Shown here piece by piece: positions 1 through 64,000 of a stretch of 64,000 nucleotides of DNA (its first letter is position 1; each line of letters opens with the position of its first letter). The DNA comes from Tribonema minus. Its lineage: Eukaryota > Sar > Xanthophyceae > Tribonematales > Tribonemataceae. The notes beneath the pieces are model-generated. The model did no database searches, had not been told where the DNA came from, and saw only the letters and a program-made list of their open reading frames with translations. The translations under genes were made by a program, and so were the position numbers. The stretch spans positions 124,001 to 188,000 of the forward strand of contig JAFCMP010000479.1 in NCBI GenBank assembly GCA_017506865.1, in the 5' to 3' direction.

Positions 1-1500
1 GTCATCTGAGCCCGGCATGCCAGCGTGCATACTACCATCGGCTCAGCACAGGCAGCTGCTGAAGACGTGTCACACGGATACGGCTGGCGCGATCAGCATG
101 ATCACCAGCGTACGAGGCATTCTTTCACATTTGCCTGGCGGAGAAGTTCAGCAGGAGGACCCACTGCTGCTGGTGGTGGTGAAGCTGCTGACAATGGCGC
201 AGCTGGCGAGGCATCATCAGTGGGGGAGGGGGATCCCCTGGACGACGAGGTCTCCAAACAGCAGTGCGGACAGCACTGGCGAGGAGCAGCACACGGCACG
301 TGCGGCTATGGCGGGCGCCCGCCCACACATCTCCAAGCATCGGAATGCCACAGGCGGCATTGCAGCTTTGGACGGGGACCGTGGCGTACGGTCGTCCCAG
401 TCGCAGCACGAGGCGTGCACGACGAAGGGACAGAGTGACGCAGACGTTGCACAAGCAGTGTGCACGTGGAGACGCGCAGCATTTGCGTAATGGTACAACG
501 TATCATACTATGCGGCGGCGTAATGTTACTACACAATTCATGGCCTAGCCTTCACGATGGTGACAGTCAGAGCAAATGGTGTAATGAGGGCTCCCATTGT
601 GATAGTCGTACATGCTATCAATGCGGCAGCCCGCAATGACGACAAGAGCAGATGTTTGGACTTGTCTATGTCCCAAGGGTGTTGTAGATTCCTCTGTGTG
701 CAGAGTAAAGTTGTCTTTTTCAGGCGTAGCTCAATCACTTATGATCATGGAGCTTGGACTGTGGGAGGGTGTTGGAATATGGACCTCACTCATATTCTAG
801 TGTCTGATTCAGTATCAGCACTCATCAGTTGCACGTTACATGATGACGTACCTGCGACTTCATGTTGAGAATGGTCGTTGCATAACGGATACATTTCTCT
901 GGATTCTCCTAGTATAATACACTGTTCGTTGTTCTGGTCTGGCGCGGCGCCTACGCTGGCGCCTGCGGGCTGCCTGCGGCAGGTCTACCTTTGTCTCTCT
1001 GCACGTTCTGTGCGTATTCCCAAGCGCCCATCTGCGTGCAGCGCACGTACGCTATCATACGCTCCGCCAGCTCGCGCGCGAGTGCGGCGGACAGGGTGAC
1101 AACAATGTGCCGGCGCACCACACTCCGCCGCCGACGCACCACCCGCTCGTTGCCGCCCACATGCGCAGGGCGAGCGCAGCGGCGGCGCGGGCGGCGAAGT
1201 CGCGCAGCTGGCCGCTCGCGTCAAGCACTGAGGAGAGCGCGGGGTTGCGCGCGAGGTCACCCACGTCGGCGGCGCACAGGCGCTGCAGCGGCAGCGGACT
1301 GCGCGGCGTGGCGCGACGGGGAAGAGAGGGGAGGGGGGTGGAGGGGGTGGGGGGTGATGTGAGGCCCGCATGTTTGTAAGCGTGCGCAAGCAGAAAGAAG
1401 GCGAGCGTGCACTGGCGTCCAGAGGGGTGGTGGTGCGCTCGATATGTAGCGGTTACCTGGACGCCACTGCCGGGCGGAGGGCACAGAACGGCGCAGCGGT
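1..1500. other. Unassigned GC-rich stretch upstream of the coiled-coil gene
   Basis: I recognise no gene here. Open frames exist on both strands between about 20 and 500 and between 950 and 1390, but at this base composition they are expected by chance. The most protein-like reading is on the minus strand at about 1000-1300, with Ala/Leu-rich amphipathic stretches (for example ALARELAERM) that could be exons of an unknown gene. Plus-strand 5' exons of the coiled-coil gene that follows may also lie here. A short CCCTAA tract occurs near 1507-1525. Confidence 0.3.
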
Positions 1501-1539
1501 CAATAGCAGCCTCACCCTAACCCTAACCCCAACTTCAAC

Positions 1540-4485
1540 CTCCAGCGCAAGCTTCGAGCAGACAGGCAGAGACGCGGCGCGCAGCCGTGCGCCGCTTGAC
1601 GCGCGTAACGCGGAGGTGGCGAGCATGCTGGCGAGCCTCGCGGAGGGCGCGCGCGCTGGCGAGAGGCGCGAGGCGGAGCTGCGCGAGGCGGCGCCTGCGG
1701 CGGAGGGGCGCGCCGCGGCGGCGGAGGGCGAGCGCAGCAGGTGTGTGTGCGTATGCATGCGTGTGTGCACATCACGCCGTCATTGGGTTGCTTTATTGAG
1801 AGATGTGACGCAGTGCGCAAGCCGCTGAGCTTGCGATTACACGCTGCCTAGATGATGTGAGTGGCATTGTGTCCGCGCGTTCGTGCGCTGGCGCTGGTGG
1901 CTGGTGCGCCATGTGGGCGGAGCAGTCGGTGACGCTGCAGCAGACAAGGGGTCTCAGTGCCTTCGAAAAAGAAGATGCATGATGATATTTCTGAAATGCA
2001 GAGTTGGCGTGTTTGCGCAGCACAGCGTCTTGTTTTGCGTGTGCGTGATGTTTTTCATATATTGCTTGACCCACCCGTCACGATGGCTCGCACATGGTAC
2101 AGTACGGATATTGTGATCGCAGCCCATCGCACACGTCATCAGTGATTGCCACAGGCACTATGCCGCTCCCTCAGAGCTGCGCGCCATAAACTAGGTTCAG
2201 GACCAGTGCCAGTCGATGCACATACGCACATACGCTTTGCCGTAAGCGCACCATCACCTCTACACCCCCCCAACCCCCCCCTCCCACACCCCTCCAGGCT
2301 GGTGGAGGCGATGGCCGCGCATAAGGCGACGGCAGCGGCGCAGGCAGCGGAGCTCAGCAGCCTGCGCGAGGTGCTGAAGCGCTGCCGTGGCGACGGCACG
2401 GAGGCGTGCGCAGCGCTGGCGGAGGCGCAGCGCGCCGCCAACAATGCCAGCAAGGGGCTGGCGGTGGAGCGCGAGCTGAGTGCGCGCGCGGAGCTGCGCG
2501 AGGAGTCAGAGCGGCGCGAGTGCACCGCGGGTGAGTCTGAGTGCGAGTCTGAGTGCATGAGCGAGTGGATCGCCACGCGCGTGCGAAGCTGCGCGAGGCA
2601 GCGCAAGCGCACGGCCGGTGAGTCTTACTGCAAGTGAGTGAGTGAGTTGTCTTGGTTAGATGTTCACGAGGAGTCGGAACGGCGCCAGCGCACCACGGGT
2701 GAGTCTGAGTGCAATTCTGAGTGCATGAGTGTGAGTGAGTCGCCGCCGTGCGCGTGCGGAGCTGCGTGAGGCTGCACGAGCGCAGAGGTTGGTGAGTCTG
2801 ACTGCGTGTGGAGGAGCGAGTTGTCATTGATTGGAACTTCGCGAAGAGTCGGAGAGGGGCGAGCGCACCGCGGGTGAGTCTTAGTGCGAGTCTGAGGGCA
2901 TGAGTGAGTCACACGGAGCTGCGCGAGGAGCAGGAGTGGCTTGAGCTTTTCAACGGTGAGTGTAAGTGTGAGTGAATGAGTGAGCTGGTGGGGTGCGCAG
3001 GACGAGTGCGGAGCTAGTGTAGCACGAGCGACCGCTGGTGAGTCTGAGTACATGAGTGTGAGTGAGTCATGGTGCGCGCAGAGCTGCGCCCGCTCATCGC
3101 TTGCGCCCTCTGCCACCTCTCATCTCGCAGTTACAGGTCAGCTCATGGCCATAGAAGTCATTGAGGCGCTGGGGGTGCGAACCGACGCTGGGTAGGGTTA
3201 GGGTTAGGGTCAGGTGACGGCAACTCGTGCTGACGGCGTCTTCTACTTTCAGTGTTTGTCTGATGTGGTGGGAGTTTAGGGATACTCACCCTAACCCTAA
3301 CCCTAAGGCAACCGCATGACCCACATCCCCACCCGTACCTACCCCTCGCAGTACCAAAACCGCCGCTGCGCTCTTCACCGCTGCTGAGCTCCACGCCCTG
3401 GCGACCTTAACAATCATCATCACTGCCGCTGCTGCCTGCCTGCCCAACTCTCGTTGCGCAGCTATAGTATACAGATCAACTCATGGGCATGGAAGTCGCA
3501 CAGGCGCTGGAGGCTGAGCGTGGCCGCACGCAAGCGCGTGGAGGCAGAGCGCATCGCCGCCGAAGCCGCCGCCGCCGCTGAACAGGCCCAGAGGGCTCTC
3601 AGCACCAGTCTCTGCGTCGCGGAGGAGCGCTCCACGGAACTGGAGGCGGAGGCGCGCACGCTGCGCGAGGCGATGCAGTCGGCGACATCATCCGTGACGC
3701 AGGAGCACCTGCAGGAGCTCATGCGGGCGCAGGTGAGCCGTGGTGGCTGAGCTCTGTCGGGCGCTGACTGAGTGTTAGGGTTAGGGATAGGGTTGGGTAG
3801 ACGGCAGTGCAGGCGACGTCGTTGTCCATCACGAAGGGTCTGTGGGTGCTCGCACGGGCACAGGTGAGCCGCCGTGGTGGTTGATAACAGTTGAGCGCTC
3901 TAGGTAGGGTTAGGATTAGGGTTAGAGCTGAAGTTGGCGGTACGGTAAGGGGTAGGGGTGCAAGCCCTGTTGTCAATGATGCACCGCCGCCACTCCTGGC
4001 GGTGGCCCGCAGCAGCAGCAGCAGCAGGAGGACCTGCAGGAGCTCACGCGGTCGCAGGGTGAGCCGTGGTGGTGGAGCGCTGTTGTGATTGTCCCCCCTC
4101 CGATACCCACATGACCTCCACTCGATCATCCTGGCCCAAAGCCTAGCCTCCTCATTGTGTCGCCCTCTCGCGCGCAGGGCGACCTGGTCACTGCCCGTGT
4201 TATTATGAGGGTTGTTGTTGATGCCGCATGACCCGCGCTGAGCCATTGTTCGGCATCCTGCCCTAGTCGTGACACCCTGACCCTGGCCCTACTTATCTCA
4301 CCGAACCCTAAACCCCGTTTTTCTACTCCTCACGGCGCGCAGGGCGTGCCCGCGTGCGCCTGGCCGCGCTAGAGGTGGGCAGCCTCAGCGAACGGCAGCG
4401 CCTCGAGGCTGCCGTCGCGGAGCTGGATGCAAAAGTGCACGACGGCGAGGTGCAGAGGCGGAAGCTGCACAACCTGGTGCAAGAG
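1540..4485 (+). CDS. Coiled-coil protein with kinesin-14-like neck (motor absent)
   Basis: Exons that can be read are about 1540-1740, 2298-2530, about 3490-3732 and 4343-4485. The first two join in phase (AG at 1739-1740 plus G at 2298). They encode Glu/Ala/Arg-rich heptad-like sequence typical of a long coiled-coil stalk (LREVLKRC, ELREESERRE, AERIAAEAAA). The last exon ends RRKLHNLVQE, which matches the R-x-LHN-x-x-QE neck that joins the stalk to the C-terminal motor in kinesin-14 family proteins. In those proteins a motor beginning near G-N-I-R-V follows at once. Here the exon runs into a donor-like GTGAGC and an in-frame stop, and I find no P-loop or other motor motif up to 13 kb. The exon near 3490 needs a frame change within it to keep heptads. 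It is either a truncated or decayed kinesin-14 or an unrelated coiled-coil protein. The start is not identified. Confidence 0.45.
2485..3080 (+). repeat. Tandem array of exon tail plus GTGAGT donor
   Basis: Degenerate units of roughly 100-130 bp repeat the segment that encodes ELREESERRE-like heptads, followed by a GTGAGTCTGAGTG-type donor and a GAGTGAG-rich spacer. Donor-like GTGAGT occurs after an exon-like tail near 2531, 2620, 2700, 2790, 2874 and 3040. Later units have stops or lost the open frame, so only the first copy looks coding. Confidence 0.7.
3188..3306. repeat. Interstitial TTAGGG / CCCTAA tracts
   Basis: A TTAGGG tract at about 3190-3210 and a CCCTAA tract at about 3288-3306 face each other across some 80 bp inside a presumed intron. 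More short tracts follow at about 3774-3792 and 3902-3925. They alternate with further copies of an exon tail and donor (near 3700, 3845 and 4030). Confidence 0.75.
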
Positions 4486-4529
4486 GTGAGCTGAGCCGCC
4501 GCAGCTGCTCAGCAGCAACGCTCCGCTCA

Positions 4530-4800
4530 GAACAGGCCGTCCTCGCCAGCCACTGCGCCGCCTGCTTGGTGTAGTACGTGAGGATGATGTCCGCGCGGGC
4601 GCGCTTGAAGCACGTCTTGGTCTCGAGCACGGACGCGCGCTCGTAATAAACGCGCGCGCGGCGCCACTCAAGCGCCCAAATGACTCTTGAACAAGGGCAC
4701 CACCACCGACCGCTCGGCGTTGAAGTGCCCCACGTACCGCGCGTGCTTGTATGCCTCCGCCGAGCGCGCCGCAAAGCCGCTTCCTATGAGAATAATACCT
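4530..4800 (-). pseudogene. Frameshifted remnant of an unidentified coding sequence
   Basis: Read on the minus strand, two frames each give dense protein-like sequence with strong codon bias. One, from about 4800 to 4668, contains GFAARSAEAYKHARYVGHF and VVVPLF and ends at a stop. The other, from about 4675 to 4530, contains RARVYYERASV, FKRARADIILTYYTKQA and LART. They abut at about 4670-4680, so a single indel would join them. I do not recognise the family. It lies just after the truncated kinesin-like exon and in the opposite orientation, which fits an inserted or rearranged fragment. A small intron at the junction is possible but shows no good splice signals. Confidence 0.45.
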
Positions 4801-6330
4801 ACAAAGGCCCTCATCTCATAGTGTAGAAAATAAAATTCACAAAGTCATCTGGAGTGTAGTTTTGCTTCTTGATGCTTACAGAAGGGTGTAGCACTTGCCG
4901 TGTGCAGGTGTGCAGGCAGCACTTCATCGCTGAAGCATATATAGTACCAATCTGATGTTTGTGACACTACAAGTAGATGATCGATCACCACATCTGAGCT
5001 ATACTTCGAGCCCTCAGTACATCTCAAGGTCATGCAATGCCATGTAGACTAAGTACATTCAACGAACCCTGCAGTGCACACACTGGCTTGTTTAGTTACA
5101 AAGCGCGCAACTGAACCTCTCCAGGATTGAATGCGGCCGCAGGCCAATGACATGTTACATCGACGGTTGTTATATATATAGTTATTCTTCGGCTCTTTGA
5201 GTATGCCGATGACCGCTCTATTGTCGGCGTCGCGCTGTGACTCGAGGCGCATAAGGGTTCACGCTGCTATACACGGGCGACCCCGACATGCTATTGGCAC
5301 GCAAGTGGCACCTGTCAGCCTGAGTGACCGCTGCCGCGGCAGCGATAGATATGTTCCGCAATACATTGTGGCGACTGCAAGACGCGGGCAACAGTGGGAG
5401 AAATGGCAAAAGTCTTGCGCATTGTACAGACGTTGACAGCACGTAAATGAGGATCTCGTTGGTCTCATCTGTCTGATTGTTCTGCAGTAAAGTTATGCAT
5501 TACATCGATTGCTATGCATCGAACTGCATCGATTCTGCATCTGCCCATCTACATTGCAGCGACCATAAAATTCTGCTTGTCCTGCTGCCGATGCGCCGCC
5601 AGCATCACGCCCGTATAATGGTACCCTGCAGTATACTACTGACCAACTATGGATCACCCGTTCGCTGCCACATGGAACATGTACACACGCTGAACAGTGC
5701 GCTGTGCGCCGCCCGTGCGCCGTGCTTGCCGCGCTCATGCTATCTACCTACTGTGTGCACCGCGCCTATGCTATCTTTCCTACTGCGCTGTGTGCACCGC
5801 GCCTGTGCGTACTGCGATCGCTAGCCGTCTGCCATGTATTGTACACATTGTGCGAGCCGCATGGATCAATCAGTGCCAAAATTGGCATCGGCGAGCTTGC
5901 GACGGTCACATGTGGGGCCGCCAGGTTTCTCGATCTCGGCGCACTTGCAGTCACCGGTGCACAGACCTGCAGTGTCATTGGGGGGGGGGCAATTAGCGCT
6001 GCCACCAGGGCAGAGCGCACAGTGTGTATGTAGGTAGTACTTTCTATAGAAATTCTCGATTAGGGCGCGAAAAGCCCAGATCATGGTCTCCGTGGATGTC
6101 CAGGCGGCAATCACTGAATCTACATGTGTCTCGTGAACGCCTCGGAAGACTTAGTGTCTCAATGCGCACTGCATGTATAAACCTCATAGAGTTTACGCTT
6201 GCGTATTACTGTTACTGTACTAACCCAAACGGCGCAGCGCCATTGCATCGTGGATCCGCGGCAGCACGGTCACACGCGCGCCGCTACGGGCGTTGTGCCA
6301 AGTCACGTGTCAGTGAGGGGCGGTGCGCAT
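4801..6330. other. No recognisable gene
   Basis: AT-richer sequence with only short open frames. On the minus strand near 5880-6020 there is a Cys-rich reading (LCTGDCKC, GGPTCDR) after an acceptor-like CAG. It could be a further decayed exon of the inverted oxidoreductase copy, but the intact gene has no clear counterpart. A dispersed element containing GGGCGCGAAAAGCCCAGA lies at about 6040-6165 (related copies at 24.4 and 24.65 kb). Confidence 0.4.
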
Positions 6331-9170
6331 GTGACTGCATGCCGCAATGTACATGCATACAGTGGCAGTGGTCACGGCGGCAACCTCAGGCTGGTCTGCA
6401 ACTGCCACACCAGGCTCTGTGTAGGGCAATGAGGGAAGTACTACCCTCACTGGCAGGCTGCTCTCGACATTCGCCCCCAAGTAGTAGTAGGCTAGCGGGC
6501 ATGTGCAGCAAATGTTGCCGACAAACACAGGTATGTGTGACGTTCAAGCCAGCATGGGCAACTTCAAGTTGAAGCTCTGCCAGCACTTTTTATTTATTCC
6601 AAGTTAGTTGAAGTTCTACCAGCGCCGTTCTGCAGCATTGTGTTGAGCCGGGAGCCAGCATGCCGCATGGACACTTGCTGCGAATGAAGCAGCTGCTGCA
6701 GCACACATTGTGTCCCCACTTCCGAATCAACAAACTTTAACTTAAGGCATCAGTCCGACGGAGTCCTCAGGAGCTGTTTGACTCGGAAGGACTTGACGTG
6801 AAGCGAAGTCCATCTCAAATTACGACGATACGTACATACATATACACTGCAACTTGAAATCCTGGCAAGCTTCACAAGACATTGACTTACAGGGGCCACA
6901 CTGGTGGGGTCGTCTGCTGGTGCTGTGTCAACCAGATCGTAGAAGACTAGCAAGCCCCAGTACGCCCATGCCTGTGAGGGATGCGATTGTCATCATAATG
7001 ATTCAGCAAGACCTGGCACGAGCGATTCATGCTGACTCACTCACTGACACTGACAGTCCGATAGGCTGGTAAATTGAATTTAAAACAAATTGTCAATTTG
7101 TCAAGCATTCAATCAAAGTTTTGCAAGCATGCACATCATGGCATGATGCTGCATTGCCTTTCAACTTGAAGTTGGTCTGCCATAATGCTGCATCATGTCA
7201 TTGATCATGATGATCAAGATTTAATCATTGTCGCATATATACTTTGAACTTCAAAAAGTATCAGATATCATGATGATTCAGCAGGTCCTGGACTCAGAGG
7301 CAAGCAATTCATGCCAGCTGTCAGTGACCAGCAATCTGCAAGCGCGAAATGTAATGCTGTACACACTGTCACGGCGGCACGACTGCTAGTGTGACAACAT
7401 AGTACCACAGTGACACGGCATTCATGTTGCTGGATCTGCGTGCGGCCGCTGCTGCATTGCCGCCGCCACGGTACAGTTACTGTACTGCAGAGCGCCGCTA
7501 TAGCCTACTAGTAGTACTAGTCTGGGAGAGGTTTGTATCATGATCGCCGCGGCACTGCAAGTTGCAATTGCGCTGTCTGAGCCAGAGCGGCCCGGGGCAG
7601 CGGCAACCGGGGCCCCACAGAACAAAACACGAATTGCTCCACTGGCATGAACACAGGACTGATGTTACTAATAGGTGTACAAGCATGGGCAAGTCTTAGA
7701 CTCCTATAACTTGAAAGCATGTCACTGGGAGACTCTCGGAGGCCACATCATGATGGTCACCGTATCATTCACCGTATCATAATGTACTACTTGTGTGCGC
7801 CCAGGTGGTCAATGCGATTGTCGTACAGGTCGAAATGCGTCGCATTGACCACCTGGGCGCACACTTGACAATGTATCATTATGATATTGCATCTTCGGGC
7901 GCTGAAGTGCGTGCTGATTGTCGATGGATTCAGACTCTCTGAGATGTCAGTAAAACTTTGCCAGTCTGAGAATCATTTTTGTCACCTGATTCAGCGCGAG
8001 GGTGTTGTATGGCGGCCGGTATTCCGCCTCAGGCTCAGCCTGGTACACGTCCCGAAGCAGCTGTTCACAGATGGGCGGTGCGGTCAGCAAGTTGGAGTTA
8101 CCTTACAATGGGTCAAACACTGGCAGCTGTTACATGACATAATGATTGTGTGTGAATTCATCACAGTGACTGCCAGTGACTCAGAGGTGCTGTAACATTT
8201 ACAGATAGTATTACCCGGTACGGTATCAAAAGATACACATCATAGTATCAGGCACAGAGTTGGACGATCACATGCAACTTTATGAGTGTCAGTGTTGCTT
8301 CATGCGTTAGGCGACACGAGGACATCACAGAAGTACATGATGTCATGCAGGAGTGTTCAAGTTGAACTTCCGCACTCGCCATCATGATGGAGAAAAATCA
8401 AAGTGCGTCAACCACCGCACAAATTTTTTGGACTGTAGGATCGACCAGCAGCACTTCGTCAAGATGCAGCACACACTGTCAGACATTGTGTATCTCTGCC
8501 ACATATATTATACGATAGCAAGCGACAACTACTGTTACAGTACCACCAAACAGATCAAAATTTGGAACTAAGTCACTTGTGGAACAGACTTGCCCACCTG
8601 TCGTGGCGAGATGTCGCTTGAAGTTTGCTGATCCGGAGGAAGGGGATTTGTGCCATTGCGCCACCCAAAAGGAGTCTTAGAGGCTCCATATCCCGGCAGG
8701 GTGCCATTGTTGTTGTATATCCCAGCAGGATCGCGAATTCGTAGCTGCACATAGCGCTCGAACTCAACAGGCTGAGGTTCAACGACAGCCTGGATCACCC
8801 CCAGTCCTGCAATCACCAGCAGTGAGTGCCACCAGCACCATCACCTCGTCATCCTGATCGCTGACAAGCTTCCTCGTAGCACTCTTGTCAATCGACCACT
8901 TTCCCACTCTCCTGCTTCCCACCTGCAAGTGTCCTTCGTCCTAATGTTGCTATCGCATCATCTCGCTGTGGCTCGCTGTGAAGGCGCGTGGCAGATTGCT
9001 TCGGCGACGTGTGCGTCTCGCTGTAGACAGCAGCAGCAGCAGCAGCACACACGGCTTGTCGCTCTATATGTAGTCGTCGCTACTGCTCGAAGTGTAGCTT
9101 GCACCCGTTCGTCTCCACCTATCTCACACAATCAGATCATCGAGAAATTTATGCATGCATGTCCCCGCCA
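6330..9170 (-). pseudogene. Inverted truncated copy of the 5' end of the peroxidase-DOMON-b561 gene
   Basis: This block matches, in reverse orientation, about 35470-37700, that is the promoter region and first three exons of the giant oxidoreductase gene. Exon copies with conserved splice sites are 8852-8598, 8060-7986 and 6971-6891. The second reads LLRDVYQAEPEAEYRPPY, four residues longer than the intact exon. The third has the same 27 codons as its partner, with WGLLVFYDLVDTAP preserved. In exon 1 the copy of the start codon (8852-8850) is followed by ACG AGG and then an in-frame TGA (8843-8841), created by a 6-bp insertion in the signal-peptide codons. No later peroxidase exons follow. 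I infer a partial inverted duplication that is probably now a pseudogene. Conservation of the exon 2 and 3 frames means expression from another start cannot be excluded. Confidence 0.75.
7793..7864. repeat. Perfect 25-bp inverted repeat (hairpin)
   Basis: Arms 7793-7817 and 7840-7864 are exact reverse complements (left arm begins GTGTGCGCCCAGGTGG) around a 22-nt loop. It lies between copy exons 2 and 3 of the inverted pseudogene. I see no counterpart in the same intron of the intact gene, so it was probably inserted or created after the duplication. Confidence 0.85.
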
Positions 9171-9705
9171 GCCGAGCGGGACGCCGAGCCAGGGGGGGGG
9201 GGGGGACTGTACAATGTGCGTTGTGATGTAGCATTTCAGCATCTGTAAGAGACGAGTTCAAATCCGCTGCACGTCATCACCGCAGTTGAACATCGACGTT
9301 GTGACTCATCGCATTGCCCAATCTTGAAGGCATACATGTGAATGCGATCAAGCATTAATTGAATTTCATATGTGCACAAGCCAGCCAATGAAGTCTTGTC
9401 CATTCCATTCAGGAAAGCAGGGGTCACACCGTCACCACCAGCAATACCAGACTTTAGAAGCCACGCCGCCACCAGCACCCTCACTGCTCACTGAGCAGCA
9501 TCAAGGATTGAAGTTCATTATGGATTGAAGGTCAAGTCCACCAGCGGCGCATGCATGGAGTCGCAGCACGCAGCGAGCACGCTTTGCTGCCGCGGGTCAA
9601 ACACACTGACGCGCATATACTGTCCGAGCTATAGTTCATGCAAACCCTGCCCTAACCCTAACTCCAAGCCCTAATCCTCCAACTGCTGTCACATTAGGGT
9701 TAGGG
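9171..9705. repeat. Non-coding stretch with G-tract and facing telomere-type tracts
   Basis: A run of 13 G lies near 9192-9204. A CCCTAA tract (about 9648-9662) and a TTAGGG tract (about 9693-9708) face each other across some 30 bp. No gene is recognised; short minus-strand open frames have no family features. Confidence 0.6.
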
Positions 9706-10152
9706 TTAGCCGTGCTGCCACATCGAGGTGGCAGTGCTCACGTCTAACCCTGCACCATGACCCTCAACAACTGCGAACACATGTGCAATCGACAGCTCCT
9801 GGTGCAGGCAATCGCCAATGCTCTGATGAATCAACTGCAGAATCGGCATGTCGCCTATGCACCAAAAGTCGCATTTGACGTGTAACTGCATCGCTTGATG
9901 GCCAAGAGGGACACATAGAGTCATTATGCGCACAAGAGACGCAAGCACCAAATGAGCATGAGCAGCTCCCCACATCAGATCAATGGCATTCACAACGTGC
10001 GCAGACAACAGGTTGGGCTGCAGTGTCAAGCGTAAAGCGTCTGCAGTGGCTCCACTGTTGTTGTCGTTGTCGCATGCTGCGGCCGATGGCCAAAATAGCC
10101 GTGAACTATCCAGAGAAATGGCGTAACGATCAACACGTGGTTGGGATTGCAA
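9706..10152 (-). CDS. Unrecognised open reading frame, 148 codons
   Basis: An uninterrupted minus-strand frame opens with ATG at 10152 and ends at 9706. It is hydrophobic in the middle (NAIDLMWGAAHAHLVLASLV) and His/Cys-containing towards the end (LHVKCDFWCIGDMPILQL). I recognise no family. It is longer than most chance frames in this AT-richer stretch but is not spliced like its neighbours and abuts a telomere-type tract, so it may not be a gene. Confidence 0.25.
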   Translation of the reverse strand: MQSQPRVDRYAISLDSSRLFWPSAAACDNDNNSGATADALRLTLQPNLLSAHVVNAIDLMWGAAHAHLVLASLVRIMTLCVPLGHQAMQLHVKCDFWCIGDMPILQLIHQSIGDCLHQELSIAHVFAVVEGHGAGLDVSTATSMWQHG

Positions 10153-12900
10153 GTTGTTTATATTGTTGAAGTCACAGAGTTGATGTTAGACTCATGCTGC
10201 CTCCTCCACGATCTCGTACACAGGGGGCTTGCCGGGGTAGTCCCTGCCGTTAGACTGCAGGACAGAGAACAAGCGAGGGTGCGGAGGGCGTATGAGCAAC
10301 GGATGACTGCAAACTGAACCAATTGCATTTTACTTGAACAAAAAAGTGGCACTTTTAGACTATGGTGGTGCATGTACGCCGGTTCCGTATACTGTCGACG
10401 ACGTCTACAGCTGACTCAAAGTGGTTTGTTCCACACCTTCGGCGACGGAGCAACGTAGACGACGGAGTCGCGAAGGTACGTCACGAGAGCCCGAATGAAA
10501 ACTCTGTCGTGACAGTGTCGCACACGAGTGCCACCATTGCTGTCGTCTGCACGACACCGTCACGCAAGGATGCTACACATCCTGTCGTCTGCACGACGTC
10601 TGTTGCGCACACATAGTTGCCGCCAGCACTGTTCCGTTCCGTCGTGCACCGTAGTGAACCGTCGTGCAGCCACTCCCTGTCAAGAAGCACCGCCAGATGC
10701 CGTGCTGATTTTGCTTCCATTTCGCGAGCGTGTTGCGGCAGCTGTGGCGCAGCACTGTGCCTACTGTACCTATGGGAGCTGCTGTACTGTACGTAAAGCT
10801 GCTTGTTTTTTGTTCGAGGTCCCCGCAGTACAGACACTCAAGATTTAGTGATTTGGGTGCCAGAGCCTGCTGTGCCGCATGCTTTCAGGTGCTAGGCCTG
10901 AGGCTGCAGCATGCAAAGCAGTAACTTGCTGGCTGCACAGGCGTTGCACGCTGCAGCGCATCAGGAACGTTCTGAAGAACAGGTTTTGCCGAAGAACTGT
11001 CGGGTTCTCAGAGGCCAAAATGTACCGATATGTATCTTGTTGGTTTTGACTGCAACGCTGCTCGTGCAGAGCGTTGGCTACGAGGTGACCGCGCTATGCG
11101 GGCATGCTTGCACGTGCCATTGCTGACTTCAACATCATGTTCAACGCAGTCAACGGTTTGCGACGGTCTGTTGTTGTCGGAGCTGGGGTCTTAGTCGTCT
11201 GCGCGACTCCGTCGACCTGCTGCTGCTGGATATACTGTTGCCGTTGTCAGCTCCGTGGCGCACGGTCACACCAAAGTCTGTCGTCTCTACGATCCGTCAT
11301 GACACCTCGGTCAGATCGGCCGTCGTGCTGCTCGACTCCGTCAATAAAGACCATCGTCTGAGGTGTGAAGTGTTCATGTGGTACTGCAGCTGATCTGCAG
11401 CGCGATGTCCGTCGCTCGACTGCTAACTTCAAACCCTAGCACTAGCTTAGCTGAGTACTTCAAAACCTGAAACTAGAGTTGGTCTAGGTTACAATAACCC
11501 CAGGTCTATAGCCCCAGGACAATAGACTTAGTATCAGAGCAATGGGGCGGGATGGACCTGTTATGTTGTAGCCCCTTGCGTATGAAGACATGTATATGTA
11601 CCCATTTCAAGCCCCTGGCAACATGCTGTGCCCATGCGCTCTTGGGCTTGATGTGCAGCACACCGATGAATCAGCTGCATGCCGTTCATGTCTGACGCAC
11701 ACCTCACGGGAAGGCAATCTGTGCCACTCATGCTGCCGACCGCAGTACTCAAGCGTGGCGGCAGTACACGGCCGGACCGCATGAGCCATCACGGTACTTC
11801 TATTGATGCAACAGAGCTGACACAGGCTGCACACTACTGATGGGGGTAGCAGCAGCACTCCCCATGACGGCATATACATCAACTAGAAGTAGCTACACCA
11901 CCGGAGGCCCCATGACTGCGGCACAATGCTGTCACAACTTGCTGCTTAGACAATGTAGACATCAAGAGGTGGTGGTGTGAACACTCTGGCTGCTGCTCAG
12001 CACAGTCGCCGAGCGCTGCCGCCTGAACTCCAGTCCAGCGCACCAATGCCATCAATGGCCAACAATGATACAAGGCGTCACTGCTCCTGCTCCGTCCTCC
12101 GTCCCCCCCCCCCCCACACCCCGCTCCGTCCCCCCCTCCCCCGCCCCCCCCCCGCGCTCCGTCCCCTTCCGCCCCCCCCCCGCCCCGCTCGCAATCCCCG
12201 GGATTGCCCGCCTGCAGCATCTGAATTGCGAGCGTTCAATGACCTGAGCAGTTCGGAGACATCCCCTCTATTCCCGCTTCCTGTGGCTCTGTGAATCACA
12301 AAGTCTCATGGCCTTTGTGCGGTTTTGTGAAGACTCACCATGATCTCCAGCGAGTACTCCGCAGGCTTATGGTTCCGGTCCGAGGGGTTGGACTGCAGGC
12401 AGACAATGTATACGCCACAAGCCAATGTCAGCAGGGTGGGTATACAATGTCAGCAGGGTGGCAAAAACAATATCAGCAGGGTAGGCAGACAATGTGTACA
12501 CAAGCCAATGTCAGCAGGGTGGTGCTGCCACAGCCTGTCGTATGCACCACTAATCTCAGTGAGCAACACCAACGGCGCAGACTTTGCATCACTTCAACTG
12601 TGATGCAGGCACTGAAAGGCCAACGATATTGAGCTGAAGCATGGTTCAAGCATGCAAGTAGTTGACGATGCAGCCCGCCCTCGCTGCATCATGCACATCG
12701 GGCGTTGTGACACTGAAACTGTACGTGAACTGCCACCAACTGCTGGTATTGGTTTTAGTATTATAAGTTTATTGCTGACGCGAATTTGAAGTGTTTGATG
12801 AATTGATCCAGCATACTTCGTACGTGTCTCCCCGTGGCAAAGGCCTTTGTGCAGATGATATGCTTGCCAGAGCAATTACTGCCGCCAGCTCAACTACTGC
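10153..12900. other. Unassigned region with short palindromes and C-tracts
   Basis: No gene recognised. Between 10380 and 11350 the sequence is rich in GTCGT/ACGAC. The 14-mer GTCGTCTGCACGAC occurs at 10542-10555 and 10584-10597, and a variant GTCGTCTGCGCGAC at 11194-11207. Pyrimidine-rich C-tracts occupy about 12105-12190. Further exons of the minus-strand plastid-targeted gene may lie left of 12930, but none can be fixed. Confidence 0.4.
12415..12525 (+). repeat. Short repeats of AATGTCAGCAGGGTGG
   Basis: Four copies of AATGTCAGCAGGGTGG, one degenerate (AATATCAGCAGGGTAG), lie at irregular 25-40 bp spacing with GTATACA or AGACA spacers. Two spacers also carry TGTACAC-like sequence. Confidence 0.7.
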
Positions 12901-12933
12901 ACTGGAAGCATATGCTATGTAGCTATAACTTAC

Positions 12934-13494
12934 CTTCTTGGGCCTGTTCTTCTGGTGCTTCTTGGCGCCCTTCGCCTGTGCGTGCTTCGCCATGTGCAGC
13001 ACCCCCCGTGATGACCGCACTGCAGACAGCGAGAGTCGACACCAAGCCTCTGTGATGACAGGTGCATGTTCAAATTGCCCGTCGCACGCAAACAGTCTGT
13101 GGCGAGATAACGATGCTAGAGGCTGTCGTCTAGTTCCCTACAATAAGTAGTTTCTGCTGAAAAGCACAGGACGATGGTGGTGTATGTAACATAGAGGCTG
13201 ACATTACGCATCAGCCATCAGTGTGGACACAAGCGTGCCAGCGGCACAATCAGTGCCGCCAACCAGCTTGAGAGATAGAAGGCGCTATGGCAGGATCAAT
13301 CAGCGCATCCAGCACCGGCACTGCAGCTGCGCGCAGCGTGTGCCCTCCTCTGCCGTCAGTGCAACAGCAACCGACCACTCACCAGCGGCCCTCTGAGAGA
13401 CGACGGAGGATGTGCCGGCGAAGCAGGAGGGCTGGAAGGCCATGACGGCGGCGCACAGCAGGGCCAGAGCCAGCACACGCATCATCATGTTCAT
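12934..13494 (-). CDS. Plastid-targeted small basic protein (5' exons)
   Basis: Exon 1 is 13494-13383 and exon 2 is 13019-12934, both minus strand, with GTGAGT and GTAAGT donors, a CTGCAG acceptor and matching phase 1. Exon 1 encodes a signal peptide (VLALALLCAAVMA) followed directly by F-Q-P and a Ser/Thr-rich stretch. This is the bipartite presequence with an Ala-Phe motif used by algae with secondary red plastids. Exon 2 encodes a Lys/His-rich segment with AKHAQAKGAKKHQKNRPKK. This composition suggests a small plastid ribosomal or other RNA-binding protein, but the family is not established. Later exons must lie left of 12930 and were not resolved; alternatively a read-through frame ends near 12772. 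The start was taken at the first of several clustered Met codons. Confidence 0.55.
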
Positions 13495-13728
13495 CCTGCT
13501 TGGCTGGTCGGCTTCCTGCTGGCGATTGACCATGAAACATAGGGTTAGGGCTTCAACTCCCCTGCTGTTGAAGTTTGTTGAACTGAAAGAGAGTGGTGAG
13601 TTCCAGGTTGTTTGGCTCGCGTAGGCTCCGACGCATAACAGGCGCTTCTGTAAACGGCGCATAAGCAGCAGCAATAGTCTGCGCGCTGCCAGACAAATAC
13701 CAAGGTGCAAGTCGTCAAACACCAGAAG
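13495..13728. promoter_or_regulatory. Divergent promoter region
   Basis: About 234 bp separate the start of the minus-strand plastid-targeted gene from the first plausible ATG of the plus-strand glycanase gene, so both promoters and 5' leaders must share it. No TATA box or other element is convincing. A GTTAGGG motif occurs near 13543. This rests on gene positions alone. Confidence 0.4.
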
Positions 13729-14513
13729 ATGCCAATCGATGTCCGGGATGGTTTGCACTTCCGTGAGCTCCTGGGGAGCGGAGAGCTTGTCGTTGCAGAT
13801 TTTACGGCCAGCTGGTGAGTTCAACGCCATGCGGACTCTTCGCCTTGTATATCTACATCGCCTGGTACTTGATGATTTCAACCCGAAGTACTGTTTCCGA
13901 AATTAAGATAATTAACGCGAGGTAACTGTTTTCCAAGTTGTTGGTGCCTCGCTTGACGAAATGGCAACAGCGGCCTGCTTTCTTTAATTGGAGCTTGTTG
14001 ACAATGCTGCTTACGAGCGGATTATTCAAAAGGGCTTATGCTTTTGATTGTGGTGATGGCCTGCTTTCTTTAATTGGAGCTTGTTGACAATGCTGCTTAC
14101 GAGCGGATTATTCAAAAGGGCTTATGCTTTTGATTGTGGTGATGGCCTGCTTTCTTTAATTGGAGCTTGTTGACAATGCTGCTTACGAACGGATTATTCA
14201 AAAGGGCTTATGCTTTTGATTGTGGTGCCATCATTGTAATGGGGCTTTTGCATCATTGCTCGTCGTTGTGCTGCCTGTCCGCGATCGCTTTCAGGTGTGG
14301 CCCTTGCATGCGGTTTGCGCCGCAGTTCGATGCCATGGCGGCAAAGTACCCGGAGGCCATCTGGTGCAAGGTGTGGGAGCACCAGTGCAGGGAGCTGATC
14401 ATGTCGTGTGGCGTGCGCAGCTTTCCCACATTCCACTTTTACGTCAGCGGCAACAAGGTGGACGAGATGAGTGGAGCACGCGGGCAGCAGCTGGAGCAGA
14501 AAGTTCAGCACTG
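13729..14513 (+). CDS. Block 1 of glycanase gene: thioredoxin domain
   Basis: Exons 13729-13814 and 14295-14513 encode a complete thioredoxin fold. The intron splits the Trp codon of the active site, and splicing gives [12 protein letters not shown]. The cis-Pro region reads [10 protein letters not shown], and the domain ends [19 protein letters not shown]. Both redox cysteines are present, so disulfide reductase activity is expected. Resemblance is to the thioredoxin domains of nematode PNG-1 and TXNL1-type proteins. ATG 13729 is the first Met after the in-frame stop at 13675; an earlier non-coding or short coding exon is possible. Confidence 0.85.
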
Positions 14514-17500
14514 GTAAGAGTGGCAGCAAGCGCAGACGCCGATGGCAATGCTGGTGATGAGAGCAGCGCGATGATTCCCATGCTGAAGTTGAAGTTATCA
14601 TCAACACTGCTGGGAAGCGTGTTGGATGGAAACTCTCACGCATAGAGGAACGCCAGATCACAATGGCAAGTGACGGCCGTTCAACGCTTTGCTGCTGCTA
14701 GGTTGTCATCATGCCTGCCAGCACGTGTCAGCCGCAACGGACCAAACCCCGTCCGCGATGCTGATTGTCCTGCAGCCCAAACTGTGCATGACTCGAGACT
14801 CCAGAGCTTACGCCAAAAATAAGCACACTCTGTCCAAGCAGCTGCTGCAACGTCACCTCCTGTGTAAGGCATTGCTACCGGCAACCCATGTGTGTATGCT
14901 CACTTGTCCATTTCCATTCTTTTCTTGTCTGCTGCTGCACTTCAGGCTGTCCGTGGCAGGGCCCCAGCGCACGGGACCTGTAACCGTCAAGGTGAAGTTC
15001 GTGCGCGAGAGGGTCAGAGAGTCGGGGACGGGCAAGATACTGGTGTCAGAGGAGGCGGAACTGGAGGTGGACCCCAGCGATGGACTGGATGTCTTACAGT
15101 TTCAGGTACTTCAACTGGTGACGTGCTGATAGGTGTCAGAGGAGGCGGAATCGGAGGTGGACCCCAGCGATGGACTGGATGTCTTGCAGTTTCAGGTACT
15201 TCAACTGGTGACGCGCTGCAGCGTCAGCTGCGACAGCTGAGATTTCCTGTCTTGCTGGTGCAAAAGCACTACGATGCAGCCGACATGGGCAGCGCTGCAC
15301 TGCTGTGAACGCTGACACAGTGTTCACAGGGCCTCTGCAGCTCTCTCTAAGAAGTTTTAACGAGTCTGCTCCTAGTTGCGGCTGCTCACAGTTGACTATA
15401 CGTTAAGCAAGGCATATCTAATGTATGGCATTAATAGTGCAGGCGTGCCTCAGTTATAGATGAAATGGCAAGCGCGGCACACAGCTGTCACAGCAAAGTA
15501 CTTTAGGCTTGCAGCCTTTTCAAACTGCGTGCGCTGCATCTACCAAAGCAGGAGTCACCGCAGACATGGTTGGCAGTCAAATGTGCGCCTCTGCAGTAGT
15601 GTGTTGCCAGCTTTGAAAGATCGTAAACTGCTACCACCGTTAGTGCAGGGGACCCACGCCACCAGCTTTTGGCCATCCAACACTTCACTGTGATTCCTGG
15701 GTATGTACCACCTACACTGCGTCGGCATGCATGCGTAGGGGCTCATGTAGTGCATTCGGCATGATGGGTGGCATGGAGTGCATATTGACCAACTCTGATT
15801 CATATCGACCGATCTGATTTGCTCCCCATCACGGCAGTGCCAGTTGAAGCGCAGATAATCATACACCAATGGTTATGCTAGGTTGTGCTGAGCCAGATCC
15901 ACTCGCTGCCCAGCGGCATCTCACAGCTGCAATGCAATGTCTTTTGTACATACGGTGCAATAGCAGGCATTCCGCGCAGCGATTGCCGCCGGCCTGCATG
16001 ATGTGGGTGCCGCCTTAGCCGGCATGATGATTTCAACTGGCGCGGGCGCATATCCCTGCTAATAATCACTGATGACCGCCGCGTGCCAGCAATGGGCCAC
16101 TCACACTACTGCTATTGTAAGTCAAATGGCCTTCGTCAGCAGCCGTGTGTGAATTGTGCGGCTTTCAACACTGAGCGTTGCCACAGCTTGCCACTGCAGC
16201 TGCTGAGCATCACCGCACCAGCCTGCACGCTCGACATGCGGCATCAACGTCATCTGCGCCTGCGCATGGCTGTCACCACCCAGCAACGCTCCTCAGGAAG
16301 CTGCTGCTGCTGCCACAGCTTGTCACTGTGGCGGCTGAGCAGCACCGCGGCTACTGAGCATCACTGCACCGGCATGCAGGACAACTGCACTCACGCGCGG
16401 CATCAACGTCATTCGCACCTCTGCACATGGCTTCCACACCTCAGCAGCGCTCCTCAGGAAGCTGCTGCTGCTGCCATTGTCGCACCCTCCACAGATCTTG
16501 TCCATAACGGACATCGAGGTGGACGAGCAGCTGATCACGGGCGGCCCCGATGACCAGCCTGTCAGCGTTCGCAGCGATGCAGACCTGAAGAAGGCGCTGT
16601 CGCTGGGCGGCGGGGGTATGTATGGCAACTACCCCGTCCTCAGGGTCAAGAAGGGGCAGGCGCCGCCCCCCTACGTCCCCCCCCCCTCTTATGGCACGGC
16701 TCAGCTGGCGTCCGCCGCGGCGTGGCGCGACTGCTGCAGGTGAGGCCGCGCGTCTCATGGTTCAAAGTTTTCGGCAACTTTGGCACAAAAGGAAGCCAAA
16801 AGCCGGGAATCGGCAGGGGGCTGAGGAGGGGGACGTGAGGGTCTTGGTGTGCAGTCACACGCGGCGCAGTCTCTGGCTGACATGCAGCAGTCATACCAAC
16901 GTGGCCCAAGGTGGCACGCGGAGCTTGCAGCCCAGGCGGAGACTGTTTCCAAATTTGCTCTGCAGTGCTCGCGCAGCATCGATTCTGTGCGCTTCACATT
17001 GCATCCCGTCGCCCAACCCACAGCTCGTTGTGGCGATGCGTTGAGGTTTCTTTCTGTGTGGCAGCGAGTGAAACGCGCAGTGTCAGTGGAGCGTGCGTGA
17101 GTCGCGCAAGGGGCAGTTGAAGTTGATGGATACGGCCGCAGCAGCTGGTGTACAAGATCTGCGCACATTCGCACCTACAGTATTAGACGATCGCTTTTGA
17201 TACAAGGCTGAGCGCTGTGTCGATGCAACCAATCCAAACCGCAACCCTTCCACCTGCCGGTTCAGTTTGCATGCATACATGTACAGGCATCCATTTTTTA
17301 CGACAGTCTTTTGCGCAACCAAGCTGCTCACCCTCGATAACACCGGTGGTCCGCAGCCAAACTGCACTCACTGTCAGTCAGCCGTGTGCGACGTGGTCCC
17401 CGACCTGCGGAACATGATGGCTCTTTAAGGATTTGAGGTTATGGCTAATTGTCAACTTACATACATCTTTATCAATGGGCTGTCAAAGTCAGGCGCACAG

Positions 17501-20500
17501 CGATAGCGGGATGCGCAATGTTACTACGCCGTGGCGCATCGGCACAATCATGTTTTTGAAGGATGCCATATGACCATCATGTGCGTGTGGGTTTCTGTTC
17601 TGCAGCATTGAACACCATATGATCCGTGCGTAACCTCGTCCCATCCTTTGGAACACGCTGACCTGAATTTGCTGCAGCGCCGAAGGAGTTGAGGTTATGG
17701 CTCAACATCAACTTTAACTTTGGCCCATGTTGCACGTGGTGGTGGGATGCACAATTATTACTTTCGGCATAATCATGTCATTGAACACCATGTGACCATC
17801 ATGTATGTGTTGTTTTGTGCACAGTGATATGCGCAACATTACGCCGCTGGCAAAATCATGTTGTCGAGCACCATATGACCATCACGTGTGTATGCTTTTG
17901 TGTTCTGCAGTGCCGTCCTTTGGCGACGAGGCCCTGCTGCAGTGCCAAAGGAGTTGAGGTTATGGCTACACTTCAACTTGTCCATGCCTATACTATATCA
18001 GCGATATGCGCAATGTTACGCCGGCGGCACGCATCACGTCGTTGAACACCATATGACCATCATGCGCATGTGGTTTTCTGTTCTGCAGTGCCGTCTTCTT
18101 TGGCGACGAGGCCCTGCTGCAGCCCGCATGGCAGGTGCGGGAGGCGGCAGGCGAGCAAAAGGTGCGCATGGGCCAGCTCTTGCGCCGTTGTTAGGGTACC
18201 TCCAGACTGGCAGAGCCGCAGGTGCAGCCGTCTTTCTCTCTTGCGCGGCCTGTCACGGGCCTTGGCGAACCACACATTGTGGCAATGGTGAGGCGGCTGA
18301 GACATCCAATCCCGGCTTTGCATAGCTTCTGCAACGTCAGTGCGGGGAAGGGGGGAGGGGGGGGGGCAAGGGGCTAGGGTATGGTTAGCTGGCCCTGAAT
18401 CATGTTGCTTACACTTCTTATTGGTTAGGGTTGAGTACAAAGTTCCTCAAACGCGTTGCTTACACTTCTCATTCCGTACGTGTAATTGGGATGTTCTTGC
18501 CGTCACGTGAAGGGCCGCCTAAGCTCGTGGCAGCGCAAGAGAAATCAACATGACTGTAGCCAATGCAGATGCAGTCATTTTTCTGTATTTGGTTCTGTAG
18601 AGGCGCAATGTGCTGCCATGCCATATATGCGACCACACGGGCCTTGCCGGGGGGGGGGGGGGGGGGGGGTCAATGCATGTATCTGGTCCAAAGATGTTGA
18701 CGGTCACGGAAGCTCTGACTGCTTTTTTCTCAGCTGGAACCCACTTGCGAACGTCGTAAGTGTTCAGCATGTCATCTGTCATGTGACACTTCTTTCTTAC
18801 GAGTAATCTCGCTCATTTAATCACTACGAAGTGCTATAGACCATATCAGCCTACCACCATCCAACAGCAGAAAGTTGGCGTGCATAGCAGTGGTTTCACT
18901 GCAATGTACCACAGTAAAGCGCACAATGCGTGTACTAATACACTGAACTGTACTGTATGGGAGCTTGGCACCTGACTGCCACAACGCCAGCTTTTACACT
19001 TTTTGACCTTCTGACACCTTTTCAAGTATGATCCTCAACATGTCTCATTCCAGTGCAATCATGAGTGCTCCTCACCTGCTCCTGCCGGTTGTTGCCGCAG
19101 GACGATGCAGCGCTGCACCTGGTCTGCCACGCATGCGCTAGCAGGTGCTTTGGGCCCGCAGCAGGCGGCACGGCCGCAGCAGCGCTCGCACCAGGGGCCA
19201 GCTCTGTGGTGCCCTTTGCCTGCGAGGTCAGTGCTCAAGCTGTGTCCTCAAAGCTCTAAATAAGTATACTGCGGATTTCACAATGAATGAGACCTTTAGG
19301 GAAAACAAAAACAAGAAAACACGATGAAAAACACGGACAACACGATGGAAAACACGAGGATGCCAATAATTGAAATTTTGGGCCAGTGTTCAGGGCTAGG
19401 GCTACGGTGAGGGTTAGGGTTGCGCTGCCTGCAAGGTCAGCGCACTCAAGCTCATCAGGGTCAATGTAGGGGGGTTGGGGCTGCAGCGGGTGTTGTCGTT
19501 GCATGCTGATGTCTCCGTCAGTGCGCTTGACAGGTGTTTTTTGTGTGTGCCGTGGCGCGCACTACTGTTTCATCATGGTGCAAAGCCGGAAAGCGCTAGT
19601 TCTGACAGCAGCTAAGAGTACGTTGTCAGGTTCTTGCTGTGGAACTGGTATCATGTTGTGGGGCTTAGAGCTGAGTATAATAGTGTAACTTTTGCCCGCA
19701 TGGCATCGTGTATGGGCGGTTGTGGTCCAATGCATATGGGTGATCAGCAGTACCAGTTGGAGGCTGTGATTGTTATGACGGATCCATTCACCATGTGCAT
19801 GCAGTCACGGTATCAATGTCACGGTATCAGTGGGCGCAAACAGTCAGACCGCGCGTCATGGTATTTTCTTTCGCTTGCACCAAAAGTATAGTATGCATGG
19901 TGCATGCGCAAGCAGAAGCAGTCCTGACCCCCAGCCGATCAGTCGCTGTTGATTGCATACTTCAAGTATACCTCCAGTATGCTGGTGGCTACCTACGTAG
20001 TCTACCGACATGGCTCGTCACGCCTGTGAGCTCTGAGCACGAATGGCGGGCTCCGCATGAAACTGATCGGCATTCAGTCGCTATTGCGTGCTCTACGCTG
20101 CTGGTCATCAGCTGCCGTGTCTCCGCTGCCACCGCATTGGTCTCTCTGCACAGGCCGCCACAAAAGCACAGGTATCAACTGTCATCTACTTGCAATCATG
20201 CTGATGCTCAGCTCTTATAGTCTATGGCACTGGCGCAGGCACAGCTGGTGAATGCCGGTGACCGTACTGGCTGCCATGGCTTTGGTGCTGCTGCATTCGG
20301 TCGCTGCAGAGGTTGCCACCTGCTGAAGCATAGGCTCTGCCGGTGATCCCATTGCCACTTACACCACCGTGCAGATGCTCCAGTGCAAACCGGTGCTGCT
20401 GATGACTAGCGTGCCATTGTGCCATTGCGCGCTTTGCAGGCTGCGCGAGCGTGTGCGGCTGGGCTGGGCATGGATGCCTTCAAGACACGCAGACAAGGGG

Positions 20501-23500
20501 TATGTATGCTGAAGTTGAAGTCGTACAAAAAAAATTCATTGTCTCGTCGGTGATCATCAGTTTCCATGCGAGTCCAACACTCAGACAAGTTATGTTTGGC
20601 AAGGCGCTGTGTCTTATCATATGTTCGCGTGCGTGAGTTCAAAGGCATCGGCTGCAAAATCGGTGCTGTGCCAGTTCTGCACTCGCGTCCTCTGTGCGGG
20701 TGTGGTAGCCCTACTAACCCTAACCCTAACCTAAGGGCTCATGCGCCCAGCTGATCTACACAGCAGGTCAGTTGCAGTGTGCACGTGTGAATGGAAACAT
20801 CATCGTTGCTGGCGGCTTGTGCGGCCATGCAGTACTAAATGTGCACAAGATTACAGCAGCAACAGTGCCATGTTTTTGAAAACATGGACAGCGGTAATGT
20901 CAATCAGATATGCAGAAGCTGGCGAGCTGTGAGTGTAAATATCAAGTGAAGATTGGATGAATCGTCCGTGTGCCTTGAAGTACACGGTTGTGCGTGCATA
21001 CTATGCACTACTTCTATACACACCTGTCACCCTTGCACGTGAACGCAAGTCCACAGTACATGACCATCCTGCCACTGCGCCAACCGCTCTGTAGCACCTG
21101 CTCAGTACCCCCTTCTCAGGTGCCCACTATTGAAGAAGTCTGTTGATCACTGTGGATATGATGGCACTGTTTGACTCGTGGCCAATGACTGCAGCAGCAG
21201 CGACCACGGTTGTTGGTGGAAGGCACCTTCGGCTACCCATCCCTTGTCACCTGGAGCTCTACGATCTTTTGATCCGTTTCCATTGACAGTAGTCCAGTGC
21301 ACAGCGGCATGAGATGCAGGCAGCGCTGTTGTGAGGATTGATCGAAAGTAATTGTGAGCCCTGCCTTTGGTGACAGTCGCATGCTGTAACTCCTTTGGCG
21401 ACAGTTACCACATGTAACTGCAGCAACTGCCACATTGTCACGATGTAAATTGCGCCACGCCAAGCCAGACGCTATAACATGCACCACTACTTGATGATTG
21501 CGAGGTTTGTCGTCTTGAAGGTGTACAAATTTGCTGGCGTTGTTTCAGCTCATCTAAATCAGCATGAGGTGCCGGTAGCGTAGCAGCACGCTTCTAGCTT
21601 GTAGCAGCCTCCGCAAGTGGTTCAACCTTTGAAACTCCACTTGCGAGTTGAGCACAAAGCTGGGTTTGAAGTTAAGACTCACGAGGCGCTGACGGTCGGC
21701 CCTCTCAAGCCGCTGGCAGACAAGCCATGAGCTAAGTTTTGCGTGAGGTATCGCTCTGTATGAGTTTCACTTGATGTAGCTCTGAACCCAAACTCGCGAA
21801 CGCCTGCTCGTTGTGAGCTTGGGAGGTAGAGGAAGGCAAGCAGCACAGCACGCTGATCGTGTTGAGCACTGCCGTTTGGTCTCAGCAACAGCCGACAGTT
21901 TCTCCCTGCCCTCTACAGCGCCGCAATCGTGCAGGTAGCACAGCGATGCTGCTTCTGCATCAGCCGCGCTTGCTGTGGCAGCTGCCTCCTGCCTGCTGTC
22001 ACAGTGCACGTCGCCGCATGTGCACACCTACTAGTGGTGATGTAGCATAAGTCACTGAGTGCCTAGAAAAAATGTAAGCGTGCGCAGATCATACTGCTGC
22101 ATGTGCCTATGCGAAAAAAGGGGGGGGGGGGGGGAGGGACATTTAATGAGCAAGAACAAAAGAATGGGGCATCATTATGTGAGGGCTCGGAAACTCATAA
22201 AAAACTCGCCCGATGGGCTTTTATAATTATAGATAATACGGTGATGGATTTCCTGCTGGTTGGGAAATGTCGGCCTTACATGGACTCTGCTGCCAGCACA
22301 ACATCCGTGTACAGCTTGCTTGTACGTGAACTGGTATTTGCCTCAGCAGATGTTGAGCTGGTAGTTCACATGCCTCTGCGTGATCAGCGTGTACTAGACT
22401 AATGAGAGCAGACTCAGCAGCACTCAGTCTGAGCCACACTCATCGCAGCCGATGTCCTCAGCCCTCGAGCAAAAACATGCTCAGACTGGCAGCAAGCTCG
22501 ATGCCTATCATCTGGGCTGAGCTTTCTTGCGCCCTGTGCAAGAATCAACAGTGTACATGTACCCCTCACCAGCCCCAGCTTTGATGGCCAATGACTCCAC
22601 ATTGGCGTCCACTGACGCTATGACTTGTTAATCATGTTGACTGGTTATTCTATCGGCCGCACCTCGACACCTTGCAGGGCAAAGAGCTGCTGTCACACGG
22701 TCCTGTTGCGGCGAAACGCGCAATGGCAGACGCGCTTGAGGCCGCAGGTGTGGAGGCTCAGCTGCAGGGGGCAGGGGCACAGGGGATGCCCAGCTTTGTC
22801 AGCAGGTGTGTGCACTGCGCATGCCTACTCCTCATTTCCATCAGTACTTTAGCTACAGGGCGCAGGGGCACAGGGGATGCCCAGCTTTGTCAGCAGTTGT
22901 GCACTGCGCATGCCTACTCCTCAGTCCCATCAGCATTTCACCCCCCACTTCGTGCTGTCTGGAGCGCTCAGCACGCGCAAAAGCAGCGATTAGAGGCCAG
23001 ATGCCCCCCCCCCCCGGCACTGATACCGCGTAGCCTACCATAGGGTCCACAGTAGCGGGGGCATGATGATCAAGTGGTGTTCCAGTATGGAGTTTCAACT
23101 TGTTGGGTTGTCTGTGTACCATGATGCTTTGTGGCAGCATGCGGAGTCTTCGCGCGCCGCTGCAAGCAGCTCATTGTGGATTGTGAATCAAGTGCCGGGC
23201 CCGACGTACATACATAACCATGGCCATACGGTAGTGCAGGCGTGAAGATGGTGCATGGAGTACATGCAAGTGTTGTCTTTGCAGTATCATGCCTTTTGGC
23301 GACGTGCAGTGCTTGCTCGCCGCTGCGAGCAGCTCATGTGCGATGCCTGCAGGTTTGTGAACTGAGTGTGTGAATGGAATGCTGGGCACATAGCTGCTTC
23401 AGTCATGATGTGCGTGCTGTTTAAACCAGGAAAGGGGAGCGGAACATAGTGGAGGGAAGCGGGTTTTATCAGCTGAGGCCGCTGATTGCCCGTGCCTTAA

Positions 23501-26500
23501 AGTTTATTGATGCTCGCAGGATCGACGGCGTTTTGCGGTGCGTCCGAGCCTATGAAGACCCCGCAGCTCAGGCAAAGGCGCAGGCAGTGATGCCCATGCA
23601 GGTGTGCTATGTACCTACCTCAAGACCTTGTGTGCTCGTTTTTGAGGAAGTGTTGTACGACTGATGTCGACATGGTTCAGTTCAAAATGCCAGCACGAAT
23701 GCCAGCAACCCCGAGTAAGTATTACAAGTGCGAGACAGATTTTCATCGTGTGTGCCTGTTGCCTGGCTCAGCGTACTTGGACATGTGACAGAATAAGTAT
23801 GCGCATGCTCTCAACTGTTTTTCTAATTTCAACTTCGAGCGTATGTGCGGTCGCAATGCGCACGGATTGGAAATCTGCAGCCTCATCCCAATGCACCTCC
23901 ATACTCAACCTCCACTAGGTTTTGCAGGCGGCACATTCGCAGGGCGGCGATGAGGCAGTGTGCCGAGCACTGCTGCACTGGTTCAAACACGACTTCTTCC
24001 AGTGGGTGAACAAGTGAGTCAGAGTCATTCGGGTCATCACATTGGGCCATCTAGTTGCGCCAAGCAAAACGCCCGCATCGTAGATGGAAGTATGATGTTT
24101 AGTGCACACAAGTACCTCTGCAAAGCACATTGATGTATGTGTGTTGCGAGGACGTTGGCTTCCGCATCTTTGAACACCCAGGCTCGTATTGCTCCCGCAA
24201 TGTGTGGACGCATGGCATCAGAGTCAGCAGACCAGTGTGCTGCAGCTGCTAACCCAACCCTAACGCTTCAAGGCATGTCCGTGCCTTGCTTGCATTGTGA
24301 GAGTTGTAGAACGAGCCGATTGCATTGTCTTGTCCATGGTGATCATGGCGCGTTAGCCTCTGTTAGTCTAAAATGAGGTGCGTACGAGCCCACATGTGCC
24401 TTTTATTCATTATCGAATTCAGGGCGCGAAAAAAGCCCAGACGAATGGCAGCTAAGCTTGCTGTACGCAATCTAACAGCATGTCGTGTGACAGTCTGAAG
24501 TGTCTCAATGACAACCACTCAAGCGACGCCGACGCCAAATTGTACCTCGACTCGAGATCCCCCCCTACGTCCTCGTCCTTGTGCTCCCCCCCCCCCGGAT
24601 TCTGCCATGTGTGTGATGACATGTACTTTTTATTAATTCTCGCTCAAAGCGCAAAAAAGCCCAGATGAATGGTATCTAAGCATGCAGTGCTGTACGGGAT
24701 CTACATGTCGTGTGACAGTCTGTGACAGTCTGAATTCTATGTAATTGTGTATGTAGCAGTTCCGCTCGCCTCCAAGCGGCCCCAACCGCCTCCACCGTGC
24801 GCATGACCGTCGTCTTGTGATGGATCTAGACATGAACACAGGTACCACCGCAAAGCAGCAAGGGCGCTGGATACGGCACGCATTCAGGAGAACAGTCGAG
24901 AGGCTATGATGGACAAGTGAGCAGAACACCTGGTGGCAAAGCGGAGTACCGTTGCCATTTGAGGGGGTGCAACCCTCCGCAGAGCTTGGCAGAACCTTCA
25001 AAGACAGTTCCGAGACCCACCCTGCAAAGCCAAAGCAGAATGCGGCCGAAATGGTCCATACCCTACGTACCCCCCCGCTACGCCCCTGCCCTGCCACCGT
25101 CTGCTGCTCCTCCGGCTTGAAGCCTCCACTCTGCCTTGCGACCTGACTCTGACTCGTGATCTGCCGACACGCGCCACTCCCCTCCCCTCTGCGCTTGCCC
25201 AGGCCTGCCTGCGACGTGTGTCAGTGCTCCGACACAGAGTCGCGCGACACGGCGCCGCCCACCCCCCACGAGCGCGATACGGCGTGGGCGAGCGAGGTGG
25301 AGGTGTACCGCTGCACGCGCTGCGCCGCAACCACGCGCTTTCCGCGCATTCACAACCCATCGGCGCTGCTCGACACGCGGCGGTAAGCATGGTGTTGGCA
25401 GCCAATGTCTTGTGATGGTAGATATGACTGCTGCAAAGAATGATGCCCGGCGCCTGTACAAGGGAACGCGCGGCAAACGTCATGCTTCGGCAGCCATGTT
25501 CTGTGACGGTAGAGAACTCCCCGCACTTGCATAAGCCCATGGTCACCAGACATGAATGAACGTTCACTTGAGACCGGAGCACAGGTGTAATTGTGCTGAA
25601 CACTGCCACCGTGCGGGGCGCGTGCGCAGGGGGAGGTGCGGCGAATGGGCCAACTGCTTCACGCTGTGCTGCCGTGCTGCGGGGCTGCATGCCCGCTACG
25701 TGCTCGACTGGACGGACCACGTGTGGACGGAGGTGAGCGCACTTCAGATTTGAAGTTCTGGATGGGAACAGGCCACCACTGGATTTGTGTTTACAAAGCT
25801 CTCAGCATGTGTAGCCTGAGGTGACCTCATTGTACAGGGGAGCCACAATGATGTTGTCGCATGTGACGGCAGCCCACACGGGACGAAGCACGCGCTGTCG
25901 CTGGGTGTCCGCCATTTGGCACATAAAAGTCTGACGCCTCACTGTTGAAGTACGATCTGCATCCGGCCACCGTGAGTTGAAGTGGCGCGCAGGCAGCGCG
26001 CGCCGCTGCTTGCGCTGAGCTGGCCGTGCGTTGTCACATCGCAGCTGCGGCGCACGGATGCTGAGCATTGCTGGGTATCGCGACTGGTGTACGTCAGTTA
26101 CAGATGTAACTGATGCATCCAATGCATGTCAACAAGCGCGCGACTTGCCACAGCGCCGGTGAAAGCAAAGCCCTGACGCTTGCCGATATTGACGTGCGGC
26201 GCTTTGAAAACGCGTGCGCATCATTCCCATTATCGTCATGCTTATCATCAGCATGAGACATGGCAACAAACGCGCACAACTCCCACAACCCCCCGAAAGC
26301 CCCTGACACACACGAGTCTCTGTCGGCTCATGCCCCTGCGCGCATTGCGTTGCAGATCTGGCTCTCTGGCCAGTGGACTCATGCGGACTCCTGTGAGGAC
26401 AAACTGGACTCCCCCCTCATGTACGAGCATGGCTGGGGCAAGCAGCTCACATACATCGTTGCCGCCGGCACGGAGGGGGTACTGGACGTGACGCCGCGGT

Positions 26501-29500
26501 ACACGCGCAGGTATGTAGGTATGGCATCACTGTTGTGCCGATACATACCGTTGTGATTATTGCTGAGCAGCCGCGATACTACAGGGGGTGCTGGACGTGA
26601 CGCCGCGGTACATGCGCAGCTATGTATGTATGATCGCGCTCTTGCGCTGATACATACCGTTGTGACGCTTTTGGGACTCTGCAGCAGCCGAGATGCACAG
26701 TGTGCCACGCGCAGCTGCGGATGTGGCGCGGAAGAGCGCTGCTGCGCCTCATGCATCAAACACACCCTATGTACAAAGGGCCGCTTGCACTACACTTGTT
26801 GATAGTATCCAAACCGAACACGTGAGACCTTTCCGTACTGAACATCCATGCCTCGAATGCTAAAAGCCTGTACACAAGAAGTCTTTTCAACTACTGTGGA
26901 TATGGTGGCACTGTTTGACTCGTGGCCAATTGCTGCAGCAGCGGCGACCACTGTTATTGGTGGAAGGCACTCGCGGCTAGCCATCCCTTGTCACCTAGAG
27001 CTCTACGATCGTTTGATTCGTTTTCATTTATGTTGAGACACCACAAAACTATGCATAGCCGGTCATAACCGGACTGTGCACTCCCATGAAGCAAACACAG
27101 CCTACGTGGCTATAGGCTGTGGTCGCCTCACGCCCGCGCCGCAACAATGCCACCGCTGTGCATGACTACAAGGACGCTGAGCCGTGTTCGTAGCTGCATC
27201 ATTTCCCCCTGCATCTGCAGTGCTCAACGCATCCGTTCAGTCGCCCTGAAGCCAGAGTTGCGGTCCCCGACATTGCACACCGGCGCGTGTGTCTGCATCA
27301 ACAACTCGGTTCAGCGCGCAGTGCAGACTAGGCTGCTGCGTAGGAGCAAACTTCATGATTGCATAGGACACCCGGCCTCCCTTGGGGCATATTGTCGTTT
27401 CCAGTCGATCAGAAAAGGTGACCTTTTTTTTATCGACTGAAAACGACAATATGATTAATTCCACGTCCACAAGTACAATTGTGTACTAAGTATGGCTCAG
27501 TGATGAAGTTTCATTGATGCAAGTGCACGCGGGCTTCACATCACCGTCCGCAGTGCTCAGGGTTTACTCTTACCTCCAGCCCTCACCCTAACCCTTGGCA
27601 GAGGCAAAGAGATGCTGTCAGGTTATGGGTTAGAGTTCAAGTCAGGGTTTGTCGCATCATGTAGGGTTAGGGTTAGGGTTAGGATGAATGGCGCACCTTG
27701 AAGCTGCTCACAACAGCTCATCTCGTTGCTCGCTCGACATGCTGAGCGCTGCTGCAGATCGTGGGGGCTTAACAACCGTTCCCAGTGCTTGGGGTTGACC
27801 CTAACCCTAGCTTTACCATGACAAAAAGATGCTGTCAATTGCAGGGTGAGAATTCAAGTCAGGGTTCATTGCACTTCCGCCTAATTGATGAGAACGCTGT
27901 GCTCACTACACAAGCAGCAAATCATCTTTGACGTGGCGTTTTCGAGTCCGCGGCTACGCCATGCACGCTGCTCACTGCAGAAGTGTGCTGTTGTTACGTG
28001 CTTGACGTGACTGAGCGCTGCTGCAGAGGGCCCCACGATTCAAGTCAGGGTTCATTGCACTTCCGCCAAATGTATAAGAACGCTGTGCCCACTACACGAG
28101 CAACAAGCCATCTTTGACGCGGCAACTTCAAGTTCACAGCTATGGCATGCAACTCACAGCATATTATTGTTAAGCTTGTTTTGCATGCTCGACGCATCTG
28201 AGCGCTGCTGCAGATGGCGCCACGTGGCATGCCGGCGCACGCTGGTCCCCGCGCGTGGCCTCGCTCAGGAGCTCGCCAACATCAACTTGAAGATCCGAAC
28301 AGCACTGGCGCCGCCCTCGCGGGAGCAGGCGGAAGCGGCTGAAGCTGTGGAGGTGCGGGAAAACTCCACTTATCCCTACATACCCTACATGATGCGCACC
28401 CTACATTGTATACCCTACATTGTATACCCTACATATGCGCGTGTGCCGCGCTGATCGACGCGAGACGTGAATTGCGCGCACACTGTGCCCGGAACCTGCA
28501 GCCATGCTCAGATTCAGAGTTCAATACACATTTTCAGTCGTGCAGAGATGTTGCCAATGTGGACTGCAATGACATACGATTGAAGTACGGTGTGCTGGCA
28601 TGTGCTTACAACATGAGTGCCTGTAGGGAGGCAGGCGGAGAGTGCATCAGGTGTGGCAGGCTCGCAAGCTTGTACAGCTGTAACCGAGCAACGACACCTC
28701 AATCCCACCGTGCATACATCCCTCATCGAGTGCCGTGGCAAGATTACAACTTACCTAATGCGGTCGTGACCTCTTCTGCATTTGCAACACGCCTTTGCAT
28801 CTGGGCAGCCTGCCTGTATCGCCTGAGCAATGCCACTGTGCCATGCGCCAGTCGTCAACTGCCTGCAGGGGTTGTTTGCATGCGAGGACAGCCACGTCAT
28901 CACAGCATACGCGCGTGCGCTAGCGGTGCGATTGATGCGCGTATCATCCAACCCTGACCATCCAACCCTGACCCTCATTCAACTCGCGCCCTGCACCCTT
29001 GCCTGTCTGTGACGCAATACCCTGCCTGCGAAACATACATGCCTTATCACCTAGAGCCCTACGACCTTTTTGATTCGTTTTCATACATGCCTTATCACCT
29101 AGAGCTCTACCATCTTTTGTTTGTTTTCATACATGCATACCCTGCGGCAGACCGCGGAGCTGCAAGCGATGTGCCTGCTGACGTACGATGCCGAGAGGCC
29201 CAAGTCGGATGAGGCAGAGGGCAGGATATCGGGAGACCGCGCTTGGGTGGCCAGCAGGGGAGAGGATGGCGGCATGTGCGCAGCGGGGAACGTGCCCCTG
29301 CCGCAGGTATGCATTTATGTATGTATGCATGCGATTACATTTCACAATTTGTGTGTCACTGCAAGACATGTGCCCCTGCCACGGGGATGTATGTACATGT
29401 ATGTATGCATGCATGCTATAAGACATCACAATGTGTGCATCACCGCAAGACACGTGCCCCTGCCTCAGGTATGTATGTATGTATGTATGCATGCAATTAG

Positions 29501-32500
29501 ATTTCAAAATTTGTGTGTCACTGCAAGACATGGAGTGAACGGCCAGTGCACTAGCAGGGGAGAGGACAGCGGCATGTGCGCAGCGGGGAATGTGCCCCTG
29601 CCACAGGTATGTATGTATGTATGCCATTAATTTTCAAAATTTTGCGGACTGCAAGAAGTTATGTACTTGAAGTGTGTATACCATTAGATTTCAGTTTTTT
29701 GTGTTACTGCAAGGCATGAAGTTCTGTGTGCTACGGCAGGACATGAAGTTTGCAGTGAGTGCAATCGGGTGCTGGATTGCCACGTACCCCAGCATGTCCG
29801 CACAGCAGCAGTTGCGCAGTTACACATTGAAGTTCATGGTCACGTCTGCACACAGCAGTTACGGCAGTTAACACATCATGCATTACAGCAGCTGCACTAT
29901 GCGTGACAGACATTGCGCAGAGTTGCGTGTGCTGTTTGGGGAAATTATGAAGACAGAACTGCTGCAAGTGCCTCAGAGCACTCCTTTCTGAATGTCTGCA
30001 GGAAATGACATGGGTAAAACGGACGAGTAATATATGTATGTTGAAGTCGTACTTGAACTAAGTAGCACATGCAGCGATCTGCAAAAGGTCACATTCTCAC
30101 TCGGACTACAAGCCATCGCCAACAACATGCCCTGCCTCCTGCAGTCGCTTGTGTTGGTTACAATTGAAGCGCCATCGACAGCATGCCTTGATGCGGTTCA
30201 TGGTGCTGTCTTGCTGTCAAGCAGGGTGCATCCCTTCTGGCGGGCCGTGAGGGCTACATGGCTCTACATGCCTCTAGGGGCGTCCTTTATTCATGCTCAT
30301 TGGTCATACATGATGCTCGTTAATCACAATTGAAGTGCCATCGACGGCATGCCCTGACGAGGTTTGTGTGTTTTGCTGTCTTGCTGCTGAGCAGGGCGCA
30401 TCTCTTCTGGTAGGGCGCAAGGGCTACATGGGTCACCGCGTTGCCGCTGGCCTCAACAGGCTGGTCGTGCAAGCAACCGCGCACCCCCAGGCATGATTTG
30501 TTGATAGTTATGGAATAGTTTCAACAAATTTGAATACTTGTCAGGTACTTGACAACTACCCACTTCACCCGCGGCCCAACTGGTGCTATGATTGCATATT
30601 GTCATGGAAATTTGGCTTGGTGATCGGCCCGGTCCACATCACCCGCGGCCCAACGTGTGCGCTGATGTGCTGTGCGCGCTCAGGGTTAGGGTTAGGGTTA
30701 GGGTTAAGGCTAGGGTTAGGGTTAGGGCTGCCGTCGTCAACGAGCGCCATGTGCCACCGCCAGCAAGACGGCCTCTTCAGTTGACGCTCACGTGCTACAT
30801 GAATCACACCGCCTTTGGGTGTACTTCTGAAATCAGTGCTTTTCCAGCCCCTGTTGGGCACGATCTGTGCCATTGCGCAACCGCCACTTCAAGTCTTTCA
30901 AGACCGCTCGGCCGAATCCATGCCAGAACCAGGCCCTGCGGCAAGGGCAGTTGCCGGAGAATGCACTCAAATGTTTACTGTACTGCTGTTGGCATGCTTG
31001 CAGATGTGTACACTGTGCGTTGAGGATGTTCCAGGAGGTGTACCGACTGTACTGGATGGTGCAGACCGTGTGGACTTTGTATCCTGAACGCAATGCATCT
31101 CCACATTCCATCCGGCTCAGTTTCACAAGTAGCAAAATCCTCAAAACGTAGACCTCACAAATGGCTTGATGTCCTGGTACTCTGTCAGTGATTTTTACTG
31201 TTACGGTGCTCACTTGTGATGTGCTTCGATCGCGTGCACAGGCTGGTGCGTCCCTCAGCATTGGTGCCATGACGTTGGCTGCAGTTACCAAGGGCCCCGC
31301 CGCAGCCGCCGTGGCGGCCATCTGCTGCAGCAGCGGCACGCTGCTCTTCTGCGGCACATATGGTACAGGTGTGTAAGCATGGCGACGAATCAAAAGGTCG
31401 TAGAGCTCTAGGTGACAAGGTGTGGTTGGCCACAAGTGCCTTCCACCAGTAACTGTGGTCGCAGCTGCAGCAGCAATTGGCCATGAGTCAAACAGTATCA
31501 CCGTATCCACTAGTCAAAAAGACTTCGGTGTGCAAGCTTTTCCGCGTTCGAGGCATGGGTGTTCAGTATGGAAAGCTCTCACGTGTTCGTTAACCTGCAT
31601 GTTACAGGTATGTATGTATGGTATAGGTCAGCGCTCAACTGCAAGTGTTCACGGTCATCGCATTCACGTGAGATGTTCCTGAATCTGCATGGCAGGGCAT
31701 CAGCAGGTGTGGTGCCCGTCTATAAATATGATATGTAATGGCGGTGCTGTCCAGATACTTTGAGGTATGGCATCTGCTTGTAACGGCCCGTGTGCCTGTG
31801 TGCAAGCATGTACACACCTGGCCACGTTGCATCATGCAGTGACAGCGGTGCCAATGCATATGGTGCCAACGCGTGAGAATATGATGTAGCATGCGAACGC
31901 CTTTGCGCTTGTGAGCACGGCTGCGTGTGAGCACTGCTGTGCCATACTCAAGCCGCCGCGCTGTGTGCTTCACAAGTGACACCATCTGCTCCGCCTGGCA
32001 CCGCCCACTGGCGGTTAAGGCAGCAGGTGCACACAAGGTTCAGCACGCTTCTCTTCAGCACAACCACGCCTGACGTCACTGTGCGTGCGCGCACAGCGCT
32101 CTCACACCATCCTGTAACGCTTTCTTTTAACCGTCCGTCATATGTAGGCTCAGGCGTGTCCTCCTTTGAGCAGTTGCAATCCGACCTGGCGGCAACAAGC
32201 CTGATGTATGCCACTGCGCGTGCACGCACAGCACTCTTACACCATCCTGCAATGCTCTCTGTAACTGCCATAGGCTCAGGAGTCTCCTCCTTCGAGCAGC
32301 TGCAATCCGACCTGGCGGCTCTCCCAGAGGGCGCGCTCATTGCGGCGGCAGCAGCGCGCGGCGACAACACCCTTTACCTGCGCAGCGCGCTCGCCGCAGC
32401 CATCAGCAGCACGGCAGTACCACTGAGCACTGCTGACGACAGCAGCGACGCGCAGCCCGCGAGCAGCAGAACGTGGGTGCTGCTCGGTGCCGCAGGAGCG

Positions 32501-35100
32501 CACGTGCCGTGGGCGCGCGTCAACTGCGGCTACAGCTCTGCGCCTGTCGCCGCTGCGTTGGAGCTGGCGGTGCCGCAGACCGCGCAGGCTGCTGCCGCTG
32601 CTGCAGCATCAGGCGCAGGCGGCGCTGCACAGAGTGATGCGTCAGCGCTCCTCGTCGACACGGCGCTCGCGCTGCCGCTGCTGCAGCTGCCGCCGCTGGA
32701 CCTCGGCGCCGCCGCCAGCGATGCCGCCGCTGCCGCCGCCGCGGCGCGAGCGGCGGCACTGGCCGCATGCGCCGCCGTCCGCGGCGGCGGCGGCAGCGGC
32801 AGCAGCAGCGGCACAGCGCTCAGCTACTGCCCCGGGCAGCCCGTGCTCATTGGCGAGGTGTGCGGCAGCGGCGGCGCTGTCCATGCGCCGGGCTGGAGCA
32901 CGACGCTGCTGCCCGAGAGCGTGGGTGTTGATGGCGCTGCTGCACGTGGAGCGCTGCCACAGGGGGACGACAGGGGGGTGTGGCGCGTTGTAGAGACGCA
33001 CGACGCGACCGGCAGCGCGCATGACGACACCATCGCATTTTCAGACGCCGATACGGTGTTTCCTGCAGTGGGTGCGGACGGAGGCGCTGCGGCGGCGGTG
33101 GTATTGGGTGGCAGCATTGGCGGGGCGCTGCTGCCGCTGCCGCATGTGGTGGAGATACTCGGTGAGTGTGCAAGTGTGTGGTGGGGCAGGCACAGTGAGG
33201 CAGTGTTGCAGCGCAGAGCATGGAGGAATGTTTCATGTAATGCATAAGAATTGTTGGTGTGGCACATCGTGCTGAATGCAGGCTTTCACTCTACTTGTTC
33301 CTGGCAGTGCAAAGTAAAGTGTGGGAAGCAGCGCTTGCAACACTATGGACATCAACTGCGCACGGTTGGCGGAAGTTATTCCTGCTGCTGATGTCATGAC
33401 GCTGCATGTTGTTGCGTCACGTCGGTCATCAAAGCGCATTGCATTTGATCCGAGTGCAGCTTACTGCAGTCTGTGCATCACTGGGGGCCAAGGCTAGCAC
33501 GTAGCGCTTGCGTACACACCGTTCTGCAATGACTGCATGATTGCAGCTCACAAGTGCCCGGCTCAAGATTGACAACACTAGTGACAAGAAAAGAATGTAT
33601 CGCTATCATGAAATGTCGAATGCTCTACTAATGTCTTGCTATGACACTCTTCCAAATTGCTCACAAAACACGAAACTGTCACCAACTTCAACAACAATAC
33701 ATCCACTGCGCCGCTGCTCATCACCATCACCTTGCAGGCTGGGCCAGCGACGCGCATGTGAACGGCGTGCAGCTGCACTACCGCATAGGCACCGTCAGGG
33801 CGACGGGCGTACGCCACCTGGGTGACCATGGCACGTACCGACAGAGCGCGATGATGCTCAACGACGGGGAGGGCGTGGCCAGCGTTGACGTGCGCGCAGG
33901 CTTACTGGTGGATCAGGTCAGTTGACAGTTTCGGCGGTGTCATGCGCGCCCCATTGCAATGCCGGGAAGGTTGATGAGCTTCCGCTATGTAGCCCTGCTC
34001 CCCTGCAGTGCCGTTTGAGCGTATTGTGGGAGATGCAAGCTCATGCGTGCGTCATAGTTGGAACCACTCTAAAAGGGTGGCATGATAGCGAGGGCGTGTG
34101 CGCATGCAAATCAAGTTGAACTTGCCAAAACTTTACAAAACGGCCAAAAATGCGATTGTCAAGTGTATGTGCAGTAGACATCATTTCAATCTTGAGATGT
34201 GTCTTGCAAGCCCTGTGCTGTGCATTGTGGTTCGGCAGGGAAGGCATTCCCTGTTCGTCGCCGTGCATTCTGGCAGCTGTCACACTGCCATGTACACGGT
34301 CTAGGCATTTGATGACTTCCGTCACATGCCGCAGCAGCAGTGGAGCAAGAAGCGTGAAACTTCCAAGGTGAAGGTGCAACGTCTCCGTTCAGGTACCTCA
34401 CCAGCTCAATCGTGCCTTGCACATCTACTTCTGGCCGTCACAGGTGACGGTGACTACCACCAAGGGCAGGTCCCACACCTGGGGCTCCGCATTGACAGAA
34501 TCCCCTCTACGCAGCTACTCGGTGCCTGATGGACACACCTTCCTTGGCTTCAGCGGCGGCGTCGGAGGCCACCTGCACAGCCTGGGCATCATAACCGTCT
34601 CCGAGAGTGAGACTCTTGCGGCAGCAGCAGCAGCAGACGCTGATATGCCGCGGTTTGCAGCTGCGGTGCCGCTGCTGTACAGTGCAGACCCGGCGCGCCG
34701 CGCTGTGGCAGCACTCATGCACCTGAGCGCTGATGGCGGCAGCAGCGACTCGGAGGCAGCCGCCGCCGCCGCGCGCATCGCCGCGGAGACGGCGCTCAAG
34801 TACGCCGCCAACGTGCTGCGCGACGCCGCCAAGTTCTCGCGCATCCGCGCCGGGAACGCCGTATTTGCGGCAAAAATCGGGAGCGTGCGCGGGGGGCCCC
34901 TGCTGCTGCGTGCGCTCGGTTTCGAGCTGGAGTCAGCGCAGGCCGCAACTTCAACTGTCGCCGCTGCGCAGGCGGGAGTGGCGGCGACGGCGATGACGTG
35001 CGACGCATTCTATGTGTTTGATCCGCGGCAGCGGAGCGTGCTCGCCGCGCGCTGCGCCTCCATGCGTGCGGCGCTGGCGGACTTGAACTTCGATCCCTGA
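13729..35100 (+). CDS. PNG1: Modular peptide:N-glycanase (Trx-UBL-PNGase-ILEI-jacalin-PUB)
   Basis: The product should be a cytosolic peptide:N-glycanase, which hydrolyses the bond between Asn and the N-glycan on misfolded glycoproteins exported from the ER. Exons read with agreeing phases include 13729-13814, 14295-14513, 14946-15105, 16495-16739, 22678-22805, 23430-23601, 23928-24013, 25203-25382, 25630-25732, 26356-26510, 28214-28352, 29151-29306, 30395-30490, 32274-33161, 33738-33916 and 34444-35100 (stop TGA 35098-35100). The catalytic core is certain from its Zn-binding CxxC pairs and triad. An N-terminal thioredoxin is known in nematode PNG-1, and a ubiquitin-like N terminus in plant PNGases. 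I know of no PNGase with both plus lectin-like modules. Exons between 16.8 and 22.6 kb and between 30.5 and 32.2 kb are incomplete, so unity of the gene is inference from phase continuity, order and the absence of other starts or stops. Confidence 0.8.
13973..14230 (+). repeat. 86-bp tandem repeat, three copies, in the thioredoxin intron
   Basis: Units start at about 13975, 14061 and 14147 (each CTGCTTTCTTTAATTGGAGC) with a period of 86 bp. They are nearly identical; copy 3 differs by one base in GAGCGGATT and diverges after TGTGGTG. The array fills the middle of the intron that interrupts the W-C-G-P-C codons. Confidence 0.9.
14946..16739 (+). CDS. Block 2 of glycanase gene: ubiquitin-like domain
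   Basis: Exons 14946-15105 and 16495-16739 join in phase 0. The sequence [11 protein letters not shown], then [15 protein letters not shown] joined to [14 protein letters not shown], matches the ubiquitin-like N terminus of plant-type PNGases, where a beta strand, a DGLEVL turn and a QIFSLT-like helix are followed by P-x-EQ. The rest of the second exon is Gly/Pro-rich linker ([11 protein letters not shown]) ending at a GTGAGG donor. The next exon is not fixed; a reading containing [18 protein letters not shown] near 16911-17000 is a candidate. Confidence 0.7.
15043..15212 (+). repeat. 90-bp tandem duplication of exon end and donor
   Basis: Positions about 15043-15131 and 15133-15212 are near-identical. 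The unit contains the last 63 bp of the ubiquitin-like exon, the AG/GT donor and 20 bp of intron. In the second copy, GCTGATAG before GTGTCAG can act as an acceptor, giving a potential 63-bp exon 15133-15195 that is open, phase 0 and would add 21 residues. Confidence 0.85.
17550..18115 (+). repeat. Tandem copies of an acceptor-bearing segment
   Basis: A segment with GAACACCATATGACCATCA, a TTCTGTTCTGCAG acceptor-like tract and TTTGGCGACGAGGCCCTGCTGCAG recurs in whole or part near 17565-17700, 17785-17830, 17865-17945 and 18045-18120. Only the last copy leads into a longer open frame. Confidence 0.65.
21110..21285 (+). repeat. Dispersed element, copy 1
   Basis: This shares a conserved block with 26811-27028 (same strand) and 31382-31590 (reverse). 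All three keep an open frame that encodes LFDSWP, AAAATTV, GGRH and PCHLELYD in that order. This copy ends at TTTTGATCCGTTTCCAT. Confidence 0.75.
22678..24013 (+). CDS. Block 3 of glycanase gene: N-terminal part of the PNGase core
   Basis: Exons 22678-22805, 23430-23601 and 23928-24013 join in phases 2 and 0. The first is Ala-rich ([18 protein letters not shown]). The second contains [14 protein letters not shown] and [18 protein letters not shown], which matches the F-x-x-x-I-R-P...V-x-x-YEDP-x-x-Q...A...P region that opens the PNGase core. The third contains [15 protein letters not shown], the conserved L-L-x-W-F-K-x-D-F-F-x-W-V-N motif that precedes the zinc-binding cysteines. Confidence 0.85.
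22769..22945 (+). repeat. About 89-bp tandem duplication of exon tail and donor
   Basis: The exon end (GCACAGGGGATGCCCAGC, then TTTGTCAGCAG and donor GTGTGTG) and 45 bp of intron are repeated at about 22858-22945. The copy has lost the GT donor (CAGCAGTTGTG) and is not in the coding phase of the exon. Confidence 0.8.
24405..24735 (+). repeat. Two copies of a GCGCGAAAAAAGCCCAG element
   Basis: Related segments at about 24405-24500 and 24625-24735 share ATTC, then AGGGCGCGAAAAAAGCCCAG (second copy AAAGCGCAAAAAAGCCCAG), GAATGG, CTAAGC and CATGTCGTGTGACAGTCTGA. A third relative is at about 6040-6165, and a fragment near 60762-60780 has GGCGCGAAAGCCCA. They lie in introns or intergenic DNA. Confidence 0.65.
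25203..26510 (+). CDS. Block 4 of glycanase gene: zinc site and catalytic triad
   Basis: Exons 25203-25382, 25630-25732 and 26356-26510 join in phases 2, 0 and 2. The first has CDVCQC and, later, [18 protein letters not shown], the two CxxC pairs of the PNGase zinc site. The second reads [18 protein letters not shown] with the nucleophile Cys codon at 25637-25639, then [13 protein letters not shown] with the His codon at 25718-25720. The third has WTHADSCED with the Asp codon at 26386-26388, then [11 protein letters not shown] and [11 protein letters not shown]. All three triad residues of the transglutaminase-like fold are intact, so the enzyme should be active. Confidence 0.95.
26476..26640 (+). 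repeat. About 86-bp tandem duplication of exon tail and donor
   Basis: The exon end encoding [12 protein letters not shown], its donor and about 45 bp of intron are repeated at about 26567-26640 (GGGGGTGCTGGACGTGACGC). The copy keeps an open reading of [11 protein letters not shown]. Confidence 0.8.
26811..27028 (+). repeat. Dispersed element, copy 2
   Basis: Best-preserved direct copy. It starts ACGTGAGACCTTTCCGTACT, contains CATGCCTCGAATGC, then the conserved open frame ([29 protein letters not shown]), and ends TTTGATTCGTTTTCAT. Fragments of its end recur at 29042-29125. Confidence 0.75.
27389..27452. repeat. Near-perfect inverted repeat of about 30-bp arms
   Basis: The left arm (27389-27419, ATATTGTCGTTTCCAGTCGA, then TCAGAAAAGGT) and the right arm (27421-27452, ACCTTTTTTTTATCGACTG, then AAAACGACAATAT) pair with few mismatches and almost no loop (AGGTGACCT at the centre). 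It lies in the glycanase intron after exon 26356-26510. It could be a small palindromic transposon remnant or a hairpin RNA precursor. Confidence 0.8.
27560..28130 (+). repeat. Telomere-type tracts and a 187-bp direct repeat in an intron
   Basis: TTAGGG units fill 27661-27683, with other CCCTAA or TTAGGG motifs near 27587 and 27798. A segment with TTCAAGTCAGGGTTCATTGC, ACTTCCGCC and CATCTTTGACG occurs at about 27849-27940 and again at 28038-28125. TGAGCGCTGCTGCAGA, the acceptor of the next exon, appears three times (about 27742, 28011 and 28198). Confidence 0.75.
28214..30490 (+). CDS. Block 5 of glycanase gene: core C terminus
   Basis: Exons 28214-28352, 29151-29306 and probably 30395-30490 follow in phase. 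The first continues RYTRR with [16 protein letters not shown] and a helical segment, as in PNGases, where RYTRxW is followed by a helix. The second has [17 protein letters not shown], matching the conserved R-x-S-G-S-x-x-W-R-x-x-RGE-x-G motif near the core's end. The third reads [20 protein letters not shown] and would use a GC donor (CAG then GCATGA). Copies of the second exon's tail and donor recur at about 29551-29606, and an acceptor-bearing copy of the third lies at about 30223-30260. Confidence 0.7.
29300..29660 (+). repeat. GTAT microsatellites and duplicated exon tails
   Basis: (GTAT)n tracts follow donor-like sites at about 29306, 29395, 29469 and 29607. GGGGAGAGGACAGCGGCATG, then TGCGCAGCGGGGAATGTGCC and CCTGCCACAGG, at 29554-29607 repeats the end of exon 29151-29306. 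Shorter copies (TGCCCCTGCC...GG) lie near 29370 and 29455. Confidence 0.75.
30682..30728 (+). repeat. Interstitial TTAGGG array
   Basis: Seven to eight nearly perfect TTAGGG units in an intron of the glycanase gene, the longest such array in the window. Confidence 0.9.
31382..31590 (-). repeat. Dispersed element, copy 3 (inverted)
   Basis: Reverse-orientation copy of the element at 26811-27028, with the frame [18 protein letters not shown], then [12 protein letters not shown]. The whole ~200-bp unit is present, including the segment around CATGCCTCGAACGC and ACGTGAGAGC. Confidence 0.75.
32085..32290 (+). repeat. 126-bp tandem duplication of acceptor and exon start
   Basis: The acceptor region and the first codons of the ILEI exon occur twice. 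GTAGGCTCAGGCGTGTCCTC with TTTGAGCAG starts at 32146, and ATAGGCTCAGGAGTCTCCTC with TTCGAGCAG at 32272. The offset is 126 bp, so both are in the same frame. The downstream copy continues into the long exon. Confidence 0.85.
32274..33161 (+). CDS. Block 6 of glycanase gene: ILEI/FAM3-like domain
   Basis: A long GC-rich exon in phase 1 at both ends. Its first third reads [20 protein letters not shown], then an Ala-rich helix, then [14 protein letters not shown]. This matches the ILEI (FAM3/PANDER) fold: F-D-x-x-x-S...L-x-x-F-I-x-x-x-x-E-G-x-L-V...R-x-S-W-V-x-V-G-x-K-G. That fold also occurs as the stem carbohydrate-binding domain of POMGNT1. The beginning of the fold (the N-V-V-V-L strand) is not found and should lie in an unassigned upstream exon. 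The middle is Ala/Ser/Gly low complexity (triplet repeats near 32700-32810), probably disordered. Confidence 0.55.
33738..35100 (+). CDS. Block 7 of glycanase gene: jacalin-like lectin and PUB domain
   Basis: Exon 33738-33916 joins exon 34444-35100 in phase 0. Together they hold a jacalin-like repeat pattern: [17 protein letters not shown], then [19 protein letters not shown], the strand and Gly-loop signature of a mannose-binding beta-prism lectin. After an Ala-rich linker comes [19 protein letters not shown], then [20 protein letters not shown], then a closing helix. This is the PUB domain (a helix, then the YRKIR...N...F...V...GG...LL-x-x-x-GF motif) that binds the C-terminal tail of p97/CDC48 in animal PNGases, where it is N-terminal. 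Here it is C-terminal. The stop is TGA 35098-35100. Confidence 0.75.
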
Positions 35101-35768
35101 TGAACTTCAACCCTTAATGCTTGGGCTGGAGGCGGCGTGGCATCTATGTACAGTCGGTATTGCAGGTAGTTGCGGTGCCGCCCTGGTCTTCTGAATGCAA
35201 TTGCAAGATTTGATGGCTGTCTTGTGTCCATGCACGATCGCTTGCGCATGTACAGTATGCCTTCACACATTTTGAAGCAGTGGGCAACCACAACGATGTC
35301 ATTGCCTGGTGATCACCTGCAGCGGATTTGAACTTGTCCCTTGCCACGTTTTGCAGATGCTATGCTATCTGCGACTGCGAGAGTACACACTAGTACTACT
35401 GAGTTGACACACATTTGATGAAAAACAATCTTACCGAGCCATGCTGAGACGGACATACATGCACCATAAGACATGCATGATGAAATTTCTCGCTGATCTG
35501 AGATAGCTGTATTGGAGACGAACAGTCAAGCGCTAGGGGCAAGTAGCAACACTGGTAGTAGCGACAAGTCGTGTGTGCCGCTGCTGTCTGTCCACAGCGA
35601 GACGCACCGCACGTCGCAAGAGCAATCCGCCACGCGCCTGCACAGCGAGCCACCTCGAGAGATGATGCGATGGCAACAGTAGGCAAGGAGGCGACTCCGG
35701 GAGGAGAGGCAGCTGATTGACAAGCTGATTGACAAGAGGGCTACGAGGAAGCTGTCATCAGCGATAGA
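35101..35768 (+). promoter_or_regulatory. Intergenic promoter region of the oxidoreductase gene
   Basis: This 668-bp gap separates the glycanase stop from the oxidoreductase ATG. The part from about 35470 onward is conserved in inverted form at about 8853-9170 upstream of the pseudogene copy, so the duplication carried the promoter. No defined element is visible. ACTTGAACTTCGATCC and GAACTTCAACCC sit at the start. Confidence 0.5.
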
Positions 35769-38700
35769 ATGACGAGGTGCTGGTGGCACTCACTGCTGGT
35801 GATTGCAGGACTGGCGGTGATCCAGGCTGTCGGTGAACCTCAGCCTGTTGAGTTCGAGCGCTATGTGCAGCTACGAATTCGCGATCCTGCTGGGATATAC
35901 AACAACAATGGCACCACCCTGTCGGGATATGGAGCTTCTGAGACTCCTTTTGGGTGGCGCAATGGCACAGATCCTCTTCTTACGGATCAGCGAAGCGGCA
36001 TCTCGCCACGACAGGTGGGGCAGTCTGTTCAAATGTGTTTGGAGGGGTGGTCGATGTGGCTATCAGTATATATGTGGCACGATATATGCCTTAGTGGCTG
36101 TGTGCTGTTTCGCGGCAAAAAGCTGGCGGCCTATTTTGCTGTTGACACGGATTTTGACGCGATTTCTATTTCTGCACCATGAAGGCGAAAGTACGTTCAG
36201 GCCCGTCTCGCAACCTGCATGCGCTGCGGTGATGACATTGTCTGCGTGTCGCCTAGCGCATGCAGCAACGTCGACATGACACAGTCGCATGTGGTCGTCC
36301 GACTCTGTGCTCAGTTATTATCATGTGAACCTTGAGGTTTCAGCATCATGACGAAATTCACTTTGCATGCGTTGACCCATCTGATTTGGACACTGCAACG
36401 TGTTGACTGCGCCGCCCATCTATGTACACTGTCAGGTGCTTCGCGACGTGTACCAGGCGGAACTCCGGCCGCCATACAACGACCTTGCGCTGAATCAGGT
36501 GCGGAGAAGGTTATAGCGCCCGAAGATGCATATAAGTAGTAACATATGGCCTCTCCTAATGGCAGATGCTTTAGCAGAATGAGTCCTGCACATGCCTGAA
36601 AGGTGTCAATCATGTGTTCGTGGAGCAGTTCATTTCTGTCTTCAAGTTGTGCGGTGTCGTCGCTCTGGCTTCAACTTGAAGTTCGGCAGCGCAACGGCAT
36701 GGTACAAATGCCTTCGATACGCTCTGCACTCACTGACAGTCTGCAGAACAGTGCGCCGGCAATGCAGCAACGGCCGTAGGCAGTTCCAGCAACTTTAACT
36801 TGATCACTCCGTGAGCCATGGTGTCACAGTGGCAGTCTGTGTACAGCTTGAGCATTGCAGATCACGCTTGCGAGTGCTTGTTACAGTGTTAACTGGCATC
36901 ATGAACTGCCTGCCCTGAGTGCTGTTGAATCATACCCTTCAATGTATGATATTTGTGTGACAGTCCTGATGCAGCATGGCTGACCAATGGCATATAATGT
37001 GCACACTCGTATAGTGCTCATTGACCAGTCATCATGAATTGCTCATGCTGAGACTTGCTGAAGCATGGCATCTGCATCTCTCGCAGGCATGGGCGTACTG
37101 GGGCTTGCTGGTCTTCTATGATCTGGTGGACACAGCACCTGCAGACGACGCCGCCGGTGTGGCCCCTGTAAGTCAACGTCTTGTGAAGCGTGTGAGAACT
37201 TCAAGCTGCCAGTGTGTACACTGAGTATGTACCATCTGAACATGATATATGTACTTTGCGTCAAGTCCTTTTCTTCATCCAGGTCGAGCCTCTGGTGCCC
37301 GGCATAAATCGAATGGGAGGCTGAAAAATCTGGAAACAGGACTGATGCCCTTGACAAAGTGTAAGGAATCGTGTGCCGCAGCAGCTGCTCCCTTCGCAGC
37401 AAGTCACAGTGTTCATGCGGCATGCTGGCTCTCAGGTCAGCATCATGCAGAACGGCGCTGGCAGAACTTCAACTTGAAGTACATGTTACTTCAATTTTAG
37501 GTTGCTCATGCTGGCTCGCACGTCACGCACACCTGTGTTTGTAGGCAACATATGTTGCACCTGCCTGCTAGCCTACTTTGGGGTGAACGTCAAGAGCGGG
37601 GCACTTCCCCGTTGCCCTACTCACAGCATGGTGTGGCAGTTGCAGAACAGGGTGTCAGCATTCAATTTGCCACTGTATGTGCGTATGCATGCAGTCACCG
37701 GTTGGGGTATGTAAGCAAAACACGTTGAAGTAGTACATACATGCACACAAACAGGTGCATGCGTGCTCACTTGCAACGCCGCTCATTGCCCAAGCTGTGA
37801 GCTCTCCGCATTTGCACCTGCTGTTGCCGCTGAGAGCGCCAGCTGATCGCAAGTGCCTGCCTCACCGCGCCGGTTGGCAAGTCTTGCAGCTGCAGCACGG
37901 TCCAGCAAATGCAACTACAACTTGAAGTTTATTGCGGCGCGTTCGCCCCTGCAGCACGTCTACTAGTGTGTTGGCTGCGGAGGCTTCTCGCTACGCTTGT
38001 ACGCTTTGCCTGGCCAACACAATTGGCGTGCCTCATCAGACGTCATGCTATGTATGGCAATCACACGCGGCTTGCCTCATCAGAAATCATTGGCGCTCGC
38101 CTGCGCTGCCGCAGATACCGTGCGATGACGGTGTGTACGACTCACAGTGCCCGCCCCCTACGTGCGGGCTGTGCGGCAAGGAGGCGTGCGGCGCACAGAC
38201 CGTGACGACAGTGCCGTACTCGGGCGTGAAGGACAATTCGAAGGGAAGGCTAAAGGGAAGGCCACTCAACATGGCCACGTCATTCATCGACCTGGACTTG
38301 TGAGTTACCGCGTACATACAGTTTGAGCATGCATGCTGAAGTGTACGCGTACATGCATACATACATGCATGCATACTATACATGCATACATAAGTGAATG
38401 CCTACGTAGCTACACATGTGCATACATCATGATACATACATACATAACATACATACATACATTTATACATTGAATTTCATACATACAAATGTAACATACA
38501 TACATACATGCCGCCTTGCTGCAATGGGTGTTGTCGGTGAGCTCGAAGATGCCTGGCGTCGCCTGCTGCAGCATGCTCCCGTGCTGACATGCATTTGGCG
38601 GTCTTTGCCCCCTTGTCCATAGGCCGAGCAGCGGCCGTGCGGTCACCGTGCTGCAAACACAGGCGTCCGTATGCAACACACGGTTGACTGCCTAGACACC

Positions 38701-41700
38701 ATCCACACACACCACTGCCAATGCCCCCCCGCGTTTCTTCGACTTTTCTGCTGCGCACAACTGCTCACTGCACCACCACCCCATCTTGCGGTTGCAGTGC
38801 TCACGCATCACGCCCCCACCCGCCCCTCTGCAATCCCCCCCCCCCTCTTCACTGCAAATGCATACACAGCGTCTACGGCCGCGACCTGGCCAAGCGCGCG
38901 ACGCTGCGCAACGGCACCAGCTGCGCCATGAAGCTCGACGACTATGGTCTGCCGCTGTTTGACACTGCGACTCAAGAGTGGACGATCGCCGACCAGCGCA
39001 GCGCGCAGCTTCCCGGCACGCTTGCGCTGCACGCGCTGCTGCTGCGGGAGCACAACCGCCGCTGCGCAGAGCTGGGGGGTCCGGCTCCCAATGGCACAGA
39101 CTACTCGTCGTTTCTGGAGTACCTAGAGGGGGAGTCGGGGGGGGGATGCAGGGTGTGCAATGAAACAGACATGGGCAACCCGTTTGACTGCCCGCTGAAG
39201 CCGTGTACGCAGGTGAGAAGAACGAGTGCGCGATTGACAATGCGCGAGTTTGGATATAGGGTTGAGGTGAGGCTGAGGGGGGTCAGCATAAAGTTTGGGT
39301 TTTTATAAGGATTAGAGTTAGTTACTAAGGGTTAGGGGTGACGTGACGCAAGGGCACGCGAGGTGCAACGACGGTGATATAGGGGTAAGATGCAATGACG
39401 GTGATCTAGGGCTAGGGTTAGAGTTAGGCTTAGGGGGTAGCATAAAGCTTGATTTGTACTTTTATAAGATCAAGCGTTAGTTAGGGTCAGGGGTGACTGG
39501 CGCAAGGGCGCGCCAGATGCAATGATGGTGATGTAGGGGTAGGGGTATAGTGAGGCTTAGGGGGTTAGCATAAAGCTAGGGTTAGTATCATGATGAGCGT
39601 TAGTTAGGGTTGGGGTGACGTGTCGCGAGGGTGCGATGACGGTGATGTAGGGGTAGGTTTAGGGTTTGGCTTAGCGGGGTAGTTCAAAGCTAAAGCTGGT
39701 ATCGTGATGAGCATCAATCAGGGTTAGCATGACGTGGTGCGAGGGCGACATGCAATGGCGGTGATGTCATGAGGGATGGGTAGTTCCTGCAACGAATCGT
39801 TGCCGTCGTCTTTCGTTGCACACATTTCATGTACATACTTGGTTTAGATGGGGCCTGTGGTGAGCCAGGCGGAGGTGGACCCACTTGAATGGCCCCTTCA
39901 GCTGTATCACAGCGGTTCTGGCAATTGCAGCTGTGCACCCACTTCAACTGCCACTTCAACTGTAACACTGGCAACTGCAGCTGTGCCCCTGTACACAGTT
40001 CAATCACTGCATCATCAGTGACAGCTCGATTTGACTCGGCTCTACTCGACGACTGAACAGAGGGCGTGCACCATGCACCACTGTCCATCTCGTGGGTGCT
40101 CTGTTTTGCACTCGCACTGCGCTCTCCTCTCACTTCATGTCTTCGAATTTGCTGCAGAGGGCTGCGGATGACAAGTACAGCGCTGCTGAGTGCTGACACA
40201 TCAAACTGTAACCCTAACCTAAAACCTACGTGCACACATCATGCGGCAACGTACATGCCGCGGAGCGACAGCGCACACTAACCCCCCTAACCCCCCCCCC
40301 TCCCCCGTAATGTACCCCGTGCTCTGTCCCCTCCCCCCCCAGTGGGGCGAAGAAGAGAAGTTCCACGCAGCCAAAGCAGGTGTAAACGCTATCTTCCAGC
40401 ACATCACCAACGACTACTTTGTGCCGATGCTGCTGGGGCTCCCGGCTCAGATCCCGACCACCTTGTACGACTACTACAATTCCAGCATGGACCCGTCAGT
40501 GGACATCCTGGCTGCTGTCGCGCTGCGCTGGCCTTGTAGTGCACTTGGCCCTGTTGACAGAGTCGTGGACGAGAATTGGCTCCCTACAACGGCCTGGGAC
40601 ATGACACCAGTGGGGACGGTCGGATGTGTGCCAGCGAAAGTAATGCCTGGGGGAATCACCCAGGGGGCCAAAGTGAACGGCACAGCGGTGCAGAGAATGC
40701 TGCGAGAGGCTGGCGCAAATGCGATCGTGCGCGGTATGTTACTGGGGCAAGCGAGCCAGGTGAGAGAGGTGGTAGTGACGGCGGTGACGCCAATGAGAGG
40801 TGTGCATGCACGCGCAGCTAAGTTGGCGCTTTTCTCTGCGGTATCTGCTGCTGCTGCTGCCGCTTGGGTGCAAAGGGACCCGTGTGTTTAGCGCCAGCAT
40901 GGTATAGAGTTGGCTGCATTGTAAAATCAGTACAACAAAGGCAACTACATTACAGCCACTCCTTCATTCACCGCGGTGCATGCAACCCAGTCGCTGGCAT
41001 GTGCTGCCTTGCTGGGCGCTGCCTTGCTTATCGATTATACATGCCTACCGGTGCTGACTTGCTGATTGCTGCCTTACTTGCCAATACATACCTATCGGTG
41101 CTGATGTTGCTGAGCGCTGCCTTGCTTGCCGATACATACATGCCTACCGGTGCTGATGTCGCTGAGCGCTGCCTTGCATACCGATATTCCTACCCACCGC
41201 ACAGGTGGACGCATTCCTCACGCCGCGCAGCGAGATCTCCTGCCTCAACGCCCCCGTCACCGACATACAGATCGCCAGAGACTTCGGTGTGCCGCCTTAC
41301 AACGTGGTTCGCGAGGAAGTGCTCTCGACCACTGCGGACAACTTCTGGAACGTCAGCGATGACTCTGCTACGGTGAAAGCGCTCTACACAGCGTACCCGA
41401 ATGGTGTGGACGACTTGGACTTTCTGGTTGGCGGTCTGGCGGAGGCACATGTGGGCTCCAGTGCGCTCGGCCCGCTGTTCACGTGAGTACACCTGAACTG
41501 CCCGTGAACTTGCAACCTTGTCGAAACAGGCTTGCTCCACGAAACAGGCTTGCTCCACGGCAGGTATAGCTTGCCGGCTGTCGCCGCGCTGTGCGTCTGC
41601 GCCTTTGGCTGAGTACAGCAAGAAGTGGTCTTTGCAGACGACATGCATGAAGTCGCCCATTTCCCATCTGTTCTTGCGGACTGTGCTGGTAAAGCACCCC

Positions 41701-43001
41701 TGCTTAGACCAACAGTGCGAGAGCTTGTGTCAATTGCAGTACATCGCAGTACACGCCAGGGCCAGTTTACACTACACAGTACAGTGGACTGTGGGTGGCG
41801 AAAGGCAGTGCTCGGCCACTGCGCCGAATGCCACCTTGAACAAGTATATTCGAGATGATTGCATGGTGTGAGAGAGTTTGAACCAGCCACATGACGCGTT
41901 TTGTGAGTGCGTGTGTGTGTGGGGGGGGGGGGGGGCTACAAATTGGGGGATGGGGGGAGGGGGGAATACAAAGTTGAGTTACACCCCCCCCCCCTCCTAC
42001 AGTTGGTGCTTTAAAAACGAGTATGGCAAGTGCATCAGTTAATACTTTGAAATGCTGTTCAAGCAGTGAGTTTGCCCCCCCCTCCTCCCCCCCCCCCCCT
42101 CTCCTGCCCACCTCATGGGGGCTTTCAAAGGCTTGCCACCAAAACACGCAACCCTAGGCATGTCTTGAAGCCAGTATTGACACTGCCTACTCGTGTGTCA
42201 TTCACGTGTGTGCAGACAGGTGCTCTGGGACCAGGTTAGGCGAATCAAGACGACGGACAGGCTCTATCACATACACGCGGTGAGTTTACATAGTCCAGTA
42301 CCCAGCAGGGCAGTCATTTGCAAGGTCGTGCACAGTTTGCTGCGAGCTTTGAGTCTGGTCCAGTAACGCTAACAAAGGGCAGCTTGTGCAAACTCACACA
42401 CAGTTTGCTGGGAGCCATGCACGTTGTCCTGCAAGCTCTCAGAGCAGTACTGTAGCGCTGCCGGGTCGCGTGCAGTGTGCTGCGAGCCAGGCAAGGGTGG
42501 AGGGCGCTGGTTGCCGCTGCCCGTTTTGTGATAGCGCAGTGCCGCTTTGCGTGGTGCCACTGGCATTAATTCCCCACCTTTAGGGTCTGTTCTCAATGCC
42601 CCTTCACCGCTTATTGCCGAGGGGACTTTTGCCTCTCGGCTTCAATTGTGTGTGCATGCGAAAAAGAGTTGCCTATCCCCTTCAATCCTCCAGCGGTGAC
42701 TGCGGATCCTCTGGGGGGGTACATGTGTGGCGGTAAGCGCCGCATATGATTCGTTGTCAGCACTTAGCATCGTCACTACTGAGCCGTGTGCACCGATCGC
42801 CACACGACAACGCCGCGTTCAGTGCCGAGGCACGGCCCTTGCGATATAGTGCGTACAACCCGCTGACGCACATGGCACAATGTCTCGCCATGCTCACGTC
42901 TTCTGGTCACTTTCCCGTGTACCGCAGAATCTTTTGGAGGACTCTCGTCTGACCAGCCTGGCAGCCCTGATGGACGCCAATTGGGACCCCAAGGCGACAG
43001 C
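35769..43001 (+). CDS. Block 1 of oxidoreductase: DUOX-like peroxidase homology domain
   Basis: Residues about 25-584. After the signal peptide (WWHSLLVIAGLAVIQA) come LRIRDPAGIYNNNG, VLRDVYQAELRPPY, WGLLVFYDLVDT, FIDLDFVYG, QRSAQLPGTLALHALLLREH, ARDFGVPPYNVVRE, DFLVGGLAEAHVG, GPLFTQVLWDQVRRIKTTDR and LTSLAALMDAN. These occur in the order of animal heme peroxidases and dual oxidases, where W-G-x-x-x-x-x-D, V-Y-G, L-R-E-H-N-R, R-D-x-G-x-P-x-Y-N, G-G-x-x-E and D-R mark the fold. The distal His position of the W-G-x-x-x-D-H-D motif is Tyr114. The proximal His position of the R-x-G-H-T motif reads RWPCSA, with Cys371. The Arg of the distal pocket (Arg235, in QRSAQ) is kept. Catalysis by classical peroxidase chemistry is therefore doubtful. 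Confidence 0.85.
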
Positions 43002-46000
43002 GTGAGCGGAAAAAGCACAGTACACTTTTTGATATAGTCTTTGAACACTGCTTGTCGCAATCACCAGTGTAAGCGCGAAGATCGGAGTCTCGCCTGAACA
43101 TTCTTGCTGCAAAGAACAATGCTTTGGGAGTATGTTCCTTGATCAGCTCGGCTTGCAGCACTAGATGCTCTTTGAGCGCTGCACAACATCAAGTCTTGCA
43201 CTACGCAAGGCTCATTGCTCAAACAACACGCTTACATGCGCATCACCATGCGCTGTGTGCCACTTTGCTTGGCCCTACTCTGAGCGCAAGCACGGCAACA
43301 TCAACAACAACAACCTCCTCGCCGGTAGCAACTCATCAAATGGCTCACTTGGCGCGCGAACAATCCTTCCCATGAACGTTCCAGTGCAGGCACCTTGCAC
43401 AAATACATACAGTACAGGGACCGCTATGGTGTGTGCCACAGGAATAGGGGGCTTGAGCTCATCCTGAGCTCATGTTTTTTTGTATGACTGTTTTGACCAC
43501 GAAGGTGCATTACTGTGTACACGGGGAGCAAGGGTGACTTATAAAGCAACACACGTGCAGGCTCATCTGGCGCATGGCTGATGCCTCTCGCTTTCACTGC
43601 ATTGAGACCTGCTATAATTCATCAGCGTTCGCGTCAGTCAATCCCTGCCTGTACTGCACGGTCACGTTGCATCCAGCTGTCAAAGTCCGATTCAGGTTCA
43701 GTCGCGGTTGAAGTGCGGCTCAGGTTCAGTCCCTCGCTGTCCAGAAACTGCCCTTTTCTTTCGCACACTTTCACCTGTCGGTTCATCCTCACTTGTCGAT
43801 ACAAGTCATGCTGACAAGAAAGCACCTCCTCGTCTGCACGATTGCAGTGTACCGAAATACTACCCCGAGGACAGCTTCAAGGTGGAGACAACCATCATCA
43901 ACGAGGAAGCCAAGAGGAGCTCATCCACGCAGTCGCTGGAGCTTGTGCAGGTAAACAGGGAGACAAGGCTGCCGCTGATGATGTGCAGGTAAACAGGGAG
44001 GCAAGGCCCCTGATGATAATGTGCAGGTAAAGGATGGCTGCTTGGGAGACAAGGCTGCTGATGATGATGTGCAAGGCTGGAGCTTGTGCGGCTAAATGGG
44101 GAGACAAATTTGCTGATGTTGATGCAGTATGGCGGCGCTTTGTCTCTGGCATGCAGGCTCCTGAGGGCTCGCATTTCCGCTCTGCGCAGTGTGCTATGTA
44201 GCTGCATGTGAGCGTGTGTGGAGCGCTGCCACACACATGCGCTCATGAATTCACGGTGGATCAGACAGCTGCTGTTTCGCGCACAGTGGTGGCACGTCAC
44301 TGGTGCGGGTGGGTGGCAACGCTCCTCGTGCACGCCTGAAGTTCAATACTTGAAGTCACTCTTATGTGTCAGACTTGACGTTCATCTGTACTCAAATGGA
44401 TCGCCGCGCTGCTGTGCGAGCTTGACACGTGTTCACCACAACCCACTTGGCACATTGTGCCACTGCGGCAGGTCTGGAATGCATTGACATGCACATCCCC
44501 CCCCTCCCCCCCCAGAGTCTGGTATGCGTACATCTGTGCACAGCGCACGAGCATCCGCTTTGCCTTTGTTCACCCGGTGATGGCTTCCAGGCACACACGC
44601 GCAGAGGCGTGAGTTGACTTGTGACTTGACTTTTGACTTGACTTGTGCCACCGCCGTCGCTCCGCACAGGACTACACGCTGTCGTGGCATGTGGACACAG
44701 ACGCCGACACCATCACCTTCACCGCTGTCGTCACCGGCATGACCGATTCCGGGTACCTGGCCATTGGCCTGGGAAACCGGATGGTGGGCGCAGACATTGC
44801 CTTTATTGCTATTCAGGTACGCCATCAGAAAGCGTGGAACACAGTTTACCAGTGCATGCACACAATGACAGAGAGGCGGCGGCTGTAGTCATGTACTTCA
44901 GCCTCTCTGCTGAACAACAAGAGGGCTGTGATCCAATACCATTGCCTCTCATACTGACACACATGATGGCACTTGAGGGATTGTCGTGTTCAGGGGTGAA
45001 CCGTGGTCTTCTGCACTGCACGGAGCCATGCCATCCATTTCCATGCCTAGAGTGGTGTGCGCGCTGCGCAGACTTGCGCAGACCCACAGCACCGACAGTG
45101 TTCAGAGATCCACAGGAGTTCATGTAAAATATATGCCCCTTTGGACATGCAGCCTCATGCCTTCGTATACATTGTGTCCGATACTAACCAGGGCACGGAC
45201 CCCCCTTCTCCCCCAAAAACCGGCACTTTGACCTCTCCCCTTGTTCTTCGCTTCAGGGGGGTGTGTGGACCGCCTCCGACCGCTACGCCACCAACAACAA
45301 GCTGCCGGATGTAGACACTGCCTTGATGACCCCCACTGGACAGTCGGGCAACAACGACTTGCAGCTGCTCAACCACACCCTCATCAACGATGTGAGTCAG
45401 CGAGTGAGTGAGTGACCAGGTCGCTCGCTCGCACTGAGCCGTTGGTATGTAACCCTAACCCTAACAAACGGAGTGCAGCAGCGTCAGCATTCGACGCTGT
45501 GCCCCGTGGCCGCCAGTGCGGTGCAACAGCCAGAGCGGAGTGCGATGCCACTTATCCTAACCCTAACCCTAATCTAACCCTAGCCCTAAGGCCAGCGTGG
45601 ACTGTACCGCGCACACGGGAGCGACGTAATGGTTTGGGGGTTGCGGACTTCAAGTTGAGGTGGCCTCGCCGATGCAGGGGGACTCGCCAGAGAGGGGTAG
45701 GCCCGCGGCTGCTGAAGCGTGCCATGGGTCTGGTGGTCGAAAGAGCCGTTCTTGCATGACATACGCGCGTTCCGCTGTCAGATAGCGCAGCCCTCTGCCA
45801 ATCCACTTTATTCTGCTGCGCACGCATGCCGCCGTGCTGGGCTAGCCACCGGCGATACCAATAGCACTGACTGGTATCAGCAAGCACGCTACTGGCGTGC
45901 GAGCGAGTGATTGCGCATATAAGCATAGTGTGCATGTCCCAGCCCCCCCCACCCCCCCCCCCCACCCCTCAGTGTAGCCCCCCCCCCCCCCCCTCCCCCT

Positions 46001-49000
46001 CGCGATGTGCAGGTGGCAACAGTTACGTTCTCGCGCAGCCTCCACGCGGTGGATCCCGTTCTAGATCGCGCAGTTGTGAATGAAGCGCAGGACATGATCT
46101 GGAGCTTCAACCCGCAGTCGCCCACGGAGCAGCACGCGCCCGATCACAGAGGTGCCATTCTCATGCCTGCCATGAATGCATTTATGAATAAAAAGCGTAG
46201 ATATGGTGGGTGCACGCCCTGGCCCTTGTAGACAGAGCGCTTTTGGGACACGTATTCGTAAGCGTCGCAAGGACATGTGTGCGAGACTGCTACACGCTAC
46301 GTGCAGGCATGCATGTATGTTCAAGGCTGCTACGAGATGCGTCATCAGCCGGTGCTGAACAGTGCATCAACAACACAAAACATTATTTTGCTCGTGTCAG
46401 AATCAGCTAGAACTCTTTTATGTTGCTCATGTTGGTGTCAGCGTTTGATTCCACTTTTCCTGCGGCCGTGCTCCTGCAAGCACGCCGCCTGCTGCCTAAC
46501 GTCGTTTGCGAACAGATGCCAACTTCAAGTGGAATGGAACGCCACGTGCACTGACCTGCAGCATGCAGAGAATCAGCAACCACTCAACCCCAACTTTGTT
46601 ACGCTGCGCACAGGCACCTATCAGATCAACTTCTTCAGTGGCGAGAGCACATCTGTGCCAACTGGCTCCAACAACGGGTTTTTTGCCTTCCACGGCATGG
46701 TCATGCTGTTCTCGTGGGGGCTTGCGGCACCGTGCGCAGTCTACGTGGCGCGCTACAAAAAGGCATGTACATATGCGTACGTACTGTTCTTCAACTGCGT
46801 GCTCTACCTCAACTGCACACGTGTCTTGCGCATCTCGCAGCATTTGTACAGCGTGTGTCACGCTCGCACTCACAGTGCTCTACTTCAATGGTTCGTCAAG
46901 TGCACGTTTCTACTTCAAGTGCTCGCATCCTCCAGGCGCCGCGCGCTTCACAACGCTTACGCTACGTACGTCAGACTTGCAACGCACATTGCTTGCACAG
47001 CATGCCGCTTACAAAGGCGCCCCGATTTAGAAAGCATCATCATGTGCCTTTGCTGAGCTGTACCATTGCTGAGCACTGACGCGCTGCTGTCAACTGTGCT
47101 GTGGCGCCTGTGTTTGTAGCACTGGGCCAACTGGCTCGATGTGCATGCCATGTTGGCGTCCTTTGCAGTGGAGGCGACTCTCCCCATCGCCATCGCCGCT
47201 ATGGCCTCCACTGACGGCAAGGTGAGATCGCATGTGGAAATTTTATATATGCTGCTTTGCAGGCAGGTCATGGAGGGTATGGGATGGGCATGCGGCTCAT
47301 ACCTACAGTGGTCGCCCCTGCTGCGGTGACGTTACACGTGTGCTGCGCATTGCCATTACAAGTGTGCTGCGGATGAACAAAACGTTCAGCAGCAAGCCGG
47401 TGTCACATAAGTTGCTCAGTTGTCACATGGGTTTCTCCGAGCGCAGTTTTTGTTGCTGGCGTATATACGCTGTATGCTAGACTTCATGCAGCAGCTTCTA
47501 GCAGGAGTGTGCATACATGTGTAGTCTGGCAGCACTGCTCAGCAGCACATGTTTAGTGCGATATACCCCTGAGCGCCCTGTCCCTGTGCTGACGCAGACG
47601 GTCAGGCCCAGGCTTGCCACGTTGGTCATGCCTTGGGTGCTTAGGCGATCCAAGCCAGCAATCACATGGCTGTGCAAGCCAGTGCATACATGGCTACGCT
47701 GCGCTGTGCCTGTCCTGCCAGTATGGTGTCGCTTACAGCAGTGAGCGTGTGTATGTTGCTGATGTCTTCTGAGTCATGTCATGTCATGTCCAAAGCGTTT
47801 CTTGCATGAGTGCTACGCTATTCGTCTTTTGGCTTGAGGCACCTGTTTGTGACCCAAATCATGTGCTGAACCAGCCAAGAGCCAGATGTTCCCCAAGTTA
47901 TTCCAAAGTGATACTTTCTCTTGCACCTGTGTCGCTTATAGCCTGTCTCATTTCGTTTGTTGTTTCATCTCTTCTGGCGCGCAGTTCACCTCCAGGCATG
48001 GCAAGATTGGGCTGGCCATTTTCTGTGGGGTAATAGTGATGTTCATCAGCGGCACCATTCGCAAGATGGGCATTGAGAACCAAGGCAACAAGTATCTAGG
48101 GACCAACTTCGACCGCATTCACCAGGTGCGTACCTTGTGATCCACCCCCCCCGCAACTTAATTTACAGTTGAAGTTCTAAAACGGGGTTTATGCTGCAGC
48201 AGGCCACATGGCGATTGCAGGTACTGGTTTCGGAGCACGCGTGGATTTTGCAGGTGTGATGTGTATCAGGCATTACAGTACACCTGACTGATGCCGTCGC
48301 TGCTGCCAGTACCTTGTATCAACTGACAAAACAGCGGTGCATCCAAGCAAGGCCGTGTCGCACGCGTCTGTCTTTTCTGCGGCCTGCTGCCCCTCTTGCT
48401 TGACATGAGGTGCCTCTGATGCAGCAGCGCTCAACTCAGCGCAGTGCCTGCGCATGTGCTACGGTGGCGGCGGCGCCTGCAGGGCGCATGGCGCCAGCCG
48501 ACAGGCCTGCCGCCCCGCTTGCCTGACAGCATCTGATGCCTTGTATGAAGCCTTACAACGCACGCCACCCGAGCTTCATGCTGCCTTTCCAATGTCTTAG
48601 TTTGCGTGCTGCTGGTAACATACAGGGCTTATGCTTAACAAATGCGCGTTGACTCACGGCAGCTGCTCAGTTTTCCCCCTCCCCCCACCCTCCCCCAACC
48701 CCTGCGACACAGATGAACAAGCACCTGCACCGCTACATGGGGAAATGCCTGGTGGCACTGGCCTTCTTCAACGTCTACCTAGGCCTGGTTATCATCGCGC
48801 CCGACGCTTCTGCAACCAGCGTCATCGAAATCGGGGTGAGGCTTGTAGATTGATAGAAGGGGCAGACTGAAAGGGGCTGCACAAGCAGTCTGTTCGAGCT
48901 GTGACAACGAAGTGACACTCGTGGCATCGGCGAAACAAGCACAGGATTTGATGATGGCGAGGATATTAATTGTGCTTGCTGGCCTAGGTGCTCTGCTGCG

Positions 49001-52000
49001 CCTGCGGAATGTAAAGCTCAAATCGTAGAGGCCTGGTCAGCATGACACTGCTGCGGCTGCCATCACTTCCGATTTGCGGGCTATGTAGAGCCCTTCTCTC
49101 AGGGATAAGTCATGTCATGTTGTATATAGAATCTCTGACGCATCGAGCGTTGTGCACTGCTCCTGAGGGTGTGGGCATAAGTATGCATGCATGCATGTGG
49201 CGGCTTCGCTGAGGCCTTAGTCAGCATTGCTCAGCACCACCAATACATTACTACTGGCTCAAATCACTACAAGCTCACCCTCTTGCTGCCATGGGTGACG
49301 TGCGTGCTGCGCAGGGGATGGACGCTGCTGGTGAGACGGCTCTCAGCGTACAGGTGAGTTTGTAGTGATTGGTCACAGTTAAACTGCGTGCTGGCTTGAT
49401 TTTCCGCTTTCTGAAGTATGGCAGCACCCAAGGTGTAGACTAGCAGTGAGTGATGCGAGCACACCAGTGCGCCTTGCGATTGGAGCTTGCCATGGTGCAG
49501 TATCAAGCGCCGTTCGTACGACGCTGTCGCTGTCGTCGTTCAAACGATAGAAGGGCAATATACACTTTGACTTGAGTCAGTTGTCGGCTGCTTTACAAGT
49601 CAGTCAAGACTCGTCGCCGATCTGCACTGCACCTGCTTCCCTCCGATCTTGGAGTCCACCTGGTGACTGGTTTGAGCACTGGCCATCTCCGCGTGAACAC
49701 ATCAAACTGCATGCTGCATGCCAGACGCTCATTCTCGTTACTTCATGTTCAAGTTGAACGTGCGGGGTGACGTGCCACAGCAGCATTCTACACAGTTACA
49801 TACCTACAGGGAACGCGCACCCTGTGTCAGTGCAACTTACAGTTGAACTTGCGCACTTCAAACCGCAGGTCCCCGACATCTTCAACATCGTGCGAAGAGT
49901 CTTCTTCCCCGTGACCCTACTGCTCATGGCCATCCTCTTCATAGCTGCGGAGGTGCACCTGCAGCTGGGAAAGTACCGCACAAAGGTGGACATATCGCAG
50001 AAAATGGGCCTCCCGTCGTACTCCCTGGAGCAGTTCAACGACGGCGTCATGCAGGCAAGTCGCATGTTGAAGTCTGGAGTGAAGTTGTGCTGAGCAATGG
50101 TGCATGCGTCAAGCAGCAGCACGAATGTCCCCGCTGCGTGTAGTGGACCTTTACTGCAGTCGCTGGTCTCATTAATGAATGATGTTGATGAATTCATGAA
50201 TGTTTGATAATGATGAATTGCTTCAGGCATCATGCAGTTGCGTAGTTTGACGACGGTGGGCAGATGCAGGCATGTCCAGCGCATTGAGAATTGTTTGTAC
50301 AGGTGCTGAAGTACAGCTGGTGGCAATCACATATTTTTGCATGGCGGGCTACCTGCTTAGCTCGCCATGTCTGTATGCACTTATCTTACATAGCGCACAT
50401 CATGTCCGTGCTCGATGTTTCTGCATCATGCATGTCCCAGGTACATTGTCACATGTTACAATAAGACGCAGCAGCGTTCTACCTGTGCTCCTCTACGCAG
50501 TGTAATCTCTGCAGTGAAGCAGCGCAGAGTTACTGAGTCGCATATACTACCTAGCTGTTACAGTGCTTGAGTTGCGCAGTGAGTTGCTGAGTCGCATATA
50601 CTTTTGCTGCGCAGGGAGAGAAGTGGGTGATCGTGAATGATGCCATAGTGGATGTGAGCGACTACATGAAGGTGCATCCCGGCGGCTCCAAGGTGCTCAA
50701 GGACTCCATTGGCACAGACATCACCAAGGACATCATGGGCGTGCAGCCTGTGGGTCAGGGAGTCATGCAGGGCAGCCACAAGCACAGGTTGGTCATGCTC
50801 AGTCCTGCAATCTGTGCGACCGTTTGCTGTGATGGTCAAATTGGCTAAAATGGCGACCGCCAAACCTATTTGATACCCTCTCGCTGCTTGATGCAGCGCT
50901 TGCCATGCTTGAAACCCACTCCTCTGCAGTTGCGCCCACTCTTGAACTTGCTTGTTGTGTGACTTTTCAGCTAGCCTACATGCACACATGCATAAGACTC
51001 CGATGCCTGGTGCCACCAGAGTGGTTTGCCTTTGTCAACGTCACCGTTCCCATCATGTGGCACCCGGGATCAGCAAAGCGAGGAAGCGCGGTTCGTGGTC
51101 AACATGATCTCCCACAACACTAAAGTTGAAGTTCGCGTGCCTCCGTCTTTGCTGTGCAGCAACAAGGCTTGGCTGGCCATCCAGGCCAACATAGTGGCTC
51201 ATGTGGATGTGCACGAGGAGGTTTTGGACTACCAACCCGTCTCGCTGGGAGAGAGGTCAGCTGCGCACGCATGTGTCAATGCATTCAATGAGTCCTTGAA
51301 AAACATAGACGCATTGCAGCTAGCTTGTGCGTATGCTCCAATGGGGGCGCCGCAACGTGAATGCGTGGAGTGGCAAAAGTGCGCTGAGCATTGAGCGCTT
51401 GACATGACATGATGCGAGTATCTGGACATGACATGATGCGAGTATGAGCACTGATTGACCAACACGTACAGCATTCTGCCATTACTCGTCTTTGATTGTT
51501 AAGTACCGCTTGCGCCGCGAGCAGCAGCATGAATAGGCAGCTGAGACTGGATGAATTTTGCTCACATTCGCTTCATCAAAGCTTTGATACAGATACACTA
51601 ATGATGTTCCATTGGCTTGGTTCTGCAGCAAGAAGGGTCTGTCGAGCAGCAAGGGCAGCAGCAACCACAGCAGCGGCAGCCTGCGGCGCAAGGCGATGGG
51701 GGTCGAGCAGCAGTTCATCAAGTTTGTGCTGAGGTAAGTCACATGGTGTTGAAGTTTTGCTGGTGACATCGTATTTTGTTGGGCTGGCCACGTGTATGGG
51801 TTTAGTACCATGTGCTGCCTTGGCTCGAAACATCGGCAGCCCGGGGATCAACTGCAAGCTGTGTTAGACAAACCCCAGTAGGCAGAGCAGTAAAAGTGTA
51901 TGCTTGCGTCTGCGGCTCCCAAAATCTTCCAAGCCAGTGCCACGGCACATGACACAGGTTACTTCGCATGCAAACTGCATCAGCACAGCACAGCTAGGTT

Positions 52001-55000
52001 GTCAAATAGAAGTATTGTATTTCTCCTGCGCATAAATGGCGTGGAAGAACTTGCTCACCTTAATGCTACAAACAATGCGCAAGAAGCAGCCTTGCGCATC
52101 AACAGGGCACCACTGGTGCAGCACTGCCATCAGCGCAAACCTTCAGAGGGCCTGATCGCCACATGCGCGTCGCACATACCGCAAGTATCTCGCATCACGT
52201 GCAGGCGTGACGACACCACTCATAAGTGCGCCTCCGATTGCGCCCGCAGGAGCAAGAAGCTGCTGTCTCTCAACAGCAAAAACAGCCCCGTCTTGAGCTT
52301 TGTGTTTGAGCCCAAGGACGCAACGCGCATCCTGCCTCTCAACGTCGGCTTCTACCACAAGTTCAGGGTTGTCAGCGATGGCATGGTCATCCAGGTATGC
52401 ATGTACATGTGGTGAACGTCATGATGATCGACAGTGAACTGCATGGTGTGCTCTCAGTGAACTATCTGTGCTGCCTTTGCACTGCATGGCGTACCTCTGG
52501 CTAACGGCACGGACCTGACTAATGTTCGATATCCATGCTTGTGCATGGCATGAGATGTGTAGGCCTGGCACACCCTTCCTGCAACCGCTCCTTGATGCTC
52601 CAGGTGAACCATCTGTGCCTCCTCTTACTGCATGGCGTACCTCTGGCGAACGGCACAGACCAGGTCAATATTCAACGTCCATGCTTTTGCATGGCATGAT
52701 ATCTGTAGGCCTGGCACAACCTCCCCACAACCAATTATGCAGTTTCTTTTCTCAGTGGCAGTTGCCCTTGGCACCCCCCCCATGCTGGGCTGTGAGCATA
52801 TCGCCAAAGCGCCTTTTCGTTCAACCTCAGCAGAACCTGTTGTTGCGTGCTGCTGCTGCTCTGGTTGTGTTTGGTGCTTTATAGCGGAGCTACACTCCCG
52901 TGGTGCAGCATGTGATGCCATCAGGACGGCTGGGTTTTGAGTATTACATCAGGTGAGAGACACAAGCACCTGTTGATAATCACCCGGTTATAGGTCACAT
53001 CAGATTTATCACCTGGATACCTTGCAAGGCAATTGATTGGTGATGGGTGGTGAGCCACTAGCATGAGCATGTGTCCTGTACTTCAGAGAGGGTTGAGGCT
53101 TGCTGTTCGTCTGAAATCTTGCGGTGTACATATCCACGCACCAAAACGCCATGGTTAGGGTTAGGCTTAAGGTTGAGCGTTAGGTCTTAGGGTTAGGGTT
53201 GGGGATAGGGTTAGGTACAACCCTAGCCACGATTGCAGGCATGACCTACAAACAGCTCACCCATTTGCAATGCTACACACAATGCCCAATTAATTCCATG
53301 AGCAGCCATGAGGCATGGGCGTCAACAAAGTGTTGCCACCGAACTTCACGTCTGACGTTGTGTTAACCACGCATACTGGCATACCTGCATTGCGTTGCCC
53401 GTGGCAGGCTGTATGAGGATGGGCAGATGTCAGCTGCATTGGCGCATCTCAAGGTTGGCGACACGGTGCGCATACAGGGGCCCTTCGAGATCAAGGAGGT
53501 ATGTTGATGACGATCCATCAAGCACTTCAACTTGAAGTAATATTCGGTTGCCTGTAAAAACACACAATTTTACAAAAAGTGGGAATGACGCATTGCAAGT
53601 GCTATGGTGAAGCAGAGTTCCAGGCGCTTAATGTAGCCTGGGCACCTGTCTTAGCTGCACCTTGTTCTCGCTTGGGGTCTGGGGTCGTTGCTGGCTTCCT
53701 GGCATACTTGCGCATTTATACCTGCATCATCGTGACTATTGATTGTTGCTGATGGTCACAATGTGGAGCTCTTCGCCCAGTGCTTGCTAAAACGCCATTG
53801 GAGATGCATGTTTGTTGTGCCTGCCACTTCTCCAAACGCATCACAGCACACCTGTGCCATATGGACAGAAGATGATATGTTGAGCGTTGCTGTTCTCTTG
53901 CCGACGTGACAGATCCGCCACACGCCGGAGCATGTGTACATGATTGCGGGGGGAACCGGAGTGACCCCCATGCTGCAGCTCGTGCGCTGTCACATCAACC
54001 GACAGCACGCGCAGGTCCTACACGGCAGCACCAATGTACGTGAACTCATTGCAAGCGAATCTGATGCCCATTGGTCTATACACATGCAACTACCACGGTG
54101 CAGGCCTGGTATGTGGCAGTAGCTCGGTTCAAAGCTATCAGAGCGCTTTCATAGCACATATGAACAGTCAGCACAGGCAGCTTGTGGGGTGCCACCGCAT
54201 GTTCTGTCAAGGTCCAGCAAGTCAAAGTTTGACAGCTTGCGACTTCTTGTCGGCTTGCATCCGGGATTCAGGCAGTCACTGGAATTGCGTGTATCGAAAA
54301 GACTTCACGCCACCTCACCGTGCACATGCCCCACCCTACGGTACCCTAAACTCAGGGCTGAGCTCAAACAATCACACTGCTGCTGCTGCCGCCGCCGCCA
54401 CGCCCGCAGCCGCAGCTGCACCCGGACGGCAGCCTGGAGATGGGCGTGATACGCGCAGAGAGCCGCTCGGACGACGGCGGCAGCAGCGGCGGCGGCAGCG
54501 GCAGCGTAGCCCTCAGCGGCGAGTCGTCGCCGCTGCCGCCGCTGCGCTCGGAGCTCAAGTTCATGCGGCGCGAGTCGGGGCTGCGCGCAGTGCGCAACCT
54601 GGCGACGCTCTTCAAGACCAAGGACCGCAGCGGCGGCAGGGCGGAAGGCGCACTACAGGAAGAGCGCGCGCGTTGGGAGGCAGACCAGGGGGCAGAGGGC
54701 GCGCACGCCGTGTTTGGCCGCGCTGCACAGGCCTCGGGCGCCACTGAGAATGTGGGTTGCGGATGACGTTTTCCCTGGCGTAAGCTTGTGCAGTGTGTAC
54801 CCAGGACTTAGGGTTAGGGTTAAGGTTACACTAGGGGGCAGAGGGCGCGCACGCCGTGTTTGGCCGCGCCGCGCACGCCTCCGGCGCCGCTGAGAATGTG
54901 GGTAGCGGGTGGTGTTATGACATGCGTACATTGCTCTTGGCTGTTTGCTTGCGCGGAGAATGTGTGCAACGAGTGTCATCTCGCTACGCGTACATTGCGC

Positions 55001-58000
55001 TTTGCCCTGACATTTGCGTGTGCCGTGTGTACCTAGTATCGGCGCTTGCAAGAACAGCTCTGTGCATGAGCGGTGTAATGTGTGCTGTGGCCTGGTGTGC
55101 GGCAGCACAGGTCTGAGATAGTCGCTCGACACAAGCCGAAATGCGCAGCGCTTGAAAGTCTAAGCTCACCACTACCGCTCACTAACGATGGCGTTCCTGG
55201 TTGACACATGTTTACTGCTGCACTCAGGGCTTCCCTGCTTGTCGAAGCGCGCTGTCCCTCTCTGTGCGCAAACTTGTCGGTCAGCGCTCAGAGCCGATGC
55301 CCCGCGGGCCAATCCCCTGGCCTGCTGTAGTGCCACGATGGCCCTGTGCACTGCCGACGCTTCTACCTCCCACCTGCGCACCGCTGATGCACTCTGAACT
55401 TAAACAGGATTTCGACGACAGAGAGGCGGAGCCCGACATCAAGTCCATGACGCTCCTGTGGCAGACGCATGACGATTTGGACACTTTCTGCGCACAGGAC
55501 CTTGATCATTTTGCCAAGAGCGCGAACCAGCTTGCGGCGGCAGATCCGGACACCAAGTGAGCACTGCCATGTAGCCGTCAATGGTTGGTGTACGCGTCCT
55601 GGGACTCTGCTGTTGGCCTGCCTTGCATCTTATGCATTTCAAGTTTCTGGTGATCTTATATTGATAGATTTGATCGATATGGTGTCGAAGGGGTCAGTCC
55701 TGGATGGCGCCAAGTAGCAGCGGCATGCGATGCTGGCTCAGCGCTGTCGATATTCAACGCGGGCACAGTTTATTTTCAAGCAAATGTAAACGCAATTGGG
55801 TTATGCCATTTGAGCGTGGTTATGTGCAGCCATCGTCACAGTGTGTATCCCTTCGGTTGTGCTGGCACATCCTTTGCAGCAGTAAAAAGCAGCACGCTTC
55901 AGATGCTGTAAGAAAGAAAGAAACTGTCAAGGAGTGCAGCACCAAGTCTGTCTGTCTGCAAGAAAAGAGGCCCGCATATGGCGAGAACCAACACTGCTCA
56001 TCACATATAACCCACGTTTCAGACGCATGGAGCCCGCGACTTGAACTTCAAGTTCACCATTCCACCATAACCAACAAGCAGCAGCACAGCCAGTGTGACA
56101 ACGAAGAACTTTGCCCGGAGCCCTGACGCCAGCTCCCATCACTGCCCAAATGTCTCACACCTCTACCCCCCCCCCCCATTGCAGCGGCCAGTTCTACTAC
56201 GTGCAGTTTGCGAGCCGCGTGCTGGTCAAGACGGGCATCACATCGCCCGGCGGCCGCCACCACGCCACCTTTGACCAGCACATGCAGGCCATCCGTGGAG
56301 CGCTGACGCAAGACGGCGCCATCGCCTGCGGCACCGCGTGCCCCTCCTGGTGCGGCGGCAAAGGCTCCACCGTCGACGCCATCGTGCAGCAGGAGAACGC
56401 CGCCGCCGCCGCCAAGAAGCCCGTGCCGCCTGCCGCTGCTGCAGTTGACGACATAGAGGCGGCGCCCATCTTTTCGGTGGGCAGGGGTGGTGGCGGCGCT
56501 GCCGATGGCGGCGATGACTTAAGCGAGCTGACGCGGGAGCGCGCTAGGAGCCACGATGCGGCTCCGCCTTCGCAGGGGGAGAACAGGCTGAAGAAGGCTG
56601 CGTGGCAGGTGGGACACTGCGAACACTGTAGCATAACAATGCGCGGCTGCCCCTCTGCAACCCCTGCTAAGATGCAAACCCTGGTAGTAAGATTGTGCTT
56701 GAGAGAGTGGCCATGTGTGCGCCTGTGCTTGTCAGATGGCATGGCTCAGCTGCTGGAATCTCCGCACAGTAAACAACGTTGGCTTAGGCTTGCCGCCAGC
56801 GCCATTAGGCTCCAGCGCCAACAAATTGTGCATAGATGGCCTGTGATGACCCTGACACTGCCGTTTCCTTACAGATTTCACGGTACTTCCACGCATGTGT
56901 TTGCGGAAGCAACAGGCGCACCGCATTGCTTATGCCAGGGCGTACTTCTCAGTAGTACGCTTTGCAGCAGCAGCACGCAACGTCATCGGGCACCAATGCA
57001 TGAGCGCTGCCAATGTCGTTACCTGCAGCTCGTGGCGGTCATCATCACCAGACTGCATGTGGTCAAGGGAGTCAGTGCCACTAGTTGCCACTGCCAGCAC
57101 CTGACGCCAGCAGCAATCTGCCTTCACTGTGACGCAGTTGCAGCGCAGACGCTGCCAGTGCCTCTGGCTTGCGCAATGCCTGGCCTCAGGGCACTTTGGG
57201 ACAAATACTCCTGCTGACTCCACTATTGACAGCTCCACCCATGTTGCTGTATATGTGGCAACTTACCATGGGCAGGGCTTCATGACCTCAGCAGCAACAA
57301 CAGCTCTGATGGGGGGGGGCAGCACAGCTCAACAACTGCGGCATCAACGACTGCCGTGTTGAACCTCCGCCTCACTCAATTGAATACACACTCTACGAGT
57401 AGTAACGTCTCATGAGGTCCTCTGCTGACCCTACTCGTACTGTTGCCAACCCACCTCCAGGTCTTTGAATTCATAGCTACCATGGGCGAGTCTTCGCTGG
57501 CCAACAAAACCTCTGCAGCAGCGCGCCGCCGCAGCAGCATGCTCGGCAGTGGCGGCGGCGGCACCATTACGAGTTCTGGCATACATGCTGCACTGGCAGC
57601 CACTGCCAGCATGGCAGCTACTGCGGATGCGAGCACTACGAGCTCTGAGACTGGTTCGACGGCGCTTCGCCAGTTGACACGCAGGTATGTAAGCGTAAGG
57701 GTATGTTTAAAATTAGGGCATGTGGCGTGTAGCAAATGACATTGAATTGTGGCGATGGAACTCTGGGTAACTGCCGACGCTGTTGGCGGGTTGACTGCCA
57801 CAAAGGGCGCTTGTTGTCGTCTTGCACGCGCTTTAATACGCCGAGGTACCTCCATTGTCGTATCGTAGCAATGCTGATTACCACATAAGCATACTGTCCG
57901 AGAAACTCTTCAATGGGATGATCAACTCATAAGACACCCACACAGCATGACTCCATGGCCATGACATTTCCTAACTCTTTCACAAGCACCGCTGGTTAGC

Positions 58001-59802
58001 ACAGCAGGATGCGCCCAATGCTCAAGCCTGCTCGGGCTGTATGTGGATTGCTCCATGCGGCACAGTCTCGGCGTTAACTTGTAATACTCTGCCTTACACC
58101 TAACCAGCGAGAGCGTATGCATTTATGGTCCCACAACAAGTTACTGGCACATAAAAGGCAACTTAATACACACCGCAGCATTGATGGCAGGCACTGTTAT
58201 CGGCAGCTACAGGCACCACCAACACTGCTCCACTAGCCGCCATTGATGTCATAGGCCAAAGCGCATCAATGCACGTCACCTCAACTCGTTGAACCTTTGT
58301 CGAACTTCCCTGTTGCACTGCTCAGGAGCGGCTCTGTCAGCGCCCTCGATAGGCGCAAGTCCCTCAAGCAGCAGCTCAGCGAGATGGTGCTCGGCCAGTC
58401 TGTGTCAGAGGTGTGCGACCCTGTGAGGCAGGGGCAGCCCCGGGCAGGACTGCCAGGGCGCACCCCCACCCTCAGAGAGGTTATTTCGGGGGTGTCGCCT
58501 GCGATGTCGCCATTAGTTGGCGCACGTGGCTCGGGTGGCATAGGTGAGCTGTCTTTCCATCATAAACAGGGCAGCTGTGAGTGGATGACTGATGTGGTGT
58601 ATGGAGTTGAGTGCAGCTGTGCGGTACGTAGTGGGCGGTACATGACATTGTACCTTGATGGTGCTGGCACCAGAGTTCAATCACTGTACCAACGTGTTTT
58701 TTTCCCCCGAAGTGCCGCATGCATTCCAGCTCGGCCTTCGGCCCTTGCACAATGCTTGTTTTATGGCAACAGCACTATATTATCTTTCACCACATACAGA
58801 TTGGTACCTTCTCTCCCCGCTGCATTGGATCTAGCCCTCAGGTCAGGCACAACAAAACACCTCTACATGGGTACTCAAAGCCTTGCGTCACCGCCTGTAA
58901 CCGCCTGAACTGTAACCGCCTGAATGCGTCCCTATTCTTCTTGCAACAGGATGCTCCAGCGCCCCCGGCCGCAACGTGCTGGTGGAGGGCGACCTCGACG
59001 TGCCCTCCCTGCGCACGCACCTAGCGCCCCTGCTTGCACACCTTGCGGCGCTTAAAAAGCAGGGCCTAGAGGATGAGCCCGAAGATGAGGATGGCCCGGT
59101 GCTTGTGAGCGCACCCGCCAATGTCGGGCCCACCAACAGAGGCGCCTGGGGCCAGCGCAAGGCTAACACGCGCATCATTGTTAGCGGCCCCGCCGGCTTT
59201 GTGGACAAGGTGCGTCGGTGGCATTGGGATGGGAATCATATCATCAACACTGTTGTTGTGAGTGTATGTTGCTGACACGAGCAGGCAGGTGCTCCGTAGT
59301 GTGTGCTCGTGCTGAACGTCAGTGCGCACCTGCGCACGGCATATGCAGTTGCATTGTTGGTGAAAGTGTACAATGTCCCTGTATGTGGGGCGTTTTCACC
59401 AAACTTTAAGCCTACGCTTGCAGTGTGTTTGCATTCCCACCTCTAAATCATAGCAGCAACAATGTCATAAAGTGCGCTGGTGAGGAAACATAGCGGGCAC
59501 TTATGTCAACAACCTCCAAGCTTACACTTCCGCTGTGTACGCGTTTCCACCTCCAGTGCATAGCAGCAATTCTGTCTTTGCGCGTGTTGGTGCGCAAGCA
59601 TATGGCCACAGCTGTTGCCATGCATATGCATTCAGACTCGGACTCACCACAAGGGGCGAACAGCGTGTACGAGCACAACCACCGCCACTGCTCCCAACTA
59701 ACACGTCACAATGGTATCCTCCGTATCTGTGTGACTTTGCAGGTTGAAGCTGAACTGACAGAGCTGGGCATTCCCAGCAACATCATCCTGTATCTGGATT
59801 GA
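35769..59802 (+). CDS. Peroxidase-DOMON-cytochrome b561-cytochrome b5-FAD/NAD reductase fusion
   Basis: Thirty-three exons with consistent phases add to 5577 bases: 1858 residues plus a stop (59800-59802). Exons: 35769-36014, 36436-36498, 37087-37167, 38115-38299, 38870-39212, 40343-40759, 41205-41482, 42216-42279, 42928-43001, 43848-43950, 44670-44816, 45257-45391, 46013-46151, 46530-46762, 47120-47221, 47985-48125, 48713-48835, 49315-49353, 49869-50054, 50615-50787, 51160-51255, 51629-51733, 52250-52394, 52885-52952, 53408-53498, 53913-54035, 54410-54751, 55408-55556, 56185-56608, 57461-57684, 58326-58543, 58950-59209, 59743-59802. A signal peptide (residues 1-20) puts the peroxidase-fold and DOMON domains outside. 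Five b561 helices cross the membrane, leaving b5 and reductase inside. I infer transmembrane electron flow from NAD(P)H to an extracellular acceptor. The weakest junction is 46151/46530. That this is one gene is inference from phase and domain order. Confidence 0.85.
38340..38515. repeat. CATA-type microsatellite
   Basis: Imperfect (CATA)n and (CATG)n runs in the intron after exon 38115-38299, including ACATACATACATAC stretches at about 38425-38515. Confidence 0.9.
39240..39765 (+). repeat. About 120-bp minisatellite rich in TTAGGG
   Basis: About four degenerate units in the intron after exon 38870-39212. Each has GTTAG(TTA)GGGT, GGGGTGACGTG, CGCAAGGG or CGAGGG, GCAATGACGGTGATGTAGGG and a TTAGGGGGTAGCATAAAGCT-like stretch. 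Units begin near 39310, 39470, 39597 and 39712. Confidence 0.85.
41000..41195 (+). repeat. About 58-bp tandem repeat before an exon
   Basis: Three to four units with GCTGCCTTGCTTGCCGATAC, ATACATGCCTACCGGTGCTG and ATGTTGCTGAGC lie directly upstream of the acceptor of exon 41205-41482. Confidence 0.85.
43848..46151 (+). CDS. Block 2 of oxidoreductase: DOMON domain
   Basis: Exon 43848-43950 is a linker (KYYPEDSFKVETTIINEE). Exons 44670-44816, 45257-45391 and 46013-46151 (residues about 619-758) form the DOMON: DYTLSWHVDTDADTITFTAV, then GYLAIGLGNRMVGADIAFIA, then GVWTASDRYATNNKLPDVD, then VTFSRSLHAVDP. This matches the DOMON pattern of a beta sandwich with G-x-x-x-I-G-x-x-x-x-M-x-G-A-D followed by D-x-x and a late x-F-x-R-x-L strand. 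DOMON domains bind b-type heme or sugars and commonly sit outside, next to b561, in FRRS1/SDR2- and AIR12-like proteins. Confidence 0.9.
43945..44040 (+). repeat. Three tandem copies of an exon end with GTAAAC donor
   Basis: GTGCAGGTAAACAGGGAG, then CAAGGC and TGATGAT, occurs at 43945, 43984 and, shortened, at 44020 (GTGCAGGTAAAGG). The first copy is the real exon 43848-43950 border, and each copy carries an AG/GT site. Confidence 0.85.
45448..45592 (+). repeat. CCCTAA tracts in DOMON intron
   Basis: Interstitial CCCTAA units at about 45450-45465 and 45556-45590 in the intron after exon 45257-45391. Confidence 0.85.
46530..50054 (+). CDS. Block 3 of oxidoreductase: cytochrome b561 membrane domain
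   Basis: Residues about 759-1033 from exons 46530-46762, 47120-47221, 47985-48125, 48713-48835, 49315-49353 and 49869-50054. The four expected heme histidines are visible: His813 in FHGMVMLFSWG, His845 in DVHAMLASFA, His875 in SRHGKIGLAIF and His921 or His923 in NKHLHRYMGKC. Hydrophobic segments number five: FHGMVMLFSWGLAAPCAVYV, HAMLASFAVEATLPIAIAA, IGLAIFCGVIVMFISG, MGKCLVALAFFNVYLGLVII and VFFPVTLLLMAILFIAAEVH. An odd number puts the C-terminal redox domains on the opposite side from DOMON, as needed. The donors after 46762 (AAG then GCATGT) and 50054 (CAG then GCAAGT) are GC rather than GT. Confidence 0.9.
50615..51733 (+). CDS. Block 4 of oxidoreductase: cytochrome b5 domain and linker
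   Basis: Exon 50615-50787 encodes WVIVNDAIVDVSDYMKVHPG, then GSKVLKDSIGTDIT, with the HPGG heme ligand (His1054) and a second His in GSHKH (1088 or 1090). It joins exon 51160-51255 in phase 2 to give S-N-K-A-W-L-A, the usual helix after the second ligand. Exon 51629-51733 is a Ser/Lys-rich linker ending VEQQFIKFVLR. This b5 module sits between the membrane domain and the flavin domain, as b5 does in nitrate reductase and b5 reductase fusions. Confidence 0.9.
52250..59802 (+). CDS. Block 5 of oxidoreductase: FAD- and NAD-binding reductase with long insertions
   Basis: The FAD half comes from exons 52250-52394, 52885-52952 and 53408-53498. Strand-rich SFVFEPKDATRILPLNVG is followed by RSYTPV (the R-x-Y-T flavin motif, residues 1207-1212), LYEDGQMSAALAHLKVGD and VRIQGPFE, as in cytochrome b5 reductases. 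The NAD half starts with AGGTGVTPMLQL (1271-1282) in exon 53913-54035 and ends with VSGPAGFVDK joined to VEAELTELGIPSNIILYLD. Between these lie about 500 residues of Ser/Gly/Ala-rich, probably disordered sequence interrupted by fold-like segments (MTLLWQTHDDLDTF, QFYYVQFASRVLV, RNVLVEGDLDVPSLR). The family usually has about 130 residues here. These insertions may carry regulatory sites. Confidence 0.85.
52440..52725 (+). repeat. About 157-bp tandem duplication in an intron
   Basis: A segment with GTGAACTATCTGTGCTGCC, ACTGCATGGCGTACCTCTGG, CATGGCATGA and TGTAGGCCTGGCACA appears at about 52457-52600 and again at 52612-52720. It lies between exons 52250-52394 and 52885-52952 and is not coding. 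Confidence 0.8.
53150..53225 (+). repeat. Interstitial TTAGGG tract
   Basis: Imperfect TTAGGG units interleaved with TTAGGCTTAAGG and GTTGGGGATAGG in the intron before exon 53408-53498. A similar short tract is at about 54810-54828. Confidence 0.85.
54688..54908 (+). repeat. 146-bp tandem duplication of exon end and donor
   Basis: The end of exon 54410-54751 (GGGGCAGAGGGCGCGCACGC to GAGAAT and donor GTGGGT) recurs 146 bp later at about 54835-54908. The copy has an acceptor-like CACTAG before it, is phase 0, open for 21 codons, and ends in the same GAGAAT/GTGGGT donor. It could be spliced in, adding a second GAEGAHAVFGRAA-like segment. Confidence 0.85.
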
Positions 59803-61780
59803 GTGTTTGGCAGGGTGCACGCACCCCATCGGAAGCAGCTCATTAGGCCCCACGCATGTGACAGCAGCGGAGCTGCAGAACACTCGCGACCGGTTTGCCG
59901 TTCAGTAGATATATCAGTTGGTGATCACCAAGCGCTGGGTGGTTGCACACCGTTTTTCATGCATGGAGAAGAGAGTGGAGCGGAGGCCCACAACTTGCGA
60001 CAAATGTAGTAATGCCTCATGCCGCGTACAAGCCAGTTGACAGAGGCGCAGAACAGCGAAGATCTGCAGATACCGATAGGCACACGCGCTGGCAACTTCA
60101 GCAGCAGAACACAGCACCTTGTAGGTTAGCCAGGAGCAGAAGACACACGCGGAGAACTCGGAGACAAGTCACTGGGTCAGCGAACCTGCCCATCGCGCAA
60201 CTCTGGCATGCCCGCCACGCACTCGACTGTTTCTATTTTCGTTATTTTCAGCCGCGCTGCAGTGCTGCCTCAGAACAGAGCAAAGTGCCGTACGTAAGAC
60301 AGCAGACTTGAGCTGCTGGCAGTTGTGGTGGTTGTGAGCCAGATCTGTCTGGCTGCGCCTAGGTATAGCGGCAGGTTTCTGTCAGGTGCCTTCATGTCGT
60401 AGATCCCAAGTGTGAGTTGGTGACGCATCATTCAGCTTGCCACTGTAGTGATACGCTGCTCACACAAGCTTGTTGCCCTTTGTTTGTAGATCCTGCTTCG
60501 CTTCATATGCTCATGACGAGACTTGGCTGAGTGCATGCCTCAGGCTTTGCCACTTGGGTAGATCCCGTTCAAACATGCAATTGAAATACTAGTCATCGAC
60601 ATCAGCTTGCCTAAGTCTTCGCGTCGTCCGTTGTGATGCTTGCACTCATCGACTTGTCTATGTAATGACTTTTACACCTGACACACTGCCGCCGTCACAC
60701 ATGTGCTAGCATGCTTTTCCGATTTTGATGCTTCAAGTTCAAGAGCGTTTTTGCTTGCCAATTAGGCGCGAAAGCCCACTCATCGGACTGCCACTTGATG
60801 CAACAACCCATGTCCGCACGAGACTCAATTCAGAAAAGCTTCTGACTTCAGAAGCACTGGTCAGTTCAACAATCGTTGCAAAGGGTGTGAAAACAATCGT
60901 TGCAAAGGGTGTGAAGCAGCCCAAACATTCTTCACCATGTCGTAGGTCGATTTTTTACACACACAAAAGAACACAATGGTCAACCACGCCAAGTTCGGGG
61001 CACCCACCCCGCTCTCTTTGCCATATAGCTCAAATCTGGAAAGATGTGAAGCAATGCAGATAGATCTTCAGACAGGGCAGATGCGGCCCAATGCCGTGCC
61101 CATCTGCGCTTGTGTGCATAGAAAGCGTCATCTGACATCTTGCAAAAGAGTAGGCGTCTTGAATGTTGAACACGCCAGTTTTTAGTGAGGGAAATCCGTG
61201 CTAGACTGGCTGGATCACTATAATCAGTGGGAAAAGATTATGCTTGAAGTAGTTGAGCGCAAAATCGGCAGCTCCCTGAGCTTCTTGGCCCAAGCTGGGC
61301 AAGCTGAGTGCATTTAGCTGTTCATGTCACAAATCGGCTGCCTGTATGAGCATTGAGAGCACTGTATTGAGGTCATGCCGCACATCATGTCAAACGTAGC
61401 ATTCTACCAGGTGTGTGTGCGCTCAAGATGGGTTGTGATAGGAGTATAAAGTTGCGAAGTTCACATTTTGATGCAGAGGTGACATGGAAAATCACAGCTG
61501 ATGTCACAACTGACCACCAGCCTGGACTCAAGACCGTCCAATCGGCCAGTCGATTTGTCAGGAGCGTGAAGGAGCGTCACAGGCAGTTAGAGAATAGAGA
61601 GCACAAACGCAGCCGGAGCACAGGGCACACCACAGTAGCTCAACATCCAACACTGATGTAAGCAGAGCAACATGTGGGAACGCCAGCAGGAATCTCAAAC
61701 CTTGACACAGATGATGCATTGCACGACAAAACACTGCGTATGCGTCGGTCGTGCGTTAACGTATCATCAACACGTGATCA
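59803..61780. other. No recognised gene (3' flank of the oxidoreductase gene)
   Basis: The oxidoreductase 3' untranslated region must start here. Plus-strand frames at 60725-61063 and 61413-61661 have no family features. CAATCGTTGCAAAGGGTGTG is repeated in tandem at 60870-60915. Near 60762 lies a fragment of the GCGCGAAA-AGCCCA element. Confidence 0.45.
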
Positions 61781-61948
61781 TTATTTCTTGATGGATTTTG
61801 TCTCTGTGAACATGACGTGTCGCCGCACGATGGGGTCGTACTTTCGGAATGACAACTTGCGTGTGATGGTGCGTGGGTTCTTCTTGGTGGTGTAGAAAAA
61901 GCCCGTACCGGCCGTCGAGAGCAGCTTTATTGCAATCGCCGTTGCTTT
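61781..61948 (-). CDS. MRPL33: Ribosomal protein bL33, last exon (probably mitochondrial)
   Basis: A minus-strand exon of 55 codons ends with TAA at 61783-61781. It contains [20 protein letters not shown], then [19 protein letters not shown]. This is the whole bL33 fold (K-L-x-S-x-A-G-T-G-x-x-Y-x-T-x-K-N, then L-x-x-K-K-Y-D-P-x-V-R-x-H-V-x-x-x-E). The family is usually about 55 residues, so only the start or a targeting presequence is missing. A CTGCAG acceptor immediately precedes (61954-61949), and no in-frame ATG follows it, so the first exon lies upstream (to the right) and was not found. Assignment to mitochondria is inference: algae with red-derived plastids usually keep rpl33 in the plastid genome. 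Confidence 0.85.
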
Positions 61949-61954
61949 CTGCAG

Positions 61955-63248
61955 CGTGACATGTGTGCAGTACGCAGCACCACAAAACAAGTCAGTTGAC
62001 AATATCTGACAAGTTTGCCTGGCAGGGACTGGAACTAATGCTCATGGCTGCACATTGGGCCGATCTGTGGCGCATGCACAGTGTAACCAAACCGCTGCGA
62101 GTGTTCCATTCAGCTCGTCGACGATTGGCACATGATAATACGGCAAACATTGTTAAAGGGGGTCAACACTTGGGCAGCCTTCATGGCTTGCACCAGTGGT
62201 AACCTATGCAGGCTTAGCTGATGCTTCAAACAGCATACACCGCCAAACCATGGTGCAACATGGCAATTATGAACGTTGCATGCACCGTGATTGAGTCGCG
62301 GATTTGCACCAAGGTTGCCTGCGTAGCGTGATAGTGCCTTTTGCGGCCAAGTATGCCAGAAATGGGGGTATTTTCAGCACCAACGCCGCGGGTGTTTTCT
62401 CCCGTCAACCGGTTTAAGCCTGTCGGTGTTGTTGCCTGATTCAGTGCTGAATTTGAAGTTGTCATCATATGGCGGACAAATTCGACAGTCAATGCTAACA
62501 GATTCTGGTGCTGCCGGTCGGCGACACGGCTGAACACGGCAACCTGCCTGCTGTGCCCCATGCCCCTAGTTGTGGATGTATGACCATAGTCATGATGGAG
62601 CTGCCTTCAACCAATGGCTGGCGCGGACTTTGTGATGTGACCACACGTGAGAGTTCTCAAGCCAACTTCACAAAGAACTTTAGGAAGGCGCACATGAACA
62701 CATGAAAGCACACGGGCACACGGTGTCGTGCAGGTAGTCAAGTGTTCATTAGGGGGCACTTTGCACCCCTATACTACTTGGGGGCCAGATTCGAGTTTGC
62801 GTGGTAGCACCTCAGTGTTCGAGCCTTTGTGGTGACGGCTCCTAGACCTGGCCTGGGCATCAAAGGCACAAAACGCGGCGCACGGCCTGCAGATTTGTGT
62901 GCACGTGCTGCTTGCCGCTCATGGCTCCTCACCTCGGCACACTGGCGTGAACGGTACACAGAACATCAGATTACCAGCGCGTAACAACAGCCCTGGACGA
63001 CCAGCAGACTTGTGTCTAAGGCCTGTCAAGGTTGGTTAGTTAACGGCATCAACTTTGATCATCAGTGCGCACCTTTCCCGCCATGCCTCCACTCCAGTTG
63101 CCAGGCTGAGCTGTAAGACTCCTCCGTGAGGCTCCGATGCCAGCAGCTCCAGGAGTCGCTTGCAAGTTTTTTTTTTTCTTGTTTGAGCCCCACTTCAAGT
63201 ATGGTATGACTTGAAGTATTTCGTGTGTTGTCAAAAAGAGCGAAAAAC
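61955..63248. other. Intergenic, no recognised gene
   Basis: The first exon of the bL33 gene should lie here on the minus strand but cannot be fixed. A minus-strand frame of 111 codons at 62561-62226 has no family features. Upstream of the eIF4E start, a T-tract with TTCTTGTTTG at 63165-63185 and ACTTCAAGTATGGTATGACTTGAAGT near 63192 are the only notable motifs. Confidence 0.4.
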
Positions 63249-63443
63249 ATGGCGGACGCGGGAGCGGCGGCGGCAGATAAGGAGGGTGAGAAGCCAGCAG
63301 CTGATGCTGCAGCAGGGACGGTGGCAGCGGCACCCGCTGCTCCTCAGCACAAGCTGCAAACGTCGTGGTGCTTCTGGTACGATAAGAAGCACAAGAAAGG
63401 AGGGACTGGAGATTACAACGAATACAAGGCCAACTTACACAAG
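63249..63443 (+). CDS. eIF4E-family cap-binding protein, first exon (partial)
   Basis: ATG 63249 opens 65 codons ending at an AAG/GTGCGC donor (phase 0). An Ala-rich acidic N terminus (ADAGAAAADKEGEKPAADAA) leads to PQHKLQTSWCFWYDKKHKK and DYNEYKANLHKV. This matches the start of the eIF4E fold, where H-P-L-x-x-x-W-x-x-W-Y/F is followed by W/Y-x-x-N-x-x-x-I. The F-W-Y spacing and a Tyr in place of the usual Trp before the A-N-L helix recall eIF4E2/4EHP-type proteins, but class 1 cannot be excluded. The role is binding the mRNA 5' cap in translation. The gene runs past the right edge. Reading through the donor meets a stop at 63537, so the intron is needed. Confidence 0.8.
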
Positions 63444-64000
63444 GTGCGCGATGTGAATAATGGTTCCAGCATTGTTAAGTATGACAAGTATGATGGTGGC
63501 TGCATACGCTGGGTTTCTGACAAACTTTGTGCAACTTGAACTTAAAGTCTAATCCCGCGGTGGTCGACCCTCGGTGCGGGTGTCATGACCTCTGCGTATA
63601 ATATAATGTCTCTGATCTGCTGACACCTAGCTGGCGGCTGCTCCAGTTCGCTAGGGGGTATAAGCATTTTCCATGTTTAACTTCAAGCCGGGCCCTCAGT
63701 AACGTGGGCAACCAGGGCAACCAGCTGTGTCAAGGGAGTATAACACAGTATTGGAAGACATTCGTTAGCTCGCAAGCACGCAATTTCCATTTCTGGGGTG
63801 TTGTGAGGTACAGACACCAGAGGAACCATAACCATGCTGATGAAATATTTGAAGACGCATAGCTGTCTACAGCGTGTGTTTGCTGTACATGTGTTGTGAT
63901 GCTGGTGTTTGCACCATGGACGCCTGGAAATTGCTGCGATGAACGCCTGCCCAACACAAAAACAGAACGTCAAGCGCACATTGCCTTTTGAGTACACTTT
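63444..64000 (+). other. Intron of the eIF4E-family gene, to the window end
   Basis: I see no second exon with the next eIF4E motif (V-E-x-F-W) before position 64000. The stretch contains no other recognisable gene or repeat. Confidence 0.4.

Follow-up and report, generated by a model that had tools for sequence, protein, structure and literature searches.

A peroxidase homology domain joined to a DOMON, b561, cytochrome b5 and FAD/NAD reductase-type chain in Tribonema minus, with relatives in fungi and Cafeteria

Tribonema minus encodes, on the plus strand of the 64,000-nucleotide stretch of DNA analysed here (the window), a single polypeptide of 1830 amino acids in which a peroxidase homology domain is followed by a DOMON domain, a five-helix b561 core, a cytochrome b5 domain and a FAD/NAD reductase-type module. 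The same domain order was found on one strand at all six T. minus loci matched by the peroxidase-domain search. The reading that we favour, and hold to be moderately probable, is a CYBDOM-type transmembrane reductase driven by NAD(P)H, which has its own b5/b5-reductase module and a peroxidase domain that is probably non-catalytic.

The gene model was rebuilt from exon anchors and comprises 33 exons between 35769 and 59802, stop codon included, with consistent phases throughout, as an earlier note on this DNA had read it; the 1858 residues given there were corrected to 1830. Thirty introns have GT-AG borders and two, introns 14 and 19, have GC-AG borders. The junction of exons 26 and 27 was set by P0001, a Trinity transcript protein (EukProt) identical to the window protein at 1572 of 1619 residues (97%), and the Pfam scan was run on the first version of the model, of 1821 amino acids. 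With at least eight amino acids on each side, P0001 spans 28 of the 32 junctions, including both GC-AG introns and junction 9/10, where the peroxidase part meets the DOMON part, and the latter junction is also spanned by P0002. Exon 1 (35769-36014) encodes a signal peptide-like N-terminus with hydrophobic residues 3-27, and the peroxidase part begins in it. Exons 1-4 and the signal peptide are without transcript because P0001 begins at model residue 212; the N-terminus resembles that of P0003, the NCBI model of the paralogue at locus C63.

Since P0001 crosses the join between the peroxidase and DOMON parts, these parts belong to one polypeptide, as had been proposed, and the separate transcripts that the earlier note had considered for the two parts are contradicted by it. 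A wrong joining of two adjacent genes, one for a secreted peroxidase and one for a DOMON-b561-b5 reductase, is extremely improbable and was rejected on P0001 and the six collinear loci: exons 9 and 10 are separated by an intron of 846 bases, and the Chrysoparadoxa model P0005 is without the peroxidase part, but single fungal and Cafeteria proteins contain both peroxidase and DOMON-type parts, and the gene at locus C540, which P0004 models in truncated form, has peroxidase exons upstream. Very improbable, too, is a decaying, functionless duplicate. The loss of peroxidase ligands and the low-complexity inserts would fit it, but the 33-exon frame is open, a near-ortholog has a transcript, the heme ligands of the electron wire are intact and dN/dS is 0 to 0.49 in every part measured. 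Against the C63 paralogue, over residues 131-1204 with exons 21-22 left out, dN/dS was 0.27 for the peroxidase part (from residue 131), 0.49 for the linker and DOMON, 0.04 for b561, and 0 for b5 and the covered part of the FAD domain. The protein sequence is under constraint, and the decayed-gene reading was rejected on dN/dS and the open frames.

The peroxidase homology domain is encoded by exons 2-9 (36436-43001), which lie at 36436-36498, 37087-37167, 38115-38299, 38870-39212, 40343-40759, 41205-41482, 42216-42279 and 42928-43001. Residues 74-559 match An_peroxidase (PF03098, 2.5e-46, above the cut-off), and by sequence this part matches PDB entries of lactoperoxidase (1.9e-22), myeloperoxidase (5.8e-14) and DUOX1 (2.2e-5). 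In the peroxidase alignment, both axial histidines are absent from the window copy, with Tyr114 (codon 37117-37119) at the distal and Cys371 (40535-40537) at the proximal heme position; Arg235 (38997-38999), the catalytic arginine, is kept, and Gln238 (39006-39008) stands at the position of the heme-ester glutamate. The residue table and tree hold 12 rows of the family, P0001, P0002, P0004, P0005, P0008 and P0010 being omitted for a partial or missing peroxidase domain. The arginine is kept at all six T. minus loci but in only 3 of the 12 family rows, and the distal histidine likewise in 3 of 12, so that the fungal members are mostly without a classical peroxidase site. The proximal histidine is kept in nine of the ten non-Tribonema rows, whereas at the T. 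minus loci it is replaced by Tyr or Cys at five and kept at one (C542). Tyrosine occupies this position at four of the six loci (C63, C335, C540 and C543) and in P0001; three of the four, C335, C540 and C543, retain the distal histidine and the arginine and read H/R/Y (distal/Arg/proximal). C542 and the Cafeteria relative read H/R/H, and the distal/proximal pair is Tyr/Tyr at C63 and Tyr/Cys in the window copy.

Judged by these residues, the window copy is unlikely to be an active, peroxide-using peroxidase, and its domain is probably non-catalytic; the peroxidase domains of Cafeteria and C542, with both histidines kept, may still bind heme. A domain which has lost its axial histidines but is constrained, with the arginine at every T. 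minus locus, may do more than dock. The combination of distal His and Arg with proximal Tyr is the pairing of catalases. A peroxidase or catalase-like enzyme supplied by NAD(P)H, in which the DOMON heme would feed a heme of the peroxidase domain, would be consistent with the H/R/Y sites, with the H/R/H sites of C542 and Cafeteria and with the constraint on the domain, but the Tyr/Cys and Tyr/Tyr sites, and the scarcity of the distal histidine and the arginine among the family rows, make it quite unlikely.

The electron wire follows the peroxidase-DOMON linker, exon 10 (43848-43950), an exon present in P0001, P0002 and P0003. Its residues were compared across 13 stramenopile and fungal rows, of which T. 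minus contributed three; P0007, P0008 and P0009 were left out for broken b561 models, and P0001 and P0002 because they nearly duplicate the window protein. Exons 11-13 (44670-44816, 45257-45391 and 46013-46151) encode the DOMON domain, which matches PF03351 over residues 618-743 (1.8e-16, above the cut-off). Met656 (codon 44781-44783) is present in 13 of 13 rows and His753 (46133-46135) in 12, the remaining row having a gap in its gene model. The b561 core is encoded by exons 14-19 (46614-50054; 46614-46762, 47120-47221, 47985-48125, 48713-48835, 49315-49353 and 49869-50054). The b561 assignment of the earlier note is borne out by five hydrophobic segments within residues 781-978 (hydropathy) and by four histidines, His785, His817, His847 and His895, present in all 13 aligned rows, the window row included, but not by Pfam, in which the b561 family PF03188 has no match on the window protein; in seven relatives this family is above the cut-off in P0014 and P0015, below it in four and absent in P0016. 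The heme ligands of the peroxidase domain erode while those of the wire stay nearly invariant.

The cytochrome b5 domain, with an HPGG motif, is encoded by exons 20-21 (50615-50787 and 51160-51255) and matches PF00173 over residues 1004-1049 (7.7e-10, above the cut-off); His1026 of this motif is found in 12 of 13 rows. After a serine-rich linker, exon 22 (51629-51733), which is present in P0001 and P0002, exons 23-25 (52250-52394, 52885-52952 and 53408-53498) encode a FAD-binding domain with RSYT at residue 1179, which matches FAD_binding_6 (PF00970) over residues 1144-1227 (3.5e-11, above the cut-off). The nucleotide-binding motif GGTGVTPM, at residue 1244 in exon 26 (53913-54035), keeps its GxG and P in the relatives. 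Exon 27 (54410-54751), present in P0001, P0002 and P0003, is a low-complexity insert within the NAD domain; exon 28 (55408-55556) resumes this domain with a strand-helix motif, TLLWQTHDD at residue 1401, which is similar in P0004 and P0005. Exons 29-31 (56185-56608, 57461-57684 and 58326-58543) continue it with a long low-complexity insert, and exons 32-33 (58950-59209 and 59743-59802) encode its C-terminal part, VSGPAGFVDKVE...ILYLD, and the stop, with similar ends in P0004 and P0005. Of the reductase-type module proposed earlier, the FAD half is thus above the cut-off, while the NAD half, split by the long low-complexity inserts, reaches only 0.0036 with NAD_binding_1 (PF00175), below the cut-off, so that NAD(P)H use is a prediction only. 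An_peroxidase, DOMON, Cyt-b5 and FAD_binding_6 are the proposed domains which a Pfam search of the model places above the cut-off. The top PDB match by sequence of the paralogue model P0004 is a b5 reductase, and cytochrome b5 reductase is also the first fold match of a low-confidence model of the Chrysoparadoxa relative (mean pLDDT 53.4); this model and that of the Cafeteria relative (mean pLDDT 66.2) speak for the folds and not for the domain arrangement. NCBIfam gave flavin-reductase matches only, far below the cut-off, and none for P0016.

The arrangement resembles that of DUOX, in which an N-terminal peroxidase homology domain missing heme ligands also precedes a membrane chain ending in FAD/NAD domains, and the axial histidines are mostly lost in the DUOX rows of the residue table too. 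The analogy to DUOX drawn by the earlier note is supported because both peroxidase domains have lost heme ligands, and its view of a membrane oxidoreductase agrees with an N-to-C order that fits an outside-to-inside chain. The core of DUOX, however, is of the ferric-reductase/NOX type with EF-hands, whereas the window protein has DOMON, b561, b5 and a reductase of the FAD_binding_6/b5R type. PF01794, the FRD/NOX core, is absent from its Pfam matches up to E 1, with b561-type helices and histidines found instead, so the idea of a b561 core in place of NOX has held up; an EF-hand family is likewise absent from its Pfam matches. The ten proteins among the matches listed that join PF03098 and PF01794 do have EF-hand families. 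DUOX membership was rejected on the missing NOX core and EF-hands. In the peroxidase tree, whose other rows are a chosen part of the matches (7 of 10 DUOX, 8 animal, 17 bacterial and one green algal), the seven DUOX rows form a clade (100/100) with the window family outside, and a clade of Tribonema and DUOX has a p-AU of 0.0365. The protein may be convergent, as the earlier note inferred: its membrane and reductase parts are unlike those of DUOX, but in the tree the peroxidase domains of the family and of DUOX fall on the same side of a branch (91/83).

We consider it rather unlikely that the protein is a functional equivalent of DUOX. In that case its wire would turn extracellular O2 into superoxide or H2O2, used in signalling, in defence or to cross-link the wall, and the peroxidase homology domain would be an element of maturation or dismutation. 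In favour of this reading, both share the logic of a transmembrane NAD(P)H chain that bears a peroxidase domain devoid of heme ligands, axial histidines are lost in both, their peroxidase domains lie on that same side of the tree, and the DOMON cytochrome AIR12 is tied to superoxide generation (PMC10784552). Against it stand the missing FRD/NOX core and EF-hands, the closer match of the peroxidase part to lactoperoxidase and myeloperoxidase than to DUOX1, the presentation of CYBDOMs as metal reductases in the available passages, and the six PF01794 matches of the T. minus genome, which are separate ferric-reductase/NOX-type domains. These other ferric-reductase-type domains were also weighed against the CYBDOM-type reading.

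The CYBDOM proteins (SDR2/FRRS1, Drosophila CG8399, Arabidopsis HYP1 and CRR) are, in the passages available, similar to the window protein in having an extracellular DOMON domain with a Met/His heme followed by a b561 with four heme histidines, which in HYP1 is five-helix as here. HYP1 is described there as a trans-membrane electron conduit that reduces Fe(III)/Cu(II); its b561 contains two hemes and its DOMON domain a third, held by Met and His, according to a model (PMC10784544). CYBDOMs as described in these passages lack a peroxidase domain and have neither a b5 nor a FAD/NAD reductase fused to them, and HYP1 and CRR take their electrons from cytosolic ascorbate; this donor, not NAD(P)H, was weighed against the CYBDOM-type reading as well. 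The FRE proteins with DOMON of Naegleria, Albugo and Phytophthora also place an extracellular DOMON on a transmembrane ferric-reductase-type protein, but their membrane core is an FRD, and a peroxidase part is unmentioned in the available part of the source (PMC3591440).

The fused b5/FAD module suggests a donor other than ascorbate. Cytochrome b5 reductase and b5-fused reductases such as nitrate reductase and Ncb5or share a FAD/NAD module of probably the same fold, some with a fused b5 heme domain, and they are not known to feed a fused transmembrane b561. As we infer topology, cofactor loading, electron direction, acceptor and the role of the peroxidase domain, the protein would be an oxidoreductase of the plasma-membrane type, in which an intracellular NAD(P)H/FAD module of the cytochrome b5 reductase type would load the fused cytochrome b5, whose heme would pass electrons to the two-heme, five-helix b561 core; they would cross the membrane there to the outside DOMON heme (Met656/His753) and reach an acceptor outside the cell. 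Chelates of ferric or cupric ions, which CYBDOM reductases use, are the most likely acceptor, with O2 second. An own NAD(P)H reductase would thus take the place of reliance on cytosolic ascorbate, and the peroxidase domain of the window copy would serve outside the cell for docking or as a lid, a role that has been proposed for DUOX too.

The domain order is not confined to one alga. One profile search gave matches from Tribonema only, but the order recurs, whole or in part, in proteins recorded in databases for Blastocladiella, Sorochytrium, Quaeritorhiza, Rhizophagus, Gigaspora, Entrophospora and Cafeteria, that is, in Blastocladiomycota, chytrids, Glomeromycota and the stramenopile Cafeteria. 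This recurrence makes it a family and not a single odd gene. The relatives are at least those listed, as the search scored the 7997 candidates with the most words in common, and it did not return P0001, P0007, P0008 and P0009 although they are present in the query alignment. The proteins of Rhizophagus, Blastocladiella and Sorochytrium, similar to the window protein in domain order, bear database names such as 'heme peroxidase' or 'DOMON domain-containing protein frrs1L'. The architecture is not described in the literature found, which consisted of titles, beginnings of abstracts and passages from the top-ranked part of longer lists, with most subscription journals out of reach.

It is conceivable, though unlikely, that these fungal and stramenopile proteins form an ancient, undescribed class of transmembrane oxidoreductases that runs parallel to DUOX and sets a peroxidase domain on a CYBDOM wire with its own NAD(P)H module; the peroxidase site would be in the course of being remade in the alga, where a catalase-like pairing could handle peroxide with cytosolic electrons. 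The account of NAD(P)H-driven transmembrane electron export to metals or oxygen comes mostly from NOX, FRE and DUOX. Here evolution has built a similar layout from b561, DOMON, b5 and a b5 reductase, once more with a ligand-losing peroxidase domain, which offers a second case in which to ask about the purpose of an inactive peroxidase domain, as is asked for DUOX. Proteins of arbuscular mycorrhizal fungi, chytrids and algae which now have automatic names or none may serve as candidate iron reductases or sources of reactive oxygen species.

The gene at 35769..59802 of the window (forward strand), within contig C479 (848,514 bases) of the xanthophyte stramenopile Tribonema minus (taxonomy look-up), encodes a peroxidase homology domain, a DOMON domain, b561, b5 and a FAD/NAD reductase in a single polypeptide. 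Exons were placed via sequence anchors, joined and read in frame. The 33-exon gene described in the earlier note could be rebuilt from the sequence with every exon fitting and all phases matching; its exon count held, but the length of 1858 residues was revised to 1830 after transcript comparison, which lengthened exon 26 and shifted the start of exon 27. The introns are 357-1130 bases long, 30 of them GT-AG and 2 GC-AG. A protein search with the product gave ten proteins, including P0001, a Trinity-assembled transcript protein of EukProt, which was identical to the model at 1572 of 1619 aligned residues. Because this identity is 97% and not 100%, the source of P0001 is, judged from its sequence, a near-ortholog or another strain and not the same allele. 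P0001 spans 28 of the 32 exon junctions with at least 8 residues on each side, and both GC-AG introns and junction 9/10, where the peroxidase part meets DOMON, are covered. Separate transcripts for these two parts had been named as the observation that would argue against one polypeptide; P0001 runs across the join and supports the single product. P0001 begins at model residue 212, thus exons 1-4 lie outside transcript coverage, and the N-terminus of P0003, the public model of the paralogue at C63, resembles that of the window model. The public model of the window locus, P0002, is without model residues 365-445, 809-823 and 1179-1216, and P0003 is without residues 539-584. Just 3' of exon 27, at about 54835-54900, a near-copy of the end of this exon (GAEGAHAVFGRAAHASGAAEN) was noticed by eye, a duplicated exon piece missing in P0001. 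The gene is directly preceded by an ORF with a PUB domain (34372-35097, forward strand; PF09409, 1.6e-8, barely above cut-off). Downstream lie a coding stretch for ribosomal protein L33 (61783-61948, reverse strand; PF00471, 5.5e-15) and a forward-strand eIF4E match (63210-63536; PF01652, 0.0026, below cut-off), which may mark exon 1 of an eIF4E gene.

In the Pfam search on the model, An_peroxidase (74-559), DOMON (618-743), Cyt-b5 (1004-1049) and FAD_binding_6 (1144-1227) were above cut-off, but NAD_binding_1 (1241-1261) fell below it and the b561 family PF03188 gave no match in the window protein. The N-terminus is hydrophobic at 3-27, and five hydrophobic segments follow at 781-978. Nine of 11 N-glycosylation-like sites precede the membrane part, which fits an extracellular N-terminal half. 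A PF03098 search of the T. minus genome gave 17 matches at six loci, the window locus on C479 and five others on C63, C335, C540, C542 and C543. When the DNA around these five was mapped with domain queries, all of them showed peroxidase, DOMON, b561 and b5 in this order on one strand, followed by FAD-domain matches at C63, C335, C542 and C543; within the examined DNA the NAD part was seen at C335 alone. At C540 the examined stretch stops at the b5 domain, and the gene model P0004 continues into FAD and NAD matches. P0004 was ruled out as a peroxidase-less version, since peroxidase exons sit upstream at C540 and the model is therefore truncated. The ferric-reductase/NOX-type domain PF01794 has 6 matches in the genome (C268, C290, C11 and C46), and by these matches T. 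minus retains the ordinary FRD kind too.

Besides Tribonema and Chrysoparadoxa, the protein search gave Blastocladiella emersonii, Gigaspora margarita (two proteins), Entrophospora and one unnamed protein, P0010, whose sequence shows by eye a pair of DOMON-like parts, with b561 and b5 separated by a long acidic insert. These four fungal proteins and one other were combined into a profile; 7997 candidates were scored, 87 of them up to E 1e-15, and eight of the 87 combine An_peroxidase with DOMON-type and/or b5 domains: Blastocladiella emersonii and britannica, Rhizophagus diaphanus, Sorochytrium milnesiophthora (two), Quaeritorhiza haematococci, Cafeteria roenbergensis and Nowakowskiella. Pfam was run on six of them. 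In Rhizophagus the peroxidase, DOMON, b5, FAD and NAD domains all pass their cut-offs, and b561 narrowly misses its own (21.6 of 23 bits). In Quaeritorhiza the matches of peroxidase, DOMON, b561, b5 and NAD pass, and FAD gave no match. For both Sorochytrium proteins the peroxidase, b5 and FAD matches clear the cut-off, while the NAD matches, a single b561 match and a single DOMON match stay below it. Peroxidase, DOMON and b5 were matched in Cafeteria; b561, FAD and NAD had no match in its present model, although the four b561 His align. The partial Nowakowskiella protein has sub-threshold DOMON and b561 matches and, by eye, stops where a b5 domain starts. The search for the same order thus found relatives in fungi and Cafeteria, with the complete order in only part of them. 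An SH3-like stretch within the reductase part was also seen in one Sorochytrium protein (P0014, 0.0061) and Quaeritorhiza (P0015, 6.7e-6), both below the PF14604 cut-off. Taxonomy look-up of two fungi and Cafeteria returned Blastocladiomycota, Chytridiomycota and a bicosoecid stramenopile.

The heme chain of DOMON, b561 and b5 was aligned in 13 rows, three of them from T. minus. All 13 keep the DOMON Met and the four b561 His. The DOMON His and the b5 His are each kept in 12: the exception for the former is a gap in model P0003, the His being present in the C63 DNA, and that for the latter is the truncated Nowakowskiella. Among 12 family rows of the peroxidase domain, nine have the proximal His and none the heme-ester Glu; three retain the distal His (both Blastocladiella rows and Cafeteria), and three the catalytic Arg (two rows from T. 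minus, plus Cafeteria). In seven DUOX rows these counts are 0 for the distal His, 3 for the Arg and 1 for the proximal His; all eight animal peroxidases have both His, and all 17 bacterial rows have the proximal His, 16 of them also the distal one. The distal/proximal pair is Tyr114/Cys371 in the window protein, Tyr/Tyr in P0003 and Gln/Asn in one Sorochytrium protein. In T. minus the distal, Arg and proximal positions read Y/R/C in the window (Arg235), Y/R/Y at C63, H/R/Y at C335, C540 and C543, and H/R/H at C542. Cys371 could have arisen recently or in this strain only, because its TGT codon is one base off a Tyr codon and P0001 carries Tyr there. Compared with C63, dN/dS is below 1 in every part measured: 0.27 for the peroxidase domain counted from residue 131 on (448 codons), 0.49 for linker plus DOMON (176 codons), 0.04 for b561 (228 codons) and 0 for both b5 (57 codons) and the covered part of FAD (71 codons); gene conversion may disturb these values, since dS is uneven among the parts (0.16 to 0.44).

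The earlier note regarded the protein as convergent with DUOX. In a tree of 45 peroxidase domains, including the green alga Cymbomonas, the 12 family rows share one branch side with moderate support (83/83), the seven DUOX rows form a clade (100/100), and so do the eight animal peroxidases (97/93; 100/99 with Cymbomonas). Family and DUOX lie together on one branch side (91/83). A clade of Tribonema and DUOX was weakly rejected (p-AU 0.0365), and the stem of the two Tribonema rows is very long (2.6). The Cafeteria peroxidase part best matched the peroxidase 8s6c (3.1e-95) and peroxinectin A (2.1e-74), with DUOX1 (1.2e-70) ahead of myeloperoxidase (3.4e-44), and for the window part 8s6c (1.9e-22) and myeloperoxidase (5.8e-14) were ahead of DUOX1 (2.2e-5). 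From the tree and these PDB sequence matches, ancestry with DUOX peroxidase domains may or may not be shared, and the convergence need not be full. Structure models of two relatives reached low to middling confidence. That of Cafeteria consists of a peroxidase part built of alpha-helices, a part rich in beta structure, five long helices and a small part at the C-terminus, with peroxidases as its best PDB matches and DUOX1 at rank 3, and the first matches of the Chrysoparadoxa model were NADH-cytochrome b5 reductases.

Each part is known already. Passages of the FRD superfamily survey name DOMON-FRE and peroxidase-NOX fusions, not this order (PMC3591440), and excerpts of an insect survey (PMC10691727) and an Ostreococcus paper (PMC4855317) give b561 only with DOMON (and reeler) domains. 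Our literature searches, which covered title and abstract listings, the longest in part, found no paper describing the whole architecture; a CYBDOM (DOMON plus b561) heme chain that carries an NAD(P)H module of its own and is topped by a decaying peroxidase domain was described in none of the literature searched. Part of one paper states that residues needed for activity are missing from DUOX peroxidase domains and that a docking role was proposed for that of C. elegans BLI-3 (PMC6411640); by analogy, the window's peroxidase domain is probably inactive and may serve in docking. In sections of the respective papers, the three modelled hemes of the CYBDOM HYP1 conduct electrons from ascorbate in the cytosol to Fe(III) and Cu(II) (PMC10784544), and CRR too is a ferric reductase that depends on ascorbate (PMC10784552). 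From the order of the parts and from HYP1, electrons would pass from NAD(P)H through FAD, b5, b561 and DOMON to an acceptor outside the cell, and the fused b5 and reductase would take the place of ascorbate as donor. We take a metal as a likelier acceptor than O2 solely because the CYBDOMs of these papers reduce metals.
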